DNA of 64,000 nucleotides from a virus: IMG/VR virus record IMGVR_UViG_3300005527_000052, positions 1 through 64,000 of that record, one strand, 5' to 3'. Below, one piece after another: positions 1 through 64,000 of this stretch (positions are counted from its first letter, which is position 1; each line of letters starts with the position of its first letter). The notes under the pieces were generated by a model, which had not been told where the DNA came from, made no database searches, and was given only the letters and a program-made list of their open reading frames with translations. Made by a program: the position numbers and the translations under genes.

Positions 1-3000
1 CCCAAGCGGTACATTGAGGATATACAGGTGAGTCTAATCCGGCTGCTACATCGTTAGAAACATCGTATAAATTAACTGAACAAAAAGCAGGATTTCCTCT
101 TTTTAAAACATAAGAAACCGGAGGCCATTCTCTAGGAATATCTTCTTTTTTAACTCTTAAAGCAGAAACAGGATCAATATATTGGCACCATCCAACACAT
201 TCTGCACAAAAGGCAGTTGTTCTATAACTACTAAAAGGAATAGAATTAATAGGATCGTAATATGATGTATAATTTTTTTGTTCGGTAAAAAATGATCTAC
301 CGCATGTCCATTTTAAAGCCGCAGTTGAAGGCGTAATAAACCCTTCAGGATCAAATGGTAAATCAGCTAATCCATCAGAATATTGTACTGCGTATGTACT
401 ATCACCGCAATATTGAGCTAAATATATATTTCCGTCAGTATTTTGCACAATCTGCATAGGAACTTTAACCAACATAGGAATATCGCATTCTGGATGGAAT
501 GTGTATTCACAAATATATAAATCGGGCTGAGTTATCCAATACGATCCATAAGTTGATTTATTAGCTTGACTGTTTCCCGGTTGATTGTATAAATGAGGTC
601 CATTATCACAACCCGCTTCGTTTGAACAATCGCATCTGGTTGTTTTTAAATACCATTCCGTTTTACAAATTTCGCTATCGCATCCGTAGTTAGCGAATGT
701 GCCACCTATAATAAATTCATCGCCATTACAGTTAATTGTTTCATTTTCTTCAATTACCCTTGAATTAAGAGGACGACAGCCAGACATTGGCAATTCTAAA
801 ATTCTAGCACCAAAAGAATCTTCTATGTATTCTGTTCTCTGTCTGGACCAATTTTTTAAATATCCTATAGGACTATTGAAAAGATTATGATTTTCACTAT
901 TAATTAGAGGTTCTTTATAAGACCAATTTTCAGGAGTTTCTACCGCATTTACAGCACCTGATACTGATGGTTCAAAATTAGTTGAATCCCAAAATGTACT
1001 ATCGTCTAACCAAATATCATAAGGAGTTAAAGTCTCCGAATAAACAGGCCAATAAGGAGAATCCGATGGATTATCTTTAAATGATAAATTATTTATATCC
1101 TCAGCTAAATTAGACGTTTTATATTCTGCACCAAATTTATTTGTATTAATTCCAGTAGATTGAATTATAGTTGTTCCACTGGTTATTGTTATATTAACTA
1201 CAGAATCTTGACAATTAAATTCTATTTTATTAATATAGTCAGGTATACCGCTACCAAAAGTAACCAAGTTTACATTTGTAAGTTTACCCGGTATATTAGT
1301 AAACCAAGGGGTAAATTTACGTTCTTCATTCGGATTACCGAATCCGTTATCATTTTGTCTAAACGTTATATAATCAAGAGATTTAGGTAGTCCGTACATT
1401 CTATGACGACCAAAAGGCGGTAATTGAGTTTTTTCTGTATTTAAAGATGTAACCGGCTGCGTTACAAATCTCAAAGGGTTTTCATATCTATCTTGCGGAT
1501 AAAAACTACTGTCAGCTAATGATCTTTGAGTTTTTGTAGGCCACATACTAGAATATTTATGAGGACCAACAAAAATATCAGCTTTGCTTACAGTTACATC
1601 TGTTAAAGGATTAGCACCTCCAAAAGACGATGTATAAGTTAACGAAGCATTATAATTTTTTACCGATCTAGCTTGATCAAAAAGTTCGTTGCTTATATTA
1701 ATGATTTTAGAGGCGGGTACGTTACCAGCTTCAGTACTACCTAAACAAAAAGCGAAAATATTACACGAAGGATAATCGTCATACGCTAAAGTTTTAACAT
1801 TATTAATAGCGTCAACAAAATTTCTTACAGTTTTTCCGCTACATGCAAATCTTAAAAATACTGGACCGCCGCAGTCTTCGTTATTTATTATAGTTAATCC
1901 GCTACCTACAGTTGCGGGATCAACAACTCCTAGTTGATTTTTATCTAAGAAAGGATCACTTCCTAAATAAAACGACATAGCTCTTTTAAAAGTAAATATA
2001 ATATCTATAGTATCAGTATTTAACCAAGTTCCTCTCGTAATTATTGATCCATTAGGAGCATATTGATAACCAGCGAAAAGTTCTGGGCTTCCTGCAAAAC
2101 CATCATAAATATAACCCGTCTCTAAAACTAATGAAGCGTGATTTCTATTTTCAATGTCGGGATAATATGATCCAAATGGACCCCAAGGTATGTCTTTATG
2201 GAATTGAGCTAAAAACAACTCTACAGTACAATTTTCCGGTACATCATATGTGCATCCACCATTAACATCGCAGTCGGGCGTAATATACGGTTGCTGAGCG
2301 TTAAGAGGATCGTTTTTAAAACGTCCCGTTCTATCGAATAGAAAATAAAAAGGACTTGTGGCGTAACATTGACCATTAATAAGTATAGTTGTTTCAAGAT
2401 TACTAAATATATTTTCTGTAGAATCAAATAAATATGTATTATAATCATTCGATAAATTTTGTAATTTTCCTAAAACGGCACCTTTTTGCGGACAACATTG
2501 TAAATCCGATTGATATAGTCTTATATCTCCATCGGAATCTTGCTCATAAGCACAAAAATTATCAAAATCAGAAAAAGAAGAGCCAGAACCTCTTATATTA
2601 TAACTATCTCCAAACACATAATTAGAATTATACCAATACTCCGGCTGATTTCCGTATCCTAATCTATATTCACCGTATTGACCACTTACTGATTCTCGTA
2701 TAGAATTAAAAGTATTGTTAGAAATTATTTTATATTTGTCTATAAAAATACCAGAATGAGATACTCCGCAAAGACCGCCGCCGAAATAAATTTCAAAATA
2801 TTTATTTACGTCTCCGTTGGTCAAATTTTCGTTATAATTAACCTCAACTCCAAATAAATCTAAATCATTTTCTAATGATGTTTGTATATTTGACGCTAAA
2901 GTAGTGGGATTAAGATCAAAATCTATAGGATCGGTTGAAACACCATTATAAGAAAGAGTAAACGAAGAATTACTAGCGGCAAAATTTTTGAAAGAAAAGC

Positions 3001-3520
3001 TGTTTATGTTCTGTATACCGCTATTTAATATATAAATAGGTATTCCCGGCCCTATTTGATTAGTAGCCTCCCAATTGGATAAACTGTCAATAAAAAATGA
3101 TAAATTTTGTAAAGTTCCGTTAATACCGGTGGAATATACAGGCCCAGCACCATTGTTTTCGGTTAAAATAACACTATTGCTATTGATTTCAACCTTACCC
3201 ATATTGGGACCGGTATAAGATATAGTAAAAGCGTTATTTTTTGGACCTTCCTCCATTGTGTCATAATCTTTAAAATAAAGACGCTGACATTCACAAACAA
3301 ATAGTCTGTCGTCTTGACATAAAGATTTATGCGAAATAAAATATCTATTAATGTATTGACACTGATCTACTTCGTCACAAGTTGTTCTAAAGTTTAAATC
3401 TACGCCGCAAGGTATAGCAGCCCAATAAATATCTTGTACTGTATTGCCGCAACAGCTTAAAGCGAGTTTATCGTTACATAATAATAATTTATCAGTTCTA
3501 GTTCTTAAATAATCCGCCAT
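1..3520 (-). CDS. Large Cys-rich virion protein, probably tail tip or fibre (partial)
   Basis: Begins at an ATG (3518-3520) with GAGG four bases upstream and stays open to the window edge, so about 1,173 codons are visible and the C-terminus is missing. Cysteines are unusually frequent from start to edge, e.g. LSCCGN, CDEVDQCQY, CECQ, CDCSNEAGCDN. Gly/Ser/Asn-rich beta-type composition and its position after the other tail genes suggest an exposed tail component. No enzymatic motif was seen. A -10-like GGGTATAAT lies just upstream at 3534-3542. Confidence 0.75.
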   Translation of the reverse strand, partial: MADYLRTRTDKLLLCNDKLALSCCGNTVQDIYWAAIPCGVDLNFRTTCDEVDQCQYINRYFISHKSLCQDDRLFVCECQRLYFKDYDTMEEGPKNNAFTISYTGPNMGKVEINSNSVILTENNGAGPVYSTGINGTLQNLSFFIDSLSNWEATNQIGPGIPIYILNSGIQNINSFSFKNFAASNSSFTLSYNGVSTDPIDFDLNPTTLASNIQTSLENDLDLFGVEVNYNENLTNGDVNKYFEIYFGGGLCGVSHSGIFIDKYKIISNNTFNSIRESVSGQYGEYRLGYGNQPEYWYNSNYVFGDSYNIRGSGSSFSDFDNFCAYEQDSDGDIRLYQSDLQCCPQKGAVLGKLQNLSNDYNTYLFDSTENIFSNLETTILINGQCYATSPFYFLFDRTGRFKNDPLNAQQPYITPDCDVNGGCTYDVPENCTVELFLAQFHKDIPWGPFGSYYPDIENRNHASLVLETGYIYDGFAGSPELFAGYQYAPNGSIITRGTWLNTDTIDIIFTFKRAMSFYLGSDPFLDKNQLGVVDPATVGSGLTIINNEDCGGPVFLRFACSGKTVRNFVDAINNVKTLAYDDYPSCNIFAFCLGSTEAGNVPASKIINISNELFDQARSVKNYNASLTYTSSFGGANPLTDVTVSKADIFVGPHKYSSMWPTKTQRSLADSSFYPQDRYENPLRFVTQPVTSLNTEKTQLPPFGRHRMYGLPKSLDYITFRQNDNGFGNPNEERKFTPWFTNIPGKLTNVNLVTFGSGIPDYINKIEFNCQDSVVNITITSGTTIIQSTGINTNKFGAEYKTSNLAEDINNLSFKDNPSDSPYWPVYSETLTPYDIWLDDSTFWDSTNFEPSVSGAVNAVETPENWSYKEPLINSENHNLFNSPIGYLKNWSRQRTEYIEDSFGARILELPMSGCRPLNSRVIEENETINCNGDEFIIGGTFANYGCDSEICKTEWYLKTTRCDCSNEAGCDNGPHLYNQPGNSQANKSTYGSYWITQPDLYICEYTFHPECDIPMLVKVPMQIVQNTDGNIYLAQYCGDSTYAVQYSDGLADLPFDPEGFITPSTAALKWTCGRSFFTEQKNYTSYYDPINSIPFSSYRTTAFCAECVGWCQYIDPVSALRVKKEDIPREWPPVSYVLKRGNPAFCSVNLYDVSNDVAAGLDSPVYPQCTAW

Positions 3521-3533
3521 AAATCCTCATATG

Positions 3534-3542
3534 ATTATACCC
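3534..3542 (-). promoter_or_regulatory. Late-type -10 box before the Cys-rich tail gene
   Basis: Minus-strand GGGTATAAT resembles the GTGTATAA(A/T) motif at other late gene borders and overlaps the end of the upstream fibre gene. Confidence 0.4.
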
Positions 3543-5440
3543 TAAACGATAAACCAGTTATAGCCGTCACAAATTAATCTTAAAGATTGATAATTTGAGT
3601 TTAACGTATAATTTAAATTACCGTCAATTTTTTGACCCGAGTATCCAGAAACAATAATATTATTAATCGAAGCCATCCCTAAATGATCTTTTATTATTAA
3701 TTCTCTTCCTGAATTAAGTATAGCGTTTCTTAGAACTACATATTGATTGGAAGCAACGCCGCTTGTTCTTTGAAGTATTGCGTAATCGTCAATAGAAACG
3801 TTATATATATTTCCCGTTGGCTTGATTAAATTAACAAAAACGCCTTTAGATACTATGTTACCGTTATAATCTATTTCCGCCAATCCGCTGCCGTTATAAG
3901 ACAACCAACGCTGTATAGCTAGTTTTTCACCAGTAGTTCCTGTAAAAACATTTTTAGCATAAACATTTAAAGGTGCATCATCAGTAGCACGGGATAGATA
4001 AATATGATTTGGAAAACTTGATCTAATTCCGCTGGTTAAACTATAAGATTGAGCCTGAATACCACTAACTACTAGACTAAAATGATTATTTACAGGATAA
4101 GCTAGCCCATAATTGGTTTCATGAGCAAAGCAAAGACCGGGATTAGATAAACTTCCGGAGGGTATTCTTATTCCAGAAACAAACTGTTTTAAACCATCAA
4201 TAATTTGAGTAGATGTAAGATCAACCCAAACTTTCCCGGTAGCACTTGTACCTCCCTGAGAAATACTTAAAGGTGTTGTCAAACCGCTAATTGCAGTTAT
4301 AGTATTATTAACGCCGCTATTAAAAGTAAACGAAACATCATTACTTATAGATAAACTAATAGTGCCTGTTGGATTGTGTACATCGTAATCAATAGATATA
4401 CCGGTGGATGCTTGTAATAAATATCTACCAAATCCACTTTCATGATGACGAGCTACTAATATTTGACCCGTTTTGTATCCATTTATTCCGCTACCACCAA
4501 AGCCTGTTCCTCCATAATAATGACTTAATGGATTTTCAAATAAATAATCTAAATATAAAGCATCAGTTCCTAAACCCGGATCACCTAAACCTCCATCAGC
4601 TACAGTAGAGCATTCTACCGTGTCTTCTTTTTCTTTAGCCATCATAGCTAATTTAGGACGCGATCCATCAAAATAAGTAAATAAGAAACACGGAGAACCT
4701 GTAGATAATGGAAAAACCTTATAGTCTGTTGGTCTAGGAGGAAATTCTGGCTTTATTCCTGTAACTATTAAACCAGTGCTGGAACCTTCAGTTAAAGCAA
4801 CATCGTATGTAAACTTTGTTCCAAAATCAGACTCGGTTGGATCACCGTTATTTTCTATTGTAGTTTTTACTACTTTAGCAGCAAAAACATTAGCATTAGA
4901 AGTCCATACTTTGCGTATATTATCCCATCTTAAATCTAACGGTCCTGCTAAAAATGTTTGTTCTTTTACTTTAGAACCATATATAGACGGATCATCATTA
5001 ACACCGCTACCTGTTCTAAATTTATTAGTTGGTATTCCAGTAGATAATACCCCGCTTATACTCCAAGAAACCGATTCGTTCGGAGCGGGAAAACCAAAAA
5101 CATCATATCCCCATCCAACATGAGTAAAAGGTGTTTTAAAACCTAAACTTCGTACATTAAAGCGGTCTTTATTAAAAACTTCTGGATCATTTAGATTATT
5201 AGGGATAGTATCGCCTATACTATGTCCCTCGTAAACAGTATTTGATCCAAAAGGTATTAAACTATTAACGTCTACAATACCAGAAATAGCCGGATCAACA
5301 TAATGAGGTACGTTTAATTTATCTTTAGCGGTAGTAAATATTTTAAACCAGCCGCCATAATCAATAGTATAAAGACCGGCATAATTTTTTGATGCTCGAT
5401 ATCTAAAACCATTATAATTTACATTTTTTATATCAGACAT
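3542..5440 (-). CDS. Tail fibre-like protein
   Basis: 632 residues, rich in Gly, Ser, Asn and short beta-type segments. Residues around 390-410 contain ISQGGTSATGKVW, a form typical of tail-fibre shafts and knobs, followed by repeated SGI/SGL turns. It overlaps the upstream tail gene by one base (ATG/stop sharing), so the two are likely co-translated. Probable role is host recognition or tail-tip structure; the receptor is unknown. Confidence 0.65.
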   Translation of the reverse strand: MSDIKNVNYNGFRYRASKNYAGLYTIDYGGWFKIFTTAKDKLNVPHYVDPAISGIVDVNSLIPFGSNTVYEGHSIGDTIPNNLNDPEVFNKDRFNVRSLGFKTPFTHVGWGYDVFGFPAPNESVSWSISGVLSTGIPTNKFRTGSGVNDDPSIYGSKVKEQTFLAGPLDLRWDNIRKVWTSNANVFAAKVVKTTIENNGDPTESDFGTKFTYDVALTEGSSTGLIVTGIKPEFPPRPTDYKVFPLSTGSPCFLFTYFDGSRPKLAMMAKEKEDTVECSTVADGGLGDPGLGTDALYLDYLFENPLSHYYGGTGFGGSGINGYKTGQILVARHHESGFGRYLLQASTGISIDYDVHNPTGTISLSISNDVSFTFNSGVNNTITAISGLTTPLSISQGGTSATGKVWVDLTSTQIIDGLKQFVSGIRIPSGSLSNPGLCFAHETNYGLAYPVNNHFSLVVSGIQAQSYSLTSGIRSSFPNHIYLSRATDDAPLNVYAKNVFTGTTGEKLAIQRWLSYNGSGLAEIDYNGNIVSKGVFVNLIKPTGNIYNVSIDDYAILQRTSGVASNQYVVLRNAILNSGRELIIKDHLGMASINNIIVSGYSGQKIDGNLNYTLNSNYQSLRLICDGYNWFIV

Positions 5441-8091
5441 TATCTTTCATATCCTTCTGATAGTAGTTTATCTTTTTCCGGCTGTCTACCAGAATTAGGC
5501 CAAATAGGATTATCAGAATTAGACTGATTTTGTTTTATCCAATAATAACCGTCTTTTTCTTGTTTAGATTTAATTATTTCTTTAGCTTTTTTATCAATAT
5601 CTATTATATCTTGTTTAACTTTATTTAGTTCTACTGAATATTTTATTATTTTATCATTTAATATACGGCTGAGTCTATAAGGAGGTAAAGCAAAGGTTTG
5701 TAGAGAATAAGACGTGGTTAATCCATCAACACCAACATTCATATTAACGCTTGTTATATTAGAGTTTACCCCTAGTTTATCGCCAATATTAAGTATAGGT
5801 GTTCCCGACAAAACAAGATTACCAAAATCCATGATATTTGTTAAAGTCAATGCGTTAGCCGCTATTTGATTTCCAGCTTGATTCATAACTGAAAAACTAT
5901 TAAAAGTTTCTGGAGATATTGATTCATCTCTTATAATAGAGACACCTCCAATTCTATTAGATTGTTTTATATAAGGACCGTAGCGTTTAAAGTTATCAAT
6001 TATAGGAATCTTAAAGAAATTAAAAGATGTTACTCGTTTTGGTGCTAAACCCAATTCTGGATAAAAATCAGCAAAATTAACTAAAGGAGTAATATTTTCT
6101 TGTGCGGTTAAAGCGTTTGGACCTTCAGGATTCCACGAAGTATTATCAAGCAATTCTCCTTTTCTGAAACCTTGAAATATCGCCTTTTCGGTAAAACCCA
6201 TAGCTCTTAAAAATTCGACAAACGCAGACGGATAGTTTTCATCAATAAAATTTTTATACATTATAGGTGTTTTTAACTGTACGATAGCTCTTGTAGTATT
6301 ATTTTTATCTTGCTCTACTTCACATGCAATGTATAAATCTTTATTATCTAGTATATAATCAGATGTTGGTATTAATCCTAAATCTACTTTAGCGGTATCG
6401 CTAGTTTTATTAGTTGAATCATAATAAATAACATTACCATTAGCGTCTACAATATTATATATTAATTTAGAAAAATTGCCTTGATTGTCGCGAACATTTG
6501 ATAAAACAACGTGTGCTTTTACTCTACCTAAATTATCCATAAAAGCTGAATTAGCAGCTTTAAAAATAGCAAAAGATATACCATCAGAATAAACCGAGTC
6601 TATAACTTCATATCCATATCTAGTATCTAAAGTAGAAGCATCTTGGCTTGTATTAACAACTTTACCGGCGTAAAAGGGTAACTCTACTAAAAAAGTTTTA
6701 CCGTAATGTAATTCAGCAGCTTCCTTTGTAAGTTGATAAACAGATTCTAGTAAAGCGACCTGTTCTGCGGTTCTTTGTAAATTATTTGAATCCAGAGAAT
6801 AAAAGTCAAATTTATTACCATAAGTTGAATAAGCATTAATAATTTCAGGATCAGTAAAATTATGTATAATCCAAGATTGAATACCTAATGCTTCAGCGAC
6901 ATTAGGCATTTCTTTATATAACACAGCTTCCCAAGCATTTTTACTAGTTAAAGCAGCTCTAAGAACATTTTCGGTTGGACGATAGCCTTTGATATTACTG
7001 GTTATATCGCCAATAAAATTGGTAGGAGGATAGGTTTCTCCTAATCGATATTTTTGTCTACCGTCAAATTGTAGTTCTGGTAAATTATTTGTTATTCTAG
7101 CATCATCAGAAACAATACTATCTAATAAAACAAAACCAAATTCTGCTTTATCGTTTGGATGAATGTAATTATTTAAAGACGTATAATTATTACCGGCAGC
7201 ACAAACTATTAAACCGTCACCGGTCTTTCCCCAAGATTGTACGCCCTGAGTAGCGACATATAATTGAGATTGATAATCGCCTTCTACAACCACAGAACTA
7301 GCACCGCGACGTAATTCTTGACCGCGTTGATATGATATTAGTGTACCCGCATTTTTTTGTGCGGCAATAAAATTATCAATTTGAACGCCTTCGGTAGACT
7401 CTTGCGTTTTTCTAGATACGCTTTTTATATTAATTATATTAAAAAGATTAGACGGGTTATATGATTCGTCAATATCTACATAAAAATCAACACCTATTTT
7501 ATTCGCCACTTCATTCAACACCTCTTCTAAAGAAGCGATATTTTGATTTATTCTTAAATAATCTGGTGCTTCAAATCCTGAATCAAAATTAAATTTAAAT
7601 ATTTTACCAAATAAATTAAATTCTTGATTTAAATTTATTACATTTTTAATCTTGTTCCATGACATGCCATTACGATTGTAATCAGCGTCACCGTCATTAC
7701 CATAATAATCATAAACATTTACTAGATTATATATACCGGAACCTAAAGCTAAATTAGTAGCATTAGGTATATTTGGACCAGTACCATCTAGTATAAGTTG
7801 TATATCTGAAAATAGTATTCTAGGATCAGAAATTTTAGTATTATAAGTAAATCCATTTTGACTATTGTTATACGTCCAAGATTCTATAATGCCATAAAAT
7901 TTTACTGCACCAACGTTAACCCCGCTAATATTACCGGGTACAATATTTGAGGAATCAAACAGTTGACCGCGTTCGGTATCTATTACATATTCTAAATCAA
8001 GCGTAGAAGCCTGACTGTTAAATCCTAGCTGCAATCCTAATCTTTTAAGATATCCGCCGCCAAAAAAAATTGGTTCCGTAATATTTTGCAT
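5440..8091 (-). CDS. Large tail protein, baseplate or tail-tip hub candidate
   Basis: 883 residues between the repeat-rich tail protein and the fibre gene, overlapping both by one base. Contains long beta-rich stretches, a Lys/Asp-rich C-terminal helix (about 820-860, KQDIIDIDKKAKEIIKSKQ) and no membrane segment. Its size and place after the tape measure match tail-tip hub proteins of siphoviruses, but no diagnostic motif was seen. Confidence 0.6.
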   Translation of the reverse strand: MQNITEPIFFGGGYLKRLGLQLGFNSQASTLDLEYVIDTERGQLFDSSNIVPGNISGVNVGAVKFYGIIESWTYNNSQNGFTYNTKISDPRILFSDIQLILDGTGPNIPNATNLALGSGIYNLVNVYDYYGNDGDADYNRNGMSWNKIKNVINLNQEFNLFGKIFKFNFDSGFEAPDYLRINQNIASLEEVLNEVANKIGVDFYVDIDESYNPSNLFNIINIKSVSRKTQESTEGVQIDNFIAAQKNAGTLISYQRGQELRRGASSVVVEGDYQSQLYVATQGVQSWGKTGDGLIVCAAGNNYTSLNNYIHPNDKAEFGFVLLDSIVSDDARITNNLPELQFDGRQKYRLGETYPPTNFIGDITSNIKGYRPTENVLRAALTSKNAWEAVLYKEMPNVAEALGIQSWIIHNFTDPEIINAYSTYGNKFDFYSLDSNNLQRTAEQVALLESVYQLTKEAAELHYGKTFLVELPFYAGKVVNTSQDASTLDTRYGYEVIDSVYSDGISFAIFKAANSAFMDNLGRVKAHVVLSNVRDNQGNFSKLIYNIVDANGNVIYYDSTNKTSDTAKVDLGLIPTSDYILDNKDLYIACEVEQDKNNTTRAIVQLKTPIMYKNFIDENYPSAFVEFLRAMGFTEKAIFQGFRKGELLDNTSWNPEGPNALTAQENITPLVNFADFYPELGLAPKRVTSFNFFKIPIIDNFKRYGPYIKQSNRIGGVSIIRDESISPETFNSFSVMNQAGNQIAANALTLTNIMDFGNLVLSGTPILNIGDKLGVNSNITSVNMNVGVDGLTTSYSLQTFALPPYRLSRILNDKIIKYSVELNKVKQDIIDIDKKAKEIIKSKQEKDGYYWIKQNQSNSDNPIWPNSGRQPEKDKLLSEGYER

Positions 8092-10097
8092 TATGTTCTA
8101 TATATCCATGTTATTGTTCTGTTATAAGCCCCGGTATCAACTGAATAGCTAACATTATTATTATTAATGTAGTATGGAGTATACGCTGGTTTGTATAGTT
8201 CAACTAAAGTATTAAAATACGTCTCTCCGTCATTTTCGTTAGCATCTACATCTAAAACTAATTGAACATTGAGAGTTTTTGTTTCTTCGTTTTTGGTTCC
8301 AATATCTTGAATTATTGGGCCTGTTTCTAAACCCGGTATTATTTGTACTGCTGTAATTCTTCTTGGTTTGGCAATATCAATAGTAATTTGTCGCGAAATA
8401 ATCTTGTCATCATCAATATTATTGTTAATACTAAATTGATAATTATAATTGACTGTTCCGTTGTTTTTATTAAAGGATTCTGTTCTACTGATAATTCTAT
8501 CAGAAACACTTATACCTAAAACTGATTCTATTCTATTTTTTAATTGAGTTTTAATTGAATCGTATCTGTTTTTAGCATTATTATATTTTGTGGTACTAAC
8601 ACCGTCATTGCTAAAGCCTATTATATTACCAACTATATTAGCAGTACTATTTTTAATATTTCTTTTATCCGCAGTAGTTATTCCTCCGTCAGTTATAGAT
8701 ACTTCGTAAGTATCAAAATAAGCACCACCTACAGGATTATCATCGTCGGTATAATTATACGCAGCACTATAAGAAATCTGTAAAGACGATTTATTATATC
8801 CTATAGCTAACGATAAAGGAACCGTATTTACCGTTATTCCTGCATAGGTTGAAATAAGACTGTTTAAATTATTTTTAATACTATTCCAATAATTTATAAC
8901 ATTTGTATAGGCGTCATTAATTGAACCATCAATAGTAAATCCGGTTATTGTGCCTTGTATAGACACATTTGAAAAACTTCCGGAGTTTTTATTGTCTGTT
9001 ATAGAATAAATATGGCTATAATTTTGAGTAGGATAATTTGTATAAGTTATATTATAACTAAATATACCATTTATTCTATTTTTAGATATATTTTTTGTTA
9101 TATATAAATGATCTGAGTTAAGGCCAAGTATAGAAGGTATTGTAGGTTCAAAAATATTAAAAGCGTTTTCTGCAGCCACTATTCTAGCGTCTTGATCTAT
9201 TGTAGTATCAAATCCTTGTATACTACCATTAATAGTATAAGTGACTTGTATATTTTGTCCGGTATCTAAATCATCATTTTGTGATCTAGCGTATTGAATA
9301 GAAATATCATAGTTATTAACGCTAGCATCATTACTTTCATTATATAAATAAACCGTTGTTATTGAATAAGAACCAGATAATTTATCTATTGTTTCTGTTC
9401 TTCGTTTATTATATTGTTGTAAAGTAGCGTCAACGATATATGACGTAAAGCCGCTATCTAATTTAGACACAACCCATTCTTTTGCGTTTTCCCAAGGTTC
9501 TTTAGAATTGGAAAAAGATGATGGATTGTCATATGAGGCGGTACCAACCGCAGAAATAGTTCTCGTTACGGTAAAAGCACCGGAACCGTCTTCAGATTCA
9601 ACAATTTGTATATTATCACTAGCTTGTGTAATATACTTATTATCAAAATCTCCAAAGCTATCTTCGGAACCTGTATTTTGTTTATTAACTTCGGTAGTAT
9701 CTAAAGTGATGGTATAATCGCAACGATCAACCCACGGACCTTCAACAAAATTAAAATTAGCGGTTTTAACATAAGCTAAAACTGCTGGTGTTCCATCGCT
9801 AGGACCGTATTCTAAAAGTTTACCGGGTTGAGAAAATACCTCTCTCAAAGCCTCTTGTTTGCTTAATATTGACCCAAATCTACCATTATCGGTAGTTATA
9901 TTTTCATTATTTGGATAACCGGATGTAGTATGCCAAGTTCCGCTACTTGTAGGCGAGCCTTTATCTGGTAATAACGTGCCTTTTAGTACAACTTGAAAAT
10001 TAGAAGAAAGAGGCCGACCATCAGCACTATTAACTATATTTTTTGTTAATGTAACAAAAGGTGCAGGTATAATTTTTTTACTGTCAATAATAAGCAT
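8091..10097 (-). CDS. Tail protein with tandem beta domains
   Basis: 668 residues. The middle and C-terminal parts contain loosely repeated units of about 150 residues with the pattern RI..GIFSYNITY / LQISYSAAYNY / VNYNYQFSINN followed by DG...Y.N..N...SI...L. This suggests tandem domains along a tail-tip protein. Overlaps the next gene by one base. Specific function not recognised. Confidence 0.6.
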   Translation of the reverse strand: MLIIDSKKIIPAPFVTLTKNIVNSADGRPLSSNFQVVLKGTLLPDKGSPTSSGTWHTTSGYPNNENITTDNGRFGSILSKQEALREVFSQPGKLLEYGPSDGTPAVLAYVKTANFNFVEGPWVDRCDYTITLDTTEVNKQNTGSEDSFGDFDNKYITQASDNIQIVESEDGSGAFTVTRTISAVGTASYDNPSSFSNSKEPWENAKEWVVSKLDSGFTSYIVDATLQQYNKRRTETIDKLSGSYSITTVYLYNESNDASVNNYDISIQYARSQNDDLDTGQNIQVTYTINGSIQGFDTTIDQDARIVAAENAFNIFEPTIPSILGLNSDHLYITKNISKNRINGIFSYNITYTNYPTQNYSHIYSITDNKNSGSFSNVSIQGTITGFTIDGSINDAYTNVINYWNSIKNNLNSLISTYAGITVNTVPLSLAIGYNKSSLQISYSAAYNYTDDDNPVGGAYFDTYEVSITDGGITTADKRNIKNSTANIVGNIIGFSNDGVSTTKYNNAKNRYDSIKTQLKNRIESVLGISVSDRIISRTESFNKNNGTVNYNYQFSINNNIDDDKIISRQITIDIAKPRRITAVQIIPGLETGPIIQDIGTKNEETKTLNVQLVLDVDANENDGETYFNTLVELYKPAYTPYYINNNNVSYSVDTGAYNRTITWIYRT

Positions 10098-10714
10098 TAA
10101 TATCCTCTAATAAATAGATTAATTCCACTGGTATTATACACATAGGCTTTAATATACATATCAAAACTACTCTCAACAGCACCACTGACGCCCTTTATAA
10201 AAGCGTTAACATAATCGTATTCTCCACCGGCACCTTTAACGAATAAATTAAACGATCCGTTACTTGATGGCGTTAGACCATTAATATAAAAATTAACTTT
10301 ACCACTATTTTCTATAATTGTATTTGAAGTAGCTCCGGTCGGTTCTATTCCTGTACCAATTATATTTAATGGTAAATAACCGTATAACCCACTGCCTCCA
10401 ATTAAAGGAAATTCGGTATTTGTGAAAAAACCTTTGACAAAACAATTAACAGAAGAATTATCTCCAAAACCATTAATAAAACAGTTTATATTATTATTTT
10501 GACTTGGATAATATCCACTTAAATAACAAGGAATGTATGCTATTCCGGTTGGATCAATTTTACCGCTAACATAAAAATGTATATAATCGCTATTTGTGTA
10601 GTAATCTGAAGAAGATAAAAAAAGATTTACGCCGTTAAAATAATAACCAGCAGTAGAAGCACCTTCTAAAAACGATAAGATGTTGGAATTTTTATTTGTA
10701 GGAATACTAGACAT
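10097..10714 (-). CDS. Repeat-rich small tail protein
   Basis: 205 residues with at least eight copies of a 15-25 residue unit ending in F(Y/V/I)(I/V)(K/N/S)G, e.g. NCFINGFG, NCFVKGFF, NFYINGLT, NLFVKGAG, NAFIKGVS, NLFIRGY. This is a regular beta-strand repeat, as in beta-solenoid or shaft proteins. Lies directly after the tape measure (1-base overlap), where distal-tail proteins are common. Confidence 0.55.
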   Translation of the reverse strand: MSSIPTNKNSNILSFLEGASTAGYYFNGVNLFLSSSDYYTNSDYIHFYVSGKIDPTGIAYIPCYLSGYYPSQNNNINCFINGFGDNSSVNCFVKGFFTNTEFPLIGGSGLYGYLPLNIIGTGIEPTGATSNTIIENSGKVNFYINGLTPSSNGSFNLFVKGAGGEYDYVNAFIKGVSGAVESSFDMYIKAYVYNTSGINLFIRGY

Positions 10715-13700
10715 TATTCAGTTCCCGGAACCGGTATAGATTCTGTATTGGGTCTTGTACCTGTAGCTTTTTCAATTGCTGTAGCGATAGCATCTGCGAT
10801 ATTATTATTATTATTTCTGATCAATTCTTTAAAAATAGACCCGTTGATTATATTTAAATCAACTTGAATTGGAGATACTTTAATTTCAGTAACTATACCG
10901 CCATTACCGCCGGTAAATCCTTTAACAAAATTAGATAGTTGTTCGGCGGCTACTTTTACGCTTTCTAAAGCGGTAGAACCGTCTTTACTAAAATTTAAAA
11001 TAGACGTTAACATAGCGGTACTGTTTTCTATTGCTAATTTAGCGTCTTTTCCTTGCTGCTCCGACTCTTTTAATTGAAGAGTAACTAATTTAAGCTGTTT
11101 GTCTCTTAATTCTTTTTCTTGCTCGTTACGATTTAATATTTCTTTACGCTGTGCTTCTAAGGCTTGCTTAAATGTGCTAAAAAATTGATCCGCATTTCCG
11201 CCGGTAAAAGCTGCTGCTTGTCTAGATAAATCTCTAGCTCCGCGATTTAAAAACGCATCTTCTACTGTTCGTCTAGCTCCTTCAAAAGGACTACCTTTAA
11301 TATCAGGTATTCTTTGCAGAGTTTCAAGCAGCTTTTGTTCTTGTTCTGGATTAAAGCGATTTAAAACTTGTCTAAATCTTTCTTGACCTCCGGCGTTACG
11401 ATTAATATTACCAAAGGATGATCTACCACCACCTAAAGCTGATCCTAGTTGTTGTAGTAAATCTAAATTAAGACTATCCTTACCTCCGCTTTGATTGCTA
11501 GCGGATAGGTTTTCTCTACCAAAATTGATTAATTCACTTCTTTGCTGCTGATAAGATTGTATAAGTAGACCAGTGCCCTGAGTTAACAAATCTAATTGCG
11601 TATTATACGCTTGCAACGCTTGATTAATTTCATTATATGTTAATGCGTTATCACGAATGGCACTATTAATTTTTTCTTGATCTAATAAACTTGTATTTTG
11701 GACTGAGAGATTTGAACCTGTTCTGCCGATGATAGCATTATTGGCATTAATTCTGTTTTCAAAGCCTATTGAGGATGTTCCTACTCTATTAGCGTTAAAA
11801 GCATCACTTAAAACTTTAAGAGTAGCTGTAAGCGATTGTTGATCGCTTAAATTACCAACCGCGGTCAAATTATTAATAGAAGATAACTGTCCTGTTTTTC
11901 GAATATCATTAATTTGATTACTAAATTCAAATACTTTATTGCTAGAGTCGATCAATCGTTCATTAAATCTATTAACCGACTCTTGTATTTTATTAAAACT
12001 GTCATTTACACTAGCTATAGATGCTCTTATAACCTCAACAACACCATTTAACTGCTGATTAGCTAATTCTGATATTCCGTTTACACCGCCTGAATTAAAA
12101 GCGTTTATAAAATCTTCGCTTTTAATTTTTTTTCCAGTTGTTATTTGTAATTCACTTATAATTTGACCTATACGTTCTGTTCCGGGATCAACAAAAGTAT
12201 TTAAAGGTGTACGGCCTTCGCTAGTATTATTTACAAAATCTAAAGCAGCTCTTGAGGCGTTTTTAAGATTATCTGGATTTGACAATATGGTTTTTAATTC
12301 ATTTATTCTAGAATCTATACCATCTGATATTTGTTTAAATACAGCAACTTGCTGTTGATCTATTCCGGTTCCTTGCAAAATTGATGCATTAGAACTAATA
12401 GCATTAAGTAAATTTTTACCGCTTAAATTTAATGACGCAGGCTCAAATTCACCACGAATAGACGGAATATTAGAAGTTAATAATTCGTTTCTTTGTAATA
12501 AATTTTCTTTATTGAGAGATATTTCAGATACTAAAGACGTAACAGAACTATTAAAGAAATTAGTTAAGTCAATAAAATTAGCTTCAATTTGTTTTAAATT
12601 CTGTTTAAAGTTTTTGCTTTGGGCACCAGCAACAGAATCGAATACATTATTTATTAATTTAAAAATTTCTTTTAAATCGCCGCCACCAGCACCGATTTGT
12701 TTTAATTCAAACCCCTCAAAAATAGCTTTTCGAGCATCTGAAGTGGTTCCTCCGCGACTAATTGTAGTACGAACAAATTCTTGTAAGCTTTTCTGTACAT
12801 TATTATTTCTTAAAACATTATTTGTTCTATTTACTATTTCTTCAGGATTCGCTTTGAAGTCTAAACCTTTTAAAGATTCAAATCTAAATTGTAGTACAGA
12901 ATTAAATCTTTGCTGAGCATTTGCTGAACCTCGTAAATTAGCTGAAAAATTAGATTTAGCTTCAGAAGCATTTAACTCATCTAATTCTTTTTTAGCTTCT
13001 TTACTGGCTTTAGCTAAACCTAATAATGCGGTTCCTACACCAATAACACCGCCGACGGCTATTCCTACTGGACCACCAATTAAAGCACCAACAGTAGCAC
13101 CAGCGGCAGCACCACTTAAAACACTGGATATACCGCTAAAATTTCTGTTACTTCTTATAGCTTCCCGTCTTTGACTGACATTGCCGACTGTAGTATCTTG
13201 TAGAAAATTATCATCTATTATTTGACTACCTAAACCAGCAATAATACCTCCGGCACCGCTTAATCCTCTAGCTCCTAATCTAAAACCGTTATTACCGCCA
13301 ATTCCTGTATTGACAAATAATGCCGATCTAGCTCTACCAAAACCTCTTTGTTGAGCTGTACTTCTTCGGCTATCTCTTCTTCCTAATATAGAATCAGCAA
13401 AAATACTTTCTTCTAGTCTTTGTCTTGATAAAATTCTATCATTATCTAAAACACCATTAATATATTGATCAGGTAATAAAGATTCAGCTTGTCGTCTAGA
13501 AGACCCGCGAGTTACAAAACCTAGTCTATTGGCCGCAGAAATCGATGCTCGTCCTATAGCTGGTAAAGCTGCTACTGCACCCGCACCAGCTAATAAAGCT
13601 ACAACTGGTGCCAAAGTAGAACTAAACTTACTTAGTTGTTCCGATGCGTCAGCAAAAAACTTAAACAAATTACGCAAAGCGTTATTATTAGTAAATTCAG

Positions 13701-15639
13701 CTACAAAATTATTGATAGCAGCTTGTAGTCTTTGGAATGATACCCCTATATCACCTGCTCTTTTGGCGGTTTCTGATTCAAAAGAACCAGAAGATTGATC
13801 AATACTACGTTCAAACTTACCTCTATCGCCGCTTATAGCACTAAGCAAGTTAAGGAATCTACCGCCTTGATAAACGCCAGCTAATTGCTGTGCTAATCTA
13901 ATAGCCTCTGGATTACCATTAAGATTACTTCCGAACTGACGTTCAAAAGCACCTGCGGTACCTGATAATCTATCTTGAATAGTATTACCGGTTACACCTA
14001 GGTTTTTTAATATCTGTTCGTTTTCTGGTCTAAATAATCTAAAACCGATAGATTTAAAGAAGCTACCAATAGTTTCAGATGATTCACGAGAACGATCGCG
14101 TAGCAACGTAAAGTATTTTAAGAAGTCGTCAAAATTACCGCCAGCTTCAACGAAAACAGCACCGCCTCTTTTGACACCATCAAAGATATCTTTAACTTCT
14201 ACGGCGTAATCAGCAGCTACTCTGTTAACTTTATCAAATATTTCACTTGTATCATTTAATTCAAAATTAAACTGTCTAAAAATAGCAATTAAACCATCGG
14301 CGGTTCTATCAATTCCGTCAAATGTAGCAGCAAGCGGAATCTTAGATAGTTTTTCTGCCGCAAAAGACAATTGATCTATCTTTTGAAAACCGGCCTGTGC
14401 TAAGATATCAACACCTTGTAAAGTTTCGGTTGTAGAAACACCAGTAGATAAAGACTGGCCTCTAGCGACACTAGTAATACCGCTTACATTACCTCTTGGT
14501 ACAGCTAAAATCTGAGATAATCTAGTTTGTGCTTTTTCAAATTTTAAAGCTTCCTCGGTAGCTGTTCTAAAAGCATTAATTACAACGAATAAACCGGCAG
14601 TACCTGTTAAGAAAGCACCGTAACGTTTTACCGCTAATCCAATCTGATCGCCGAATTTACTAAAACCTTCGCGGGTTTTATCGATGCCTTTAGCGAGTTT
14701 ATCGTTTTCTAAAGCCGCTTTTTGTAAAACTTTACTATCTATTCTTTTAGAAAGAATTTCTTCTCTTGATCCTCTAAAAAAATCAGTAATCTTATCTAAT
14801 CTTCCGGTATCAACATTAGAAGAAGGATTCTGCAATATCGATTGTATTCGACGTATTCTTTGTAGTCTTTGTTCTAATAGTCTAGCTGCGGGGTCTTCTC
14901 GCAAAAGAGCAGATTTTAATTCGCGTTCAACTTCTTGTGCGTATTTTCTAGCAGAAGATCGAGCGTTTTGTAATGATACCTGATTTAATTTATTAGCTTG
15001 ATCCTGCGTAACAGACAAAAAAGAGTTTTGCTGTCTAACAGGATCAAAATTGGCATTATTAGCAACACTACGAATACCAGACAAACGCTGAGATGTTACA
15101 GATTTACTTTCTAATTCATTTATTTGTTTTAATAATGTTGCACGACGCTGCAATAAAGCATTATATTCGTTAGAATTATTTTTAGCTTTTTGCGATGAGG
15201 TTATTAGTTTTTCTGATTCAGAAAGCTCATTCTTAATAAGAGACAGTGTTTCTTTTTGTAAAGACTGTCTTTTTAATTCTTCTGCGGCAATTTTTTTAGC
15301 AGTTTCTATTGCTTTTTGAGATAGACCTTCTTTAGCTAAATCATTAGTAATAAAACTATTACCGACTTGATATCGACCGGTTTTAGAATTAAATTCTGCT
15401 GTTACAGCATTAGTAGCCGTTTGTATTCTTTTAATTTCAGAAGGTATTTGTCGTAACGCACCTACTAATTGATTTAAATCAGCTACTAATTTTTTATTAT
15501 TAACATCTAATTTATTTAAATCAACATTTTTAAATGCCGATTCTATACTTCTTTGAAGCTTGCTTTGAAAAGAGGCTATAGCTGACTGATTAATATCAAT
15601 CCGGCTTAATTCAGAAACTAGATCAATTTTATTAGCCAA
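10714..15639 (-). CDS. Tail tape measure protein
   Basis: 1,641 residues, the longest gene in the window. Long heptad-rich coiled coils at the N- and C-termini flank a hydrophobic stretch near residues 350-370 (AFLTGTAGLFVVINAF) and a Gly/Ala-rich membrane-like segment (about 855-885, AGATVGALIGGPVGIAVGG). This layout and the position after tail tube and chaperones identify the family. Sets tail length and is thought to help DNA pass the cell envelope. A terminator and a -10 box sit just upstream (15662-15695). Confidence 0.92.
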   Translation of the reverse strand: MANKIDLVSELSRIDINQSAIASFQSKLQRSIESAFKNVDLNKLDVNNKKLVADLNQLVGALRQIPSEIKRIQTATNAVTAEFNSKTGRYQVGNSFITNDLAKEGLSQKAIETAKKIAAEELKRQSLQKETLSLIKNELSESEKLITSSQKAKNNSNEYNALLQRRATLLKQINELESKSVTSQRLSGIRSVANNANFDPVRQQNSFLSVTQDQANKLNQVSLQNARSSARKYAQEVERELKSALLREDPAARLLEQRLQRIRRIQSILQNPSSNVDTGRLDKITDFFRGSREEILSKRIDSKVLQKAALENDKLAKGIDKTREGFSKFGDQIGLAVKRYGAFLTGTAGLFVVINAFRTATEEALKFEKAQTRLSQILAVPRGNVSGITSVARGQSLSTGVSTTETLQGVDILAQAGFQKIDQLSFAAEKLSKIPLAATFDGIDRTADGLIAIFRQFNFELNDTSEIFDKVNRVAADYAVEVKDIFDGVKRGGAVFVEAGGNFDDFLKYFTLLRDRSRESSETIGSFFKSIGFRLFRPENEQILKNLGVTGNTIQDRLSGTAGAFERQFGSNLNGNPEAIRLAQQLAGVYQGGRFLNLLSAISGDRGKFERSIDQSSGSFESETAKRAGDIGVSFQRLQAAINNFVAEFTNNNALRNLFKFFADASEQLSKFSSTLAPVVALLAGAGAVAALPAIGRASISAANRLGFVTRGSSRRQAESLLPDQYINGVLDNDRILSRQRLEESIFADSILGRRDSRRSTAQQRGFGRARSALFVNTGIGGNNGFRLGARGLSGAGGIIAGLGSQIIDDNFLQDTTVGNVSQRREAIRSNRNFSGISSVLSGAAAGATVGALIGGPVGIAVGGVIGVGTALLGLAKASKEAKKELDELNASEAKSNFSANLRGSANAQQRFNSVLQFRFESLKGLDFKANPEEIVNRTNNVLRNNNVQKSLQEFVRTTISRGGTTSDARKAIFEGFELKQIGAGGGDLKEIFKLINNVFDSVAGAQSKNFKQNLKQIEANFIDLTNFFNSSVTSLVSEISLNKENLLQRNELLTSNIPSIRGEFEPASLNLSGKNLLNAISSNASILQGTGIDQQQVAVFKQISDGIDSRINELKTILSNPDNLKNASRAALDFVNNTSEGRTPLNTFVDPGTERIGQIISELQITTGKKIKSEDFINAFNSGGVNGISELANQQLNGVVEVIRASIASVNDSFNKIQESVNRFNERLIDSSNKVFEFSNQINDIRKTGQLSSINNLTAVGNLSDQQSLTATLKVLSDAFNANRVGTSSIGFENRINANNAIIGRTGSNLSVQNTSLLDQEKINSAIRDNALTYNEINQALQAYNTQLDLLTQGTGLLIQSYQQQRSELINFGRENLSASNQSGGKDSLNLDLLQQLGSALGGGRSSFGNINRNAGGQERFRQVLNRFNPEQEQKLLETLQRIPDIKGSPFEGARRTVEDAFLNRGARDLSRQAAAFTGGNADQFFSTFKQALEAQRKEILNRNEQEKELRDKQLKLVTLQLKESEQQGKDAKLAIENSTAMLTSILNFSKDGSTALESVKVAAEQLSNFVKGFTGGNGGIVTEIKVSPIQVDLNIINGSIFKELIRNNNNNIADAIATAIEKATGTRPNTESIPVPGTE

Positions 15640-15664
15640 ACATCCTACCTTATAAAAGAATAAA

Positions 15665-15686
15665 AACCCTATATCTCTATAGGGTT
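15665..15686 (-). terminator. Intrinsic terminator between chaperone and tape measure genes
   Basis: Nine-base-pair stem AACCCTATA/TATAGGGTT with GAGA loop, followed on the minus strand by TTTATT. A -10 box (15687-15692) abuts it, so new transcripts would start inside the 5' arm and escape termination. Confidence 0.7.
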
Positions 15687-15695
15687 ATTATACAC
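15687..15695 (-). promoter_or_regulatory. Late-type promoter for the tape measure gene
   Basis: Minus-strand GTGTATAAT, the same motif as at other late borders, directly adjoining the terminator hairpin. Confidence 0.5.
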
Positions 15696-15711
15696 AATAG
15701 GACTATTTAAT

Positions 15712-16494
15712 TTAATCTTTATAAGCTTCTGGATCAACGTCGATAATTAAATTACCGTTTTCATCAACTTTGTGTCCATAAATATTTATAAATTCACCGT
15801 TTTCGTTAATATAACGGCCTTTTTCATCTACTAATCTAAAGTTCTCATCACATAATCTACCTTTAGAATCAATTAAACGGCCTAATTGATCAATAAAATT
15901 GTATTTTCTTAAAAACTTTATTTCACTGTTTTCGTTTTCGCGTACATCGTGATTAAACTGGAATTTAAAAAAGTAGTTTTTAGAATCAGCTACAAGTTCT
16001 GTATCAGAATTGTCTAAATAATCTTCATAGGATTTAAAAAATGTACGATTAGTTTCAAGATTATAAATTGTAGCAAAAATCAAATAATTTATTCGTTCTG
16101 ATTCAGATAAACTTTCTGCAGTTCTATTGTAGAGACTATCGCGGTTAGAATTGAGTAAGTCTATTTGATTTCTTAGTTTTAGAATTTCTAGAGCTACAGC
16201 ACGACCTTCAAGTTTAGACAATCGTTTACCGTTGTCTTTACCTGATAACAATACCGATTCTTTTGTTTTTAAAGTTTCGCGTAAAACATCTAGTTTCTCT
16301 TTATCTTCTTCTAAAGATAGTCTAGCTTCTAGTAATTTATTAACTTCGGCTGTCAATAAAGCCCCGTCTTCGATAGCTTGCTGAAAAGCTTTATTAACAT
16401 ACTTTTCAGAATCGCGGCGTATTTTCGGTGTTATATCAGACACATATAATGTAACTTCTTTATCGTTCCACTTTGTTTTAAATTCGTTTTTCAT
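15712..16494 (-). CDS. Probable tail assembly chaperone with C-terminal repeats
   Basis: 260 residues immediately before the tape measure. N-terminal two thirds are charged helices; the C-terminus (about 195-255) is a run of short repeats such as LGRLIDSKGR, FRLVDEKGRYI and HKVDENGNLI. Overlaps the upstream gene by four bases. Position points to tape-measure chaperoning, but the repeat tail is not a feature I know from that family. Confidence 0.5.
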   Translation of the reverse strand: MKNEFKTKWNDKEVTLYVSDITPKIRRDSEKYVNKAFQQAIEDGALLTAEVNKLLEARLSLEEDKEKLDVLRETLKTKESVLLSGKDNGKRLSKLEGRAVALEILKLRNQIDLLNSNRDSLYNRTAESLSESERINYLIFATIYNLETNRTFFKSYEDYLDNSDTELVADSKNYFFKFQFNHDVRENENSEIKFLRKYNFIDQLGRLIDSKGRLCDENFRLVDEKGRYINENGEFINIYGHKVDENGNLIIDVDPEAYKD

Positions 16495-16766
16495 CTAAAA
16501 ATCCTTTTAATTTCTGATCTTGAAAGTCTAATCTGGTTATTACCATTATCTAGTATATTTTTACGCCATTGACAAAAGCGGTCATACCATAGTTCTTCTT
16601 CGGGCGTTACTAACGACTCTTCTTTTTCTTCGCCCCACAAATGACCAAAATCGTTTTCTAATTCCGCAATAGCAAAAATAAACGCAGTTCTAATTCTTTT
16701 TGATACAATTTCATTTAGTTCAGTTTCAATATCAATTTGTTTGATTTTTTTAAGAGGTTCTTGCAT
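16491..16766 (-). CDS. Small tail-module protein, possible chaperone
   Basis: 91 residues, helical and acidic (EKEESLVTPEEELWYDRFCQW). Overlaps both neighbours (17 and 4 bases), as tail chaperone pairs often do. No ribosomal slippage site was identified. Confidence 0.45.
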   Translation of the reverse strand: MQEPLKKIKQIDIETELNEIVSKRIRTAFIFAIAELENDFGHLWGEEKEESLVTPEEELWYDRFCQWRKNILDNGNNQIRLSRSEIKRIFR

Positions 16767-17811
16767 TATTAAAATTTCCTTGATTTACCATCATTTTTAT
16801 ATCACGTTTCATGTCTGGTAATTCATGTTCTTTTAGCGTTCCTTTATTAGTTAAAGCTTTTTGACGATCCTTAATCCTTTGAAGTCCTGCTCTGTCATTT
16901 AAATTATACACCTTTTCAGCATCTTCGGGTGAATCAACCACGATTCCTATTTCATTAGAGTTATTAATTTTAGCGTTTTCTGTGCTAAATTTATCTTTCT
17001 TTTCTTTTGATCGTTTTTCTTGCTGTTCTATTAGCCAAGCATCTAATAAATCATCGTTTTCTATTACAGAATCATCTGGACAATCTAAACTTTCGTAAAC
17101 TCCGTCATACAAAATTGACCAAGTTACAAGCTCTTTTTGATATTCAGTCATTTCAGAAGCTGAGTGTTTAAAGAGACTTCCGGTTTTAGTAGATGATCTC
17201 CATATAACTCTCCAAGGATCGTTTCTAGCAATTAAACGTATCGATTTAGAATCTATATCAAAATTTAAGTATGTTTTTTTTAAAAGAAAATTAACTATAT
17301 TTTCTTTTTGTAAAAGATAAAAATCTTTTTCGTTTTCCCACACTCGTTTGTTATTTTTATATGTATTTAAAAATAATAAATATTTGTATTTTTCTATTTT
17401 TAATAAATATTCAATAGTATTAGTTAATAAAGTATTTTTTTTATTACTTAATTCTTCTATTTTTTTTCTATTAGCTTTTGCGAGTTCTTCCCATCTCTTT
17501 TTTTCGTTGCTTTTAAATTGACAATCTTTAATATTTCGTAATATATTAGTAAAATCTTTAGATAAGAAATCTATTTGCTTGTCATAATCAGGCGACCATA
17601 GACCTTTATGAATTAGTATTTCTACAGATTCATCTTGACTTAGCAAACCTTCGGAAACAAAATCTTCTTTTATGTTTTCGCAATATATATCTGCGAGATA
17701 ATAATGTTCCGGTTTAGGATCATAAACAATATACAAATCGTCTAAAAAAATTACCGGCTGATAGCCGGTAATTATTCTGTAACAAAGTTGATGTATTTTA
17801 TCTTTATTCAA
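16750..17811 (-). CDS. Tail-module protein downstream of the tail tube
   Basis: 353 residues, charged and helical, unknown family; starts at 17811, directly after the tail tube stop. Its first codons contain a perfect intrinsic terminator (17744-17773), so most transcripts from the tube promoter should end here and this gene should be expressed at a lower level. Chaperone or head-tail role is inferred from position only. Confidence 0.5.
   Translation of the reverse strand: MNKDKIHQLCYRIITGYQPVIFLDDLYIVYDPKPEHYYLADIYCENIKEDFVSEGLLSQDESVEILIHKGLWSPDYDKQIDFLSKDFTNILRNIKDCQFKSNEKKRWEELAKANRKKIEELSNKKNTLLTNTIEYLLKIEKYKYLLFLNTYKNNKRVWENEKDFYLLQKENIVNFLLKKTYLNFDIDSKSIRLIARNDPWRVIWRSSTKTGSLFKHSASEMTEYQKELVTWSILYDGVYESLDCPDDSVIENDDLLDAWLIEQQEKRSKEKKDKFSTENAKINNSNEIGIVVDSPEDAEKVYNLNDRAGLQRIKDRQKALTNKGTLKEHELPDMKRDIKMMVNQGNFNNARTS
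17744..17773 (-). terminator. Intrinsic terminator inside a coding sequence, after the tail tube gene
   Basis: On the minus strand AATTACCGGCT, loop ATC, AGCCGGTAATT: a perfect 11-bp stem followed by an uninterrupted T run. It begins 38 bases after the start codon at 17811 and encodes ITGYQPVIF in that frame. Confidence 0.8.
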
Positions 17812-18840
17812 TTAGCTTATAAAGTCAAAACCTGTATATGTTACCGTTAATGAATTGAAATTACTATAGTTATATGTAACTGTCATGTTACCACCGGTAG
17901 CGTCACCACCACCCTGAGTAACAGATGAAAGCTTGTTTTTAGTACCTAAATCTACGGTAACTCCACAGTCAAGAACAATCTTAATTGTTTCGTTAGTAAG
18001 ATTTAGAGTATCTTCATAAGCATCGACAGTATCACCGGCATCTGTTGGTGTAACTTCAACCGAGCATGTAACTTCTACAGGGAAGTTCGCGAAACGATAA
18101 TAAGGACCGCGACGGCCTAATTCAAACAATTCGCTACGTCCTAAGTTGCAAGCAACGTTGACGTTTTGAATGTGAGCAAGATACTGACCGTTTACATAGT
18201 TGTTGGTACCGCTAGAACTAATACCGGGAATATCGGTAGGCCAACGTGAAAGAGTCATGTTAACGTTTTGACGACGCTGAGTACCACCGGTAGCTGTTGG
18301 TGCATCAGCATTAGTAAATCGACTTCCGGTTGTATATAAACCAGTAGGTAGAGTACCGGTATTCCAAACTCTGTTATTACCTACTAAAGTAACTGATTCG
18401 GTACAGTTGCCCTGCACAGGGAAACTAAAGTTAATAGCAGAAAGATACATACCGCTCATAAATACTAGCGATAAAGGTGTACCGCTAGCTGCGTTTTGAG
18501 TTTCATTGTAAATAGCGGCAATAACGTTAGCACGAGCCGAATTATATCTACCGTTTAATGAACTAACGGTGGCTTCTTGTGAAGCCAAGTGTTGCAATAG
18601 AGGATAACCGTCTATAACTTTTTGGGCGGTTAATTCAATATTGGGAATATTTTCGATGTTATCATAAATTTCAATCTGGCCGATTTCGAAGACCTGCTCT
18701 AGATTGAAGGTTGTATTTTGCCCAACACTCTGTAAACCGTGAGCGGCAATATAACCAGTTGGTTGAGTACTATAGTTTACACCATGTCTTGCGAAAGCAA
18801 GTGAGTGGATTGGATAATAAATACGGTAATTCGTTGGCAT
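17812..18840 (-). CDS. Tail tube (major tail) protein
   Basis: 342 residues, mixed beta, rich in Thr, Asn, Gly; C-terminus has GGDATGGNMTVTYNY. SD AGAGG ahead of ATG. It has its own late-type promoter (18865-18873) and is followed by an intragenic terminator, the arrangement expected for a very abundant tail protein. Family assigned from position, composition and expression signals, not from a named motif. Confidence 0.65.
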   Translation of the reverse strand: MPTNYRIYYPIHSLAFARHGVNYSTQPTGYIAAHGLQSVGQNTTFNLEQVFEIGQIEIYDNIENIPNIELTAQKVIDGYPLLQHLASQEATVSSLNGRYNSARANVIAAIYNETQNAASGTPLSLVFMSGMYLSAINFSFPVQGNCTESVTLVGNNRVWNTGTLPTGLYTTGSRFTNADAPTATGGTQRRQNVNMTLSRWPTDIPGISSSGTNNYVNGQYLAHIQNVNVACNLGRSELFELGRRGPYYRFANFPVEVTCSVEVTPTDAGDTVDAYEDTLNLTNETIKIVLDCGVTVDLGTKNKLSSVTQGGGDATGGNMTVTYNYSNFNSLTVTYTGFDFIS

Positions 18841-18864
18841 GTTTTATTTACCTCTAATACAAAT

Positions 18865-18873
18865 ATTATACAC
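18865..18873 (-). promoter_or_regulatory. Late-type promoter before the tail tube gene
   Basis: Minus-strand GTGTATAAT in the 34-base gap between genes, 25 bases before the tube start; the leader carries AGAGG. Confidence 0.55.
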
Positions 18874-18874
18874 T

Positions 18875-19813
18875 TTAAGGATACAAAGGTATTTCAAAAG
18901 TACCCCGAACAGTCACATTTTGTATCGGTAAAACCAAATTTGTATTTCTTGTAATCGTAAAATTATCACCAAAACGACAAGTCCGGTAATAATATTGATT
19001 TATTAAATCATTATATAATAATCTATTACTATTTAGTGTTCCACTTATTGAGAGCGGTTTAGGGGCGTTGTTTACATTGAAAGTTCCAATAGATTTTTCT
19101 TCTAGCCAAAAACAAATATCTGTTAATCTTTTACGATCCTGAGAACTTTGTGTAAAAATATCAAATTCTATTTCCGCTTCTACATATTTTGCTCTAGAAC
19201 CTATTTCTACCGGAGATGAGCCTAAATTTTTTAAATATATAAAAATCGACGGTAAATAGACTCTACTTCTTGGATTTGTATTATCTATACCGGAACCGCT
19301 AACGAAAAAATTATTTCTATCATTATAAAAAGCAATAGCGTCACGATAAAAATTGGTATCAGTGGAATAGACATTAATATGACGTAAAGAATGCTCAACT
19401 TCTACTTTTGAAGCAGAAGCTATTTTATTATTAAATATAACACGATTTAACGAATAATCAAAATAATATCCGTTTCCTATTACGGTACTACCGTTAGGAT
19501 AAAAAACATCGTTAACATAAATACCAGATATTCCTATAGGAGATGTTAAACCCGTTGGCTTTAAATTAACTCCTGTTTCCCAGATAACATTATGTTTTAA
19601 ACCCTCCCATACTTTGCCAACTTCAATACCGGGTTGATCAACTGTTCTATATCGAGATACATTATTGCCTAAATAATCAGTTTGACCTTTAAAGATATTA
19701 AAATAAGCACCTAATTCCAGTAATCCATAATCGATAAAGGAAACAATATTTTGGACGATTTGATCCTCGACACTGTTTTGCCCATAATATTGATAATAAT
19801 CTAGATTACTCAT
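18875..19813 (-). CDS. Tail completion or minor structural protein
   Basis: 312 residues, Tyr/Asn-rich beta protein (e.g. GISGIYVNDVFYPNG, GTFEIPLYP), between connector genes and the tail tube. Overlaps the upstream gene by four bases. No sheath hallmark. Tail terminator is one possibility; not resolved. Confidence 0.5.
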   Translation of the reverse strand: MSNLDYYQYYGQNSVEDQIVQNIVSFIDYGLLELGAYFNIFKGQTDYLGNNVSRYRTVDQPGIEVGKVWEGLKHNVIWETGVNLKPTGLTSPIGISGIYVNDVFYPNGSTVIGNGYYFDYSLNRVIFNNKIASASKVEVEHSLRHINVYSTDTNFYRDAIAFYNDRNNFFVSGSGIDNTNPRSRVYLPSIFIYLKNLGSSPVEIGSRAKYVEAEIEFDIFTQSSQDRKRLTDICFWLEEKSIGTFNVNNAPKPLSISGTLNSNRLLYNDLINQYYYRTCRFGDNFTITRNTNLVLPIQNVTVRGTFEIPLYP

Positions 19814-20493
19814 GAATTATTATACTCTTTTATCGCTTTATTAAATTCTTCAATAACAGCGGAATTAATTTCTTTTTGAACTTTCTTATCGCTTAAAACT
19901 TGAATTATAAAATTAGGATTTTTATCAAATGAATGATCGTTTAATGACCAGCTTTTTCCCGGCGATTTTATCATAAAAGCACGACCTGATCTAGAAACGC
20001 CGTCTTTAATATCATCTATATTAAAAGTTATAAAAGCACCATCAACAGAACCTTGACCGTCTAATAACCATTTAAGCCAAGGAACAATGTATTCATTTGA
20101 GGAATAAAAAGACTGTTCATCAGATAACAAAGATTTTTTGATTTTATCTGGATCATAGGTAATACTTAATGTACTATCGCCTTCTCTGGCTCTTTGAACG
20201 ACAATAGATTTAACAACTACATCAACTATCCATTCACTAACTTGATCCGCATCTCCATTCGATAAACCAACAATAGCCGCTATATCTCTATCTTCATCAC
20301 CGGGATAATCACCTTTTAATCCTCGCCATATTTCATTTCTTCTTAAAGCTTTTTCTATAATAGGAATTATCCGTTCCCTCATTTTATCTCTAACAACTCG
20401 ACTTATTTTGGGAAGTTCGGAAAATTTAACAAAGTCAAATAATTTTTTTTTAATTGAATTTGTATTTGTTATTTTAATTCTTACATTAGACAT
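19810..20493 (-). CDS. Head-tail joining or tail completion protein
   Basis: 227 residues with a basic helical N-terminus (IKKKLFDFVKF, RVVRDKMRERIIPIIEKAL) as in HK97 gp10-like proteins. Overlaps neighbours by 4 and 8 bases inside the connector cluster. Assignment by position and fold impression only. Confidence 0.45.
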   Translation of the reverse strand: MSNVRIKITNTNSIKKKLFDFVKFSELPKISRVVRDKMRERIIPIIEKALRRNEIWRGLKGDYPGDEDRDIAAIVGLSNGDADQVSEWIVDVVVKSIVVQRAREGDSTLSITYDPDKIKKSLLSDEQSFYSSNEYIVPWLKWLLDGQGSVDGAFITFNIDDIKDGVSRSGRAFMIKSPGKSWSLNDHSFDKNPNFIIQVLSDKKVQKEINSAVIEEFNKAIKEYNNS

Positions 20494-20989
20494 TTAAAAC
20501 TTTCCAATAAGATACAGCGTATCTTGTTTTATTTCCTAGTCCGTAAGGAGCAAATGATTTAACTAACACCGCTTTATTCTTAATCAAAGGATTATCTGAA
20601 GATTCAACTTCAATATATTGACCTTGTAAAAATTTAGGAATGTCGGATTTATAACATATCATTTTAAATCCACGATCTTCTATTCTTATTCCAGTACTTC
20701 TATAAAAATTATTGGCGTCTAATTGATAAATTCTAGCTTTAACTAAAGTAGTTTTTGCTATTTCTTTATAATTAGAATTTTCTTGTTTATTAGAGCTAGA
20801 CGCGAAATCAGAAATTTGAGAAGGATTACCGAAAATATCTACATCTTTCATTCCTTCAATACCATTATTATTAGATATTGACGCGACGTTATTTATAAAA
20901 TAAATAATTATATCTTTGCCTAGTTCATCGATAAATATTGAACTAGCTTCGTTATACAAATCATAAATGTCATTATTTATTAATGCCAT
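20486..20989 (-). CDS. Head closure or neck protein candidate
   Basis: 167 residues; N-terminal helices then a beta-rich C-terminus (KARIYQLDANNFYRSTG, VLVKSFAPYGLGNKTRYAVSYWKV). Sits between the connector-like gene and the gp10-like gene, the usual place for a head-closure protein. Confidence 0.45.
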   Translation of the reverse strand: MALINNDIYDLYNEASSIFIDELGKDIIIYFINNVASISNNNGIEGMKDVDIFGNPSQISDFASSSNKQENSNYKEIAKTTLVKARIYQLDANNFYRSTGIRIEDRGFKMICYKSDIPKFLQGQYIEVESSDNPLIKNKAVLVKSFAPYGLGNKTRYAVSYWKVLNV

Positions 20990-20990
20990 A

Positions 20991-21428
20991 TTAAGGAGTG
21001 TACGGACCCATAATAGCCTGACCTATATTACCTGCACCTAATTGATACGATTTCTTAGTATCGTCATATTGTTTTTTGTAACCATCTATTAAATCTTTTA
21101 ATACATCAAGATATTTTCCACCATCTAAAGACGACCGATCATCTGTAATTTTTATACCTGCACTTCTCGACATACGTTTGTATTCTTGTCTAAGAACAAT
21201 TTCTGCGGCTTTTATAACTAAAAGTGGGGCAAATTTTTCCGATGTAGGATCGGGGCTAATAGAAGGTTCTTCTGTGTCAACTACAAAATTGTTTAAATTT
21301 AGATCGGAAAAAACCTGTGTGGCTGCAATAGCAATAAATTTTGATAATCGAATATTATCATAATCTTCCGTATTAGAATCATCTAATACATATTTTAGTT
21401 GATTCGCTAAAACGGTAGTCCAAGACAT
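20991..21428 (-). CDS. Head-tail connector (adaptor) candidate
   Basis: 145 residues, largely helical (DDSNTEDYDNIRLSKFIAIAA, KAAEIVLRQEYKRM) with a Gly-rich tail, matching the size and helical style of gp6-type adaptors that dock below the portal. Confidence 0.5.
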   Translation of the reverse strand: MSWTTVLANQLKYVLDDSNTEDYDNIRLSKFIAIAATQVFSDLNLNNFVVDTEEPSISPDPTSEKFAPLLVIKAAEIVLRQEYKRMSRSAGIKITDDRSSLDGGKYLDVLKDLIDGYKKQYDDTKKSYQLGAGNIGQAIMGPYTP

Positions 21429-21440
21429 TTAAAACCTCTC

Positions 21441-21905
21441 TTATACTGTATTTGGATTATAAGCCCGAATAGCGGATAGTGAAACGGTAGTAGTTTGACC
21501 GTTATTACAGACAGCCCAAATAGAGCGTACTAATGAATTATCTAAATTAACCGATTCTCCGGAGCCGATAGGCATACCACGAGATACGTTTATATTGCCG
21601 CTATCGTTAATACAATAAAAGAATGCATTATTTCCTCTATTGGCTAATACTACATCTTGAAGAATTCCAGAGCCATCTGTAGAGGCGTTGTACAAGAAAG
21701 CTCCGTTACTATCAATGACGGTACCTGATCCTAAATTAACCGAGCCTCTATAATAATTAATTGAATTAGAATACCCGGTTAAATCGGTATCGGATGCAAA
21801 AGGTTGTCTAATCCACGTTCCATGTAAACCAGAACCATGCCCGGCAACTAAAACCGAATATCCGTTATTATTTACAGGTTGATTATTAGAAATCTTGCTA
21901 TACAT
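21441..21905 (-). CDS. Beta-rich head-module protein, leaderless
   Basis: 154 residues of Gly/Ser/Asn-rich beta sequence (GYSVLVAGHGSGLHG, NNAFFYCINDSGNINVS). May be a head decoration or neck-fibre protein. The start codon lies five bases after TATAAA (21911-21919 box), so its mRNA is probably leaderless; a capsid-gene terminator lies just before that promoter. Confidence 0.55.
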   Translation of the reverse strand: MYSKISNNQPVNNNGYSVLVAGHGSGLHGTWIRQPFASDTDLTGYSNSINYYRGSVNLGSGTVIDSNGAFLYNASTDGSGILQDVVLANRGNNAFFYCINDSGNINVSRGMPIGSGESVNLDNSLVRSIWAVCNNGQTTTVSLSAIRAYNPNTV

Positions 21906-21910
21906 AATAA

Positions 21911-21919
21911 TTTATACAC
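21911..21919 (-). promoter_or_regulatory. Late-type promoter, leaderless geometry
   Basis: Minus-strand GTGTATAAA, then TTATT and ATG: exactly five bases between the -10 box and the start codon, as in the right-hand gene array. Confidence 0.6.
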
Positions 21920-21935
21920 TTATGAAATAAATAAA

Positions 21936-21955
21936 AACCGGGCGTTAACCCGGTT
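21936..21955 (-). terminator. Intrinsic terminator after the major capsid gene
   Basis: AACCGGG/CCCGGTT stem with a six-base loop and a T-rich tail on the minus strand, 23 bases after the capsid stop. Confidence 0.75.
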
Positions 21956-21978
21956 TATTATCAAGAGTAAAGTTTTCT

Positions 21979-22995
21979 TTAGAAGCTGGCTAGGAGAGTG
22001 GTTCTAGAGTCTAACTGAGCGAAACCGACTTCCATCCAACCGTACATTTCATTCAAGCCTTGACGATGTTTGGTATTATCTTCAAACATTTGTAGATTTT
22101 CACGAATAGGCATGACGAAGCTGTTATTTTTGCTCTTATCAATACCGATTGCTAGTTCTACGTCACCAGATGCTAGTGATTTACCTAAAGTTGAGCTGTA
22201 ATATAGTTGATATTCTTGACCAACACCAAGTTCATCTAAATCTCTTAGTTCGACACCAAAGATTTTAGTCATTTCACGACCGTTATCATCAGTGTAATAG
22301 ATGTTAGTACGGACTTGATCAGGAATCAAGTTTAGATTCCAAGAACGAATATCATCTAGAGCTTCTGGTGAGAGATAAAGATGAGTTAGTTTACCGCGAT
22401 TAACTGAGGTAGAGTTACCACCACCGTTTCTACGCATTACTGTTTTGAGCAATGTGACTAATCTTGGGGTAAATTGACCTGCGGCTGCATCAGGATCGTA
22501 AACTAAGATGTTACGAGATACACCGGCTGATATGATGGTGTTAAAACCGTCATCGTTCAATTTCTTTTTGAAACCAGCTTCGAGAACTTCTACCATTCTA
22601 GCTAGAACATTCCAGTTTGCATCTCGTAAGAATTTACGAGTACAACCAATAGAGTTGCCTATCATATAGGTAGGAATTTCTATGATACTATCGGATGTTA
22701 CGAGCTTGGTAGGTATACCACCGTGATCTGGTAGTGTAAAAGCGTAAAATTCTTTTTCAGTACCCGGTTTGATCAAGTCGGTTGGATATTTAACGGGTGA
22801 TCCGTCAGTGTAATCTTCAACCGTAAAGATATCGCCAAGTATATCGCCAGTCAAAACTGTTTGGCGAATAGGTGTTTCTAGTGCTTTAGAAACTTCAACA
22901 CCGGCTTCTCTCGATTTGGAAGGATCGTTTGATCCCCAATCGTTTAACTTGGCTTTAATCTGTAGTTTTTCTTCGTTGCTAAATTCAAATGGCAT
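21979..22995 (-). CDS. Major capsid protein, HK97 fold
   Basis: 338 residues in the canonical slot after protease/scaffold and decoration genes. Helical N-terminus, then beta and acidic segments such as TVEDYTDGSPVKYP, RNILVYDPDAAAGQF, THLYLSPEALDDI and LRDLDELGVGQEYQLYY, which fit HK97-type shell proteins. SD AAAGGG before ATG. A strong terminator follows, consistent with very high separate expression. Confidence 0.8.
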   Translation of the reverse strand: MPFEFSNEEKLQIKAKLNDWGSNDPSKSREAGVEVSKALETPIRQTVLTGDILGDIFTVEDYTDGSPVKYPTDLIKPGTEKEFYAFTLPDHGGIPTKLVTSDSIIEIPTYMIGNSIGCTRKFLRDANWNVLARMVEVLEAGFKKKLNDDGFNTIISAGVSRNILVYDPDAAAGQFTPRLVTLLKTVMRRNGGGNSTSVNRGKLTHLYLSPEALDDIRSWNLNLIPDQVRTNIYYTDDNGREMTKIFGVELRDLDELGVGQEYQLYYSSTLGKSLASGDVELAIGIDKSKNNSFVMPIRENLQMFEDNTKHRQGLNEMYGWMEVGFAQLDSRTTLLASF

Positions 22996-23017
22996 TTTTT
23001 TACCCTTTATTTATCGA

Positions 23018-23485
23018 TTAAAAATCAACGCGAACTTTAACATAACCGTCTTCATCAGGACGAGAACGGAATTGTCCTATAGCTGGGGCACCCTGAGCCT
23101 GTACTGAACTAATTAATCCGCTAGCACCTAGATAGGCAGGCTGACCAATTAATACAGACGCGGCTGTATTTGGTACGATTGAGTTGGTTGTAACTTCACC
23201 GGCACGAATAATAGAAGCTCTGTTACCAACTTGTACTTCGAGTCTTTCTGAGAGTAAACGATTACGAGTTAAATCGATGTTTACAAATTCATTATTTAGT
23301 ACGCCAAGCGGATATCGGCCTGAAGGATTAACTGCAACATCAGCTAGTTGGTTAAAACTATCCATAGCTGCACCTGAACCGGGGGCACCGGTAGTTGCTA
23401 CTAGGAAAGTGCCACGGGCGGCGGTTTGGTTAAGGAAAAATTCTGTTTCCCAACTTCTAACATTCATATCTGGTTTAAGTGCCAT
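23018..23485 (-). CDS. Capsid decoration-type protein
   Basis: 155 residues, Gly/Ala/Val-rich and beta-like (ARGTFLVATTGAPGSG, ASVLIGQPAYLGASG), with SD AGAGG and its own late-type promoter, directly before the capsid gene. Size, place and likely abundance match head decoration proteins. Confidence 0.6.
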   Translation of the reverse strand: MALKPDMNVRSWETEFFLNQTAARGTFLVATTGAPGSGAAMDSFNQLADVAVNPSGRYPLGVLNNEFVNIDLTRNRLLSERLEVQVGNRASIIRAGEVTTNSIVPNTAASVLIGQPAYLGASGLISSVQAQGAPAIGQFRSRPDEDGYVKVRVDF

Positions 23486-23504
23486 TTGTTAATTACCTCT
23501 TATT

Positions 23505-23513
23505 TTTATACAC
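23505..23513 (-). promoter_or_regulatory. Late-type promoter for the decoration and capsid genes
   Basis: Minus-strand GTGTATAAA in the intergenic gap, upstream of AGAGG and the ATG at 23485. Confidence 0.55.
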
Positions 23514-23516
23514 TAA

Positions 23517-24158
23517 TTATCGACGACCTTGTTTCTTATCAAGAACACTTTTTACAAATTTTTCTAAAGTTGCATTACTAACAGTGGTTTTAGTAGCTGC
23601 TACTTCAATATTAACATCATTTTTCGCTTCTACTTTTTCTAATTCTTCAGCAGCTTTTGTTGAAGGCGTAAAATTAGTTACGGTATTATCAGTTGATTTT
23701 GTATTGCTTGTTACTGTTTGTTCTGTTGCTTTTTTGAACATAGTAGCTGCAACAGTTTTTGCGGCATTATAAGCATCATCGCTCATAGCTTTATATAGTT
23801 CAAGAGCTTTAACTTCATCTTGATCAACAGCACCGAATGATTTCATTTCGGTTAATCTGACTTGTGCTTTATAATCAACTACTTCAGCTTTAGCTTTATC
23901 AAAAGCTTCAGCGACTTGTTTTGCACTATCTTTTGCTTCGGCGAGTGCTTTTTCTGCACATTCCTTATCTTCTTTCATTTTAGCCATTTGCTTTTCAGCT
24001 TCGGCTTTTTCTGAAGCATAGCTATCTTCCATAGATTTAATTTTAGCATTTGCTTCAGCTAGTGCTTTTTCAGCTACTTCTTTAGCTGAATTTAGTTCTG
24101 CGAGCTGTGCTTCGTAATTAACGGTTGCTGATTCTTTGGCAGTATTTGCTTCTGACAT
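23517..24158 (-). CDS. Nested scaffold protein from an internal start
   Basis: In-frame ATG at 24158 (MSEANTAKE...) preceded by GAGG with eight bases between. It gives a 213-residue product consisting only of the coiled-coil scaffold. Nested protease/scaffold pairs are known in lambda (C/Nu3) and other phages; here it is inferred from the SD and domain border. Confidence 0.55.
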   Translation of the reverse strand: MSEANTAKESATVNYEAQLAELNSAKEVAEKALAEANAKIKSMEDSYASEKAEAEKQMAKMKEDKECAEKALAEAKDSAKQVAEAFDKAKAEVVDYKAQVRLTEMKSFGAVDQDEVKALELYKAMSDDAYNAAKTVAATMFKKATEQTVTSNTKSTDNTVTNFTPSTKAAEELEKVEAKNDVNIEVAATKTTVSNATLEKFVKSVLDKKQGRR

Positions 24159-24953
24159 ATTTTGTACCTCGATATTATTTAATACACTATTTTTAGCTAC
24201 AAGCTTAAAAAGATCACTATTATTACTGTCTTCAAATTCGGAATTCTGAGAAATAACTTCAGGTATTATAATAGATTCTTTATTTGCTGGTTTATTTACA
24301 AAACCAATACCTGAAAAAACAATATTTTTTAACCATTTGCCGACCAAATAATTTTGACCATCAAGGTTAATTTTTCCTGTACCTTTATTTTTTCTAAGAT
24401 AATTATCTAATCTAGATGTATTTTCAGTTTTATCTATTAAAGTAATTGAATCTGAACCTTCTTTTCTTAAAGCGTATCCGTAATTTTTAGACAAACATTC
24501 CATAGAAACAAAAAGAACATTATCGCTGATTTGTTCAGCTATTTTTTCAGCATAAGTAGGAAAATACTTATCCCAAACCAACATACCTACTAAAATATGG
24601 TATTTATTTTTAGAGGAAGTTTCGCTAATAGGTAAATAATTTTCATCTAATACTAAATAATTGGTTATTACGCCAATCGTTTCATTATCTTCTTCTTCAC
24701 CGTTATGCTGCCAATTTACCGGTTTATTTAAAACTGTAATTGCCGCTTTTAACGTTTCTTCTGGCGAAAAAACATCATCATTAGCGTTCCAATTACTTGT
24801 TACCATAATAGCAGGTATCCAAGTAGAACCTAAATCAACATAATCGGGTTTTATTTTTTCAACCGATAAACGTAAGTTTGATCTTAAAATATCATCAATA
24901 GATGCTATAGTCTTTTCGCTAGAGTCAATAATAGATTTAAGATCATTCGTCAT
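23517..24953 (-). CDS. Prohead protease fused to scaffold
   Basis: 478 residues from the ATG at 24953; a GTG further upstream overlaps the promoter and is less likely. Residues about 1-250 look like a prohead protease (VNWQHNGE, GVITNYLV, LFVSMECLSK, GIGFVNKPANK). From about 270 on there is an alanine/lysine coiled coil, then a Thr-rich linker and basic tail, typical of scaffold. An internal start with its own SD (see 23517-24158) would release the scaffold alone. Confidence 0.65.
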   Translation of the reverse strand: MTNDLKSIIDSSEKTIASIDDILRSNLRLSVEKIKPDYVDLGSTWIPAIMVTSNWNANDDVFSPEETLKAAITVLNKPVNWQHNGEEEDNETIGVITNYLVLDENYLPISETSSKNKYHILVGMLVWDKYFPTYAEKIAEQISDNVLFVSMECLSKNYGYALRKEGSDSITLIDKTENTSRLDNYLRKNKGTGKINLDGQNYLVGKWLKNIVFSGIGFVNKPANKESIIIPEVISQNSEFEDSNNSDLFKLVAKNSVLNNIEVQNMSEANTAKESATVNYEAQLAELNSAKEVAEKALAEANAKIKSMEDSYASEKAEAEKQMAKMKEDKECAEKALAEAKDSAKQVAEAFDKAKAEVVDYKAQVRLTEMKSFGAVDQDEVKALELYKAMSDDAYNAAKTVAATMFKKATEQTVTSNTKSTDNTVTNFTPSTKAAEELEKVEAKNDVNIEVAATKTTVSNATLEKFVKSVLDKKQGRR

Positions 24954-24957
24954 TATT

Positions 24958-24968
24958 AATTTATACAC
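24958..24968 (-). promoter_or_regulatory. Late-type promoter overlapping the portal stop codon
   Basis: Minus-strand GTGTATAAATT; the TAA stop of portal lies inside the -10 box. The ATG at 24953 is six bases after TATAAA, so the message may be leaderless. Confidence 0.55.
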
Positions 24969-26937
24969 CTTGACTTAACAAAAACGCCTCTATCTTTAAT
25001 GTGTCTTTGTCTTCTTTAGATACTTTATCGGTTTTTAAATCCGATAAAAGTTCTCTAAAAATATTATTAAATTTATTATATTTATCATAATTAATACTAG
25101 CGATTATTTTTTCTGGATCATTTGAATCGTTTAGACTGGCATTAGCAAACGTATGATCAATTAAATTCTCTAGTTGATCCTTTTGGTCTTGTGTTAATTT
25201 CTTAACATTACTCACTTCATAATGTTCAATAATAATAGAAGTTATCTTTTCTTCTATTTCTTGATAGATGTTTTTAGCTAATATTATTTCTGACGCTTTT
25301 CGTTTTCTTGGTTCTTTATCTTTTGATCCAGATGGTCTTCCCGGTCTTTGATTATATGAATCTTGTATAGACATATTACTAGAATTGTCTTTACTGTTCA
25401 TTTTTTGAACTTTTAGTTCATGTTCTTGCTGATATTTTAAGTCAGGATTATGATAAGGACTAGCTTTAGGAGGTAATTCATCCTTATCTCTTTTTTCTTC
25501 TTGTTTTTGAATTCTCAATCTTTCCAAGAAGGGGTTTTCGCCTAAATATTCAATAACTTTATCTTCTGATAAGATATTTCTATCGGCCAAATCCATTAAT
25601 ACTTTGACGTGTACATTATCATCAGTAAAATTAGGTATTCTAAATTTTACTAAAGGTTTATCACTAAAACCCATATTATTATGTATAATGTTAATTTCAA
25701 AATTAAGCCATTCTAGTAACCGATCTCTTACTATCGCTAATTTTGTTACTAATGATTTAGTACGCATAGCCGGATTATTACCGGTCATGCTTTTGGTAGG
25801 ACCACCAATAAGTTCTTCAGGAAAACCAAATACTAAATATATATTAGTGTTATCATCCGTTAATTGAGACAACTTTTCAATCGGTGGATAATACTCAGAA
25901 TATTCTAACAGAGTATCCCATATTAAATCAAATGGACCGGCAGATGTATTATTATCTAATAATCCCGCAAGCTTATTAGCAACGGCTGGACTTGGCAAAA
26001 TCCCTTCTTTGTGATCCCCTAATTTCCATATTCTTAAAGGATGGGCGTAAGCATCTAACGCAAAACTTTTAGCGGCATTTAAACGTTGATTATAAACTAT
26101 ATCAGGCAATACCGGTTTAATTAAAGGTATGCCCCAAGGTTCTAAATCTTCTTTTTTATACCAAGAAACATAAATATCTTTTTCAGGTAGAGGGTAATAA
26201 ATAAATCTTTCTGAAATGTTTTCTTTTAAAGACTTTTTAATTACTTCAGGTATATCATCTAAAACTTGTTTTTCTAATGTAGTCTTAGCATTATTTAATT
26301 TTAACAGATATTCTCTGTTTAAACGTAAACCGTAAATTTTCTTTTCAGAAAACGCACCGGCTACATCTCCGACGATTTCAATATTTCTCGGTTGATAAAA
26401 ACGATATTTAATTGGTATTCTTTTAGATTTCTTTTTTGGCGGTTGATTTAAATTTTCCGCAATTGATTTATCGTCTCTCTTCATTTGTGCGATATCTTGT
26501 GGCTGTAAATCCACATAATATCTTTGTAATACAACATTACATTCTCTAAAAAGATGGGTAGCAAATTGCTGGCACCGTTCTTTTAATCCAACTTTATCCA
26601 TCCAAACACGATAAAAATTATTAATACCTTGATCGCTGTGGTAAATATCTAATCCGTCAATAACTAATTCAACCATCGAATCAACTACACTCCGTAAAAC
26701 GGATGATCCGTAATACGCTGCGTAACACTGAGTAAATAAATCATAGTGAGTCTTAGGAGATTCCAAAGATAACCGTAGACCAAAAAAATCGCTATAGTTT
26801 GATTCTGATCTTACTCTAACGTTGTCCTCGATAGACTCGTATGCTTTAGTTTTTGTAACACCGCCTCCAAAAGAATTATTAGAAGCAACGGTTTTTTGAT
26901 GAGTATCAAGTCTTTTTGGTGTAATTTTCTTTTTCAT
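24961..26937 (-). CDS. Portal protein
   Basis: About 658 residues from the ATG at 26937 (an upstream TTG lies inside a 5' hairpin). Large, charged, directly after the large terminase and before the protease, the standard portal slot. Contains the portal-like NVVLQRYYVDLQP and YPPIEKLSQL regions and a long basic C-terminal extension with PGRPSGSKDKEPRKRKASE. No SD; the leader begins with TTGCGAT/ATCGCAA. Confidence 0.75.
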   Translation of the reverse strand: MKKKITPKRLDTHQKTVASNNSFGGGVTKTKAYESIEDNVRVRSESNYSDFFGLRLSLESPKTHYDLFTQCYAAYYGSSVLRSVVDSMVELVIDGLDIYHSDQGINNFYRVWMDKVGLKERCQQFATHLFRECNVVLQRYYVDLQPQDIAQMKRDDKSIAENLNQPPKKKSKRIPIKYRFYQPRNIEIVGDVAGAFSEKKIYGLRLNREYLLKLNNAKTTLEKQVLDDIPEVIKKSLKENISERFIYYPLPEKDIYVSWYKKEDLEPWGIPLIKPVLPDIVYNQRLNAAKSFALDAYAHPLRIWKLGDHKEGILPSPAVANKLAGLLDNNTSAGPFDLIWDTLLEYSEYYPPIEKLSQLTDDNTNIYLVFGFPEELIGGPTKSMTGNNPAMRTKSLVTKLAIVRDRLLEWLNFEINIIHNNMGFSDKPLVKFRIPNFTDDNVHVKVLMDLADRNILSEDKVIEYLGENPFLERLRIQKQEEKRDKDELPPKASPYHNPDLKYQQEHELKVQKMNSKDNSSNMSIQDSYNQRPGRPSGSKDKEPRKRKASEIILAKNIYQEIEEKITSIIIEHYEVSNVKKLTQDQKDQLENLIDHTFANASLNDSNDPEKIIASINYDKYNKFNNIFRELLSDLKTDKVSKEDKDTLKIEAFLLSQGV

Positions 26938-26960
26938 AATATTGCGATTAAATCGCAATG

Positions 26961-26971
26961 TTATTATACAC
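26961..26971 (-). promoter_or_regulatory. Late-type promoter and 5' hairpin before portal
   Basis: Minus-strand GTGTATAATAA; the transcript would begin near a 7-bp hairpin TTGCGAT/ATCGCAA (26941-26957) that lies five bases before the portal ATG. Confidence 0.5.
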
Positions 26972-26976
26972 GAGTA

Positions 26977-29031
26977 CTATAATCGATCAACCAACTGAGA
27001 GGTTACAATTCTCATTTTTTTGCCATTTGTCGTGATATAGGCGGGTTGATTGGTGCCACTATTACTTTTAGTATTTCGAGTAGCACCAATAGCAGAGTAG
27101 TTTATGTGATTTGACAATTCATTATGCATAACTCGAATACCATAATTAGCCAATAATATAGAAGTAAATCGGTCTTTTTTGAGTTTTTCTTTAGTATTAT
27201 CATTAGAAATTAATGATATTTTAGGAACATCCCATCTTTCTTGCCCGCCGCCGGTTTCAGTTCTTTTAATACAAATAGTCTCTTGTTTAGCACTTTCTAT
27301 TTCAAGATAGCAATCTTCAAGAGATTCGTATTTTCTTTTATAGTTGACGTTATCCATTTGTGCTACAGCTACAGAATCAAATTCTGGAAATAAAAATCTT
27401 CTATCTTCTAAATCTTTCTTTAAACCATAATGAGATTCTTTTCTCCAGTCAGAATTTTGGAAATTAATCATAGTTAAAATATGAAGTCCCGGCATATGAA
27501 TAAAGTTTTCATCGTCTTTATCGTATATCGGTAAATCTCCCGACTCCATTTTATCAGGATCGTGTAAACCTTCTTTAAGGGAAATACCTCCACCGCCAGC
27601 ATCACAAATAATAGATTCAATATTAAATCGGCGAATTAACGATCTTATATGTTTAATTATAAAAGTATTATAATCTTTAATAGATTCGTCTATAATCCCG
27701 TCATTTTTCATTTGATTAAATTTCTTTCTATTAGTAGACCAAGTATATACCAAAACTCGATAATTACCATGATCTTCAACTATAGAAATTGCAAAATTAT
27801 CATCTTCTGAGGCGGGGTCGATACCCATAACGTATTTAAATTCTTTTTCGCCTGATATTTTAGCACTATGTCTAATAACCTGACCCAAACCTTTAATTGG
27901 GCAAGTGCAATCAAATAATAATCTGGCTGGATAAAATCCGTCTGAATCTGACGGAAAAACGCATCCGTATTCTTGCTGGAAAATTTGTTTAACCATTGTT
28001 GCCTTACCTTGTTCTAGAATGTCTTGATCTAACATTCCTTTTGGAGCAAGAGTATAAGGCAGTCTCATAATAGCATACTGACTAGTATCTAATTTAGTAA
28101 TATCTAATTCTAGTTCCGGATAATTTTGATCGATAAACCTTTGATCGCCACCGGATTCGATAATAGCTTTGTATCTTTTAAAATACTTATAAAAAGATCC
28201 AAATTGAAAGGTAGCGGTTCCTTGAATTATAATTTGGTTTCCGCCTAAACTGGTTTGTGTAGGTATTTTAGGATTTAATATTTGATTATCGTCAGTAATA
28301 CCTAATTTACGCATTTCATCTGTTCTATATGCGTTTTTAATATTTTGAATAAAATTAGTAGTCTTAACTGCAGCGAAACCTCGAATAACTGTTTCAAAAA
28401 CCTCAGTACTAATACTGCCGAATTCTTCAGCACATATTATTTCAGCACGTTCACCACGGATAGTTTCGCCGTCACCAAGCGGTAGGAATTTAATTACACT
28501 TTCGCCACAATGCCAATATGCATTAGTTACGCCTCTTTTTGGTGCATTTTTCTTTCCTACTATATCTTGAAGAACAGGTGCGTTATTCCATATATTTGTT
28601 ATATAGTTAAAAACTATCAAAGCTTGACGAAAAGCGGCACCGACAACTGCTATTCTAATTCCCGGATTTAACAACGCTCGGATCATTAAATACCAAGCGG
28701 TAGTAAAACTTTTAGCATAACCACGAGACGCAATCAACATAGGAAATTGTTTTTTCCATAACATTTGCACAATAGCCATATGTTCTGGAGTGGTATCTAA
28801 ATTAAGTATTTCTTTAGCTATAAAATGTAGGTAATTTGGATCACGCATGAATTGAACCAAAGAATCTATATAGGTGTTTTTATTATAAAATTCCGGTTTA
28901 AAAAACGGATTCATGACCGACATCTGCGAAACATCTCCTAATTGGAGATAAGCTAAATCTAAAGTTTCGCTATTAATACGTTTATGATCGCTATGTATAG
29001 AAAGCAGGTTATCGGTAATTTTATTACTCAT
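26977..29031 (-). CDS. Terminase large subunit
   Basis: 684 residues. ATPase half: Walker A-type ASRGYAKSF (about 101-109) and Walker B-type IICAEEFG (about 198-205). Nuclease half: VMGIDPASEDD (about 401-411) and IICDAGGGG (about 474-482) supply the acidic metal-binding residues of RNase H-like terminase nucleases. Motor for DNA packaging. Overlaps the ERCC4-like gene by eight bases. Confidence 0.93.
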   Translation of the reverse strand: MSNKITDNLLSIHSDHKRINSETLDLAYLQLGDVSQMSVMNPFFKPEFYNKNTYIDSLVQFMRDPNYLHFIAKEILNLDTTPEHMAIVQMLWKKQFPMLIASRGYAKSFTTAWYLMIRALLNPGIRIAVVGAAFRQALIVFNYITNIWNNAPVLQDIVGKKNAPKRGVTNAYWHCGESVIKFLPLGDGETIRGERAEIICAEEFGSISTEVFETVIRGFAAVKTTNFIQNIKNAYRTDEMRKLGITDDNQILNPKIPTQTSLGGNQIIIQGTATFQFGSFYKYFKRYKAIIESGGDQRFIDQNYPELELDITKLDTSQYAIMRLPYTLAPKGMLDQDILEQGKATMVKQIFQQEYGCVFPSDSDGFYPARLLFDCTCPIKGLGQVIRHSAKISGEKEFKYVMGIDPASEDDNFAISIVEDHGNYRVLVYTWSTNRKKFNQMKNDGIIDESIKDYNTFIIKHIRSLIRRFNIESIICDAGGGGISLKEGLHDPDKMESGDLPIYDKDDENFIHMPGLHILTMINFQNSDWRKESHYGLKKDLEDRRFLFPEFDSVAVAQMDNVNYKRKYESLEDCYLEIESAKQETICIKRTETGGGQERWDVPKISLISNDNTKEKLKKDRFTSILLANYGIRVMHNELSNHINYSAIGATRNTKSNSGTNQPAYITTNGKKMRIVTSQLVDRL

Positions 29032-29473
29032 CTAATTTTCTTTCTATTTCCTTGAATAAACGATAAACGTAGTTTTCAGCTTCTTCTATATTTGGAAAAA
29101 ATAATATATCTACATTATAATTAACTTGTAAATAAGCTAATTGTTTATAAATAAAATTTAAACTTAATTTTGTTAATCCTCTGTCAACTAGATATGAAAA
29201 ATTATTTGGACCACAAACTATAATTTGTTTATGTTTATATTTTTGTAATCCGTCCATTTCTCTGCAAAAACGCTCAAATTCACTTCCTAAATTATTAATT
29301 AATTCTCGACAATTTTTTTTACGCTCAATAATAACTGATTCGTCAAAATCAGGATGGTCGCAAATAGCTAAAGTATAATCCCCGTACTTTAAAGAATCAT
29401 TACTAATTTTTACATCAGTATAATCTTTAAAATTAAATCCGTCTTTTTCTTTAGTATCTTTAATCACCAACAT
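29024..29473 (-). CDS. ERCC4-type nuclease
   Basis: 149 residues with the family core D(T)KEK...LKYGDYTLAI...VIIERKK (about 6-53), the D/GDY/ERK metal-binding pattern of XPF/Mus81-type nucleases. C-terminal helices follow. Overlaps terminase and the HNH gene, so a role in packaging or recombination is likely but not shown. Confidence 0.75.
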   Translation of the reverse strand: MLVIKDTKEKDGFNFKDYTDVKISNDSLKYGDYTLAICDHPDFDESVIIERKKNCRELINNLGSEFERFCREMDGLQKYKHKQIIVCGPNNFSYLVDRGLTKLSLNFIYKQLAYLQVNYNVDILFFPNIEEAENYVYRLFKEIERKLDE

Positions 29474-29795
29474 TTTTCTTGCGATCTTTTAATAAAACCT
29501 TTTTCAAAAAAACCACTTCAAATCTTTTTTCTTTTCCGTATGTTTTCTGGTGGCATTTTTTACAAAGAGTTATACCATTATACACGTTGTATCTTAAATG
29601 TGGATCGTCGGCCCATTTTTTGATATGATGTATCTGTAAATCTTCTTTAGCCTGACATTTATTAAAACCTTGGCAAGTATGATCGTCTCTTTCTAAAACT
29701 TGATTTCTCCAGTTTTTATATTTAGCAGACCCAATATCTCGTTCTAATTGACGCAATCTTTTGCTGGTTGTATATTTAATTTTTGGTATAAACAT
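29460..29795 (-). CDS. HNH endonuclease
   Basis: 111 residues with C..F..CQAKEDLQIHHIKKWADD and NGITLCKKCHQKTYG: paired Cys ligands and the IHHI...N...LC..CH core of HNH nucleases. HNH genes next to the large terminase are common in HK97-like phages and can assist genome cleavage. Confidence 0.85.
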   Translation of the reverse strand: MFIPKIKYTTSKRLRQLERDIGSAKYKNWRNQVLERDDHTCQGFNKCQAKEDLQIHHIKKWADDPHLRYNVYNGITLCKKCHQKTYGKEKRFEVVFLKKVLLKDRKKNVGD

Positions 29796-30819
29796 ATTTA
29801 TTTTGCTCTGTATTAATCATCCATTTTACTACTTCGGTAAAACTCATTCCCGCTTCCCACCCTAATATCTTATACGCTTTTTTTGAATTACCAACTAGAT
29901 TAACTGGCTCAATAGGCCGATATAAGTCTTTTTCTATATATATAATTTGATTACCGGTTTTTTTATCTATCCCTTTTGTATTTATACCATGACCGACAAA
30001 TTCTAATTCAATTCCAGCTTCTCGAAAAGCTAATAAACATAATTCTTTAATGGAATACTGTTTTCCGGTAGAAAGTATATAATCATCTGGTTTATCTTCT
30101 TGTAAAGACAGATACATACCTTCGACATAAGACGGAACATCGCCCCAATCTCTTAAACTATCTAAATTACCAAGAGGAAGTTGAGTTTTAATTAAACCTA
30201 AAGAATATTTTACAGCGTATTCTACAATTTTTTTAGTAACAAAACGGTTAGATCGTCTTGGTGAATCGTGACCATAAGCAATAATATTGCTAGCGAATAT
30301 ACCATAAGCCTGTCTATAAATTTTTACCATATTATAAGCAAAAAGTTTAGATGCTCCATACGGTGAGACAGGAATCATATGAGTATCTTCATTTTGCGGG
30401 CTATCTTTTGATCCAGCAAACATATCAGATGTTCCTATTTGACAAAATTTAGTTAAAGGAGATATTTTTCGGATTAATTCCAGTATATTTAATACTGACT
30501 TTCCATTAACATCTAGTGTCGCGTCAGGCTGTGAAAAAGACATTCCCGGATGACTAAAGGCTGCTAAATTATAAAATTCATCTGGTTTTAATTCTAATAA
30601 ATTAAATAAAGTTGATTCATCGGTTATATCACCTTTTATAATTGATATCTTATCACGATCTAAATTACAATCATTGATAAAATCAGTAGAACCGTCATTT
30701 GATGATTCTCTTACTAAACCATAAACATGATAACCTTTTTCTATTAACAAAGAAGCTAAATAGGGGCCGCTTTGACCGTTAATCCCCGTTATTACTGCTG
30801 TCTTCCCGCGATTTAGCAT
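29776..30819 (-). CDS. GDP-mannose 4,6-dehydratase-like SDR enzyme
   Basis: 347 residues. NAD(P)-binding TGINGQSGPY (11-20), catalytic YGASK (about 154-158), and HDSPRRSNRFVTKKI and LGNLDSLRDWG, hallmarks of GDP-D-mannose dehydratase. Predicted to make GDP-4-keto-6-deoxymannose, the precursor of fucose or rhamnose sugars. SD AAGGAAG lies inside the upstream gene, which it overlaps by 41 bases. Its place between terminase genes is unusual; it may remodel host or virion glycans. Confidence 0.85.
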   Translation of the reverse strand: MLNRGKTAVITGINGQSGPYLASLLIEKGYHVYGLVRESSNDGSTDFINDCNLDRDKISIIKGDITDESTLFNLLELKPDEFYNLAAFSHPGMSFSQPDATLDVNGKSVLNILELIRKISPLTKFCQIGTSDMFAGSKDSPQNEDTHMIPVSPYGASKLFAYNMVKIYRQAYGIFASNIIAYGHDSPRRSNRFVTKKIVEYAVKYSLGLIKTQLPLGNLDSLRDWGDVPSYVEGMYLSLQEDKPDDYILSTGKQYSIKELCLLAFREAGIELEFVGHGINTKGIDKKTGNQIIYIEKDLYRPIEPVNLVGNSKKAYKILGWEAGMSFTEVVKWMINTEQNKYVYTKN

Positions 30820-31738
30820 TATCTTCCTTTTCTTTAATTTTCTTTTCTTTAAAAACCGTTCCGTCTAAATATGGTAGATCAACATTTCCGTCTTCGTATT
30901 GAATCGGTTTTTGCCAATCGTCTAATTTTTTACTGGTCGCCATTCTCATTAGTTCTGCAAATCGACCTTCTTTATTCCGGATTTCTTCTTGGTTAAATTT
31001 TTTAATTAAATCGAAAAATGTAGCCGAACCTATCTTTTCTTTACTTTCACGCTGTTTTCTCGTGGTATTCAGATTGTCTTGAATAGAGGTATATTCTTTA
31101 TTAAGAGCTACAAACTCTTTATTTAATTCGATTTCTTGACCGTTGTAAGATTCTATTGTTTGTAAAATTTGTAAATCTTTATCGTTTTCTGGATCAAGCT
31201 CGTCTTTTCCGGATAATTCATGTCTTAGCTTTTGTTGAATGCAATGTATTTCTTTTAAATTCTTTTGGTTGTCCAATATTCTAATATTTAATATAATCAT
31301 CTTTTCTAACATATCTTCTTCGGAAGGAGTCATATCTTCCAATTGAATATGATACTGGACCCATTGATCAACAAAAAACAAAAAATTATCTTCGGTTAGT
31401 ATTTTTTCTAATTTTTTTCCTCTTGGGGTAGAAATAAAAGCTGATCCATGTATTTTGGTTTGCTCGTCTTTAAATTTTAGCTTTTTCTTTTCTTCAAGAA
31501 TCTGTATTTCTTCGGATTCGGTCGGTTTATAGTTTAATAGATTACCAGCCTGATCTCTCTTTACTCCGAAAATATTAATTCTGTATTTTTTAACTACCGG
31601 AACTGATCTTTTTATTTCTTCAGCTATTTTTTTATCTGACCATCCTTCATCGATTTTTTCTTTAATGAAAGATATTTCTTTTTCAGATAACGGTTGTTTA
31701 AACTCTTTTTTAGGCTGATTCGTTTTTTCGTCAGACAT
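30779..31738 (-). CDS. Probable terminase small subunit
   Basis: 319 residues. An N-terminal HTH-like unit (LSEKEISFIKEKIDEGWSDKKIAEEIKRS, about 17-45) is followed by long charged coiled coils. DNA-binding HTH plus coiled coil directly upstream of terminase genes fits a small terminase. It is longer than most and lacks a diagnostic motif. Confidence 0.5.
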   Translation of the reverse strand: MSDEKTNQPKKEFKQPLSEKEISFIKEKIDEGWSDKKIAEEIKRSVPVVKKYRINIFGVKRDQAGNLLNYKPTESEEIQILEEKKKLKFKDEQTKIHGSAFISTPRGKKLEKILTEDNFLFFVDQWVQYHIQLEDMTPSEEDMLEKMIILNIRILDNQKNLKEIHCIQQKLRHELSGKDELDPENDKDLQILQTIESYNGQEIELNKEFVALNKEYTSIQDNLNTTRKQRESKEKIGSATFFDLIKKFNQEEIRNKEGRFAELMRMATSKKLDDWQKPIQYEDGNVDLPYLDGTVFKEKKIKEKEDNAKSREDSSNNGD

Positions 31739-32283
31739 TATTTAACATCCTGTAGTATATTTTTAACTTCTTCACATAATCGACTTTTATGAAAACTGTT
31801 TATATTATCGCCGCTTAATATAGATTCTAATATTTCTATATGTTCTTCATCCAGTCTTTTAGTTATAAATTCTAGTAAATCCAAGCTTTCAAAATTTTCT
31901 TCAAAACTATTTTTAAGATTTTTATCATTTGTTGTATGAACATCTATAGGATTAAGAAGATTAATTCGACGCTGTTTGTCATGCGGCGATTTATCTGATT
32001 TATAAGTTTTGTAATGAATACCTTCGTGATCTCTAAAGAAATTCTTTAATCTATTAGAGACGACTTTATTTAAAAAGTTTTCTAGTGCTTGTTTAGGTTT
32101 TTTAACATTTTGTTTTTGTATGCAAAATTCTGGTATTTTAGAAACGCATATTAAACACGCCTGTTGATATATATCATCCTCGGTAAAAGACCCGAATACT
32201 TTATGCTTATGATTTTCTGCTACTTTTTGTACTATTTCAGTGATTTCTTTTTGCGTTAAAAGATTGGTAATTTTATTATTCAT
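31738..32283 (-). CDS. Sigma-factor-like regulator heading the virion operon
   Basis: 181 residues. FTEDDIYQQACLICVSKIPEF (about 33-53) and ALENFLNKVVSNRLKNFFRDH (about 66-86) mirror sigma-70 region 2 (DDL.Q.A..., F..YL....NRL.D..R). Residues 135-175 form a C-terminal helical unit like region 4. First gene of the minus-strand operon; ATG is five bases after TATAAA (32289-32294), so probably leaderless. Likely directs late transcription. Confidence 0.6.
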   Translation of the reverse strand: MNNKITNLLTQKEITEIVQKVAENHKHKVFGSFTEDDIYQQACLICVSKIPEFCIQKQNVKKPKQALENFLNKVVSNRLKNFFRDHEGIHYKTYKSDKSPHDKQRRINLLNPIDVHTTNDKNLKNSFEENFESLDLLEFITKRLDEEHIEILESILSGDNINSFHKSRLCEEVKNILQDVK

Positions 32284-32358
32284 ACATATTTATAGTTCAT
32301 ATATAGTTATTATACTCAAATTTTGAGTACTTAGGTGTATATTTTATTAGGAGATTGT
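32284..32358. promoter_or_regulatory. Divergent control region between the two halves
   Basis: Holds minus-strand GAGTATAAT (32309-32317) and TATAAA (32289-32294), a plus-strand GTGTATATT (32335-32343), and between them a perfect 8-bp palindrome TACTCAAA-T-TTTGAGTA (32313-32329) overlapping the minus -10 box. It looks like an operator governing divergent transcription. Confidence 0.6.
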
Positions 32359-32616
32359 ATGAGCTATCAACGAAAAAATAGATGGACAGAATCGCAAATT
32401 ATGTTTTTAAAGGATAATCACGAAAAGATGAAGGATGAACAAATAGCGGAAGTTTTAGGCCGTACTTTAAAAGCAGTGCGTCTTAAAAGAGCTAGATTAA
32501 ATCTTCCTAAAGCTAGCGGTAGATCGTTATGCGAGTCGTTATCATCTTACAAAGCAAGAACAAAACAGACTCCAAATATTGAATCGGATAATCCCCCTAT
32601 ACTATCAGAGGTATAA
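32359..32616 (+). CDS. Small HTH (SANT/Myb-like) DNA-binding protein
   Basis: 85 residues from the ATG at 32359, chosen for AGGAG six bases upstream. RWTESQIMFLKDNHEKMKDEQIAE then GRTLKAVRLKRARLNL (about 7-47) matches a Myb/SANT or HTH unit seen in many phage regulators. First gene of the plus-strand operon and next to the palindromic operator, so a local regulator is plausible. Confidence 0.7.
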   Translation: MSYQRKNRWTESQIMFLKDNHEKMKDEQIAEVLGRTLKAVRLKRARLNLPKASGRSLCESLSSYKARTKQTPNIESDNPPILSEV

Positions 32617-32617
32617 T

Positions 32618-33403
32618 TTGCCTCCAATTGGTACCACCCCTACTTGGGCCTTACATGGAAGTAAGGCAAATTTAGCTAAATGGATAGTTTCTATACTTCC
32701 AGATAATATCAATACGTTTATAGAACCTTTTGCGGGTCGCGGTAATATCACATATCGTTTAAAAACCACGCCTAAAAAGTTTGTCAATAAGTACATACTG
32801 AATGATTTATATAACTATCATTGGTTTAAAGCTATCCAGAATTATACGGGCGATTGGTCGTTTCTAGAACCGGAAATAACCAATGAGATTTACCGTAAAT
32901 GGCGTAATTCGCCTGATAGTATCGAAAGAGACTTAATGGAACCTATAGCCAATTATCAAGGTAATAATTGGAATATGAATTCAGCCAACAATTATTCGTT
33001 AGGTTCTCGTTATGGTAGCCCTAATTTTAAATCTAATCTAGAAAGAAAATACAAATTAACGCAAAATCTTCTTAAAAATTGTGAAACCTACGGATATAAT
33101 TACAAAGAACTGTTCGATCATATCAAAATATCTAGCGGCGACGTTGTTTATTTTGATCCTCCCTACTTAAGTCCATACGATGAAAAAAGAACGTATCCTA
33201 ATATAAACCATAATGAATTTCTAGATTTTGTTTTTACTTTAAAATGTAAAGTTTTTATATCGGGATACGAATCAGAATTATATTTTGATAGATTAAAAAA
33301 TTGCAAGTGTCATGTTAAAGAAAGATATAGTACCGCCAAACAAAGACAAGGCACAGAAGGTAAAGAAATAAAAAAGGTAGAATATTTATGGGAAGTCAAC
33401 TAG
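32618..33403 (+). CDS. DNA adenine N6-methyltransferase, D12 (Dam) class
   Basis: Starts probably at TTG 32618, one base after the upstream stop, with AGAGG six bases before; an earlier TTG (32579) would overlap the upstream gene. Motifs: GSKANLAKWI, FIEPFAGRG (AdoMet binding), DPPY (catalytic, about residue 180). Methylates adenine in DNA, likely protecting phage DNA from host restriction. Overlaps the next gene by 16 bases. Confidence 0.88.
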   Translation: MPPIGTTPTWALHGSKANLAKWIVSILPDNINTFIEPFAGRGNITYRLKTTPKKFVNKYILNDLYNYHWFKAIQNYTGDWSFLEPEITNEIYRKWRNSPDSIERDLMEPIANYQGNNWNMNSANNYSLGSRYGSPNFKSNLERKYKLTQNLLKNCETYGYNYKELFDHIKISSGDVVYFDPPYLSPYDEKRTYPNINHNEFLDFVFTLKCKVFISGYESELYFDRLKNCKCHVKERYSTAKQRQGTEGKEIKKVEYLWEVN

Positions 33404-33669
33404 AAACTGAATTTAAATTACCAACTAATTTAGAAAATTATTTTTCCGCATGGAACGAAGGATATAAACTAGGTATGAGAGATGCATATAAAAATGAAGA
33501 ACCGGCTAATAATTTCTTAGATGAAAAAGACGGGTTTATGGGCGGTTATATACTAGGTTATTCTAATCGTATAGAAAAATCACAAGGTCTAGATAGAGCC
33601 AGAAGTTATCAAAGTGAATTTATTAATAATTGTAAAAATGGCGTGGTTAGATATAATAAAGCGAATTAA
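33388..33669 (+). CDS. Hypothetical protein
   Basis: 93 residues, acidic N-terminus, aromatic and Gly-rich centre (AWNEGYKLGMRDAYK, GFMGGYILGYSN). Unknown family. Its stop lies inside the first nine bases of the following tRNA. Confidence 0.65.
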   Translation: MGSQLETEFKLPTNLENYFSAWNEGYKLGMRDAYKNEEPANNFLDEKDGFMGGYILGYSNRIEKSQGLDRARSYQSEFINNCKNGVVRYNKAN

Positions 33670-33733
33670 GCGTAAAAGGTGACGTATTTGATTTCCAATC
33701 AAAAGAAGGAGGGTTCGATTCCCCCAATTCGCA
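33661..33733 (+). tRNA. tRNA-Gly (TCC)
   Basis: Acceptor GCGAATT/AATTCGC, anticodon stem TTTGA/TCAAA with loop TTTCCAA (anticodon TCC), T loop TTCGATT. One A-C mismatch in the T stem and a short D stem. No encoded CCA. Confidence 0.75.
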
Positions 33734-33737
33734 TTTT

Positions 33738-33813
33738 GCTAGCATAGCTCCAACCGGCTTAGAGCGTCTGCTTGTCACGCAGAAGGATATGGGTTCGAAT
33801 CCCATTGTTAGCG
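33738..33813 (+). tRNA. tRNA-Asp (GTC)
   Basis: Acceptor GCTAGCA/TGTTAGC, D stem GCTC/GAGC, anticodon stem TCTGC/GCAGA with loop TTGTCAC, T loop TTCGAAT. Four bases after tRNA-Gly, so co-processed. Confidence 0.88.
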
Positions 33814-33828
33814 TTTGAGGAAAATTGT

Positions 33829-34161
33829 ATGACTTATAAAGCGGTTGGCACATGCGGTTCTTGTGGGGGTTGTGTATCGGTTCCCTATGTATGGAATGGA
33901 TTACATCCACCGAAACCACAATGTTTACAGTGCGGAAAACATCCTAAAGAAAGTTTCGGGAAAATTATACCTATGGAAGATTCTACAAATATTCCTTTAC
34001 CGCCGCCAAGACCTCCGTTGGAATTAAGTAATAAAGGAGGAAGCGAACATCGTAAGATGATTCAAGAAAAATTAAAAGCAGTCTCTAAAAAGAGAGAAGA
34101 AATAAGAATTAGATATGAAAACAACGGCGGGTTTTTAGGCTTGTATACGTCTCCTTGGTAA
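33829..34161 (+). CDS. Small zinc-ribbon-like protein
   Basis: 110 residues from the ATG at 33829 (GAGG upstream, just after tRNA-Asp). N-terminal CGSCGGC and CLQCGKH form two Cys pairs; a PPPRPP segment and a basic C-terminal helix follow. Zinc binding is inferred; role unknown. Confidence 0.65.
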   Translation: MTYKAVGTCGSCGGCVSVPYVWNGLHPPKPQCLQCGKHPKESFGKIIPMEDSTNIPLPPPRPPLELSNKGGSEHRKMIQEKLKAVSKKREEIRIRYENNGGFLGLYTSPW

Positions 34162-34167
34162 AAATAA

Positions 34168-34241
34168 CAGAGTGTAGGATAATTTGGTATTCCGTCTGGT
34201 TTGGGGCCAGAAAACTGCAGGTTCAAATCCTGTCACTCTGA
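34168..34241 (+). tRNA. tRNA-Pro (TGG)
   Basis: Acceptor CAGAGTG/CACTCTG, anticodon stem TCTGG/CCAGA, loop TTTGGGG (anticodon TGG), T loop TTCAAAT. No encoded CCA. Confidence 0.82.
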
Positions 34242-34249
34242 TTTAAATT

Positions 34250-34350
34250 AATCTAGTAGCTCAGTTGGCTAGAGCAGAGTACCCTTATGGTAAAGGACCA
34301 AAACACCGGGATTTATACTCAGGCCGTTGGTTCGAGTCCAACCTAGATTA
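34250..34350 (+). tRNA. tRNA-like gene with 34-base anticodon loop
   Basis: Acceptor AATCTAG/CTAGATT, D stem GCTC/GAGC, T stem GTTGG/CCAAC with loop TTCGAGT and variable AGGCC are all canonical. The anticodon stem GAGTA/TACTC (34277-34281, 34316-34320) encloses 34 bases instead of seven. Either a 27-base insertion, a small intron, or a decayed gene; the amino acid cannot be assigned. Followed by TTATG. Confidence 0.6.
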
Positions 34351-34352
34351 TT

Positions 34353-34532
34353 ATGAATAAATATTATTTTCGCTATTCCATAGATTACCAAGATCATTGG
34401 GCTGAATATGTAAAAATTATAACAGCTTCGGATGTAGAACAAGCTGAAATTCAAATAGCAAAAATATTAAGAGATAGACCTTTTAAAATACATCAAATAT
34501 ATAAAATGGAGTTAATAGAAGATAATGGATAA
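34353..34532 (+). CDS. Small hypothetical protein, starts two bases after a tRNA
   Basis: 59 residues (MNKYYFRYSIDYQDHW...). ATG is two bases after the tRNA-like discriminator and has no SD; overlaps the next gene by eight bases. Aromatic-rich N-terminus then a helix (EQAEIQIAKILRDR). Unknown function. Confidence 0.6.
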   Translation: MNKYYFRYSIDYQDHWAEYVKIITASDVEQAEIQIAKILRDRPFKIHQIYKMELIEDNG

Positions 34533-35331
34533 ACCTCTTTTATTAATTGAAAATTACGACGAAGCCACAGAAAAACTAATTCAATTAGCAAAAGAAAAAA
34601 GTTTTCCGGTCGCTATATGTAAACAAGATAAGGTGTTTCAATATGTAGTGGATAACTATAAGCCGGAACTTTCTGATTATAAAACCTATTTTTTCGGCAC
34701 TCTTTTTGGATATCGACAAATATCTAAAAATTGTATAGTTAATGATGTTGATTTTAGAAAATACGATTGTTCATCATATTATAATCATTTTAATTGGCAT
34801 TTATTAAATGAAAAATATGTCATGCTTCCATTGAACGATATCATTCGTCAATACGATGATCTATTATCATATTTCAGATGTAATAAATTATTTATAAGAC
34901 CCGATTCTTCACAAAAACCTTTTACCGGCTTTGTAACCGATAAAAACTATAAGAACGAAATCAATTATCATCTTCAACGTCTTAATTCAAATCCAATGTG
35001 TCTTATAGCACCCGTTAAAAACATTCTAGAAGAATACCGATTAATAATAAATAAAAAATCCGTCCTTACCCGATGCCAATATATTAAAAACGGCGAGATT
35101 GATATAAAAAAAGACGTACCGGACGATATAATAAATCACGTTGAAAAAATTGTTTTATCGCAAGTCTCTTGGTCGCCGGATGATTTATATGTACTAGACG
35201 TATGCCGGGTAGAAACAGATGGTCCTGAATCTGATATTAAAGTAGTGGAAATAAACGCATTGTCAACAAGCGGTCTTTATGAATGCGATTTGTCAAAGAT
35301 ATTAGATGCAGTAGAGAAAAATCATGAATGA
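34525..35331 (+). CDS. ATP-grasp domain protein
   Basis: 268 residues. LFIRPDSSQKPFTGFV, CLIAPVKNILEEYRLII and VVEINALSTSGLY match ATP-grasp proteins of the DUF4343 type found in phages and bacteria, with acidic/Asn metal ligands at the end (EIN). Probably ligates a carboxylate to an amine; substrate unknown. Overlaps both neighbours by eight bases. Confidence 0.75.
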   Translation: MDKPLLLIENYDEATEKLIQLAKEKSFPVAICKQDKVFQYVVDNYKPELSDYKTYFFGTLFGYRQISKNCIVNDVDFRKYDCSSYYNHFNWHLLNEKYVMLPLNDIIRQYDDLLSYFRCNKLFIRPDSSQKPFTGFVTDKNYKNEINYHLQRLNSNPMCLIAPVKNILEEYRLIINKKSVLTRCQYIKNGEIDIKKDVPDDIINHVEKIVLSQVSWSPDDLYVLDVCRVETDGPESDIKVVEINALSTSGLYECDLSKILDAVEKNHE

Positions 35332-35794
35332 GAAGATTAAAACATTAGGTGATTTTAAAAATTTAAATGAAACACCGATGGTAACACCAAAAGACAGAGT
35401 AAAACTGATAGAAGAAGCTAAGAAAATAGAGACTAGGCCCGTTAAAAAATTCGATTCTGGTCTTTTAGAACCTCAAATATATGTCAATATTGTTCATATA
35501 AACAATCTTTTATTGGATAATTTGGATGAAAAAATTCTAAAACAATCATATAAAATCTATCGTTATGATGAAAACGAAGAGGCGTCACAATATATAGAGT
35601 GTTGTAAATCTATATGGGAAAAACTTTTAAAAGATTACGCATCTTTAGGATGGAATATTAAATATATTTTTACAGATTATGGGGACGGATTATATATAAG
35701 AATACAATTTTCATTAAATAAGTTTAATTTATTTGATAAAATATATGAATGGATATCTTCTGGACTAATATGGAAACATATTAATGGAAAATGA
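35324..35794 (+). CDS. Hypothetical protein
   Basis: 156 residues, charged N-terminus (TPKDRVKLIEEAKKIETRPVKK) then an alpha/beta part ending LKDYASLGWNIKYIF..GLYIRIQFS. The 'GW' plus alternating strand ending recurs weakly in the proteins at 40606, 44366 and 47975, so they may be related. Confidence 0.6.
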   Translation: MNEKIKTLGDFKNLNETPMVTPKDRVKLIEEAKKIETRPVKKFDSGLLEPQIYVNIVHINNLLLDNLDEKILKQSYKIYRYDENEEASQYIECCKSIWEKLLKDYASLGWNIKYIFTDYGDGLYIRIQFSLNKFNLFDKIYEWISSGLIWKHINGK

Positions 35795-36302
35795 ATTAAT
35801 ATATACCGGCATCGGATCACGATCAACTCCCGATCCTATCTTAAAAAAGATGGAAACTATTGGCAGAATCTTAGCTAATAGAGGATGGACTTTAAGAAGC
35901 GGAGCGGCTGACGGTGCCGATTCAGCTTTTGAAAAGGGATGCGATCAAGTAACCGGACCAAAAGAAATTTATTTACCCGCCAGAAAATTTAATAACAGCC
36001 GGTCTATTTTATATCACGTTGGAGAAGATGCTTTAGAATTAGCTTCTACAATTCATCCCGCTTGGGATAAATGTTCTTCTTTTGCTAAACTTTTACATGC
36101 CAGAAATTGTTATCAAGTATTAGGGAGAGATTTAAACGCTCCTTCGTTATTTGTTGTTTGTTGGACTGAAAACGGAGAAGCTCTTGGCGGCACCGCTACT
36201 GCTATTAATTTAGCCAAAAAACACAATATACCAGTTTTTAATTTATGCACTATGGATAGTATTAAACAACAAGTATTGGAAATAGAAAATGCTAATAAAT
36301 AA
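35784..36302 (+). CDS. SLOG-family (DprA/LOG-like) Rossmann protein
   Basis: 172 residues. YTGIGSRSTP, GWTLRSGAADGADSAFEKG, KEIYLPARKF and GGTATAINLAKK are the nucleotide-binding signature of SLOG proteins (YspA/DprA/LOG). Members sense or cleave nucleotide ligands; in phages the role is unsettled. Overlaps both neighbours. Confidence 0.8.
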   Translation: MENELIYTGIGSRSTPDPILKKMETIGRILANRGWTLRSGAADGADSAFEKGCDQVTGPKEIYLPARKFNNSRSILYHVGEDALELASTIHPAWDKCSSFAKLLHARNCYQVLGRDLNAPSLFVVCWTENGEALGGTATAINLAKKHNIPVFNLCTMDSIKQQVLEIENANK

Positions 36303-36555
36303 TATAAGTGATGAAAATATCAAGCGAAAGATTAGTAAAGTTTTAACGGAACTAGATTCTGTCATAGAAAATTATGTTAACGTAAAAACGCAACATGATC
36401 AAGCGGAAAAAGAATATGATGGTCATTCTTGGGATTACCACGGAGGATCATATATAGAAGAAATGGAAAAAGCTAAAGATGAGGTTAAAAAACTATTTTT
36501 AAATGCCTCTGAATTATATGCGGAATATAAAATATCTATAAAAAATAAAATATGA
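36289..36555 (+). CDS. Hypothetical helical protein
   Basis: 88 residues, two amphipathic helices (KISKVLTELDSVIENYVNVKTQ; EMEKAKDEVKKLFLNASELYAEYK) around a GHSWDYHGGSY loop. Overlaps flanking genes (14 and 4 bases). Function unknown. Confidence 0.6.
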   Translation: MLINNISDENIKRKISKVLTELDSVIENYVNVKTQHDQAEKEYDGHSWDYHGGSYIEEMEKAKDEVKKLFLNASELYAEYKISIKNKI

Positions 36556-36926
36556 ATCAAAAACTTAAAAAATTACTAAATAAAATTTCGGATATTTCAC
36601 ATGAATCAAGATATGTAGATTTGTACCAATTTGGTAGCAGCACAACAGTTGATAATTTTATTAAAATAATTAAAGAAAAATCACAAGATTTAATTGATCC
36701 TGTAATGTCATTTGATAATGATGGATATGAAGATGGATATACTTATCTAAGAATAGAAGGCTATAGAAATAAATCTAAAGAGGAAATAGAAAAAGAAAAA
36801 CAGCAAATTATAGATATACATAATCACGAAATAAAACAAAAGAAAATTTTAGAGCAAGAAAAACAAGAAAATGAATTAAAGCAATTAGCTAAATTAAAGA
36901 GAAAATACGAAAAAAACAAATGTTAA
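36552..36926 (+). CDS. Hypothetical protein with coiled-coil tail
   Basis: 124 residues; the C-terminal third is a Lys/Glu/Gln coiled coil (KEEIEKEKQQIIDIHN...). N-terminal part has a basic helix and DGYEDGYTYLRIEGY. No family recognised. Confidence 0.6.
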   Translation: MNQKLKKLLNKISDISHESRYVDLYQFGSSTTVDNFIKIIKEKSQDLIDPVMSFDNDGYEDGYTYLRIEGYRNKSKEEIEKEKQQIIDIHNHEIKQKKILEQEKQENELKQLAKLKRKYEKNKC

Positions 36927-37075
36927 ACTTACTTTTATTTATAGGCTGGAGTTATCTTTTATATAGATTCGGTCGTAGAATAGAATTGGAACAATGGCTA
37001 TACGTTCCAGATCATAGAATGCAGTATAAATACCGTCTACATTGTCCTCAAATATGGCCCGGAAACGAGAAATAA
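36920..37075 (+). CDS. Small membrane-anchored protein
   Basis: 51 residues (MLNLLLFIGWSYLLYRFGRR...), one N-terminal hydrophobic segment followed by basic residues. Overlaps the upstream stop; ends on TAA whose last A starts the phosphatase ATG. Confidence 0.55.
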   Translation: MLNLLLFIGWSYLLYRFGRRIELEQWLYVPDHRMQYKYRLHCPQIWPGNEK

Positions 37076-37828
37076 ATGTCTAAGCATGTTATCGGAGATA
37101 TCCACGGATGTTATTATACTCTATCTAAATTGATAGATAAAGTATTAGAACAAGACAAAAACCCGGAATTTATTTTTACCGGTGATTATATAGATCGTGG
37201 CCTTTATTCAAAATCCGTCATATCATTTTTATTAGATTTAGAAAAAAAATATAAATGCACTTTTTTACTAGGTAATCACGATGATGTTTTTAAATATTTA
37301 CTAGGTCTGTCTCATGTCACTAATTTAGGTGATTATATTTTTGGAAAAGTTACTACTCAATCAATTTATGACTGGATGCGTGTTCACGGAATTAAACAAA
37401 CAATAGATTCGTTTGGCATAGATAATTTAGAGATGTTGCCCGAGATAGACGATTATTATTTAGATTTCTTCCGTAAACTTGAAATAGGATATATAGACGA
37501 TAAGTTTTTCGTATTCCACGGTTTTTATCCTAATCAAGAAGTTCCAAGAGATATCCGGTTTATCAAAGGTTCTCAAAAAGAGGAATTAATATGGGGGCGT
37601 TTTGACGAACTTTTATCGAATTACAATAAATATTCTCAAAAGTGGGATAGAATAGGGATATTCGGACATACTCCAACTAGATATATCACTGGCAAAAACG
37701 AACCTCTAGTATTGGATAAAATCGTAATGATAGACACAGAGGCTTATAGGGGTAGTTTTTTGACATCGTATAATACAGAAACCGGCCAGTTTATACAAGT
37801 ACCAACGGATAAAAGAGACATTTTATGA
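37076..37828 (+). CDS. PPP-family metallophosphatase (lambda phosphatase-like)
   Basis: 250 residues with GDIHG (7-11), GDYIDRG (about 36-42) and GNHD (about 66-69), the metal-binding motifs of Ser/Thr-protein phosphatases; later FGHTP and a His-containing HGFYPNQEV complete the site. Probably dephosphorylates host proteins or nucleotides during infection. Confidence 0.9.
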   Translation: MSKHVIGDIHGCYYTLSKLIDKVLEQDKNPEFIFTGDYIDRGLYSKSVISFLLDLEKKYKCTFLLGNHDDVFKYLLGLSHVTNLGDYIFGKVTTQSIYDWMRVHGIKQTIDSFGIDNLEMLPEIDDYYLDFFRKLEIGYIDDKFFVFHGFYPNQEVPRDIRFIKGSQKEELIWGRFDELLSNYNKYSQKWDRIGIFGHTPTRYITGKNEPLVLDKIVMIDTEAYRGSFLTSYNTETGQFIQVPTDKRDIL

Positions 37829-38283
37829 AAGATAAATTTTATACTAGTAGAATAGAAAAGTCATATATTTTAAGAATAAAAGAACATTTAGAAAATTATC
37901 CTATTGTAATTCAAATAACTGATAAATATGATGGTTATTTAACCCTTGTTAATAACTATAAATCATTTTGTAATTTCTTTCTTAAAAGATTAGAACATAT
38001 TTTAGGTTATTATATAAGAAAACCGGACGAACCCAAAAAATTAGAATTTGATAAAAGCTTGTTAGATAAGCTTCCTGAAGGAAAAATAAAAGATAAATAC
38101 AAAGATGAATTGCGTCAATATGAAATAGATTATCAAGAATATGAAAATGATTTGGAATTGTATAACGACGCTGAAAACGCCATAAAAAATAAAAATGGCG
38201 AAATTGCATTTTTTATAATTAATCGGCGTAAAGATTATGAATACGAAGGTTTAGAAGTACATTTAATGAAATATTATGAATAA
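37825..38283 (+). CDS. Hypothetical protein
   Basis: 152 residues, strongly charged, with a long Lys/Glu/Tyr helix (LEFDKSLLDKLPEG... YEIDYQEYENDLELYNDAENA). Four-base overlap with the phosphatase gene; function unknown. Confidence 0.6.
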   Translation: MKDKFYTSRIEKSYILRIKEHLENYPIVIQITDKYDGYLTLVNNYKSFCNFFLKRLEHILGYYIRKPDEPKKLEFDKSLLDKLPEGKIKDKYKDELRQYEIDYQEYENDLELYNDAENAIKNKNGEIAFFIINRRKDYEYEGLEVHLMKYYE

Positions 38284-38575
38284 TCTTAACTTTGACGGTA
38301 TTAATGTATATGATGTTCTCCATTTAATACGTTTAGACATGGATGAATTATATTGGAATAATGATAAAAATCAAAGTAGACTATATCATGATTTAGGTTT
38401 TTTGCTTTTGTATGGTATTGAATTACTTGAAAATAATATCAAAATATGGTCTTGGAAATGGTTAAGTAAAAACGGTAAACTGTGTGATTACGTTTATAGT
38501 CCAGACTTTCATTTTTATGATCAAATAAGAGAAGCTGGATGCACGATTAATGACTATCAAATAAAAAGGAGATAA
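38276..38575 (+). CDS. Hypothetical protein
   Basis: 99 residues, Trp/Tyr/Leu-rich helices (VYDVLHLIRLDMDELYW; LGFLLLYGIELLEN; IWSWKWLSKNGKL). No membrane topology is obvious and no family was recognised. SD AAGGAGA lies at its end and serves the next gene. Confidence 0.6.
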   Translation: MNNLNFDGINVYDVLHLIRLDMDELYWNNDKNQSRLYHDLGFLLLYGIELLENNIKIWSWKWLSKNGKLCDYVYSPDFHFYDQIREAGCTINDYQIKRR

Positions 38576-38576
38576 T

Positions 38577-38789
38577 ATGGCAAAGAAAAAGAAACAAGAT
38601 TTAATGACAGATGAACAAGTAGCGATAGTAGTATCTAACGAAGGTTTAGGTTATGCTATAACAGGCTATATGGGATCGGAAAATTTTGAGAATAAAGAAC
38701 TTGCAGAACTTTGGAATCAAGCTAAAGACGTATTAGATAAAATTCAAAATATTCTTGATGAGGCTTGGGTAGAAGGAGACGAGATATGA
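38577..38789 (+). CDS. Small hypothetical protein
   Basis: 70 residues, basic N-terminus (MAKKKKQDL) then acidic helices (LAELWNQAKDVLDKIQNILDEAW). SD AAGGAG upstream; ATGA overlap with the next gene. Confidence 0.6.
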   Translation: MAKKKKQDLMTDEQVAIVVSNEGLGYAITGYMGSENFENKELAELWNQAKDVLDKIQNILDEAWVEGDEI

Positions 38790-39040
38790 TTATTAAAGTT
38801 ACCGGACAAGATATTAAAAAAGCAAATAAAAACAGAAAATCTTGTATTTTATCTTCAAATACTTGTCCTGTTGCTCAGTCTTTAATGAGAGAATTTCCTA
38901 ATTTAAGTATATTAGTTGGTTATGAACATACTCATATAGGTTCAAATATAATTGATAATACAATTAGAATGAAGCGATTTATTGATAAATTTGATAATCG
39001 TAAAAAAGTTAAGCCTTGTAATTTCAGGATTAACGTATGA
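38789..39040 (+). CDS. Small protein of paralogous family A
   Basis: 83 residues from the ATG at 38789 (GGAG upstream). KVTGQDIKKA...CPVAQSL...RMKRFIDKFDNRKKVKPCNFRI parallels the protein at 45575 (KVTQEDI...CPIARAI...RRFIRKFDKDKKSVKPQTFKL), so both descend from one duplicated gene. Function unknown. Confidence 0.65.
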   Translation: MIKVTGQDIKKANKNRKSCILSSNTCPVAQSLMREFPNLSILVGYEHTHIGSNIIDNTIRMKRFIDKFDNRKKVKPCNFRINV

Positions 39041-39222
39041 CAAAAGAAGAAGCAGTAAACTATATTCAAGAAACAAATCGTATGATAGAAGATTGTAGAC
39101 GTAGACAAAGTTATATTAAAGAAATATGCCCTCACGACTGGAGATACGAATATGATCCGGCTGGAGGAACCGATAGCGGTTGTATTTGTATTATTTGTGA
39201 TTGCTGGAAAAAGAATATATGA
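39037..39222 (+). CDS. Small Cys-rich protein
   Basis: 61 residues; helix NRMIEDCRRRQSYIKEI then CPHDW...DSGCICIICDCW, enough Cys/His for a zinc site. Four-base overlaps on both sides. Confidence 0.6.
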   Translation: MTKEEAVNYIQETNRMIEDCRRRQSYIKEICPHDWRYEYDPAGGTDSGCICIICDCWKKNI

Positions 39223-39539
39223 ATATTTTTACTAAAATAAAAGATTGGTGGAAAACTCATTATAGATATTATGCTAAAGTAGTATCGGTGTCAGAAGTTC
39301 CATATTTTGCATATAATGATTTCGCTAAACAATCTTGTATACGAAGAGATTATATCTATGAATTAAAAATAGTCAGGTATGATAAACATTCTAGTCAAGA
39401 TTATCCTATAGGATCAGTTTTTCGAATAAAATTTATCGACGATCCTATTTTTGAAAGACCGGACGATTATAATAAAAAGCCTAAATTATTTGACAAAATT
39501 GTATATTACGATTTAAAATATGCTGAAAGAATTGGTTAA
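39219..39539 (+). CDS. Hypothetical protein
   Basis: 106 residues from ATG 39219 (ATGA overlap). Basic amphipathic N-terminus (MNIFTKIKDWWKTHYRYY), then an alternating beta pattern (YELKIVRY; SVFRIKFIDDP). Unknown. Confidence 0.55.
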   Translation: MNIFTKIKDWWKTHYRYYAKVVSVSEVPYFAYNDFAKQSCIRRDYIYELKIVRYDKHSSQDYPIGSVFRIKFIDDPIFERPDDYNKKPKLFDKIVYYDLKYAERIG

Positions 39540-39568
39540 AATTTTAATTTGGTAAAACAGGAGTTAAT

Positions 39569-39946
39569 ATGACGATAAGTATAATGTTTGTTATGTTTTT
39601 GTCTACTTTTTTTCTTTTAGTTTTAATGTATTTTTGTTTTACTATGGGAGTATATGCCGGTATAGATAAGGAATACAAGTATTCTCTACGAAAGAATCCA
39701 ATAACAAAAGAAGAATTATGGAATCTAGACGTTACGATTGCGGAATTCATTTATCCAAGATTAAAAGAATTTAGAAATACTGCACACGGTATACCTGAAG
39801 AACATATAGATGATATGATTTTTGCTTTTGAAACATATGTACAGCAAGGTTATCCTAAATCTATCAATACTAAAACTAGAGAGGGGCGTAGAATTAGACG
39901 CGGTATGTATCTTTTTTATAAGAATTTTCCAGCTCTTTGGAATTAA
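39569..39946 (+). CDS. Membrane-anchored hypothetical protein
   Basis: 125 residues with one strong N-terminal transmembrane helix (IMFVMFLSTFFLLVLMYF) and a basic soluble C-domain. SD AGGAG upstream. Could act at the cell envelope. Confidence 0.65.
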   Translation: MTISIMFVMFLSTFFLLVLMYFCFTMGVYAGIDKEYKYSLRKNPITKEELWNLDVTIAEFIYPRLKEFRNTAHGIPEEHIDDMIFAFETYVQQGYPKSINTKTREGRRIRRGMYLFYKNFPALWN

Positions 39947-39958
39947 TTAGGGATTTAT

Positions 39959-40210
39959 ATGCCTCTTTATACAGCGTTATGTGAAGTAAATTGTGGTATG
40001 GACCCGGATGGTAATTTTGACATATTTGAACAATATGTAACTATAAATGCAAATGATCCTAGAGACTTTTTAGTCTTGTTAGAGGAAAAATGCGGCTATG
40101 GTTATAGCGTCAAAGAATTATATTCTAATCACAGAATTGAAATTATTCCTAGTGACATAAAAATTAAATGGGATAATAAGGTAATAAATGATAAAATTTC
40201 TAAAAATTAA
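39959..40210 (+). CDS. Hypothetical protein
   Basis: 83 residues, beta-type N-terminus (YTALCEVNCGMDPDGNFDIFEQYVTINA) and an acidic middle. Overlaps the NADAR gene by 23 bases. Confidence 0.55.
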   Translation: MPLYTALCEVNCGMDPDGNFDIFEQYVTINANDPRDFLVLLEEKCGYGYSVKELYSNHRIEIIPSDIKIKWDNKVINDKISKN

Positions 40211-40628
40211 CGAGCCATACGGTTGTTTTTCAAACTTTTCTAGACATAGCGTAAAAACGGCAGACGGTAAGGTATGGCCTAGAAGCGAACATCTATATCA
40301 AGCGTTAAAATTTAACGATGTAGCTGTCCAAGAAGGTATCCGTTCTATTGCGAATCCAAAAGAAGCAAAAGAATACGGTTATCAATTTAAAGATAAACTA
40401 CGGCTAGAGTGGGAAGATGTCAAATATGGCACCATGCTATATGTATGCCGACTAAAATTACTTCAACACAACGATATAATGGACTGTCTGCTATCTACGG
40501 ACGATCAAATGATAGTAGAAAACAGTCTTTTTGATTCAACGTGGGGATGCGGTAAAGACGGTAAAGGATTGAATTTGCTAGGTAAAGTATGGGAAGAATT
40601 AAGATATGAAATTACCAAAAATAATTAA
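40188..40628 (+). CDS. NADAR (YbiA-like) domain protein
   Basis: 146 residues. YGCFSNFSRHSV, WPRSEHLYQALKF and DSTWGCGKDGKGLNLLGKVWEELR are signatures of NADAR. Known members are N-glycosidases and some remove ADP-ribose from guanine, countering DarT-like toxins. A counter-defence role here is inference. Confidence 0.87.
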   Translation: MIKFLKINEPYGCFSNFSRHSVKTADGKVWPRSEHLYQALKFNDVAVQEGIRSIANPKEAKEYGYQFKDKLRLEWEDVKYGTMLYVCRLKLLQHNDIMDCLLSTDDQMIVENSLFDSTWGCGKDGKGLNLLGKVWEELRYEITKNN

Positions 40629-40971
40629 AAAATCAGATATTTATATAAATGAAAATATGGGTAAATATTGTAATGAAAAACTTATCGAGGCAATAAATGA
40701 AATTAATAGTAAAGTAAAAAATGCTACAACTTTTCCGGTTCATATTTTTTTTACATTAAATACTTATTCTAATCAACAATTTCTTAGCGAATTTGACACT
40801 TTGTTTCAATTAATTAATCTTATAAATTCAGCCGGATGGCATTGTTCTATTATGAGAGAACCTTGGAGTGATATAGCTATAAGAGTTTCTATATCTGATA
40901 TAAAATATATAAAACCGGGCTTTATAAAAAAATATTGGTATGGAGTGGAGGTTTTTAATGCAACTAATTGA
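40606..40971 (+). CDS. Hypothetical protein
   Basis: 121 residues with helix-strand order ending LINLINSAGWHCSIMREPWSDIAIRVSIS, similar in pattern to proteins at 35324 and 44366. Overlaps both neighbours. Confidence 0.55.
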   Translation: MKLPKIIKKSDIYINENMGKYCNEKLIEAINEINSKVKNATTFPVHIFFTLNTYSNQQFLSEFDTLFQLINLINSAGWHCSIMREPWSDIAIRVSISDIKYIKPGFIKKYWYGVEVFNATN

Positions 40972-41257
40972 ACTTAACGGTTATTGTAATAGATTAGATA
41001 CTTTGACTGACAGACTTTCATGTAATGATTTTTATCTTAGTGATATGTTTTATAGCATAAATAATAAAAAAGTAAAATTTATCTATCATATAGATCAAGA
41101 AAATAATCTCTTTGTGGGCGGAAAAGAGGGTCGAGGTAATTACATTCAAGAAAACGACGAATTACTTAATTATATTTATCAGGTTGAATCAATAGAAGAT
41201 ATTGAAAAATTTGATAAAATCATCAATATGATAATTTTAAATAAGAAGGAAATATGA
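40958..41257 (+). CDS. Hypothetical protein
   Basis: 99 residues from the ATG at 40958, chosen for GGAGG six bases upstream. Acidic; DQENNLFVGGKEGRGNYIQENDELL in the middle. Unknown. Confidence 0.58.
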   Translation: MQLIELNGYCNRLDTLTDRLSCNDFYLSDMFYSINNKKVKFIYHIDQENNLFVGGKEGRGNYIQENDELLNYIYQVESIEDIEKFDKIINMIILNKKEI

Positions 41258-41514
41258 AAAAAGTAGGAACTAAATTTGTATGCGTTTTTTCTAATATAAA
41301 TATGAATATGTATTTAATAATCTCAAACAAGAAAATACGATCTTTAGACTTTAAAAAAGCTTTTCAAATTTATGCAAAAGATAATGAAATGGATGATATA
41401 GATGAAATCAATAATTGTTACTACGAAGAAGCTTTAGAATATGGATTAAAAAAGTTAAAATATAAAGCACAAGTTTTTGATTTTGATGACGGAGATATTT
41501 TATATGATATCTAA
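41254..41514 (+). CDS. Hypothetical protein
   Basis: 86 residues, N-terminal strand (TKFVCVFSNINMNMYLIISN) and a very acidic remainder (DNEMDDIDEIN; FDFDDGDILYD). SD AAGGA upstream; overlaps next start. Confidence 0.55.
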   Translation: MKKVGTKFVCVFSNINMNMYLIISNKKIRSLDFKKAFQIYAKDNEMDDIDEINNCYYEEALEYGLKKLKYKAQVFDFDDGDILYDI

Positions 41515-41851
41515 ATTTTTCACAAAAATTCGTGATTGGTCAAATTCTTATGGTGATACCTATCATAAAATAGAGCAATATCACTTAGACAAGATGCAAA
41601 AATATCTTTCCGACTTTTCTAAAGTTGAACAAGAGTATATCATCAATTACGGTGATTGGGGACCGTTTAGTTCGCAGCGTATGGAAAATGCGGTAAACGA
41701 AAAACAATTTAAAACCAAAGAAGAAAAGTCTAAATATAGAATACAATTAGTAACTTGCTCTTTAAGATATCGTGTTATGAAATCTAGTCTAAAACTAGAA
41801 CTGACACAATATCAAGATTCTAAAAAATGGTTTAGAACGGAGGTAATATGA
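41504..41851 (+). CDS. Hypothetical helical protein
   Basis: 115 residues from ATG 41504 (GGAG upstream). Helical with NYGDWGPFSSQRMENAVNEKQFKTKEEK; resembles no known family to me. Confidence 0.55.
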   Translation: MISKFFTKIRDWSNSYGDTYHKIEQYHLDKMQKYLSDFSKVEQEYIINYGDWGPFSSQRMENAVNEKQFKTKEEKSKYRIQLVTCSLRYRVMKSSLKLELTQYQDSKKWFRTEVI

Positions 41852-42165
41852 TAAAAATACACAAAGAAATCAAAAAGGCTATTTTAGACCGATACTCACA
41901 TTACGATAAAAAAGATATTGAACTTGTCTATTACAAAAATATAGTTTCTCCGGATATTACTGTTTATATAGTTAAACGAAGATGGTATGATGAAGGGGAC
42001 GATATTTATAGATATGAAGGTGACATAGACTATAATTATGATGAATCATCAGTAGGTATATCTGGAAATACTCTAAAAGAATGTAAAGAAAAGATAAAGA
42101 CTTTACTAAAAGATCATATAAATTATGAACATAATCAAATTAAAAAGTTTATAAGAGAAATATAG
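41848..42165 (+). CDS. Hypothetical protein
   Basis: 105 residues, alternating strand (DITVYIVKRRWYDEGDDIYRYEGDIDYNYDES) then a basic helix. ATGA overlap upstream with GGAGG. Confidence 0.55.
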   Translation: MIKIHKEIKKAILDRYSHYDKKDIELVYYKNIVSPDITVYIVKRRWYDEGDDIYRYEGDIDYNYDESSVGISGNTLKECKEKIKTLLKDHINYEHNQIKKFIREI

Positions 42166-42166
42166 C

Positions 42167-42379
42167 ATGACATTAAATCAACTTATCAAATATTGCAAAA
42201 AGAATAAAATATCGTTTAATAGTGAATTATGTTTAGGACTATCTGATTCTTTTGTTTTACAAGGATTTGAATTCACTAAAGGAGTCATTAAAGGAGAAAA
42301 TATTGAGTGGGATAGCGAATCCAAAAAACAAACAAATATTATTGCTTTTACTAACAAAAGACCAACACATAAACCATAA
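42167..42379 (+). CDS. Small hypothetical protein
   Basis: 70 residues; LNQLIKYCKKNKISFNSELCLG then a beta segment. Starts two bases after the upstream stop, without a clear SD. Confidence 0.5.
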   Translation: MTLNQLIKYCKKNKISFNSELCLGLSDSFVLQGFEFTKGVIKGENIEWDSESKKQTNIIAFTNKRPTHKP

Positions 42380-42388
42380 AAAAGATTT

Positions 42389-42673
42389 ATGATAAAGCAC
42401 ATAAAAACAAAATACAAGACCGTTTTTCAATTAAATTATAGTTTGCATTTGAAAAACGCATATACAGGATGTGGCAAAGGAAAGTGGGACTATAAAAGAA
42501 GACATAGACTCTATCATTTAAATGATAAAATCGCTAAATTAAACATCAAAGAATATTATCAATCTATAGGGAGTATAAAAAGAAAAATAAATTCACTCAA
42601 AAAAGCAAAAATATACGGAAAACCATTATTTAGAAAATTTAAAATCATAGAAAAAATTATAGAAGTAAGATAA
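42389..42673 (+). CDS. Very basic small protein
   Basis: 94 residues with about a quarter Lys/Arg (KGKWDYKRRHRLYHL; GSIKRKINSLKKAKIYGKPLFRKFK). The charge suggests nucleic-acid binding; no fold recognised. Confidence 0.5.
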   Translation: MIKHIKTKYKTVFQLNYSLHLKNAYTGCGKGKWDYKRRHRLYHLNDKIAKLNIKEYYQSIGSIKRKINSLKKAKIYGKPLFRKFKIIEKIIEVR

Positions 42674-42691
42674 TTTAATAAGGATTCTTTT

Positions 42692-42850
42692 ATGCTTCTT
42701 GATGTAATCGCGGTATATTTTTCAATAGGTTTACTTTTTAGTATTATTTATTCTGATACGTTTTTAATTAGACGATACAGGCTTCTTTTTGCTATTAGTT
42801 GTTTATTCATTTGGCCTATATGGTGGTTAATTTACCGATTTAATAAATAA
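42692..42850 (+). CDS. Small two-helix membrane protein
   Basis: 52 residues with two hydrophobic segments (VIAVYFSIGLLFSIIY; LLFAISCLFIWPIWWLIY). SD AAGGA upstream. Its size and topology would suit a holin-like or membrane-signalling role, but nothing specific supports this. Confidence 0.5.
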   Translation: MLLDVIAVYFSIGLLFSIIYSDTFLIRRYRLLFAISCLFIWPIWWLIYRFNK

Positions 42851-42856
42851 TATTCT

Positions 42857-43096
42857 ATGATAAATTTACCAGAAGGTTTTAAAAATAAGATTGTATTAGA
42901 CACCAATATAGTTGATCTGCCTATAGACGTATATTCGGAAATTGCATACGATTTATGGTCTGATAAGGAACTTGGTAACGATGTTTGTTATTATACTTTT
43001 AAAGTAGATAGTGAATATTGTATAAAATATTCTTTATTAAATAATTATCTTAAGAATCTTGGAATAAAAGAATGTTTAATACATCATTCTTGGTAA
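42857..43096 (+). CDS. Small protein of paralogous family B
   Basis: 79 residues. LPEGFKNKIVLDT...E(I)..DLW...YYTFKVD...LKNLGIKECLIHHSW matches the protein at 45323 (LPKGFKNVLVLDT...IFDIW...FYKFTEYD...LQENGVSECYIHNWW). Clear intragenomic duplicates of unknown function. Confidence 0.65.
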   Translation: MINLPEGFKNKIVLDTNIVDLPIDVYSEIAYDLWSDKELGNDVCYYTFKVDSEYCIKYSLLNNYLKNLGIKECLIHHSW

Positions 43097-43117
43097 AGCC
43101 GACTAAAAAACTGTAGA

Positions 43118-43128
43118 CCGAGCGATAT
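43118..43128 (+). promoter_or_regulatory. Isolated GATATAAT promoter-like site
   Basis: GCGATATAATA in the 79-base gap before the gene at 43176, flanked by CCGAC/GTCGG arms. It resembles the right-arm promoters but is not placed for leaderless expression; the gene has GGAGAG. Confidence 0.35.
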
Positions 43129-43175
43129 AATAACGTCGGATCAATATTGGTTTCATGGTAATTCTGGAGAGATTA

Positions 43176-43487
43176 ATGAGGTTAGAAATTAAACAAAATG
43201 GAATATCGCAAGAAGATTTAAACCTTATAGTTGATAAAAGGATTAATATTTTTATAAAAAAAGTAGCGGATATGTCAAATGATCCTAGAGCAAGTTTTGT
43301 TAAAGCGTATTTATTTGATGTACAAGATTCATATACTAAATTTAGATTTGATAGTATTATGGTGCCATTAGTTGAAAGCAAGGGATATTATTTTTATAGA
43401 CGCGGAAGTTGGGTTTTTGTAACAAGAAATAGACTTAATATATTACAAAGATTGTTTTTGTTTTTAGAATGTGCTTATGGTTATTAA
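43176..43487 (+). CDS. Hypothetical protein
   Basis: 103 residues from ATG 43176, chosen for GGAGAG upstream. LNLIVDKRINIFIKKVADMSNDP then KSKGYYFYRRGSWVFVT-like strand-rich end. Unknown. Confidence 0.58.
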   Translation: MRLEIKQNGISQEDLNLIVDKRINIFIKKVADMSNDPRASFVKAYLFDVQDSYTKFRFDSIMVPLVESKGYYFYRRGSWVFVTRNRLNILQRLFLFLECAYGY

Positions 43488-43507
43488 TACCAAACAATGA
43501 TTAGATT

Positions 43508-43849
43508 ATGAGAAAATTAAATACTAAATTTAAAATTTCAGATATGCTACATAACAGAATACGTTGGTTATATAAATTTAGCACCGAATTTCCTATTGAA
43601 TATTGGATTAAAAAATATCCAAATATTACTTTAAAAGAGTACGGTGAATATAGAAAATTTGCAGGCAATCTATATGAGTTTATCTATGATATAGAGGAAC
43701 ATGATGAGGTCAAACAGGAAGAAATATACAAAAGAAGGTTGATTTTTTTCTTGCAAAAACATTATGGAACTAAACACTGGAAAATGCTAGGTTATAAAAT
43801 ATATACTCCTTTATATGATATATTAGAACAGTCGGGAGTGTTTATATGA
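43508..43849 (+). CDS. Hypothetical protein
   Basis: 113 residues, helical and Tyr/Trp-rich (FSTEFPIEYWIKKYPNITLKEYGEY). ATGA overlap with the next membrane protein. Confidence 0.55.
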   Translation: MRKLNTKFKISDMLHNRIRWLYKFSTEFPIEYWIKKYPNITLKEYGEYRKFAGNLYEFIYDIEEHDEVKQEEIYKRRLIFFLQKHYGTKHWKMLGYKIYTPLYDILEQSGVFI

Positions 43850-43995
43850 ATATCGAAGATTTTTTAATTATAATTTTTCTATCTATAGCTGGCGTAATAT
43901 TCGCTTTACTTATGGGATTATTATTTAGCTTGCCTTATCGTAGAGAAAGTATCGGACCCGTGCCTTTTATTCCTTCCAAGAAAGAAAACAAATGA
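43846..43995 (+). CDS. Small single-span membrane protein
   Basis: 49 residues, hydrophobic helix FLIIIFLSIAGVIFALLMGLLF, then a short basic tail. GGGAG upstream; overlaps neighbours by four bases each. Confidence 0.55.
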   Translation: MNIEDFLIIIFLSIAGVIFALLMGLLFSLPYRRESIGPVPFIPSKKENK

Positions 43996-44369
43996 ACTTT
44001 CCTAATTCCATCGAAAAATTTGAAAAGCCCGATTTATTATCAGTTTTATTAGCTGTTCATCTTACGGTAGACGGAGACAAAGGAAGGCCGGTAGAGGATC
44101 AACAGAAAGATGTTGAAACTCTTGAATACGCATTAGCACACTGGAACTATCATCCAAATAATGATTTTTCTTTTTGCGTCAAAAATCTTATCCAATGCAC
44201 ACTAGAACAATATTATAATTCTGAGTGGCACAAAGAAGATATGATGCTTAATATAGAGGGTAAGTTTTTTAGGTGCCGTTGTGGATGTAATTGTTTTAGA
44301 AAATCTAAATTTAATTCTTTTAGATATAAGTGTAATGCTTGTCAAGAAACCTATACGAGCGAAGAATGA
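43992..44369 (+). CDS. Protein with C-terminal zinc ribbon
   Basis: 125 residues; C-terminus FRCRCGCNCFRKSKF...YKCNACQETY has paired CxC and CxxC. N-terminal half has LLAVHLTVDGDKGRPVEDQQKDVETLEYAL. Zinc binding inferred. Confidence 0.62.
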   Translation: MNFPNSIEKFEKPDLLSVLLAVHLTVDGDKGRPVEDQQKDVETLEYALAHWNYHPNNDFSFCVKNLIQCTLEQYYNSEWHKEDMMLNIEGKFFRCRCGCNCFRKSKFNSFRYKCNACQETYTSEE

Positions 44370-44905
44370 AACCAAAAACATTACAAGAAGGTAGAAACAC
44401 CGGACAAATGGTAAACGATTATGCTAAATATACTCGCGGCGAGATATCTTATGATCAACTACATTCTAACATAAGTAAAAGCATGAATTTTGATAAATAT
44501 AAAATCGATAATTTAATCACTCCAACACAAGTTGCTTTAAATATTCATAAACAACAAAATCAAAAATTTGAAATAACCGATAATCAAAAGAAAGATGTAG
44601 AAAAACAAGTAAAAACAATAATAGATTATATTAATACATCTCTTGGTAGTGCTACTCATTTACCAAAATGCATTGCGGAATTTTCTACTACATCTAACCA
44701 AGGCGATGTTGAATATTTTCAGTTTACACAGATTAATAGATATTTTGAGCAAGAATGGTTAAAGGCTATAAAACAATTTACCGATGCAGGGTGGTATGTA
44801 GCGTATCAGATATATGATACCGACACTATATTATTTTATGTTCAGGCCGATCAGTTCCCTTGGATAAATAGAAAAATTTTTAAAAATGGATGGAAATATT
44901 TATGA
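44366..44905 (+). CDS. Hypothetical protein
   Basis: 179 residues from ATG 44366 (ATGA overlap). N-terminal linker with Gln/Asn-rich helices and a C-terminal alpha/beta unit ending IKQFTDAGWYVAYQIYDTDTILFYVQ; same 'GW + strand' ending as at 35324 and 40606. Confidence 0.58.
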   Translation: MKPKTLQEGRNTGQMVNDYAKYTRGEISYDQLHSNISKSMNFDKYKIDNLITPTQVALNIHKQQNQKFEITDNQKKDVEKQVKTIIDYINTSLGSATHLPKCIAEFSTTSNQGDVEYFQFTQINRYFEQEWLKAIKQFTDAGWYVAYQIYDTDTILFYVQADQFPWINRKIFKNGWKYL

Positions 44906-45336
44906 ATAATCGAAAAAAAATGCCTAAAGTCGCAAATATGACTAGTTTAGATATGACGTGTTTTTATTTTTTAGATGCTGTATCAAAATATTCATACACA
45001 GAACAAGAAGAGTGTTATCATAACGGTTCTATTTATAATGAATATCATACTGACTATTTTGATAATAAAGATGAAAATGTTCTTACTACACGAAATTGCG
45101 GATGGTCTGATAGATATGATATTGATTATATTTTAAGAAGTATTCCTAAAAATTATTACTGGACTAAGACTTATAATAAAAAAAGAAATAAACATTATTT
45201 AGTTTTGATGTCTAATCAAGAAAGACAAAAGTTTCAAGTTAAAATAGAAAAAAATATATCTATGTATGATTTAGAACAAAGTCTTTTAAGATTACTATGT
45301 ATGAAAAAAGAAAGCGAAATAAATGCCAAAAAATAA
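44902..45336 (+). CDS. Hypothetical protein
   Basis: 144 residues from ATG 44902 (ATGA overlap). Tyr/Asp/Asn-rich with a charged C-terminal helix (ISMYDLEQSLLRL). Confidence 0.55.
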   Translation: MNNRKKMPKVANMTSLDMTCFYFLDAVSKYSYTEQEECYHNGSIYNEYHTDYFDNKDENVLTTRNCGWSDRYDIDYILRSIPKNYYWTKTYNKKRNKHYLVLMSNQERQKFQVKIEKNISMYDLEQSLLRLLCMKKESEINAKK

Positions 45337-45562
45337 AAAATTACCAAAAGGATTTAAAAACGTATTAGTGTTAGATACAATAGAAGCTAAATTACCAAAA
45401 AAAATAAATGATGAAATTTTTGATATATGGCAATACCATTGCTTAATTAACGATTATTGTTTTTATAAATTTACAGAATATGATGCTGAAGCATATCCTA
45501 ACACATGGAAATATTTACAAGAAAACGGAGTTTCGGAATGTTATATACATAATTGGTGGTAA
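45323..45562 (+). CDS. Small protein of paralogous family B
   Basis: 79 residues, duplicate of the 42857 gene (shared GFKN..VLDT, ...W...., Y.KF, ...G..EC.IH..W). Suggests expansion of a small accessory family in this operon. Confidence 0.65.
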   Translation: MPKNKKLPKGFKNVLVLDTIEAKLPKKINDEIFDIWQYHCLINDYCFYKFTEYDAEAYPNTWKYLQENGVSECYIHNWW

Positions 45563-45574
45563 ACAGGAGTACTT

Positions 45575-45847
45575 ATGATAAAGATAAAAGTTACACAAGA
45601 AGATATTAATTTAGGAGTAGTTAATTTTTCTCATTGCCCAATAGCTAGAGCCATTAATAAAAGTGGCGTATATAGAACTTTGTGTACTGGATTAGAATTT
45701 ATTGTTGTAGAAGAAATTATGACAACTAGACCCGTTATCTATAAAACACCAGAAAGAGCAAGGCGTTTTATAAGAAAATTTGATAAAGATAAAAAGTCTG
45801 TAAAACCTCAGACCTTTAAATTAACAAAAATTCTTAAGGCAATGTAA
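45575..45847 (+). CDS. Small protein of paralogous family A
   Basis: 90 residues, duplicate of the 38789 gene (shared KVT..DI, CP(I/V)A, (R/K)RFI.KFD..KK.VKP). CAGGAG upstream. Confidence 0.65.
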   Translation: MIKIKVTQEDINLGVVNFSHCPIARAINKSGVYRTLCTGLEFIVVEEIMTTRPVIYKTPERARRFIRKFDKDKKSVKPQTFKLTKILKAM

Positions 45848-45852
45848 TATGA

Positions 45853-45924
45853 GGCTCGTTCGTATAGCGGTTATTATCACCGGCTTTGAACCGGTAGAGC
45901 AAAGTTCGAGTCTTTGACGGGCTA
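45853..45924 (+). tRNA. tRNA-Gln (TTG)
   Basis: Acceptor GGCTCGT/ACGGGCT (two wobble pairs), anticodon stem ACCGG/CCGGT with loop CTTTGAA, T stem CAAAG/CTTTG. No CCA. The next ATG is three bases after the discriminator base. Confidence 0.85.
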
Positions 45925-45927
45925 TTT

Positions 45928-46284
45928 ATGCAATATACAAAAGAAAAAATATTAGACAAGTCTCGTTTTAATCCAATGAAAAACAAAGCAAACTATAATC
46001 GTAAAAAATATTATACGACATATAATGATTTAGTATTAAGTTTTAACGATGAAGTAAAAACTTCAAGAGAAGATTTAATAGGATTAATTCTTTGTTATGA
46101 CGACTGTCGAGGCTGTAATACCGCCGTAGATGATTTTGTGAATGATTTAAATAATTTAGGATATAACGTTCAATTAGATGGTTATAATTATATGACGGTC
46201 AGCACTAAACCTTTTAATGATCCTACATTCCTCGATAGATTATTTGTTAAAAATAGAAAAATATACAATGCAAATACTAATTAA
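45928..46284 (+). CDS. Hypothetical protein starting at a tRNA end
   Basis: 118 residues with CYDDCRGCNTAVDDFVNDLNNLGYNVQLDGYNYMTVS. No room for an SD outside the tRNA T arm, so tRNA 3' processing would give a nearly leaderless message. Confidence 0.62.
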   Translation: MQYTKEKILDKSRFNPMKNKANYNRKKYYTTYNDLVLSFNDEVKTSREDLIGLILCYDDCRGCNTAVDDFVNDLNNLGYNVQLDGYNYMTVSTKPFNDPTFLDRLFVKNRKIYNANTN

Positions 46285-46474
46285 ATATTTTTATTGCGAT
46301 TGTGGATATTCTGACGATTCTCATTGTGGTGAAACTGAAGGTTCGTTTACATTTCCGGATGATATAGATCTGTCTAAAATAGAAGATTATTGGTATGAAA
46401 AATATTGTCCTTTTGATAGTAGTTTTATCTCCGCGAATTTTGCGGTGAATAATAAGGATAATCTCCGCAGATGA
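46268..46474 (+). CDS. Small acidic Cys-containing protein
   Basis: 68 residues from ATG 46268. YFYCDCGYSDDSHCGETEG near the start; possible metal site. Overlaps upstream and downstream genes. Confidence 0.5.
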   Translation: MQILIKYFYCDCGYSDDSHCGETEGSFTFPDDIDLSKIEDYWYEKYCPFDSSFISANFAVNNKDNLRR

Positions 46475-46689
46475 ATAATTGTCCAATGTGTAGAGGTTTA
46501 GGACATTTAGAGCCTTTTATTTTTTACGGCGTAAAAGCACAGTCTTATTGTACGCTGTGTAACGGAAGCGGAGAATATAAAGAACAGACAACGCTTGTTC
46601 AACAAGAAAATGATAAAGTATCTAGTATTAAATTAAGTTCTTGGAACTCGCTAAGAATGAATGTTATTGAACCGCCGGACTTAGTATAA
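46471..46689 (+). CDS. Small protein with paired CxxCxG zinc motifs
   Basis: 72 residues; CPMCRGLG ... YCTLCNGSG is the DnaJ-type zinc-knuckle pair. Similar motifs occur at 49283 and, on the opposite strand, 55840. The stop overlaps tRNA-Trp by 15 bases. Confidence 0.65.
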   Translation: MNNCPMCRGLGHLEPFIFYGVKAQSYCTLCNGSGEYKEQTTLVQQENDKVSSIKLSSWNSLRMNVIEPPDLV

Positions 46690-46745
46690 TGGTAGTATAA
46701 TTGATTCCAAATCAATAGGTGTAGGTTCGATTCCTCCAGTCCGGA
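46675..46745 (+). tRNA. tRNA-Trp (CCA)
   Basis: Acceptor CCGGACT/AGTCCGG, anticodon stem ATTGA/TCAAT with loop TTCCAAA, T loop TTCGATT. The next ATG is two bases after the discriminator A. Confidence 0.85.
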
Positions 46746-46747
46746 TT

Positions 46748-46990
46748 ATGAAAATTATTCAACTTTATGACATAGGAAAAGAAGACAGAGCTACTACCGC
46801 GTTATATATAGATTCACAATTAGTTATGTTTGGTGATTACTATCATGATAAAATACATTATAAAATTGCTGGATTTACTATAGCTTTAAAATACATGAAA
46901 GTAGAATTTTCATTTAAAGAATATAAATACGAAGAAGAATCTGAAGACGGTATTCCTCCAGATGTTTTACCGGAAAAATATAATAAATAA
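46748..46990 (+). CDS. Hypothetical protein starting at a tRNA end
   Basis: 80 residues, beta-type (MKIIQLYDIGKED; TTALYIDSQLVMFGDYYHDKIHYKIAG) with an acidic end. ATG two bases after tRNA-Trp, no SD. Confidence 0.6.
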   Translation: MKIIQLYDIGKEDRATTALYIDSQLVMFGDYYHDKIHYKIAGFTIALKYMKVEFSFKEYKYEEESEDGIPPDVLPEKYNK

Positions 46991-46991
46991 T

Positions 46992-47279
46992 ATGCCAAAA
47001 TTCATAGAAAAACCTAAACAAGTAATTGCTCATCAATGGTTTCCGCCGGGACATGAAAAGCATGATCCTTCTATATTAAGTGAATACGGATATGAAGTAG
47101 GAAAAGTATATACGTCGTGGTCTGATTTATATTGCGTTGATCTCGGTGAGGGGGAGACTGAAATTTTACCGGGATATTGGATTGTAGAGTCATACGACTA
47201 TTATGAAGGTATAAATCGTTATGTTCTTTTAAGAGACGCTCAATTTAAAGAAATGTATGAACGGGTTACGGAAAAATGA
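46992..47279 (+). CDS. Hypothetical protein
   Basis: 95 residues from ATG 46992. KPKQVIAHQWFPPGHEKHDP... and LLPGYWIVESYDYYEGINRYVL-like strands recall small phage beta proteins (PGD.I.....G......F); family not certain. Confidence 0.58.
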   Translation: MPKFIEKPKQVIAHQWFPPGHEKHDPSILSEYGYEVGKVYTSWSDLYCVDLGEGETEILPGYWIVESYDYYEGINRYVLLRDAQFKEMYERVTEK

Positions 47280-47752
47280 ATAAAGAAAAACTAAAAAACC
47301 GAGACGACGTTGTAAGAGATACTTTTAATCATATTAAAAGAGTTGGTACATTATTAATGGAGATAGTTACGGATTTACAAAAAAGAGCTATTAACCACGA
47401 TACATCTAAATTTTCTGAATCAGAATTTCCTTACTTTGCCGAGGAAACCCCAAAGCTAAAGAATCTTGTATATGATTCTGACGAATATAAACAGTCCATA
47501 AAAAATCTTGGACCTGCATTAGAACATCATTATTCTTGGAACGATCATCATCCAGAGTATCATAAAAATGGTATTAAGGATATGAATTTAATTCAATTAC
47601 TAGAACTATTATCTGATTGGCGGGCGGCTAGCGAAAGACATGCGGGAGGAAGTTTAAATTCATCTATTGATAAAAACGCGGCACGCTTTGGATATGATGA
47701 TAATATGATTAATCTGCTTAAAAATACCGCTAAGTATTTGGGGTGGATTTAG
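47276..47752 (+). CDS. DUF5662-like phage protein
   Basis: 158 residues. RAINHDTSKFSE, LGPALEHHYSWNDHHPEYHKNGIKDMNLIQLLELLSDWRAASERH is the His/Asp-rich signature of a family widespread in phages (DUF5662), possibly HD-like metal binding. Biochemical role unknown. Confidence 0.8.
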   Translation: MNKEKLKNRDDVVRDTFNHIKRVGTLLMEIVTDLQKRAINHDTSKFSESEFPYFAEETPKLKNLVYDSDEYKQSIKNLGPALEHHYSWNDHHPEYHKNGIKDMNLIQLLELLSDWRAASERHAGGSLNSSIDKNAARFGYDDNMINLLKNTAKYLGWI

Positions 47753-47760
47753 GATAACAA

Positions 47761-47991
47761 ATGGCAGAAATTAAACAACGTCTTATGGATATATCCGCTA
47801 ACTGTAGAGCAAAAGGAATGACTCATGCAGAAAACGCAATACTTGACGGTTTAGATTATATTAGACTTTTAGAATTAATAATAATCCGTACAGACGCATT
47901 AAATAAAATTAAAGATGAATCATCGGAAGATATATTAACTCTTCCCCATCTTTGTAAATTAATTAAAGGATATAATGAAAAAGCCAAATGA
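47761..47991 (+). CDS. Small helical hypothetical protein
   Basis: 76 residues, all helical (AEIKQRLMDISANCRAKGM; DYIRLLELIIIRTDALNKI). Nine bases after the DUF5662-like gene. Confidence 0.58.
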   Translation: MAEIKQRLMDISANCRAKGMTHAENAILDGLDYIRLLELIIIRTDALNKIKDESSEDILTLPHLCKLIKGYNEKAK

Positions 47992-48343
47992 AGTAGATAT
48001 TAATAAAAATAAAAACGAGATTCTACGATATAGATTAAATAATATAGAATATGATTTTAATTATCGTCTTAAGGAGATTTTAAAATATCCATTTGAATAT
48101 TCTATCGCTCATCATAGAGATGGTACAGACTTACCAGTTATCTCTTTATTTTTAGAAAGACTAAAAGAAAACGGATGGTTCGCAAAAGAACTACGTTCAT
48201 CTTATATCACTATTCTCCTAATCTCTGATAAAGAGAGTGATATCTTAGAAACTGAAACAGATAAAAAACCAAAACCTGCTAAAAAATCATTTGTCGAAAA
48301 ATGTATGGAATATTGTTTTGGACCGCACCATCATGGTTATTAA
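47975..48343 (+). CDS. Hypothetical protein
   Basis: 122 residues; alpha/beta core FLERLKENGWFAKELRSSYITILLIS similar in pattern to the 35324/40606/44366 proteins, then a His-rich C-terminus (CFGPHHHGY). Confidence 0.57.
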   Translation: MKKPNEVDINKNKNEILRYRLNNIEYDFNYRLKEILKYPFEYSIAHHRDGTDLPVISLFLERLKENGWFAKELRSSYITILLISDKESDILETETDKKPKPAKKSFVEKCMEYCFGPHHHGY

Positions 48344-48352
48344 CGGGAATTA

Positions 48353-48371
48353 TTTCACCGGGGCGGTGAAA
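48353..48371 (+). terminator. Hairpin between genes, weak terminator or attenuator
   Basis: TTTCACC/GGTGAAA 7-bp stem with GGGGC loop, but no T run follows; it precedes AAGGAG of the next gene. Could be a processing or regulatory hairpin. Confidence 0.4.
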
Positions 48372-48390
48372 CTGAGGTAAGGAGTAAATA

Positions 48391-48648
48391 ATGGCGACCG
48401 GCGACTGGTACATAGACTCACTACGAAAATCCGGTAAGAGTGAAAGTACTTATAATTTAATTGAAACAATTCGACAAATGAATGAGTATATTATTCGCCT
48501 TGAAGTAGAGAATAAAGCTTTACGAAAGGCGTGCGAAAAAATTAGAAACGAGTGGACATCAAAGCATATTGCAAAGACCGCTTTGGATTTTGCGGTTGTA
48601 GAAGCTATTTTAGCTCTTGGTGATTTTCCTAGTCGCGATCGCCTATAG
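48391..48648 (+). CDS. Small coiled-coil protein
   Basis: 85 residues; LIETIRQMNEYIIRLEVENKALRKACEKIRNEW is a leucine-zipper-like coil. AAGGAG upstream. Its last codons carry a GTCGCGAT copy of the downstream repeats. Confidence 0.62.
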   Translation: MATGDWYIDSLRKSGKSESTYNLIETIRQMNEYIIRLEVENKALRKACEKIRNEWTSKHIAKTALDFAVVEAILALGDFPSRDRL

Positions 48649-48671
48649 AGAAACTTCATTAAGTGCCAGAT

Positions 48672-48757
48672 TTGTCACGATTCTTGTCGCGATTCATTTT
48701 TTACAACAGTTATAGGACTATAATTGCGACACTTTGTCGCGATTTCTGTCGCGATTC
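48672..48757 (+). repeat. Two pairs of 12-base direct repeats around a promoter
   Basis: TTGTCACGATTC-TTGTCGCGATTC (48672-48695) and TTGTCGCGATTT-CTGTCGCGATTC (48734-48757) flank a TATAAT at 48719-48724; a fifth partial copy is at 48632-48639. Likely operator or origin-type protein-binding sites at the border of two genome regions. Confidence 0.65.
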
Positions 48758-48787
48758 GATTTGGGAAAATATGAAAGAAAGTTTAAT

Positions 48788-49165
48788 ATGAAATTGATCG
48801 TTGGTAAAAAATATTATTTTCAAACGGATAGTGGCCCTCCGTCTGGTAATTTACACAGCGGAATTCTCTCTGATTTTAGAAAGCTGACGAGGGGAGAAAT
48901 AAATCGTTTTAAATTACCCATATACGAAACCTGTTTGCCGGGCGATATTATAATGAAATGGAAAAATATAAAAGGTTTATTAGACAAAACCGATCCAGAT
49001 ATAGAAGCAAACGAGTGGTGTCACGAAGAGGACTTAATTATTTATAAATCTTTGAGTCACGCCAAGAATAAATTAAAAAAAGAATATAAACGAGAAATAA
49101 AAGAAGCTAAGGAAGATATTGATAAACGAATTATATTATTAGACAAACTTAATTCCATAATATAG
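48788..49165 (+). CDS. Hypothetical protein
   Basis: 125 residues from ATG 48788 (GAAAG upstream). N-terminal beta (KLIVGKKYYFQTDSGPPSG) and a long basic C-terminal helix (KNKLKKEYKREIKEAKEDIDKR). Lies under the repeat-flanked promoter. Confidence 0.58.
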   Translation: MKLIVGKKYYFQTDSGPPSGNLHSGILSDFRKLTRGEINRFKLPIYETCLPGDIIMKWKNIKGLLDKTDPDIEANEWCHEEDLIIYKSLSHAKNKLKKEYKREIKEAKEDIDKRIILLDKLNSII

Positions 49166-49282
49166 TTTATTTCTATAAGTCCTCTTTTGCTTGATCCGAC
49201 CCAACCCCAAAAGCCCTTTAAACCGCCCCTAATAAATTTTTAAAGTCAAACGGTGGCGTGCACGTTTTAGAGGCAAACATTT

Positions 49283-49495
49283 ATGGTAGACAAATGTAGT
49301 CAATGTCAGGGGACGGGTTGTAATCGTTCTTTGCCTCCAATGACAAAATATATGTGGCGAGCTTGTTCTAAATGTGACGGGTCGGGATTTTTACCGATAT
49401 TATCAGGATGGGTTCCGGGTAAAACGTCGGCTATATATCAAAGACAAAAAGACGGATCAATTATTTGGGCGGGTAAAATCAAGGTTTATGTTTAA
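49283..49495 (+). CDS. Small DnaJ-type zinc-knuckle protein
   Basis: 70 residues; CSQCQGTGC ... CSKCDGSGF forms the paired CxxCxGxG zinc site, followed by a basic beta tail (IIWAGKIKVYV). AGAGG upstream. Confidence 0.68.
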   Translation: MVDKCSQCQGTGCNRSLPPMTKYMWRACSKCDGSGFLPILSGWVPGKTSAIYQRQKDGSIIWAGKIKVYV

Positions 49496-50038
49496 ATTGT
49501 TCTGTAATTAAGTCCTCTAATTTTTATCGCTATCAACCTTATTTTAAAAAATACATAGAGTAAAAGATAGAGATAGAGAGATAGTAGTTTAAGTACTCTA
49601 ATTTTATAGGAGGGGTTAATGTGCGTATCAGCATCCCACCCCCGGTTTCGCACCCCGAAAGGCATTACCGATCCACCCAACAATACCCGTACACCCTACC
49701 GAATAGTTCGTAAGTGTAGTAGTAGCAAGGGTTTACAGATTTTTTCGTCGATTCGTTCCGTTTTCTTGTTTCTTTCCTTGCATCGTTCCGATATATCGGG
49801 TAGACTTGTGTATCGGGTTGGGATTGACAAGTGAATATCAAGGAAAGGATTCGGATGCGATCCAATCGGGTACGCTCTAGAATCTTTCCGGTATACGTTT
49901 GGGCGGGTTTTCACCTTCAACCAAACGATATACAAACAACAAACGACTATCGACGTATAGGTAGAAATACCTATATGTCTGTTCCGAGTTTGTACCCTTC
50001 TCGATTCTAAGGGTACGGTAGTCTGTTAGGAGATTGTT
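49496..50038. other. 543-base leader or regulatory region, no certain gene
   Basis: Starts with an AAGTCCTCT element (49509) and a purine tract GATAGAGATAGAGAGATAG, then abruptly becomes GC-richer. Contains hairpins ATAGGTA-GAAA-TACCTAT (about 49957-49974) and GTACCCTT/AAGGGTAC (about 49995-50019), and CCGATATATCGG (49788-49799). Probably a structured 5' leader for the gene at 50039. Confidence 0.45.
49619..49834 (+). CDS. Possible small protein, doubtful
   Basis: 71 codons with a strong AGGAGGGG four bases before the ATG, but Arg/Ser/Pro-rich composition unlike neighbours and in a region that may be structured RNA. Kept because of the SD. Confidence 0.25.
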   Translation: MCVSASHPRFRTPKGITDPPNNTRTPYRIVRKCSSSKGLQIFSSIRSVFLFLSLHRSDISGRLVYRVGIDK

Positions 50039-50662
50039 ATGCTTCTTGAATCCTTCATCGCGTCGTTTGGTAAGAAGTCGGGATTTGATCGGGTTGTGGC
50101 CGATGCTAGTCGTCGGGCTTGTGTTCGTGCTAACATTATGCGTTCGTCGCCGATTTCGGACGAATGTCTGGAAGAAGTTATTGCTGATTGTTCGGCTGAC
50201 GTTCGGCTCCGCATCGTTGAACGTTTCGACTATGATTCATCCAAGGGTTCGGGTTCTACTTGGGTCAATGCTATCGCATGGTTTATCGGTTCGAATCTTG
50301 TTCGGGATGCGGTCGGGGAGTCAGCCTCTACCGTCCGGAATGTCCATTCCGATTCAGAATGCCGTCCGGGACAAGCTTGGGACCGATTGATTCACGATCA
50401 CGGTATCAAGGATACCCGATCGGGCACCGATCCGGACATGGCGGATCGTCAGATCGATACGATCTCGGATTCCGTCCGAGACAATCCGAGAATGTCCGAG
50501 TTTGTTCGGATCGCTCGCGAAGAGTACACCAAAGACTCTAGTGCAGGCGTCAAGGGTAGAATTGCGGAGCGTTTGGGGGTTTCCAACGCCCAAGTCAGCC
50601 ACTATCTGAACGGATTGGCTGAAATGATTGATTCGACTACGCTTGCCGAATCGGTAGCGTAA
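50039..50662 (+). CDS. Sigma-70-like / HTH transcription regulator
   Basis: 207 residues. VRLRIVERFDYDSSKGSGSTWVNAIAWFIGSNLVRDAV (about 55-92) resembles sigma region 2 (FD...KG.FSTW...WI...). The C-terminal GRIAERLGVSNAQVSHYLNGL (about 172-192) is an HTH like region 4. AGGAG precedes the start. Higher GC than flanking genes. Candidate specificity factor for the adjacent GATATAAT promoter array. Confidence 0.6.
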   Translation: MLLESFIASFGKKSGFDRVVADASRRACVRANIMRSSPISDECLEEVIADCSADVRLRIVERFDYDSSKGSGSTWVNAIAWFIGSNLVRDAVGESASTVRNVHSDSECRPGQAWDRLIHDHGIKDTRSGTDPDMADRQIDTISDSVRDNPRMSEFVRIAREEYTKDSSAGVKGRIAERLGVSNAQVSHYLNGLAEMIDSTTLAESVA

Positions 50663-50745
50663 ACAAATAGGATAGGCTAACCGAAGGGTTAGTCTAGCCT
50701 TTCCCGTAGTTTGCAATAGGGTAGACTATGGTAGGAGTTTGGATT

Positions 50746-51102
50746 ATGAAGGATCGTTATACTAACGTCGATACCATTATCTCGGATTCCGAAACCTATA
50801 ACGGTTTCAAGTATTCTGACAAGAAAGTGAAGTTTGTTAAGTCGCGATTCTTGGGGGCATCCCAAGAAGAATGTATGGATTCGGTTTATCGTCGGCTGAT
50901 TCTTTCCGTACCGATCGGTGAAACCGATAAGTCTATCCGGTCAATCGGGCGAACATTAGGGTTTGTTGTGGATGGTCGCTCGTGTCGGCATGAACATGAT
51001 TGTTGCGGGTGCTATTTCGGCGGACCCGCTACCATTGTCCGGAATCGTGCGGGTGATAAGGATATCGTTATCCTTGAAGAAGGTTTTTCTCGGAATGTCT
51101 AG
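50746..51102 (+). CDS. Hypothetical Cys/His-containing protein
   Basis: 118 residues from ATG 50746 (AGGAG nine bases upstream; an ATG at 50728 is possible). SCRHEHDCCGCYFGG (about 84-98) may bind metal. Part of the GC-richer island. A GCAATAGGGT element at 50714-50723 resembles GATACAATAGGGT at 51151. Confidence 0.55.
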   Translation: MKDRYTNVDTIISDSETYNGFKYSDKKVKFVKSRFLGASQEECMDSVYRRLILSVPIGETDKSIRSIGRTLGFVVDGRSCRHEHDCCGCYFGGPATIVRNRAGDKDIVILEEGFSRNV

Positions 51103-51150
51103 TCTTTTCGCTATTCTTGTCCGAAGGGACGGGAATAGTTTTCAACCCCG

Positions 51151-51163
51151 ATACAATAGGGTG
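51151..51163 (+). promoter_or_regulatory. Promoter of the GATAnAAT class with leader
   Basis: GATACAATAGGGT followed by a 20-base leader with TAGGAG before the ATG at 51184. AGGGTG after the -10 box recurs at other leadered promoters. Confidence 0.5.
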
Positions 51164-51183
51164 TCGGCTTAGGAGTTTGTGCC

Positions 51184-51432
51184 ATGCGGGTTATTCACGT
51201 CGCGTATTATAAGGACGGACACTACGGTTTGTGGTCCGATATGAAGGTATCCATTTCCGATAATGGGGAATACCGAACCAAGTCGGCACCCGATGAAGTC
51301 TATCCTGATTTGCATCAGGCTATCCTAGTCGCCGAAGGCTACGATTCCCCTGAATGTCCGGTTATCGTCGAATTGTCCGACCCTTGCCAGATTCTTGCGT
51401 TTGGACTCGATCTTTCCGATATCAAGGAGTGA
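51184..51432 (+). CDS. Hypothetical protein
   Basis: 82 residues, beta N-terminus (RVIHVAYYKDGHYGLWSDMKVSISD) and acidic end. SD TAGGAG. GC-richer codon use. Confidence 0.58.
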   Translation: MRVIHVAYYKDGHYGLWSDMKVSISDNGEYRTKSAPDEVYPDLHQAILVAEGYDSPECPVIVELSDPCQILAFGLDLSDIKE

Positions 51433-51436
51433 TGCG

Positions 51437-51589
51437 ATGCATATCAAGATTCTACCGTCTTCCGTTTGTTTCAACTCGTTCGGCGGACGTTTCCGGTTTT
51501 CGGATTTGCCCGCATCGACCCGAAAGGCAATCCGGTATTGGTATCGTACCGCAGGCTATCATCCTACTTGGTCGGTCGTTACCCTCTAA
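51437..51589 (+). CDS. Small hypothetical protein
   Basis: 50 residues from ATG 51437, AAGGAG seven bases upstream, four bases after the previous stop. Basic (ASTRKAIRYWYRTAGYHP). Last gene before a terminator. Confidence 0.55.
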   Translation: MHIKILPSSVCFNSFGGRFRFSDLPASTRKAIRYWYRTAGYHPTWSVVTL

Positions 51590-51600
51590 CAAATACCTAA

Positions 51601-51626
51601 CCCTCGCAACGTGCGGGGGTTTTTTC
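51601..51626 (+). terminator. Intrinsic terminator closing the GC-richer operon
   Basis: CCCTCGCA-ACG-TGCGGGGG, 8-bp stem, then TTTTTT. Confidence 0.8.
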
Positions 51627-51634
51627 GTTTCTAT

Positions 51635-51723
51635 AGTCCTCATTTTTACGCTTTTTTAAGCAATAATACGAAATTAAAATAAATAGTCAGCCGCTCTAAA
51701 AATGTGGCAATCCCCGATATAAT
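51635..51723 (+). repeat. Promoter module copy 1
   Basis: AGTCCTCATTTTTACG, then TTTAAGCAATAAT, AGTCAG and GATATAAT; the last box starts 81 bases after the first. Directly follows a terminator, as other copies do. Confidence 0.7.
51716..51723 (+). promoter_or_regulatory. GATATAAT promoter, TGAC type
   Basis: -10 box with CTT then ATGAC: three-base spacing, opening the micro-ORF at 51727. Confidence 0.6.
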
Positions 51724-51726
51724 CTT

Positions 51727-51756
51727 ATGACCGCTTACAGCGTGAAACTACTTTAG
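51727..51756 (+). CDS. Micro-ORF MTAYSVKLL, possible leaderless peptide
   Basis: Nine codons directly after a -10 box. The first eight residues recur at 59700 (MTAYSVKL) with mostly third-position or synonymous differences, which favours translation, but DNA-level repeat conservation is an alternative. Confidence 0.35.
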   Translation: MTAYSVKLL

Positions 51757-51811
51757 CTACTTTGTAAAAAATATATTTATTTGCCCAACAACTTAAAATA
51801 AAAAAATTGCC

Positions 51812-51819
51812 GATATAAT
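51812..51819 (+). promoter_or_regulatory. Leaderless promoter
   Basis: GATATAAT, five bases, ATG at 51825. Confidence 0.75.
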
Positions 51820-51824
51820 AAAGC

Positions 51825-52109
51825 ATGGAACCGCAAGTTGACGACATTATCCGAATCGCGGATCGGCCAATTTCCGAAAAACTTCTTCCGGGCGATGATT
51901 TCTCGGATAGTGGTTATCCGGGTAGTCAATTCCGGATTCTTGCAAACGGAGGATTGGGTCCGATTATATCCGTGGCGGTCAATGTTAAGATAACCGGAAA
52001 AAAGACGGTTATGTATAACGGAGCCTGCTGGCTGCGTTGTCAAATTGAGTTTGTGGGGGATTGTGAACCCTCTACATTCTGTCACGGTTTCATTAAACAA
52101 CGATTCTAA
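51825..52109 (+). CDS. Hypothetical protein, leaderless
   Basis: 94 residues, beta-type (SQFRILANGGLGPIISVAVNVKITGKK). Start codon five bases after the -10 box, no SD. GC-richer codons. Unknown function. Confidence 0.65.
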   Translation: MEPQVDDIIRIADRPISEKLLPGDDFSDSGYPGSQFRILANGGLGPIISVAVNVKITGKKTVMYNGACWLRCQIEFVGDCEPSTFCHGFIKQRF

Positions 52110-52112
52110 TAG

Positions 52113-52120
52113 GATAGAAT
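52113..52120 (+). promoter_or_regulatory. Leaderless promoter, GATAGAAT variant
   Basis: GATAGAAT, four bases, ATG at 52125. Confidence 0.65.
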
Positions 52121-52124
52121 AAGT

Positions 52125-52469
52125 ATGGGATATTCTTATACCGTTAAGGCTGGACATTCCTACGATTACATGCTTTCAATCCTGCGGGCGAATGAGCCTT
52201 CCGATGGTCCGTGTAACCAATGGACGTACAAAGGGCAGAAGTATTTTGAGGAGTCTAGTCGCCGCGAACATGCAGACGGTAGGATTACGTCAACGGTATA
52301 CCGAACCGATGCTAATAATCTCTGCCAAAAGGTCGGCGGTATTCTGATTTCGGCGGATGGTACGGTAGTCCGTTGGCCGACAAGTTCTGCGGGGCTACGA
52401 AAAGCTGCTAAAGATTTCTCGGACGCTAAAACTCAACTTCATCTTCCTATGAAACGGTTTGTTGGTTAA
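52125..52469 (+). CDS. Hypothetical protein, leaderless
   Basis: 114 residues; YTVKAGHSYDYMLSILRANEPSDGPCNQWTYKGQKYFEESSRREHADGR, then strand-rich GGILISADGTVVRW. No SD. Unknown. Confidence 0.65.
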   Translation: MGYSYTVKAGHSYDYMLSILRANEPSDGPCNQWTYKGQKYFEESSRREHADGRITSTVYRTDANNLCQKVGGILISADGTVVRWPTSSAGLRKAAKDFSDAKTQLHLPMKRFVG

Positions 52470-52485
52470 GAACTTTCTTTGTAAG

Positions 52486-52656
52486 ATATAATAACGTAAT
52501 GGTGGTTTCAAGGTTTAGACCATAATCGGGGACGTAGCTGCTCTACCGACAAAAACCGAAAAAAGATAGGACACAATAGGGTTCGATTCCCGTGCTGGTA
52601 GCTGAGTGTTCTATAACTTTTCGGGTGCCGCGTTCCCTGCGGTGCCCGTTTTTTAT
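52486..52656 (+). ncRNA. Structured RNA candidate with T-arm-like hairpin
   Basis: GATATAAT at 52486-52493 and a strong terminator at 52622-52654 bracket about 155 bases without a credible ORF. Contains GGGTTCGATTCCC (tRNA T-arm-like) and CTACC/GGTAG closing pairs, but no D or anticodon arm, so not a tRNA. Probably an independently transcribed small RNA. Confidence 0.5.
52622..52654 (+). terminator. Intrinsic terminator
   Basis: CGGGTGCCGC-GTTCCCT-GCGGTGCCCG: ten pairs including two G-T, then TTTTTT. Confidence 0.85.
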
Positions 52657-52658
52657 TT

Positions 52659-52745
52659 AGTCCTCATTCTTACAAATTTTAAGCAATAATAGAAAATAGT
52701 TTTTCGTAGTCAGTGGATTAAATAATACGGGCGGCAAGATATAAT
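52659..52745 (+). repeat. Promoter module copy 2
   Basis: AGTCCTCATTCTTAC, TTTTAAGCAATAAT, AGTCAG, TTAAAT and GATATAAT 79 bases on; follows a terminator. Confidence 0.7.
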
Positions 52746-52761
52746 ATAGTGACTATGGCGT

Positions 52762-52769
52762 GATATAAT
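52762..52769 (+). promoter_or_regulatory. Second tandem GATATAAT box
   Basis: 17 bases after the first box of module 2; followed by a conserved AT-rich stretch (TTTAACTTATTTTGTAAAAT) and a third box at 52835. Confidence 0.5.
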
Positions 52770-52834
52770 CTATTTAACTTATTTTGTAAAATATATTTTT
52801 ATTGTTGCAATGAATTAAAAAGAAACCCCGTGAG

Positions 52835-52842
52835 GATATAAT
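52835..52842 (+). promoter_or_regulatory. Promoter with leader for the acidic gene
   Basis: GATATAAT preceded by CCCCGTGAGG; 33-base leader with AAAGG before ATG 52876. Confidence 0.65.
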
Positions 52843-52875
52843 AGAGAGTACCCAACCTCAACTCGAAAGGTTATC

Positions 52876-53046
52876 ATGGACGAATTTGATTGTACGGACG
52901 AAATTCAGTGTGAGGAATTTTACGATGATTCAACCCTTGATGATTGGGAGGACGATCGAGAGGATAGTTTTCCGGATTGGTCCGATGCTGAATTCGATGA
53001 AACCGATCCGCACGATGATTATGATCCGTCCGATGGTAACTTTTAG
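52876..53046 (+). CDS. Very acidic small protein, possible DNA mimic
   Basis: 56 residues, of which 18 Asp and 8 Glu against one Arg and no Lys. Phage DNA mimics such as Ocr inhibit restriction enzymes or host regulators. Charge pattern and early-array position fit this, but no homology is visible. SD AAAGG seven bases before ATG. Confidence 0.6.
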   Translation: MDEFDCTDEIQCEEFYDDSTLDDWEDDREDSFPDWSDAEFDETDPHDDYDPSDGNF

Positions 53047-53151
53047 TGTCGTCACTTAAATTGGTCCGGAATTGGGTAAGATAGAGAAAATATAGCTGAC
53101 ATAAGAAAACAGCCGAAGGCTCCTCTACGCCAATTTAAGTTCATTCCTTGG

Positions 53152-53180
53152 AAATCCCGGTGTATGCCGGGATTTTCGTT
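53152..53180 (+). terminator. Intrinsic terminator
   Basis: AAATCCCGG/CCGGGATTT nine-bp stem, then TTCGTTT. The 105 bases before it are non-coding and hold AGCCGAAGGCT. Confidence 0.65.
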
Positions 53181-53205
53181 TACTGATTAAATTTCTCAAT
53201 CGACG

Positions 53206-53213
53206 GATATAAT
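53206..53213 (+). promoter_or_regulatory. Leaderless promoter
   Basis: GATATAAT, five bases, ATG at 53219. Confidence 0.75.
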
Positions 53214-53218
53214 AAAGT

Positions 53219-53533
53219 ATGGAAAACTACGATGCTGTTCTGGCTGAATTCTTGATTGTTCATCAGAAAAAGATTGGCGATTACTACGCTGAACACTTTA
53301 AGAATTTGACGCCGGAAAATTTGGAAATTCGTAGCGGCAGCCGATATGATAGGATTGTGAGAGTTGGTAACGGTGCTGGAAACGGTTCAGCTTGGGCTTT
53401 TATCGACCGAACAAACGGCGATATTCTGAAGCCTGCTAGCTATAAGGCTCCCGCCAAACATGCCCGAGGAAACCTTTTTAACCGCGAATCTTGGGAAAAG
53501 ATTACCGCATACGGTCCTCCATATCTAAAGTAA
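53219..53533 (+). CDS. Conserved phage protein of unknown function
   Basis: 104 residues. GSAWAFIDRTNGDILKPASYKAPAKHARGNLFN matches a motif (GD..K.ASWKAPAK.ARGN.F) I recognise from many phage hypothetical proteins. Leaderless; followed by a terminator, so monocistronic. Confidence 0.75.
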   Translation: MENYDAVLAEFLIVHQKKIGDYYAEHFKNLTPENLEIRSGSRYDRIVRVGNGAGNGSAWAFIDRTNGDILKPASYKAPAKHARGNLFNRESWEKITAYGPPYLK

Positions 53534-53536
53534 TTT

Positions 53537-53558
53537 AAGGGGTTTAATCCCCTTTTTT
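53537..53558 (+). terminator. Intrinsic terminator
   Basis: AAGGGG-TTTAAT-CCCCTT followed by TTTT. Confidence 0.8.
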
Positions 53559-53621
53559 ATTTGCATAATCTAATCAAATATATTTTATCGTTCCAATGAA
53601 TTAAAAAATAACATACATAAG

Positions 53622-53629
53622 GATAGAAT
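53622..53629 (+). promoter_or_regulatory. Leaderless promoter, GATAGAAT variant
   Basis: GATAGAAT, five bases, ATG at 53635. Upstream CAATGAATTAAAAA is shared with the 52835 promoter. Confidence 0.7.
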
Positions 53630-53634
53630 ATAGC

Positions 53635-53871
53635 ATGTTTATTATCTTTCGCAAAGTTACTAGCGTTAAAGATCACTATTCTAGATCAATTAACGTTGGT
53701 CCCTGTAGTATCGAATTTAAGAAAATGATTTACACTGTCAAAGATAATAATTTGGCAGTCGGTATTTTTCCTGAAGAAACCGATCGTATGCCGATTATTG
53801 TTTTTAATCCAACTGTTGATTTTGAAATCTCAGAAACTTGTCCCGACGATATCGGTTTGGTTAATTTCTAG
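53635..53871 (+). CDS. Hypothetical protein, leaderless
   Basis: 78 residues, alternating strands (GPCSIEFKKMIYTVKDNNLAVGIFPEETDRMPIIVFNP) then an acidic tail. Possible distant member of the small beta family at 58002/60467. Confidence 0.62.
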   Translation: MFIIFRKVTSVKDHYSRSINVGPCSIEFKKMIYTVKDNNLAVGIFPEETDRMPIIVFNPTVDFEISETCPDDIGLVNF

Positions 53872-53880
53872 GCATCCAAG

Positions 53881-53888
53881 GATATAAT
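53881..53888 (+). promoter_or_regulatory. Leaderless promoter
   Basis: GATATAAT, five bases, ATG at 53894. Confidence 0.75.
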
Positions 53889-53893
53889 AGGAC

Positions 53894-54070
53894 ATGGAAA
53901 AGATCAAAACTCAAGAAGAAATTATCCAAGAAGGATATCAGGCTTTCGTGGATGCTTTGAATATTGATGATTGTCCGTATAAAACTAATGAAAATATGTC
54001 GGCTTGGAAAAAGGGTTATACCGAAGCCGAAAATGATTATTTCGATGCTTTGGACCAAGATTACGCTTAA
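53894..54070 (+). CDS. Ribosome modulation factor (RMF)-like protein
   Basis: 58 residues. EGYQAFVDALNIDDCPYK...SAWKKGYTEAEND aligns with the RMF core GYQAG....CPY...N.RS.W..GWREA. RMF binds 30S near the anti-SD end of 16S rRNA and promotes inactive 100S dimers. Here leaderless, between other one-gene units. Phage RMF-like proteins could reprogramme or spare ribosomes; the specific effect is unknown. More acidic than RMF, which is a caution. Confidence 0.72.
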   Translation: MEKIKTQEEIIQEGYQAFVDALNIDDCPYKTNENMSAWKKGYTEAENDYFDALDQDYA

Positions 54071-54085
54071 ATATGCCATAGGCAG

Positions 54086-54093
54086 GATATAAT
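54086..54093 (+). promoter_or_regulatory. Leaderless promoter with GCC-ATA-GGC repeat
   Basis: GCCATAGGC eight bases (centre) ahead of TATAAT; five bases then ATG 54099. Confidence 0.78.
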
Positions 54094-54098
54094 AGACT

Positions 54099-54314
54099 AT
54101 GCCAAAAGCACTTGAATTGAAGCCGGGAACGAAGTTTCGACTTAAGATGCCCGGTATTAGGGATGTTGTTTACATCCGCCCGGAAGTAGTTTCTGATGGT
54201 CCGGTATTGTGGGTGGATAATGGAAAACTTTACTGTTCTTGTATGGGCAACTTTCAGACATACTTTTCCGACAATCCCGAAGTGATTGTAACCGACGAAA
54301 AAATCACGATCTAG
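54099..54314 (+). CDS. Small beta protein, leaderless
   Basis: 71 residues (KPGTKFRLKMPGIRDVVYIRP..VLWVDNGKLYC...), order PGT-strand-NG resembling the 60467 family. Unknown. Confidence 0.62.
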   Translation: MPKALELKPGTKFRLKMPGIRDVVYIRPEVVSDGPVLWVDNGKLYCSCMGNFQTYFSDNPEVIVTDEKITI

Positions 54315-54523
54315 ACGATACAATAATGTAGTACCGGGTCTGCATCCTGAACAAAATAAAGGAAACCAAAACCCGACTGAATAGTTATTGGCGGTTTTCT
54401 CTGGTCCGCCGTTATATCACCAAAACCGGGAATCCATGTCTGCTCGGTATGAAAATACCGGGCGGATTTTAGACGGTCGCCCAATACGTCGTAAAAATCT
54501 ACCATCTAAGGATACAATAAACC
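54315..54523 (+). other. 209-base leader or small RNA region
   Basis: GATACAAT at 54317-54324 could start a short RNA. Contains CGGTATGAAAATACCG and a possible 44-codon frame from 54436 (MSARYENTGRIL...) overlapping the next gene, which I cannot decide on. Confidence 0.35.
54511..54518 (+). promoter_or_regulatory. Leaderless promoter, GATACAAT variant
   Basis: GATACAAT, five bases, ATG at 54524. Confidence 0.7.
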
Positions 54524-54796
54524 ATGCCAAAGAATCCCCAACCATCCGCAATTATTATCTACAAATCTAGTGAAGTGTTTGAGGATGCTCATTCTTCTGA
54601 TATGGACTTGGAGAATCCACACAACATTTTTGGTCAATTAAATAGGGACGGAGGATATAATTGGGGAGGGAATGATAAAACTCTTGTGGCTGTGCATTGG
54701 GTAGAAAATTACATTAACGCGAATGATCTTTCAACGAACGATCGGCAGCGTTTGCGTAGTTTGCCAGAATCGGCCTACATTGATCTTGAAAATTAG
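54524..54796 (+). CDS. Hypothetical protein, leaderless
   Basis: 90 residues; AIIIYKSSEVFEDAH then LNRDGGYNWGGNDKTLVAVHWVENYI. No family recognised. Confidence 0.62.
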   Translation: MPKNPQPSAIIIYKSSEVFEDAHSSDMDLENPHNIFGQLNRDGGYNWGGNDKTLVAVHWVENYINANDLSTNDRQRLRSLPESAYIDLEN

Positions 54797-54806
54797 CCTA
54801 CGGCAG

Positions 54807-54814
54807 GATATAAT
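54807..54814 (+). promoter_or_regulatory. Leaderless promoter with GCC-TAC-GGC repeat
   Basis: GCCTACGGC ahead of the box; five bases then ATG 54820. Confidence 0.75.
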
Positions 54815-54819
54815 AGATT

Positions 54820-54969
54820 ATGAAAGTTATTATCTATACATTCTTTGGTAAGGTTCTAAAGGAATTCCCCGTTCCTGATAATCAAACGCACCATGCAACA
54901 TTTGAGGAAGCTAGAGAGTGGGCACTTTCTAATTTAGATTTCAATAAGTGGTGGATTCGAGTAGACTGA
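54820..54969 (+). CDS. Small hypothetical protein, leaderless
   Basis: 49 residues (MKVIIYTFFGKVLKEFPVPDN...FEEAREWALSNLDFNKWWIRVD), a compact alpha/beta pattern. Unknown. Confidence 0.6.
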   Translation: MKVIIYTFFGKVLKEFPVPDNQTHHATFEEAREWALSNLDFNKWWIRVD

Positions 54970-54985
54970 GGGGCTTTAATTCCAA

Positions 54986-55071
54986 AGTCCTCATTTTTGC
55001 ATTTTTTAGCATAAATTAGTAATTACTTTTTGACAGTCGGCAACTTAAATAATTGCGGCGGCGGATATAAT
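54986..55071 (+). repeat. Promoter module copy 3
   Basis: AGTCCTCATTTTTGC ... CAGTCGG ... TTAAAT ... GATATAAT 78 bases on. The box is of the TGAC type (TTGACTG at 55075). Confidence 0.68.
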
Positions 55072-55095
55072 ATATTGACTGTTGTTGTAAAAAAC

Positions 55096-55122
55096 AAAGC
55101 AAAATAAAAAGCGTATCGCTAC
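55096..55122 (-). terminator. Terminator for the minus-strand microgene
   Basis: On the minus strand AAAGGCGTA-GCG-ATACGCTTTTTATTTT; a T-rich stretch also lies on the plus side, so it may work both ways. Confidence 0.65.
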
Positions 55123-55133
55123 GCCTTTGTTTT

Positions 55134-55301
55134 TTAAGTAACTTCTTTCACCGAGAGAACTTTAATCAAATTTGGATCACAACGCAACATAAAGAAAATT
55201 TGATAAAAAGCACGCTTGCTGAATAATTCGGCATTACTAGACATTCCCTCCACATCGTAAACTTTGCGGCCTTTTTGAACTTGTGCGATGAATTTCTTCA
55301 T
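55134..55301 (-). CDS. Minus-strand leaderless small protein
   Basis: 55 residues (MKKFIAQVQKGRKVYDVEGMSSNAELF...). ATG is five bases after minus-strand TATAAT (55307-55314). Downstream stem-loop gives its own terminator. Opposes the surrounding plus-strand array. The composition VYDVEGMSSNAELFSKRAFYQIFFML is protein-like. Confidence 0.68.
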   Translation of the reverse strand: MKKFIAQVQKGRKVYDVEGMSSNAELFSKRAFYQIFFMLRCDPNLIKVLSVKEVT

Positions 55302-55306
55302 ACGCG

Positions 55307-55314
55307 ATTATATC
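55307..55314 (-). promoter_or_regulatory. Leaderless promoter on the minus strand
   Basis: GATATAAT inside a palindrome GCGAT-ATA-ATCGC; five bases then ATG 55301. Confidence 0.72.
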
Positions 55315-55381
55315 GCAAGCAATCGGTAATTTTATTAGACTGTCTTTTCTTTCCTATTGAATAAAACTGTGCCGTAGGCAC

Positions 55382-55389
55382 GATATAAT
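55382..55389 (+). promoter_or_regulatory. Leaderless promoter with GTGCC-GTA-GGCAC repeat
   Basis: Five-bp arms, the longest perfect spacer repeat; five bases after the box comes ATG 55395. Confidence 0.78.
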
Positions 55390-55394
55390 GATCT

Positions 55395-55733
55395 ATGAAA
55401 GAAACCTTCACTATCGAACGAAATGGTTTCCGAATCACTGGCGAAATTAAGCCCGCTCGGAATAGTTATATTCGCACCCATGTAACGATTCTTGATGATC
55501 GTTATGGAAACAATTCAAATTCGGCGTGGGCGGATGCCTGCGATGAAGTTTACAAGATTTACGGTGCAAGTGTAACCGAAGATAACACTGTCGGTCAAAT
55601 TGTGCAAACGTCCGGTAATGCCAATCAATACGCTAATACTCCTGTTCGTGGTCGATCATTCCAAATGTCGTGTAACCTGTGGGGAAAGAAGGTACGCGAA
55701 TTGCATAAGCGTATCACCGATGCTATCAAGTGA
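55395..55733 (+). CDS. Hypothetical protein, leaderless
   Basis: 112 residues; ETFTIERNGFRITGEIKPA, DDRYGNNSNSAWADACDEVYKIYG, basic C-terminal helix. Monocistronic with terminator. Confidence 0.65.
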   Translation: MKETFTIERNGFRITGEIKPARNSYIRTHVTILDDRYGNNSNSAWADACDEVYKIYGASVTEDNTVGQIVQTSGNANQYANTPVRGRSFQMSCNLWGKKVRELHKRITDAIK

Positions 55734-55736
55734 CTT

Positions 55737-55760
55737 AAAGGGGATTTAATCCCCCTTTTT
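55737..55760 (+). terminator. Intrinsic terminator
   Basis: AAAGGGGAT-TTA-ATCCCC followed by CTTTTT. Confidence 0.78.
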
Positions 55761-55816
55761 ATTATTTTAATTTTCCTTGCTACTGGCGTCACCCGTCATT
55801 GTATTCTATCATTGTT

Positions 55817-55840
55817 GCGGGATAATTTTCCCGCTTTTCT
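55817..55840 (+). terminator. GCGGGA/TCCCGC hairpin with plus-side T run
   Basis: Six-bp stem followed by TTTTCTTAT on the plus strand; also lies just behind the minus-strand zinc microgene. Confidence 0.55.
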
Positions 55841-55941
55841 TATCGCTTAACGTGGCCTTTTCCGTTACAATGTTTACAAGTTTGAACGCCGTGAGGATAA
55901 TAATACTTTCGTCCAATACCTTTGCAATGTTGGCATTTCAT
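55840..55941 (-). CDS. Minus-strand zinc-knuckle microprotein, leaderless
   Basis: 33 residues: CQHCKGIGRKYYYPHGVQTCKHCNGKGH, a minimal paired CxxCxGxG zinc unit as in DnaJ and in the proteins at 46471 and 49283. ATG is five bases after minus-strand TATAAT (55947-55954). Confidence 0.68.
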   Translation of the reverse strand: MKCQHCKGIGRKYYYPHGVQTCKHCNGKGHVKR

Positions 55942-55946
55942 GGATG

Positions 55947-55954
55947 ATTATATC
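55947..55954 (-). promoter_or_regulatory. Leaderless promoter on the minus strand
   Basis: GATATAAT in the palindrome GATGAT-ATA-ATCATC; five bases then ATG 55941. Confidence 0.72.
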
Positions 55955-56006
55955 ATCCAAATAGAGTTTTTAACTATGTAATATTCTTAAATCTCAGCCG
56001 GTAGGC

Positions 56007-56014
56007 GATATAAT
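56007..56014 (+). promoter_or_regulatory. GATATAAT promoter, TGAC type
   Basis: GCCGGTAGGC directly upstream; ATATGACTAGC follows. A second box lies 72 bases on. Confidence 0.6.
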
Positions 56015-56078
56015 ATATGACTAGCTACTTATCTAATAGTAATATTTATTGAAACAAATTAAAAACTAACCATAAGCC

Positions 56079-56086
56079 GATAGAAT
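56079..56086 (+). promoter_or_regulatory. Leaderless promoter, GATAGAAT variant
   Basis: GATAGAAT, four bases, ATG at 56091. Confidence 0.65.
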
Positions 56087-56090
56087 AGGC

Positions 56091-56306
56091 ATGAACGAAA
56101 AGATTAACACCAAAAACGATGGCGACTTGGGATATTTAGCGTTCTATACTAAAAAGGGAAAACGAGGCGAAGTTTGGGCAAAAACATCGGCGGATGCTCA
56201 AAAAATTGCGGCGGCTTTTTGGAAGGTTAAAAAGTCCTACGAAGTTAGTGTCTATCTTTGTGTGCGATCTGAGGGATCGGAAGTCGTCCATACGTCGGTG
56301 GATTAA
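56091..56306 (+). CDS. Hypothetical protein, leaderless
   Basis: 71 residues (GDLGYLAFYTKKGKRGEVWAKTSADAQKIAAAFWKVKKSYEVSVYL), beta-alpha-beta, basic. Unknown. Confidence 0.62.
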   Translation: MNEKINTKNDGDLGYLAFYTKKGKRGEVWAKTSADAQKIAAAFWKVKKSYEVSVYLCVRSEGSEVVHTSVD

Positions 56307-56377
56307 CTTGACGGTGCCTGATATTATCTAAACAATAATAATTCTATTTAAATCAACTTAAAAAATCCGCTGGCAAC

Positions 56378-56385
56378 GATATAAT
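56378..56385 (+). promoter_or_regulatory. Promoter with short leader
   Basis: GATATAAT then a 26-base leader with AAGGAA before ATG 56412. Confidence 0.6.
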
Positions 56386-56411
56386 GTTGTGTAACCACAA
56401 GGAATTAACCG

Positions 56412-56591
56412 ATGCGAATTGATCCCGACGAATTTTTTAATGTTCTTTCTCGTTATATTGAAGAAGTTGCAAAGGATAAGATTCGAGATAAATTTAATGA
56501 GAATCACGGATATAGTAACTACGGCACCCGCGACAACCTTCATGAATCTGAAAGAGAATTGAAGGCTATGATTGAAAATATGATGCGTTAA
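56412..56591 (+). CDS. Small hypothetical protein
   Basis: 59 residues (MRIDPDEFFNVLSRYIEEVAKDKIRDKF...), helical and acidic, SD AAGGAA. Ends two bases before the promoter of the group I-like RNA, so it might be a 5' exon neighbour. Confidence 0.6.
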   Translation: MRIDPDEFFNVLSRYIEEVAKDKIRDKFNENHGYSNYGTRDNLHESERELKAMIENMMR

Positions 56592-56592
56592 G

Positions 56593-56600
56593 GATAGAAT
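56593..56600 (+). promoter_or_regulatory. Promoter of the group I-like RNA
   Basis: GATAGAAT followed by CGGCACTGCCG; starts transcription at about 56606. Confidence 0.5.
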
Positions 56601-56601
56601 C

Positions 56602-56915
56602 GGCACTGCCGATTTGTTGTAGGGTTTACCCTACCGTCAATACTGAGGCTGTTACCCGACGTTAAACGTAACCAGCCTTCCTTTCGGCGGACGCTGAATA
56701 AAGGATAGACTAATCCTTGATAAAATAAAAAGTAGCCTATGGCATGTCGAAAGATTGCCAACGGCTTTAACAATATAGTCTAGAAAACCGTTAAGGGTTA
56801 GTATAGGCTACCGATTGGTGCCTCTTAACAGGCTCGCTAAAATAACCAAAAGGGACCGTTATTCTCCGGTTAGGGCTTTGACCCAACAGCCAAGAGAAAT
56901 CTTGGATAATCGGAA
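56602..56915 (+). ncRNA. Group I intron-like catalytic RNA core
   Basis: Ordered elements: P2-like GTAGGG/CCCTAC (56619-56634), P3 GTCAA/TTGAT (56636-56640 with 56717-56721), P4 GAGGCT/AGCCTT (56645-56650 with 56674-56679), P5 GTTAC/GTAAC, P6, P7 AGACTA/TAGTCT (56707-56712 with 56776-56781), P8 with GAAA loop (56741-56759), P9 GTTAAG/CTTAAC (56790-56829), and CCAAGA-GAAA-TCTTGG. Matches the P, Q, R, S conserved order. No endonuclease ORF; exon borders unresolved. Confidence 0.65.
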
Positions 56916-56931
56916 ATAACACTATTTCTAT

Positions 56932-56939
56932 GATATAAT
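56932..56939 (+). promoter_or_regulatory. GATATAAT promoter, TGAC type
   Basis: ATAATGACGG follows, opening only a five-codon frame (MTVTL). Confidence 0.55.
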
Positions 56940-57008
56940 ATAATGACGGTAACTTTGTAAAAGTAACATAAAAAATTTTGCCATGTAATAAAATAATCCC
57001 ATAGGGAT

Positions 57009-57016
57009 GATATAAT
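57009..57016 (+). promoter_or_regulatory. Leaderless promoter with CCC-ATA-GGG repeat
   Basis: CCCATAGGG upstream; five bases after the box comes GTG 57022. Confidence 0.7.
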
Positions 57017-57021
57017 ACATT

Positions 57022-57204
57022 GTGAAACACCTAGACAAACTTATTCAAGAATACGGCACGGATGGTATTTCTTACCTTCTTGAATCCGTTATCCATAAAA
57101 TTCCCGATGAGGATAAAAACAAAAACGGTTGGGAAAAAGAATTAAAAAAGGTGTCGGATGATCTTAAACTCTCACTAAAGGAATACCGTGAGTCACAAGG
57201 TTAA
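57022..57204 (+). CDS. Small acidic protein, leaderless GTG start
   Basis: 60 residues (KHLDKLIQEYGTDGISYLLESVIHKIPDEDKNKNGWEKELKK...). GTG exactly where other genes have ATG. Overlaps the next gene by 17 bases. Confidence 0.6.
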   Translation: MKHLDKLIQEYGTDGISYLLESVIHKIPDEDKNKNGWEKELKKVSDDLKLSLKEYRESQG

Positions 57205-57427
57205 ATTTTACGCAATTGATAGCGGCGAACCTTCGGCGGGCATCCTTCCTTCTTTCGAGGAAATCGAAATTAATTTTGTCCATAGTGGTCCTATGGATTT
57301 TGAGAAGGAAGATTTGGAAAACATCGCTAGTTTTTTTAGCGATTTCTACAATGGTGCCCGAATTTTGTCGGAAAAGCAATATAATGATATGATCGAAGCG
57401 GAAAATAATTTGCCCGAGTTGGATTAA
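57188..57427 (+). CDS. Acidic hypothetical protein
   Basis: 79 residues, GTG start with AAAGGA upstream inside the previous gene, so translationally coupled. Acidic (FEKEDLENIASFFSDF; EAENNLPELD). Confidence 0.58.
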   Translation: MSHKVKFYAIDSGEPSAGILPSFEEIEINFVHSGPMDFEKEDLENIASFFSDFYNGARILSEKQYNDMIEAENNLPELD

Positions 57428-57442
57428 AACGCCATAGGCGAG

Positions 57443-57450
57443 GATATAAT
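57443..57450 (+). promoter_or_regulatory. Leaderless promoter with CGCC-ATA-GGCG repeat
   Basis: Four-bp arms; five bases after the box comes ATG 57456. Confidence 0.78.
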
Positions 57451-57455
57451 AGAGT

Positions 57456-57686
57456 ATGAACATCGAAATCGTCCCGATTATCCGAAAGCTTAACGAATGC
57501 CGATATGGAGATATTGTAAAGTTTGTGCCTTCAGATGGTAAAACTCATACTTGTTTGGTAATGTATCAAGGCATGGTATCTTTTAATGATCCCGAATCTA
57601 CTTGGACTTATTCTTCGCAAGGCGAAGAAAATATAGTCGGAAATTATGAAGTCGAATTGGTCGGACAACTTAAACTTTCATCGTAA
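57456..57686 (+). CDS. Small beta protein, leaderless
   Basis: 76 residues; RYGDIVKFVPSDGKTHTCLVMYQGMVSFND and NYEVELVGQLKLSS suggest a small barrel like other array proteins. Confidence 0.62.
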   Translation: MNIEIVPIIRKLNECRYGDIVKFVPSDGKTHTCLVMYQGMVSFNDPESTWTYSSQGEENIVGNYEVELVGQLKLSS

Positions 57687-57689
57687 CAC

Positions 57690-57764
57690 GATAGAATAGA
57701 GCGTAGCAACTAAGCTACAAACCTACCGGTGGTTTACCGGGGAATTCCTAAAAAGGAATTAAAC
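57690..57764 (+). promoter_or_regulatory. Promoter and structured leader with masked SD
   Basis: GATAGAAT (57690-57697), hairpin GTAGC/GCTAC, then AATTCC-TAAAAA-GGAATT in which the SD AGGAA is paired. Suggests translational control of the gene at 57765. Confidence 0.6.
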
Positions 57765-57983
57765 ATGCAGAAGCGTTTTGTTCGTAAGATGGTTTTTGTT
57801 GGCGGGCAGTATCGCGGTTGGGGCGTTATGGATACTCGATGCTGGAATACGCCGCATTGGGTTCGGGATGTGTACGGTAATATCATCGCGGTCGAGGACG
57901 AGGATAACGCGGCGATGGTCGCAGATAATCTTAACTACGATTTTCGACTGGATTTGAATCGTGATTTGATGCCGATTATGTAA
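57765..57983 (+). CDS. Hypothetical protein, SD-dependent
   Basis: 72 residues (FVRKMVFVGGQYRGWGVMDTRCWNTPHWVRDVYGNIIAVEDEDNAAMVADNLN), GC-richer codons. Looks conserved-protein-like but not recognised. Confidence 0.65.
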   Translation: MQKRFVRKMVFVGGQYRGWGVMDTRCWNTPHWVRDVYGNIIAVEDEDNAAMVADNLNYDFRLDLNRDLMPIM

Positions 57984-58001
57984 TTTCTACGAAAGATAAA
58001 A

Positions 58002-58235
58002 ATGTTTAAGATTGAATCTCGTTTTCCGGAACAATTAACTTTGGGTCAGGCTGTTAAGAGGGGAGGAAGTTTTATTTTTAAAGATAGCGAAAAAGAGGAT
58101 GCTCTTGCTATCTTTGAAAACGGAAACGTCGTAGCTATTTTTAATGACGGGACTTTTACTACCGATATCTCTATTCTTCGCCACCGAGACTTCTATCCGT
58201 GTTCGGTTGAAATTAAGGCTCTTTTGACAAATTAA
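58002..58235 (+). CDS. Small beta protein, array family
   Basis: 77 residues. GGSFIFKDSE..ALAIFENGNVVAIFNDG...HRDFYPCSVEI shares its pattern with 59336, 60803 and 62773. GAAAG upstream; co-transcribed with the 57765 gene. Confidence 0.65.
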   Translation: MFKIESRFPEQLTLGQAVKRGGSFIFKDSEKEDALAIFENGNVVAIFNDGTFTTDISILRHRDFYPCSVEIKALLTN

Positions 58236-58254
58236 TGAAAGTGGCTAGAAAGTG

Positions 58255-58284
58255 GCTAGGTAGAAATACCTAGCTTCTTATTTT
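58255..58284 (+). terminator. Terminator with GAAA tetraloop
   Basis: GCTAGGTA-GAAA-TACCTAGC then TTCTTATTTT. Confidence 0.75.
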
Positions 58285-58326
58285 GCACTAATCAAATTAG
58301 CCTGCTTTAAAAACGCCGTAGGCGGG

Positions 58327-58334
58327 GATATAAT
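58327..58334 (+). promoter_or_regulatory. Leaderless promoter with CGCC-GTA-GGCG repeat
   Basis: TTTAAA about 17 bases before TATAAT; five bases then ATG 58340. Confidence 0.8.
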
Positions 58335-58339
58335 ATCTT

Positions 58340-58621
58340 ATGATTATCCAAGACAGCCGAACGCCGGAAGAAAAGAAAAACACCATCGGTTATGTTGTGG
58401 GAACGGATAAATTTTTGTCGGGTTGGGGATCAGCCCGAGGAGGATCATCGTTTTTTGCAGTCTCTATCACGAATCACGAGCATTTAGATAGCGTTATGAA
58501 AAAGATGAATAATCATAGCGATTTTAAAAACGTTCGATTTAATTTGCGTTCGTGGCGTCCAAAGGGTGAAGGACACACTCACATTGTTGGACCAACTAAA
58601 TCAAATTGCTGGTACAAGTGA
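58340..58621 (+). CDS. Hypothetical protein, leaderless
   Basis: 93 residues; TIGYVVGTDKFLSGWGSARGGSSFFAVSI, later NVRFNLRSWRPKGEGHTHIVGP. Its stop TGA overlaps the next GATATAAT by two bases. Confidence 0.65.
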   Translation: MIIQDSRTPEEKKNTIGYVVGTDKFLSGWGSARGGSSFFAVSITNHEHLDSVMKKMNNHSDFKNVRFNLRSWRPKGEGHTHIVGPTKSNCWYK

Positions 58622-58627
58622 TATAAT
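58620..58627 (+). promoter_or_regulatory. Leaderless promoter overlapping a stop codon
   Basis: GATATAAT, five bases, ATG 58633; TGA of the upstream gene is at 58619-58621. Confidence 0.75.
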
Positions 58628-58632
58628 AGCCT

Positions 58633-59070
58633 ATGGCATATAAGAATAAATCTTTGATTGCAGCCTGTCTACTTTTTATTCCATCGCTCGGTGCGGGAAC
58701 CGCTGGCTTCGATTGGGATAGATTCCTTGCGGCTTTGCAAAAAGTTGAATCCGGCGGGGTAAAAAATCCCGATACTGCTGTAGGCGATAACGGAAAGGCT
58801 TTAGGTCGCTATCAATTGCACCAAAACTACGTTTTGGATGCAAAGGCATACGACGGGACTTTGGTAGGCTCTTATAGGGATATAGCTACCCATCCGGTAG
58901 ACTCAGGTAGGGCAGTGACAGCCTATCTAACACGGTACGGACGTGCCGATATTGAGGCGGGAAATATCGAGAATCTAGCTAAAAAGCACAATGGAGGACC
59001 GACCGGCCATAAGAAAAAGGCAACAGAAAAGTATTGGAAGAAGTTTAAAAGCATCTATGATGCGATATAA
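58633..59070 (+). CDS. Secreted lysozyme/transglycosylase-like enzyme
   Basis: 145 residues. N-terminal signal or SAR-type segment (KNKSLIAACLLFIPSLGAG), then FLAALQKVESGG (Glu39 as likely acid), VGDNGKALGRYQLHQNY and LAKKHNGGPTG, the lysozyme-like/SLT fold signature. Probably cleaves peptidoglycan outside the membrane. Its stop TAA lies inside the next -10 box. Confidence 0.78.
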   Translation: MAYKNKSLIAACLLFIPSLGAGTAGFDWDRFLAALQKVESGGVKNPDTAVGDNGKALGRYQLHQNYVLDAKAYDGTLVGSYRDIATHPVDSGRAVTAYLTRYGRADIEAGNIENLAKKHNGGPTGHKKKATEKYWKKFKSIYDAI

Positions 59071-59071
59071 T
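59064..59071 (+). promoter_or_regulatory. Leaderless promoter containing a stop codon
   Basis: GCGATATAAT includes the upstream TAA; five bases then ATG 59077. Confidence 0.73.
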
Positions 59072-59076
59072 CAGTT

Positions 59077-59241
59077 ATGAAAAAGATCGATCACGAAAAT
59101 GATGACAAACTTTTTCTGAAAAATTCCACGGATCGGAGAATCCATTGGACAAATTGTTATCCGAAGCGTGGGCAGAGATATAAGAAGGTTGGTTGGGCTT
59201 TTGAGTGGCGGAATAACGGAATTCGCCGACCGAATAATTAA
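59077..59241 (+). CDS. Small basic protein, leaderless
   Basis: 54 residues, C-terminus basic and Trp-rich (RGQRYKKVGWAFEWRNNGIRRPNN). Ends one base before the tRNA-like sequence, so the two share a transcript. Confidence 0.62.
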   Translation: MKKIDHENDDKLFLKNSTDRRIHWTNCYPKRGQRYKKVGWAFEWRNNGIRRPNN

Positions 59242-59242
59242 A

Positions 59243-59315
59243 GTTTGCTGTCGTCTAATGGTCGGACGCCGTAGCGGAACCTACGGAAATGTAAGTTCGA
59301 ATCTTACCGGCAACA
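59243..59315 (+). tRNA. tRNA-like sequence with aberrant anticodon loop
   Basis: T arm GTAAG/CTTAC with TTCGAAT and D arm GTC/GAC are canonical. The acceptor pairs with a bulged T (GTTTGCTG/CGGCAAC). Anticodon stem CCGTA/TACGG encloses eight bases GCGGAACC with no T33; G and C at the ends could pair to leave six. No amino acid assigned; may be a pseudo-tRNA or tRNA mimic. Confidence 0.5.
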
Positions 59316-59335
59316 TTTAACAGAAAGGATATCGA

Positions 59336-59602
59336 ATGAAGATTTCTGCATCAGAGGTTAATCAGAATAACGGTTTTTCGTGGACGGACGCCACTGTACG
59401 TGGAGGCAGTTATGTTTTCTTTCGTACTATAATGAACGAAAAGGTTCTTTCCATTGGACATTTTGAAAAAGGGGTTCGGGCGTGGTTTATCAGTCAGAAT
59501 GAACCGTCCTACGGTATCGGTCTTGTTAGTGCTAACGATTCATCCTACCGCGATCTTCGCTTCTTCCCGATTCAGGAAATGAATGTTACTTATAGTAAAT
59601 AA
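59336..59602 (+). CDS. Small beta protein, array family
   Basis: 88 residues. RGGSYVFFRTIMNEKVLSIGHFEKGVRAWF...SYRDLRFFPIQEMNVTY matches the 58002/62773 pattern. SD AAAGGA; follows the tRNA-like sequence. Confidence 0.66.
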   Translation: MKISASEVNQNNGFSWTDATVRGGSYVFFRTIMNEKVLSIGHFEKGVRAWFISQNEPSYGIGLVSANDSSYRDLRFFPIQEMNVTYSK

Positions 59603-59660
59603 CCAAGTTTGATTAACTTGGCGTAAAGAAGCCTCTCCCAAAGGGGCTTTTTTTATTTTT
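59603..59660 (+). terminator. Double hairpin terminator
   Basis: CCAAGTT/AACTTGG, then AAGCCTC/GGGGCTT followed by TTTTT. Confidence 0.8.
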
Positions 59661-59688
59661 AATCTGCCTTAATAAGTGCCGCTTGCAG

Positions 59689-59696
59689 GATATAAT
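59689..59696 (+). promoter_or_regulatory. GATATAAT promoter, TGAC type
   Basis: ATAGTGACAGC follows; opens the micro-ORF at 59700. A second box is 97 bases on. Confidence 0.6.
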
Positions 59697-59699
59697 ATA

Positions 59700-59762
59700 G
59701 TGACAGCCTACAGCGTAAAATTATTTAACTTATTTTTAAAAAATATTTTTTCTTTCCTCTAG
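59700..59762 (+). CDS. Micro-ORF beginning MTAYSVKL
   Basis: 20 codons from GTG, three bases after the -10 box; hydrophobic C-terminus. First eight residues equal those at 51727. Confidence 0.35.
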   Translation: MTAYSVKLFNLFLKNIFSFL

Positions 59763-59785
59763 CAATTAAATCCTAACCCCGTAGG

Positions 59786-59793
59786 GATATAAT
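59786..59793 (+). promoter_or_regulatory. Promoter of the 340-base RNA, CCC-GTA-GGG repeat
   Basis: CCCCGTAGGGATATAAT then AGGGTG, the form seen at leadered promoters. Confidence 0.7.
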
Positions 59794-59798
59794 AGGGT

Positions 59799-60139
59799 GT
59801 AAGCGGTTGTGCTAGCCAATTGACTTACTAGCGTGCGGCGGCTTCGATCACGACGTAACGCGAATCCATGTATCGAATAGTGGTCTTTCGTCGATGTTTA
59901 CCACGATAAAAAATAATCCGAGAGTGAAAGAGTTGGAGAACTCTGACCGTACTCTGACGTAAAGTTAAACTCATGCCGCAACGTAGCAACGGCTAAAAAT
60001 AAGGGCGACGGCTTAGGGATTAGTGTAGGCTCCTAAGTTTGTATTGATAATCCGATCTAATCAATCGGGCGATAAGATTGTGTGATTAACAATTTTATAA
60101 CGCACTTGGACAGCACTCCCCGAGGGTGCTGTCTGTTTT
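59799..60139 (+). ncRNA. Structured non-coding RNA of about 340 bases
   Basis: Strong promoter and terminator, no ORF over a few codons. Hairpins: GCTAG/CTAGC, GTGG/CCAC, AGAGT/ACTCT enclosing GAGTT-GGAG-AACTC, GCCG/CGGC, CTTAGG/CCTAAG and CCGAT/ATCGG. Lacks tmRNA, RNase P and group I hallmarks, so an unassigned RNA. Possible regulator or ribozyme; GGAG is displayed in a loop and may bind 16S rRNA. Confidence 0.6.
60109..60139 (+). terminator. Strong intrinsic terminator
   Basis: GACAGCAC/GTGCTGTC eight-bp stem, then TGTTTTT. Confidence 0.85.
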
Positions 60140-60142
60140 TAT

Positions 60143-60243
60143 AGTCCTCATTTTACCGCGTTTATTTAAGCAATAATTATAAATAAATTTCGATCAGTCA
60201 AAAAGAATAAAGTGAATTAAATACGCCGTAGGCAAGATATAAT
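60143..60243 (+). repeat. Promoter module copy 4
   Basis: AGTCCTCATTTTACC, TTTAAGCAATAAT, CAGTCA and, 93 bases on, GCCGTAGGC plus GATATAAT. Confidence 0.7.
60236..60243 (+). promoter_or_regulatory. Leaderless promoter with GCC-GTA-GGC repeat
   Basis: Five bases after the box comes ATG 60249. Confidence 0.8.
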
Positions 60244-60248
60244 ATCTT

Positions 60249-60455
60249 ATGTACCATTATTATGAACCCCGATTTTCTGTCGATCAACTTCATAATATGT
60301 ATAAAGAAACGGGTGAAAAGTTCGTAGGATTTATTCATACTCAAAACAGTAATAAAGAAACTGTCAAGGTTTCTGATTTAATTACTGAAATTCGCCGTAT
60401 GTATAAAGAGATTGCCGTTTATAAGGAAAGAGATCAAAAAACTGCCGTAGGCTGA
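60249..60455 (+). CDS. Hypothetical helical protein, leaderless
   Basis: 68 residues; VDQLHNMYKETGEKFVGFIHT, VSDLITEIRRMYKEIAVYKER. The last codons (TAVG, stop) encode the next promoter's GCCGTAGGC and overlap GATATAAT. Confidence 0.62.
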   Translation: MYHYYEPRFSVDQLHNMYKETGEKFVGFIHTQNSNKETVKVSDLITEIRRMYKEIAVYKERDQKTAVG

Positions 60456-60461
60456 TATAAT
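60454..60461 (+). promoter_or_regulatory. Leaderless promoter embedded in an upstream gene end
   Basis: GCCGTAGGC lies in coding sequence, TGA overlaps the box; five bases then ATG 60467. Confidence 0.78.
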
Positions 60462-60466
60462 ACATT

Positions 60467-60700
60467 ATGAAAATCACATTTACCAAAAATCCTAAGAATA
60501 TTCCCATTCGCCATTTGGAGCCGGGCACTATTATTAAAGTGAATTGCGGTGCGGTTTATATTGTGCCAGAAGAGAGTTATATGTTTGCTCTAATTCTAGA
60601 AAACGGATGTATTGTCGGCACCGTTTATAATATGGAAAATTTCCTATTCATTGACGATCGTGATTACGAAATTCTTGGTAAAGTTTCGGTAGTGATGTGA
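60467..60700 (+). CDS. Small beta protein, array family
   Basis: 77 residues. EPGTIIKVNCGAVYIVPEE...LENGCIVGTVYNMENFLFIDDRDYEILGKV matches the C-terminal half of the 63170 protein (PGTMIQVN...FIVP...YRIVGK). Stop TGA overlaps the next box. Confidence 0.68.
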   Translation: MKITFTKNPKNIPIRHLEPGTIIKVNCGAVYIVPEESYMFALILENGCIVGTVYNMENFLFIDDRDYEILGKVSVVM

Positions 60701-60706
60701 TATAAT
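60699..60706 (+). promoter_or_regulatory. Promoter of the tRNA-Lys unit
   Basis: GATATAAT overlapping the upstream TGA; about 15 bases of leader before the tRNA. Confidence 0.65.
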
Positions 60707-60727
60707 TGCTATCGCAAATAAAATAGA

Positions 60728-60800
60728 GCGTCTGTAACTCAGTTGGCAGAGTAGAGGACTTTTAATCCTTTTGTCGTAGGTTCGATCCCTACCAGACGCA
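60728..60800 (+). tRNA. tRNA-Lys (TTT)
   Basis: Acceptor GCGTCTG/CAGACGC, D stem ACTC/GAGT, anticodon stem GAGGA/TCCTT with loop CTTTTAA, T loop TTCGATC. ATG follows after two bases. Confidence 0.9.
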
Positions 60801-60802
60801 TT

Positions 60803-61051
60803 ATGATTAAAATTAACAGACCGAGACTTCGTATGTTTGTTCCTTTTGATGAAGCAATTGGCAGAGATGCTTACGTTTTTCTAGAGTGTGAAAAATATCC
60901 TTCCAATGTTTATCTCTGGAATGCAGGTAATCGAATTTTAATTGAATTTGGACACGGCGTTGCTGCTATGAACGAAATTCAGTCTATTCCTTATCGTGAA
61001 TTAAATTACCGAAAAATTGAGCGTCCAGAAATTGTTATCAATTGTAAGTAA
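60803..61051 (+). CDS. Small beta protein starting at a tRNA end
   Basis: 82 residues. DAYVFLECEKYPSNVYLWNAGNRILIEFGHG...YRELNYRK.ERPEIVINC fits the array family. ATG two bases after tRNA-Lys, no separate SD. Confidence 0.65.
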   Translation: MIKINRPRLRMFVPFDEAIGRDAYVFLECEKYPSNVYLWNAGNRILIEFGHGVAAMNEIQSIPYRELNYRKIERPEIVINCK

Positions 61052-61135
61052 TTTTGCGTAGCAAAAATCTATGTTGTCGGTTAAAAGATTTAAAGAGACG
61101 GATATCTAGAAAAGCAATTTTGTAGGCTGGAGCAT

Positions 61136-61171
61136 CCTGCTAGTAGAAATACTGGCGGGATTTTATTTTTT
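61136..61171 (+). terminator. Terminator with GAAA tetraloop
   Basis: CCTGCTAGTA-GAAA-TACTGGCGGG (ten pairs, three G-T) then ATTTTATTTTTT. Confidence 0.8.
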
Positions 61172-61199
61172 GATCTTTCTTAATTACTACCGTAGGCTC

Positions 61200-61207
61200 G
61201 ATATGAT
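61200..61207 (+). promoter_or_regulatory. GATATGAT promoter, TGAC type
   Basis: ACCGTAGGCTC upstream; ATAGTGACTG follows. Confidence 0.55.
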
Positions 61208-61210
61208 ATA

Positions 61211-61414
61211 GTGACTGTTACTTTTAAAAAAAGTAACACAAAAAAGAAAACGGATATTTTACTATCCGTTTCTGCCTATACTCCATATGTATACCGTCCT
61301 TATAGGCTTAAGGGATATACCGACTTTAATTTTAATTCGCAGTCGAGCGAATACCGAGCCGATTTTACTCTCCCGGTGCGAAGTATATTATATCTTGCCA
61401 CAAACGAATTTTAA
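61211..61414 (+). CDS. Possible small basic protein, GTG start
   Basis: 67 codons from GTG three bases after the -10 box (MTVTFKKSN...), with Tyr/Arg-rich centre. It extends a TGAC-type frame that is only five codons at 56943, so it may be real or chance. Confidence 0.4.
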   Translation: MTVTFKKSNTKKKTDILLSVSAYTPYVYRPYRLKGYTDFNFNSQSSEYRADFTLPVRSILYLATNEF

Positions 61415-61468
61415 CCAATCACCAAATTTTATTCCGCACATTATCTAATTAAATTTTCACCCCGTAGG

Positions 61469-61476
61469 GATATAAT
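61469..61476 (+). promoter_or_regulatory. Leaderless promoter with CCC-GTA-GGG repeat
   Basis: CCCCGTAGGGATATAAT, six bases, ATG 61483. Confidence 0.72.
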
Positions 61477-61482
61477 AGATCA

Positions 61483-61734
61483 ATGCAAGAGATTAAAAAA
61501 GTTCTAGACTACGAAAATTCTTTGAAAACCGGCGATAAAGTTATTGTAAAATGGACGAATAGTTTTAATATCTATTCGGCACCAGCTATTGTTTCTAAGA
61601 TTAATTCTAAAAGTTTTAGAGTTAAACTGACTGGTGGAATTAAGGGACTTTACCCTGTTGGGCAAGAATTTCCTGTTCCTCGATTTTTGGGTTCTGGTTG
61701 GTCGGATAACAATAGGGTGTTTCCTCTAGGTTAG
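61483..61734 (+). CDS. SH3/KOW-like small protein, leaderless
   Basis: 83 residues; KTGDKVIVKWTNSF..YSAPAIVSKINSKSFRVKLTGG reads as a small beta barrel of SH3/KOW type. Ligand unknown. Confidence 0.62.
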   Translation: MQEIKKVLDYENSLKTGDKVIVKWTNSFNIYSAPAIVSKINSKSFRVKLTGGIKGLYPVGQEFPVPRFLGSGWSDNNRVFPLG

Positions 61735-61781
61735 AAAGATTCGCAAAAAAGTTTCAAACGTTAAAAAGACAACGAAGGCTG

Positions 61782-61869
61782 GATAGAATAGGGTGTGGCG
61801 AGCGACGATAAGGGTGTTCCGAATCCTAGCCGCCGAAATGGGGAATGTTTCCCCGAAAGGATTTGAGTT
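61782..61869 (+). promoter_or_regulatory. Promoter and leader with possible coupling ORF
   Basis: GATAGAAT (61782-61789), AGGGT, then GTG at 61795 opening 23 codons that end three bases before the next ATG. GGGGAA/TTTCCC hairpin and AAAGGA precede ATG 61870. Confidence 0.5.
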
Positions 61870-62181
61870 ATGCGTATTGTTGAGAATTTTCCGTCGATCG
61901 TTCGTGCAGGTGCAGGTGGCAAGGGCCGTGTTGCTGGTCCGGTAACGCAGGGGCTTCGTACCCTTCAGCCGGGTCAGACCGCTCAGTTTGTTCTTGGGGA
62001 GTCGCCGTTTGATAACGTCTCGGATTTTGAGACTATGGCCGCTAAGGTTCGTCAGGCTGCGAATGTTAAGAATCTCGGATTCCCGGTGGCTACTCGCGTG
62101 ATCGCATCGGAGCAGTCGGTGTATGTTCGGCGAAAGCTGGATAACGAAGTTCCCGATCTCGCGGTCGTCCCCGCTCGGTAA
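61870..62181 (+). CDS. Hypothetical protein, GC-rich codons
   Basis: 103 residues, Ala/Val/Gly-rich (IVRAGAGGKGRVAGPVTQGLRTLQPGQTAQFVLGES; VATRVIASEQSVYVRRKLDNEV). Clearly GC-richer than neighbours, like the 50039-52469 genes, suggesting high expression or different origin. Confidence 0.65.
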   Translation: MRIVENFPSIVRAGAGGKGRVAGPVTQGLRTLQPGQTAQFVLGESPFDNVSDFETMAAKVRQAANVKNLGFPVATRVIASEQSVYVRRKLDNEVPDLAVVPAR

Positions 62182-62208
62182 AAATACCGAACGTCACACT
62201 CAATAATT

Positions 62209-62238
62209 CCCGGTAGAAATATCGGGATTTTATTTTAT
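62209..62238 (+). terminator. Terminator with GAAA tetraloop
   Basis: CCCGGTA-GAAA-TATCGGG then ATTTTATTTTAT. A second hairpin TCGGTA-AAAA-TACCGA lies at 62175-62190. Confidence 0.72.
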
Positions 62239-62251
62239 CTACGGAGTAAAC

Positions 62252-62626
62252 ATGGCGACAAGAATTGTTTATCGTGTAGAAAACAAGAAAACTGGTAAAG
62301 GTCCGTATACTTGGATGCATAAAGATAGTTCAGAATGTTTTGTAAAACCTAGCGATCATACTAAAACTATTTTTGGTACTACGTCACTTAAAAATATTAT
62401 TTATTGGATCGATGAGCATATGAGGGAAGAAACAACTCTAAAAGGTTGTCATGTTGCTGCCTATCGCGTAAAACGTGCTAAAATGCTGCTGCAACCTCGA
62501 TTGAAGTTGCCGCGAAAAGAATATGAAAAAATTTCTCGATATGAATTTCGGGAATGTGTTTTCGATATTTCTGCGGCGGAAAAAATCAGCGGAATGTCAT
62601 TTAAAAAAGCACGACAATTAGCTTAA
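62252..62626 (+). CDS. Hypothetical protein
   Basis: 124 residues, basic (GPYTWMHKDSSECF; VKRAKMLLQPRLKLPRKEYEK). SD GGAG. Transcribed past the preceding terminator or from an unseen promoter; terminator follows. Confidence 0.62.
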   Translation: MATRIVYRVENKKTGKGPYTWMHKDSSECFVKPSDHTKTIFGTTSLKNIIYWIDEHMREETTLKGCHVAAYRVKRAKMLLQPRLKLPRKEYEKISRYEFRECVFDISAAEKISGMSFKKARQLA

Positions 62627-62633
62627 AAAATTT

Positions 62634-62656
62634 ACCCGGTATCATCCGGGTTTTAT
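62634..62656 (+). terminator. Intrinsic terminator
   Basis: ACCCGG-TATCAT-CCGGGT followed by TTTATC. Confidence 0.7.
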
Positions 62657-62678
62657 CATTTGTTAATCATTATTCTAA

Positions 62679-62767
62679 AGTCCTCATTTTAGCAAAATTT
62701 AAGCAATAATTAGAAACAAAAAATAAATAGTCGGCAGTCTAAAAAATTACCACAAATAGGATATAAT
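62679..62767 (+). repeat. Promoter module copy 5
   Basis: AGTCCTCATTTTAGC, TTTAAGCAATAAT, TAGTCGG and GATATAAT 81 bases on; follows a terminator. Confidence 0.72.
62760..62767 (+). promoter_or_regulatory. Leaderless promoter
   Basis: GATATAAT, five bases, ATG 62773. Confidence 0.77.
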
Positions 62768-62772
62768 ATCAC

Positions 62773-63018
62773 ATGAAATATACCGTTAAGAGTAATCGTT
62801 GTAAAGGTTGGACTCGTGATCAGCTTGTTAGCGGTCTTTATGTCGCCAAGCTAAATAGTAATCGTAGTTTGGCTGAGCATCTTGTTATGTATAGCGGAGG
62901 TAAATTTGCTATTTACAATTCTGTAAGTTCACAAATCGATACTATCGGCGGAACAACTTTTAACGAGGACTATCGTTTCTTTCCTGTTGTGTCTTTGAAT
63001 GTTGAAATTGAGGAGTAA
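62773..63018 (+). CDS. Small beta protein, array family
   Basis: 81 residues. SGLYVAKLN..LAEHLVMYSGGKFAIYN...DYRFFPVVSLNVEI parallels 58002 and 59336. Monocistronic. Confidence 0.67.
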   Translation: MKYTVKSNRCKGWTRDQLVSGLYVAKLNSNRSLAEHLVMYSGGKFAIYNSVSSQIDTIGGTTFNEDYRFFPVVSLNVEIEE

Positions 63019-63025
63019 TTTAGAT

Positions 63026-63052
63026 AATCGCCTACCGGCGATTTTTTTTGTT
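63026..63052 (+). terminator. Intrinsic terminator
   Basis: AATCGCC-TACC-GGCGATT followed by TTTTTTG. Confidence 0.82.
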
Positions 63053-63079
63053 TTTCAATTAAAATATGTCGCGTAACAT

Positions 63080-63087
63080 GATATAAT
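63080..63087 (+). promoter_or_regulatory. GATATAAT promoter, TGAC type
   Basis: ATAATGACGACG follows, a seven-codon frame; second box 77 bases on. Confidence 0.57.
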
Positions 63088-63156
63088 ATAATGACGACGC
63101 CTATTATAAAATAATAAAAATTATTTTTTACCGTTGATTAAAAACACCGTAGGTAC

Positions 63157-63164
63157 GATATAAT
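63157..63164 (+). promoter_or_regulatory. Leaderless promoter with ACC-GTA-GGT repeat
   Basis: ATTAAA about 17 bases before TATAAT; five bases then ATG 63170. Confidence 0.8.
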
Positions 63165-63169
63165 AAGAT

Positions 63170-63670
63170 ATGAACCAACTCTCTATTAATATTTATCCAG
63201 CTCCATCGGTCCAGCCGGTTTATGAGTCTCTTGATTATACTAGTAAGCGTGGTATTTATAAAATTGAGGGTGATGCTGAATATCCTTATTATGTTTTTCT
63301 AGGTAACTCTACTTATCATGTCGCACAGCGTAATAATCTGCACCATTCTCAGAATATGGAAGGTCTGAATAAGGGAGGTTTTAAATATACCTTTATTACC
63401 GATGAATATTCGGTGAAGGATAATAAAATCTCGTTTGAGATTCCCCAAAGTAAACCGCTAAATTTGAAAGATAATCCCCCAAGTCCGGGAACGATGATTC
63501 AGGTAAACATAAGTGGTGATTACAATACTGATATTTTTATTGTTCCTAATTTTAAAACCGACCATCCTGCAGTAGTTCGTGGTAATAGAATTGTTTATTC
63601 TGTTTGTACGTTCGAAGAGTGGATGAGTGCAGCATATGAATATCGAATTGTTGGTAAAAATTCCAATTAA
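63170..63670 (+). CDS. Two-domain small beta protein, leaderless
   Basis: 166 residues. The C-terminal half (about 107-165) aligns with the 60467 protein; the N-terminal half (RGIYKIEGDAEYPYYVFLGN...) has the same strand pattern, so it looks like a tandem duplication or fusion. Confidence 0.68.
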   Translation: MNQLSINIYPAPSVQPVYESLDYTSKRGIYKIEGDAEYPYYVFLGNSTYHVAQRNNLHHSQNMEGLNKGGFKYTFITDEYSVKDNKISFEIPQSKPLNLKDNPPSPGTMIQVNISGDYNTDIFIVPNFKTDHPAVVRGNRIVYSVCTFEEWMSAAYEYRIVGKNSN

Positions 63671-63673
63671 TTA

Positions 63674-63681
63674 GATATAAT
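63674..63681 (+). promoter_or_regulatory. Leaderless promoter
   Basis: GATATAAT, five bases, ATG 63687; no inverted repeat here. Confidence 0.73.
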
Positions 63682-63686
63682 ACTAC

Positions 63687-63929
63687 ATGGAAATTAACCC
63701 TGTAGATTATCAAGAACATATTGATATTGGTTATGATGTTATTTCGTGGCATATTGCCGCGTATAATGATAATCCAGAATCTATCGCTAGGCCGGGTAAA
63801 ATTACCGGTCTAGTTGATATGCTGATGGATACTTTGTCGGACGGTGTAGAAAATCGTAATGATGTTCGTCAGTATTTTATTGAAATGTTTACAAATCGCC
63901 TAAAGGAACGCGGATATATTTTTGTTTAA
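63687..63929 (+). CDS. Hypothetical protein, leaderless
   Basis: 80 residues, helical (ITGLVDMLMDTLSDGVENRNDVRQYFIEMFTNRLKERG). Unknown. Confidence 0.63.
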   Translation: MEINPVDYQEHIDIGYDVISWHIAAYNDNPESIARPGKITGLVDMLMDTLSDGVENRNDVRQYFIEMFTNRLKERGYIFV

Positions 63930-63952
63930 AAATATCCAAATAAGGATTGATA

Positions 63953-64000
63953 ATGGAAATTAAAGTTAAAAAAATATCTCTTAAAAAAGTTGATGATACC
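63953..64000 (+). CDS. Partial gene at the right edge
   Basis: ATG 63953 with AAGGA upstream; 16 codons visible (MEIKVKKISLKK...). Basic N-terminus. Confidence 0.5.
   Translation, partial: MEIKVKKISLKKVDDT

Follow-up and report, generated by a model that had tools for sequence, protein, structure and literature searches.

The stretch of DNA analysed here, referred to as the window, comprises positions 1-64000 of a virus record of 83,386 bases. On its minus strand, a gene predicted to encode the major tail-tube protein is directly followed by a gene here called X, and a hairpin with an adjacent T run lies entirely within X (Table 1). The TAA stop codon of the tail-tube gene is followed at once by the TTG start codon of X, leaving a gap of 0 nt, and the same direct order is found in L004, the sole close diverged relative of the window.

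Table 1. Features at and around the tail-tube/X junction.
Feature	Position	Strand	Remarks
Gene of major tail-tube protein	17812..18840	minus	predicted from fold
Gene X	16750..17811	minus	353 aa, TTG start; start aligns with homolog starts
Terminator hairpin (predicted), 11-bp stem and 3-nt loop	17749..17773	minus	all within gene X
T run, part outside the stem	17744..17748	minus	directly 3' of the hairpin
Promoter-like GTGTATAAT	18865..18873	minus	before the tail-tube gene; same place in L004; putative function
Promoter-like GTGTATAAT	16903..16911	minus	within the 3' part of X
Terminator-like hairpin	21935..21956	minus	intergenic, 22 nt after the stop of the capsid candidate 21979-22995
Terminator-like hairpin	15665..15686	minus	25 nt past the stop of 15712-16494, ahead of the tape-measure gene; kept in L004
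Tape-measure gene	10714-15639		matches tape-measure families

The gene upstream of X is assigned by its structural model (pLDDT 63), which matched best the T5 tail-tip chain 7qg9_G (E 3e-9) and further the major tail protein of SH-Ab15497 (E 2e-8) and the tail tube of P74-26 (E 3e-6). For X itself, no match was obtained in Pfam, and neither PHROG (best E 0.0034, a family of unknown function) nor a fold search (one chaperone at E 0.41) gave a match at E ≤ 0.001. The term chaperone, which the initial annotation applied to the genes behind the tail tube, is therefore unproven for X, where it derives solely from gene position. Direct matches to X or the tail-tube protein among 50,697 phage records were not obtained, and a host call from the genome collection was discarded as unusable, since the 11 loci concerned were all MAGs of unrelated groups. 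A profile of X also picked up the 260-aa protein encoded two genes below X (15712-16494), both in the contig of the window and in many relatives; as the profile detects both, the two proteins may be distant relatives, possibly arisen by duplication.

On the minus strand, positions 17773-17749 read AATTACCGGCT-ATC-AGCCGGTAATT, followed by TTTTTAGA. Five of the 11 stem pairs are G-C and the loop has 3 nt. The T run comprises seven T in all, two of which pair in the stem, and it is confined to one side: the minus strand carries TTTTTAGA, and the plus-strand flank is ATTCTGTA, with no T run. The hairpin starts 38 nt inside the X reading frame (TTG at 17811) and its region encodes the residues ITGYQPVIF, so that the structure originally described at this place is confirmed by both sequence and reading frame. 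It likewise sits 38 nt past the tail-tube stop codon, a usual distance for a terminator, and thus combines the properties of intrinsic terminators: a G+C-rich stem, a short loop, a one-sided T run and the distance from the stop codon. Folded alone as the plus-strand copy, the hairpin reached -15.5 kcal/mol (z -4.8; none of 200 shuffles equalled it), and it was also present in the minimum-energy fold of its transcript context (z -4.3). A repeat element was ruled out, the hairpin sequence having no second copy in the window or in the 83,386-base record.

As far as sequence and structural modelling can tell, the frame across the hairpin is truly translated. Fourteen diverse X proteins align without gaps from residue 1 across the first 23 columns, with an invariant G16 and a common R-I-x-[ST]-G pattern, and R12, I13, G16 and Y17 are common to three X sequences including that of the distant L021. 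In the AlphaFold2 model of X from the window (mean pLDDT 83, 16 sequences in the alignment), a helix at residues 3-15 and strands at 17-22 and 25-30 span the hairpin codons. A start of X downstream of the hairpin was rejected, as L004 has CTC in place of the in-frame TTG at codon 26 and as both homology and fold extend from codon 1. The agreement of homolog starts, conserved residues and folded region suggests that the predicted terminator is indeed located inside a coding sequence, as had been proposed.

To estimate how readily such a structure arises from coding constraints, coding sequences were resampled synonymously. Among the 69 coding sequences of the window (44,709 nt), two terminator-like hairpins of -8 kcal/mol or below occur on the sense strand, the strongest being that in X (-14.6 kcal/mol) and the other lying in the tail-tube gene (-10.4 kcal/mol). 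The resampled sets contained a mean of 1.5 sites at -8 and none at -14 in six rounds. For codons 1-45 of X, the probability was 0.11 for a dG ≤ -8 and 1.5e-4 for a dG ≤ -14.5; the former value indicates that the amino acids of X themselves favour a weak hairpin at the site.

Of the loci closest to the window, L002, L003 and L083 come from a single contig and are identical across the 11 kb compared (L003 agrees with the window across 11,026 bases), leaving L004 for comparison, which shares about 77% DNA identity with the window across the operon. In X, 71% of the residues agree between the two, and 59% of the codons for the same residue are identical. The hairpin is kept in L004 with one G-U pair, and so is the T run. 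Up to codon 22, none of the 16 codons with the same residue differs between the two, compared with the identity of 59% gene-wide, and synonymous changes start immediately behind the T run. The longest run of identical codons in X (nine) is formed by the hairpin codons RIITGYQPV; this run alone is modest evidence, because in the nine other genes compared such runs span 5 to 12 codons, two of them exceeding nine.

The search was then widened to distant homologs. Starting from 80 tail-tube loci together with X loci, 172 loci with a match and 121 distinct N-termini were obtained, eight of which were dropped because of a low score, a missing N-terminus or short length, resulting in 113 distinct X homologs. 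With terminator-like defined as dG ≤ -6 and at least 5 T in 8, codons 1-45 contained such a hairpin in 32 of the 113 homologs, where synonymous resampling predicted 3.2, and at -8 kcal/mol in 23, where 1.0 was expected. No excess was seen in six later 45-codon windows of X, which combined gave 5 hairpins against 4.3 expected. The antisense strand of codons 1-45 showed a mild enrichment (10 versus 2.7), and hairpins at -8 with any tail were found in 39 homologs versus 5.1 expected. When each cluster was represented by one sequence, the values were on average 7.8 versus 0.50 at 50% identity (42 clusters), 3.7 versus 0.43 at 40% (26 clusters) and 1.1 versus 0.25 at 35% (13 clusters). The strongest cases belong to lineages with unrelated hairpins, i.e., the window with L004; L086, L102, L104 and L105; the clade of L143, L144, L148 and others; L190; and L118 with its kin, and both hairpin sequence and loop vary from lineage to lineage. 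On a FastTree tree built without the first 35 residues, the presence of an internal hairpin amounts to 13 changes, gains and losses not being separable. Conservation among relatives, which had been named as a check on the hairpin, is thus found both in L004 and, as recurrence at the same junction, in distant homologs.

Covariation was seen in the L144 clade. Across its 17 members, a set that includes L145 and L155 although these fail the terminator rule, a 12-pair hairpin is 91.7% paired, and pairing fell to 28-48% when the partner was shifted by 1-3 columns. Double changes occupied 18 cells, compared with 5.2 after shuffling (0 of 500 shuffles as high), and one pair has turned from T-A to C-G in 4 of the 17, both bases being changed each time.

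With loops of up to 40 nt allowed, the hairpin was located wholly inside X in 29 of the 113 homologs, both inside X and in the intergenic region in 10, across the start codon in 30 and only in the intergenic region in 15, with none in 29; under a 20-nt loop limit, 44 tail-tube-adjacent loci were scored as having none. In 10 of the 29 homologs of the inside-only class the upstream gene abuts or overlaps X (gap -4 to 5 nt), and gaps in the others reach up to 82 nt. The stem begins 38 nt after the stop codon in the window. Where the upstream gene likewise abuts X and dG is ≤ -8, this distance was 27-38 nt; for intergenic hairpins it was mostly 19-30 nt, although some of these lie at 6-14 nt or overlap the stop codon. 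In L043, L044, L049 and L035 a terminator-like hairpin lies over the tail-tube stop codon, starting 9-13 nt before its end.

The start-spanning hairpins, in which the loop contains the ribosome-binding site and ATG of X, form one clade (e.g., L092, L132, L134, L142, L157 and L187), and their number of 30 compares with a shuffled expectation of 1.2. The arms, with the consensus ACTCCCGC and GCGGGAGT, are followed by a T-rich stretch and covary (25 double-change cells versus 9.1 shuffled, in a test that keeps L189, whose automatically chosen 5' arm looks wrong by eye). In 26 of the 30, a leader ORF of 9-17 codons preceded by a Shine-Dalgarno (SD) sequence passes through the 5' arm and has its stop at +1, +4 or +14 of X. 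The leader peptide is not conserved, because the 5' arm is read in different frames, and the leader ORF is suggestive only, as 57% of draws with shuffled leader bases still place its end in this range and the sequences compared are related to one another. An attenuator-like, ribosome-responsive design is plausible in these relatives, not in the window.

Upstream of X, a candidate structured RNA was also noticed, consisting of GCGATAGC ... GC[AG]AGT[AG] inside a variable outer stem (L134:2909, L139:2909, L160:2914, L092:7267 and others). A search of nine such loci against Rfam gave no match at E ≤ 1. Of the 113 loci, 30 have GCGATAGC in the 400 nt that precede X, and in 16 instances picked for at least 4 outer pairs the outer stem averaged 6.3 contiguous pairs, compared with 3.2 when the arms were swapped.

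Three other explanations for the hairpin in the window were considered. That it is a chance by-product of coding ITGYQPVIF appears very improbable: a T-tailed hairpin reaching -8 kcal/mol arises from these residues with a probability of 0.11, and half of a stem is supplied by the conserved [ST]G[YF] codons, but a hairpin this strong is expected at 1.5e-4, the site shows no synonymous change in L004, and the lineage-wide excess is restricted to this end of X. Somewhat less remote, yet still improbable, is a function other than termination, for instance in protecting the tail-tube mRNA as a stable 3' end or a cleavage site, or in binding a regulatory protein. The enrichment in codons 1-45 even when no T tail is demanded (39 versus 5.1) would agree with this; however, T tails are over-represented at -8 (23 versus 1.0 with tail, set against 39 versus 5.1 with any), and the variation of sequence and loop among lineages speaks against one binding protein. 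Since both antisense and any-tail hairpins are enriched, part of the homolog signal could nevertheless reflect another RNA function.

A response to ribosomes, as the initial annotation had suggested by analogy to attenuators, is unlikely for the window, if less so than the foregoing. Ribosomes restarting at the TTG or translating X would melt the hairpin, and read-through would report translation. The abutting stop and start codons allow such reinitiation, and the sister group with start-spanning hairpins (30 of 113) has covarying arms and, in 26 of 30, a leader ORF. However, the window has no leader ORF whose ribosome would overlap the hairpin and no competing antiterminator, the upstream RNA remaining unpaired with the arms in the predicted fold and reaching z -1.1 when folded alone. 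At 38 nt past the stop codon, the hairpin also lies farther away than the 27 nt that a ribosome on that codon can reach, and in E. coli a terminator located 30 bp after a start codon lost only about 10% of its efficiency by translation (Li et al., PMC4824070). In the window, the proposed ribosome response thus found no backing.

We therefore favour, with a probability of roughly 80%, the reading that the hairpin is a partial intrinsic terminator at the end of the tail-tube transcription unit, located within X as the two genes abut. Hairpin, T run, position, coding of X through the site, recurrence, and covariation in relatives are all visible at the sequence level. Polymerase that has passed the tail-tube gene would mostly release at the T run, and read-through transcripts would continue into X and the genes below. 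At this point the first ribosome on X would still be behind the polymerase, and because it has not caught up, termination would be largely independent of X translation. As a terminator performs best when some 25-40 nt separate it from the stop codon of the translated gene before it, the abutment of the tail-tube gene and X would leave the first codons of X as its sole possible place. The initial proposal that the hairpin lowers downstream genes relative to the tail tube is, apart from the chaperone label, in line with this arrangement, as a terminator placed here would reduce X and the genes below it and the predicted fold supports a tail tube upstream. Its purpose may be to provide many copies of the tail tube and few of X. 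Similar signals at this junction in relatives give the hairpin the appearance of a purposeful valve between two tail genes, not of an accident. More tentatively, and at odds that we would put well below even, the junction may represent, throughout a large group of uncultured tailed phages, a valve in the X coding sequence with selected synonymous sites, rebuilt in several lineages and existing in a ribosome-insensitive branch (the window) and a ribosome-gated branch; in the latter, the hairpin loop would hold the ribosome-binding site and start codon of X, and a leader ORF through the 5' arm would end at the X start.

Leaky terminators follow major structural genes of phages, as T-phi follows gene 10 in T7. 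The likeness to T-phi lies in the lowering of genes behind a highly expressed structural gene; the terminator is intergenic in T7 and would be inside the next gene here. Another parallel is lambda tR2 in the construct W48, where a hairpin and T run also follow soon after a start codon, the terminator works though the region is translated, and the same dependence on stop-codon distance holds that would apply here (Li et al., PMC4824070). W48 is a plasmid test of a lambda terminator, whereas the present case is a native phage junction in which the hairpin codons belong to a conserved protein. In that account of E. coli, termination is maximal beyond about 27 nt from the stop codon and repressed close to it, and a terminator acts almost fully when it lies less than 100 bp into a coding region and over 27 nt behind the stop codon of the preceding gene (PMC4824070). 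The stop-to-stem distances of the homologs fit this behaviour, although the E. coli values may not be those of the host; in some species runaway transcription occurs (PMC13323073). The pyrBI leader-peptide attenuator, mentioned in PMC4824070, likewise has a terminator near translated codons. Its leader ORF is matched in the start-spanning relatives, but the window has neither leader ORF nor competing structure. Transcripts ending inside genes are also represented by the ORF-internal 3' ends of E. coli. RNase processing is suggested for the small RNAs from within ORFs that are discussed there, with one possible intrinsic case (Adams et al., PMC7815308), whereas here a hairpin resembling an intrinsic terminator recurs at one homologous junction.

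ORF-internal terminators are thus already known, and what appears to be new is the recurrence at one phage junction; a literature search, conducted mostly without full texts, found no conserved terminator in a coding sequence after a phage tail-tube gene. Coding sequences are rarely considered as a place for a conserved terminator, and here the first codons of one homologous gene hold terminator-like hairpins in several lineages of phages, supported by an excess over synonymous resampling and by covariation. The junction offers a simple rule, namely that the terminator is forced into the next gene where two genes abut. Gene callers may wrongly shift the start of X downstream of the hairpin. 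The start-spanning form with its leader ORF would make the ratios of phage tail genes testable as a ribosome-gated switch.

The tail-tube gene looks like a unit of its own, as it is flanked by a putative promoter and the predicted terminator (Table 1). The motif GTGTATAAW occurs at nine sites in the window, all of them minus-strand and located from 10,133 to 29,585, where 2.1 would be expected on both strands. Several sites lie just before genes, and three positions are shared with L004 (ahead of the tail-tube gene, after the capsid terminator and ahead of the tape-measure gene), making the motif a candidate late promoter. From the site in the 3' part of X, transcription of the genes below could start anew; L004 has GTGTATAAA at these codons, which are also conserved as protein. 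A promoter right behind the hairpin in X (GGAACA-N17-TATATT) was rejected, its -10 part being lost in L004 as judged by eye. In L008, L009, L011, L014, L015 and L017, a promoter-like G[AGC]AACA-N17-TATAAT and a ribosome-binding site stand at a nearly fixed place behind the tail-tube terminator. At 15695-15665 on the minus strand of the window, the hairpin AACCCTATAGAGATATAGGGTTTTTA comes immediately after the promoter-like GTGTATAAT, ahead of the tape-measure gene, and both elements are kept in L004; to find a start site and a terminator-like hairpin so near each other is odd. The structural gene region further contains a GDP-mannose 4,6-dehydratase gene (29776-30819, minus strand; Pfam PF16363, E 5e-95).

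Follow-up and report, generated by a model that had tools for sequence, protein, structure and literature searches.

Across a 28-kb stretch of an uncultured virus of bacteria (IMG/VR IMGVR_UViG_3300005527_000052), an array of small genes carries a -10-like box fused to the start codon, raising the question of whether these genes are transcribed from the start codon itself. The window analyzed is a whole stretch of 64,000 nucleotides, positions 1 to 64,000 of a record of 83,386 bp. We consider it very probable that an uncultured tailed phage here carries mostly single-gene units side by side, each with one copy of a near-invariant promoter, and that the protein genes fused to it yield leaderless mRNAs.

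An earlier note had listed about twenty genes in which GATA[T/G/C]AAT is followed by exactly five bases and ATG or GTG, and this holds for 20 of 20 (18 plus, 2 minus). Their motif is GATATAAT, with the exceptions of GATAGAAT at 53622 and GATACAAT at 54511; the start codon is ATG, the sole GTG being at 57022, and the ORFs opened span 33-166 codons. The three more genes it reported with four or six bases are those at 52125 and 56091 (four) and 61483 (six). In the count against shuffled sequence that it suggested, the 51-80 kb region of the record holds 29 GATANAAT-N5-RTG sites (27 plus, 2 minus) versus 0.35 expected from 300 dinucleotide shuffles (maximum 3). No N5 site lies in the left 51 kb (0.51 expected from dinucleotide shuffles) and the reversed-pattern control gave none. 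The spacing to ATG is sharply set, with 5 sites at N3, 3 at N4, 27 at N5, 3 at N6 and 0 at N7 and N8. N5 sites extend past the window to ~74.5 kb, and all promoter-like sites to ~79 kb. That the arrangement arose by chance from AT-rich DNA with compact short genes, or through copying of a single promoter-gene unit, has almost no probability in our judgment. Chance is refuted by the shuffles and by the left arm, which is equally AT-rich and empty. In favor of duplication, the array has four small paralogs, of which two are promoter-fused, but in all-against-all BLAST nearly all the array proteins were unrelated to one another, and apart from the promoter and some short intergenic repeats the units shared no homology; simple copying of one unit was rejected on this comparison.

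The motif belongs to a rigid two-box promoter, TTAAAA-N16-TATAAT, of which it forms one half. The GA ahead of TATAAT is invariant, preceding every TATAAT-N5-RTG in the 51-80 kb block. The TTAAAA score has a sharp peak at -20, and AA occupies -17/-16 in 43 of 51 exact GATATAAT sites. This is the sigma-70 type layout of -35 and -10 boxes with a 16-18 bp spacer. At all 29 GATANAAT-N5-RTG sites the -10 hexamer lies at a distance that would place +1 on the start codon, and a pyrimidine directly precedes the start codon in 28/29 fused genes versus 19/36 non-fused starts (Fisher p = 6e-5). A start at position 6 after TATAAT would be inside the usual range, although transcription most often begins one base further on. 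A start one or two bases later would cut the AUG, a point against the leaderless reading.

Unfused copies of the promoter provide an internal comparison. The block contains 67 GATA[TGC]AAT sites, 38 of them without an N5 start codon, and many of the 38 are promoters of tRNAs, non-coding RNAs (ncRNAs) and leadered genes, while a few inside genes are probably there by chance. This corrects the earlier note in one respect: GATATAAT is not confined to start codons. A pyrimidine/purine (Y/R) step falls at base 5/6 in 18/26 unfused promoters versus 24% in the background (p = 1e-6); other spacings give 1-11/26, and 8/26 of these control promoters have no such step. The genes for tRNA-Ile, -Arg and -Leu begin 4, 4 and 6 nt past the predicted +1, and the N6 genes have an A immediately ahead of ATG, so that a purine +1 is kept. 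Since the same step is found at tRNA, non-coding and leadered promoters, the five-base spacing appears to be the promoter's own start-site geometry, and protein genes with ATG at that position are therefore most likely leaderless. With the promoter ending five bases before the start codon, the messages probably start at the start codon. The prediction of leaderless mRNA from the fused -10 box is well supported by the rigid -35/-10 pair, the -1 pyrimidine and the geometry shared with tRNA and non-coding promoters, the transcript starts themselves being predicted positions. A relative (L046) keeps GATATAATactgt/ATAAAGGAGC..ATG ahead of its DUF932 gene.

Shine-Dalgarno (SD) use is consistent with this reading. 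Among structural genes, and likewise among array genes that have no fused promoter, 50-54% show an SD-like match (11-12% in shuffles), compared with 28% of fused genes. An SD-bearing leader is absent from the fused genes, AGGA being near the motif in 8/29 fused sites and there at or inside the motif itself. SD-led genes coexist with fused genes in the phage, and most of them lack the motif. The start-associated sequences of cluster K mycobacteriophages (SAS; PMC3203893) also recur a few bases 5' of start codons in the non-structural half, and GATATAAT might, like them, act in the RNA, recognized by the ribosome or by a phage factor, and not as a promoter. We regard such a translation-level role as very unlikely. 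The fixed distance to start codons, the restriction to the non-structural half and the AGGA at 8/29 sites would agree with it, but the motif also precedes tRNAs and ncRNAs having no start codon, is coupled at fixed distance to a TTAAAA box and is absent from most SD-led genes. SAS moreover has an SD core, AGGAG, complementary to 16S rRNA and no -35 partner; GATATAAT is a -10 box from which that core is absent.

The description of the block as one-gene units is largely right, as 52 plus-strand promoter-like sites have a median spacing of 372 bp, with exceptions: some units hold two genes, a tRNA or an ncRNA, and several genes are SD-led (Table 1). That the block is also a modular early-expression cassette, as the earlier note supposed, is a conjecture. 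We predict about 50 near-identical promoters in the block, about half of them fused to start codons. An N5-GTG at 61782 opens just 23 codons, and its promoter probably drives the SD-led gene that starts at 61870. A site at 56007 resembles the 'RTGAC' promoter class, one base off. The ncRNA candidates matched no Rfam family. Terminator-like hairpins number 14 against the 52 promoter-like sites, and ~12 of the hairpins have such a site no more than 350 bp downstream.

Table 1. Promoter units and associated elements; 'leaderless' is a prediction from sequence
Positions	Strand	Promoter and spacing	Feature
51716..51730	+	GATATAAT-N4-Y/GAC	second ('RTGAC') promoter class, no fused ORF
52738, 55064, 56932, 59689, 61200, 63080	+		'RTGAC' class, further copies
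55810	-		'RTGAC' class, further copy
51812..52109	+	GATATAAT-N5-ATG	leaderless unit, 94-aa ORF 51825-52109
52113..52469	+	GATAGAAT-N4-ATG	unit, 114-aa ORF 52125-52469
52659..52690	+		repeated element AGTCCTCATT..TTTAAGCAATAAT, ~80-95 bp upstream of array promoters
51635, 54986 (diverged), 60143, 62679			repeated element AGTCCTCATT..TTTAAGCAATAAT, further copies
52835..53046	+	same promoter	leadered control, predicted +1 28 nt 5' of ATG, AAAGG SD; ORF 52876-53046
53206..53533	+	GATATAAT-N5-ATG	leaderless unit, 104-aa ORF; then terminator hairpin at 53537
53622..53871	+	GATAGAAT-N5-ATG	leaderless unit, 78-aa ORF
53881..54070	+	GATATAAT-N5-ATG	leaderless unit, 58-aa ORF
54086..54314	+	GATATAAT-N5-ATG	leaderless unit, 71-aa ORF
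54511..54796	+	GATACAAT-N5-ATG	leaderless unit, 90-aa ORF
54807..54969	+	GATATAAT-N5-ATG	leaderless unit, 49-aa ORF
55134..55314	-	GATATAAT-N5-ATG	leaderless unit, 55-aa ORF, start 55301
55382..55733	+	GATATAAT-N5-ATG	leaderless unit, 112-aa ORF and terminator hairpin
55840..55954	-	GATATAAT-N5-ATG	leaderless unit, 33-aa protein, two CxxCxGxG motifs, start 55941
56079..56306	+	GATAGAAT-N4-ATG	unit, 71-aa ORF 56091-56306
56378..56591	+	GATATAATgttgt/GTAACC..AAGGAATTAACCG-ATG	leadered control, ORF 56412-56591
56593..56931	+	GATAGAAT	~330-nt structured ncRNA candidate
57009..57204	+	GATATAAT-N5-GTG	leaderless unit, 60-aa ORF 57022-57204, overlaps ORF 57188-57427
57443..57686	+	GATATAAT-N5-ATG	leaderless unit, 76-aa ORF
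58327..58621	+	GATATAAT-N5-ATG	leaderless unit, 93-aa ORF; TGA stop is start of next promoter (TGATATAAT)
58620..59070	+	GATATAAT-N5-ATG	leaderless unit, 145-aa destabilase/i-type lysozyme-like protein
59064..59241	+	GATATAAT-N5-ATG	leaderless unit, 54-aa ORF; promoter overlaps TAA of lysozyme-like gene
59786..60140	+	promoter	~340-nt ncRNA candidate, terminator hairpin at its end (60109)
60236..60455	+	GATATAAT-N5-ATG	leaderless unit, 68-aa ORF
60454..60700	+	GATATAAT-N5-ATG	leaderless unit, 77-aa ORF, in 4-member paralog family
60699..60800	+	promoter-like site	tRNA-Lys(TTT); predicted geometry weak, leader ~16 nt
61469..61734	+	GATATAAT-N6-ATG	unit, 83-aa ORF 61483-61734; predicted +1 is A preceding ATG
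61782..62181	+	GATAGAATagggt/G...	leadered control, SD gene 61870-62181
62760..63018	+	GATATAAT-N5-ATG	leaderless unit, 81-aa ORF
63157..63670	+	GATATAAT-N5-ATG	leaderless unit, 166-aa ORF
63674..63929	+	GATATAAT-N5-ATG	leaderless unit, 80-aa ORF; array goes on past window in same record

In the mechanism that we propose, each unit would be driven by one copy of a housekeeping-sigma-type promoter, in the order TTAAAA, 16-bp spacer ending in GA, TATAAT, A-N3-Y and a purine +1, and RNA polymerase would begin transcription at the sixth base past TATAAT. At a protein gene the ATG would sit on the +1 base, so that the mRNA would have no leader and translation would proceed from the 5'-terminal AUG. 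At a tRNA, ncRNA or SD-bearing gene the same +1 would give a short or ordinary leader. The benefit may be that a small accessory gene carries a complete start signal and needs neither a ribosome-binding site nor an operon partner. The promoter layout suggests that the main sigma factor of the host recognizes it. It is rather unlikely that a phage-encoded or phage-modified polymerase or sigma reads the promoter instead, so that the array would form a single coordinated temporal class apart from host-type transcription: the near-invariant GATATAAT and unusual TTAAAA -35 box are more uniform than normal host promoters and the block is sharply bounded, but the boxes and spacer resemble those of a housekeeping sigma, and the protein scan, in which a minority of the proteins were tested and gave a match, recognized neither a sigma factor nor an RNA polymerase.

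We found no relatives with the array by protein, promoter-pattern or repeat searches. None of 2.9 million other IMG/VR contigs has more than one strict promoter match (32 contigs have one each; the window's genome has five). Searches with the terminase, capsid and RNA ligase reached close relatives, but solely as small contigs that lack the array, and the lysozyme-like and HD-like array proteins returned no relatives. The upstream repeat AGTCCTCATT..AGCAATAAT, tried as a route to relatives, gave one match, by chance. Megablast against known phages found no match. Protein likenesses indicate no consistent host: the terminase weakly resembles those of Microcystis phage MaeS and Bacillus phages, the DUF932 protein those of actinophages, the RNA ligase those of proteobacterial and metagenomic phages and the lysozyme those of Cellulophaga phages. 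Matches to the GDP-mannose dehydratase include candidate-phylum genomes. The GATATAATNNNNYATG signal is sparse in a sample of that phylum (46 versus 3-4 reversed in ten genomes), a figure biased because the genomes were picked for high counts. One of its genomes has a TATAAT-ATG peak at N5 (16 versus 4-5 at many other spacings) and, unlike the phage, no SD excess. The candidate phylum is a lead to the host, short of an assignment.

Each part of this arrangement is already known biology; its dense, uniform packing in a phage is unusual. Leaderless genes adjacent to a -10 box are known in Actinobacteria and Deinococcus-Thermus (PMC3160421, PMC3898074, PMC12340547), with TATAAT/TANNNT a few bases 5' of ATG, a purine +1 on the start codon or close to it and SD-led genes alongside. 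However, the hexamer there is degenerate and no -35 consensus was found in M. tuberculosis, whereas the phage has near-invariant boxes and GA, and its units lie side by side. Thermus phage phiYS40 also expresses many genes via leaderless mRNAs, middle and late (PMC3594737), but in the 50 kb checked its -10-like hexamer is mostly six bases before starts (N6 in 9/58 genes, N5 in 1), a TTGAC -35 box is present in several of the clear ones, and a dense array of identical promoters is absent. Cluster O mycobacteriophages (Corndog) have three such promoters versus >20 here, with a SigA consensus unlike the present promoter (PMC4351075). T4-like phages have dense one-gene early-promoter arrays and PeSL promoter-terminator cassettes (PMC1524935, PMC4503421), in which dozens of host-type promoters precede small novel ORFs and tRNAs and alternate with stem-loops, as here; the -35 box given is GTTTAC, unlike TTAAAA, and PeSL has a regular stem-loop per promoter, compared with ~12 hairpins for 52 promoters here. 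The combination of so many near-identical predicted promoters with start-codon fusion at about half of them was not found elsewhere.

We tentatively raise a broader possibility, that the leaderless promoter is a universal plug-in start module and the block an exchanging gene bank, with a single sigma and one temporal class. If so, ~40 bp of near-invariant sequence would give -35, -10, +1 and start codon, an acquired small ORF, tRNA or ncRNA would be expressed at once, whatever the host's ribosome-binding rules, and the gene bank would exchange rapidly. For annotation, the rule in this phage group would be a start codon five bases past GATATAAT, and the promoter signature could help locate the host. 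Leaderless expression in phages has mostly been reported one gene at a time. This genome offers ~30 natural replicates of one promoter together with in-genome tRNA, ncRNA and SD-led controls, which would allow a direct test of start-site choice and leaderless translation in one system.

Exact five-base spacing between a motif containing the -10 box TATAAT and the start codon, which the earlier note had claimed for twenty genes, was present in all 20. The motif is also far more frequent than in shuffled sequence: the block of small genes at 51-80 kb of the record holds 29 GATANAAT-N5-RTG sites, compared with 0.35 in dinucleotide shuffles, and the left 51 kb of the record has none. The record is 83,386 bp long, the window covering its bases 1-64000; N5 sites extend past the window edge up to 74.5 kb and promoter-like sites up to 79 kb, with a median spacing of 372 bp among 52 promoter-like sites on the plus strand.

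Across the 29 aligned sites, positions -20 to -15 before GATATAAT read T16 T19 A19 A29 A27 A23, indicating a TTAAAA box 16 bp from TATAAT. Among all 51 exact GATATAAT sites in the block, similarity to TTAAAA is maximal at -20, and 43 carry AA at -17/-16 (~6 expected). GA directly precedes every TATAAT-N5-RTG in the block. Judged by its sequence, the motif is a promoter with both boxes rather than a lone -10-like word.

A pyrimidine lies directly before the start codon in 28/29 genes fused to the motif, compared with 19/36 non-fused starts of the same phage. The same promoter also precedes tRNAs, non-coding RNAs and genes with a Shine-Dalgarno (SD) leader, where no start codon occupies that place. 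Of 26 such non-fused promoters, counted because they have the -35 dinucleotide, 18 show a pyrimidine-purine step at base 5/6 (background 24%); at other spacings the step occurs in 1-11. The genes for tRNA-Ile, -Arg and -Leu start 4, 4 and 6 nt past this point, so transcription would start at most those few bases further downstream. In six-base genes an A precedes ATG, retaining a purine +1, and four-base genes have pyrimidine-A at ATG. Together, the non-fused promoters, tRNA positions and six- and four-base genes suggest that the constant geometry is a property of the promoter, and the leaderless genes thus appear to put their ATG on its predicted +1.

The phage appears to use two modes of translation. 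SD-like matches were found in 54% of array genes without a fused promoter, 50% of structural genes and 28% of fused genes, with 11-12% in shuffles. In eight fused genes AGGA occurs near the motif, at or within the motif itself and upstream of the predicted mRNA. In L046, a contig of a relative whose RNA ligase is 86% identical, the promoter and its geometry are kept before an SD-led DUF932 gene. No relative carrying the array was found.

Packing is tight, with several promoters overlapping the stop codon of the preceding gene (see table) and terminator-like hairpins closing about a dozen units. Array proteins are mostly 33-166 aa and without recognised family, apart from a destabilase-like lysozyme and the 33-aa protein with a doubled CxxCxGxG motif. 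Only four are paralogous at the threshold used, which rules out the block being one duplicated gene.

Features in and around the array (minus, minus strand)
Feature	Position	Remarks
Promoters	58620, 60454, 60699	Read TGATATAAT; TGA is the stop or directly abuts it
Promoter	59064	Includes TAA of lysozyme-like gene
Destabilase-like lysozyme		Exception with recognised likeness
33-aa protein	55840-55941 (minus)	Two CxxCxGxG motifs; resembles DnaJ zinc-finger half; predicted leaderless
Small paralog family	60467-60700; 65910-67180 of record	~80 aa; PPGTIVKF...IVG-I-I-I; two members promoter-fused, two not
Intergenic element	51635, 52659, 54986, 60143, 62679	AGTCCTCATT(T/C)T-N..TTTAAGCAATAAT-..-AGTC; second half diverged at 54986
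Second promoter class	51716, 52738, 55064, 56932, 59689, 61200, 63080; 55810 (minus)	GATATAATATARTGAC; predicted +1 is G of GAC; ORF not fused
ORF-free stretches	56593-56931, 59786-60140; 70630-70865 of record	Long, intergenic; promoter-preceded or structured
Candidate transcript	52493-52660	tRNA-like T-arm sequence (GGGTTCGATTCCC), strong terminator hairpin
tRNA-like gene	59244-59315	Rfam, 37.5 bits; directly behind predicted leaderless ORF 59077-59241

The five copies of the intergenic element lie ~80-95 bp upstream of array promoters, just past the preceding gene or terminator, and elsewhere in the genome only a partial copy (65182) was found; the element is possibly an activator site or recombination joint. 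Most promoters of the second class precede another array promoter by 72-97 bp, and a short hairpin often comes after them. The ORF-free stretches, possibly large ncRNAs, had no Rfam match; some of them fold more stably than shuffled sequence (z -4.4 for 56601-56931). The candidate transcript gave no tRNA or tmRNA call, and ARAGORN no tRNA call at the tRNA-like gene.

Published accounts of leaderless genes, identified from a -10-like signal close to their start codons, cover bacteria at large (PMC3160421), M. tuberculosis (PMC3898074) and, with experiments, Deinococcus (PMC12340547). Middle and late mRNAs of phage phiYS40 are mostly leaderless (PMC3594737); in the 50 kb checked, its hexamer is commonest at six bases, as opposed to five here. 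Three promoters of cluster O mycobacteriophages are predicted to initiate at a start codon (PMC4351075). In T4-like phages, early promoters stand by the dozen ahead of novel ORFs and tRNAs (PMC1524935), and promoter-stem-loop cassettes occur as well (PMC4503421). Within a mostly open-access literature, we did not come across any published phage array that unites leaderless fused promoters with a dense promoter array. In IMG/VR, a strict form of the promoter was found in 32 contigs, with a single match in each; this genome has five matches. Some candidate-phylum genomes show a sparse equivalent signal, which is only a lead to the host.

The sequence architecture is the part of the mechanism that we observe directly; from there we infer polymerase, 5' ends, translation route and timing. 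'Early' expression of the array is a guess. Most likely, a housekeeping-type holoenzyme would initiate at each promoter, and the resulting AUG-initial mRNAs would be translated without a leader.
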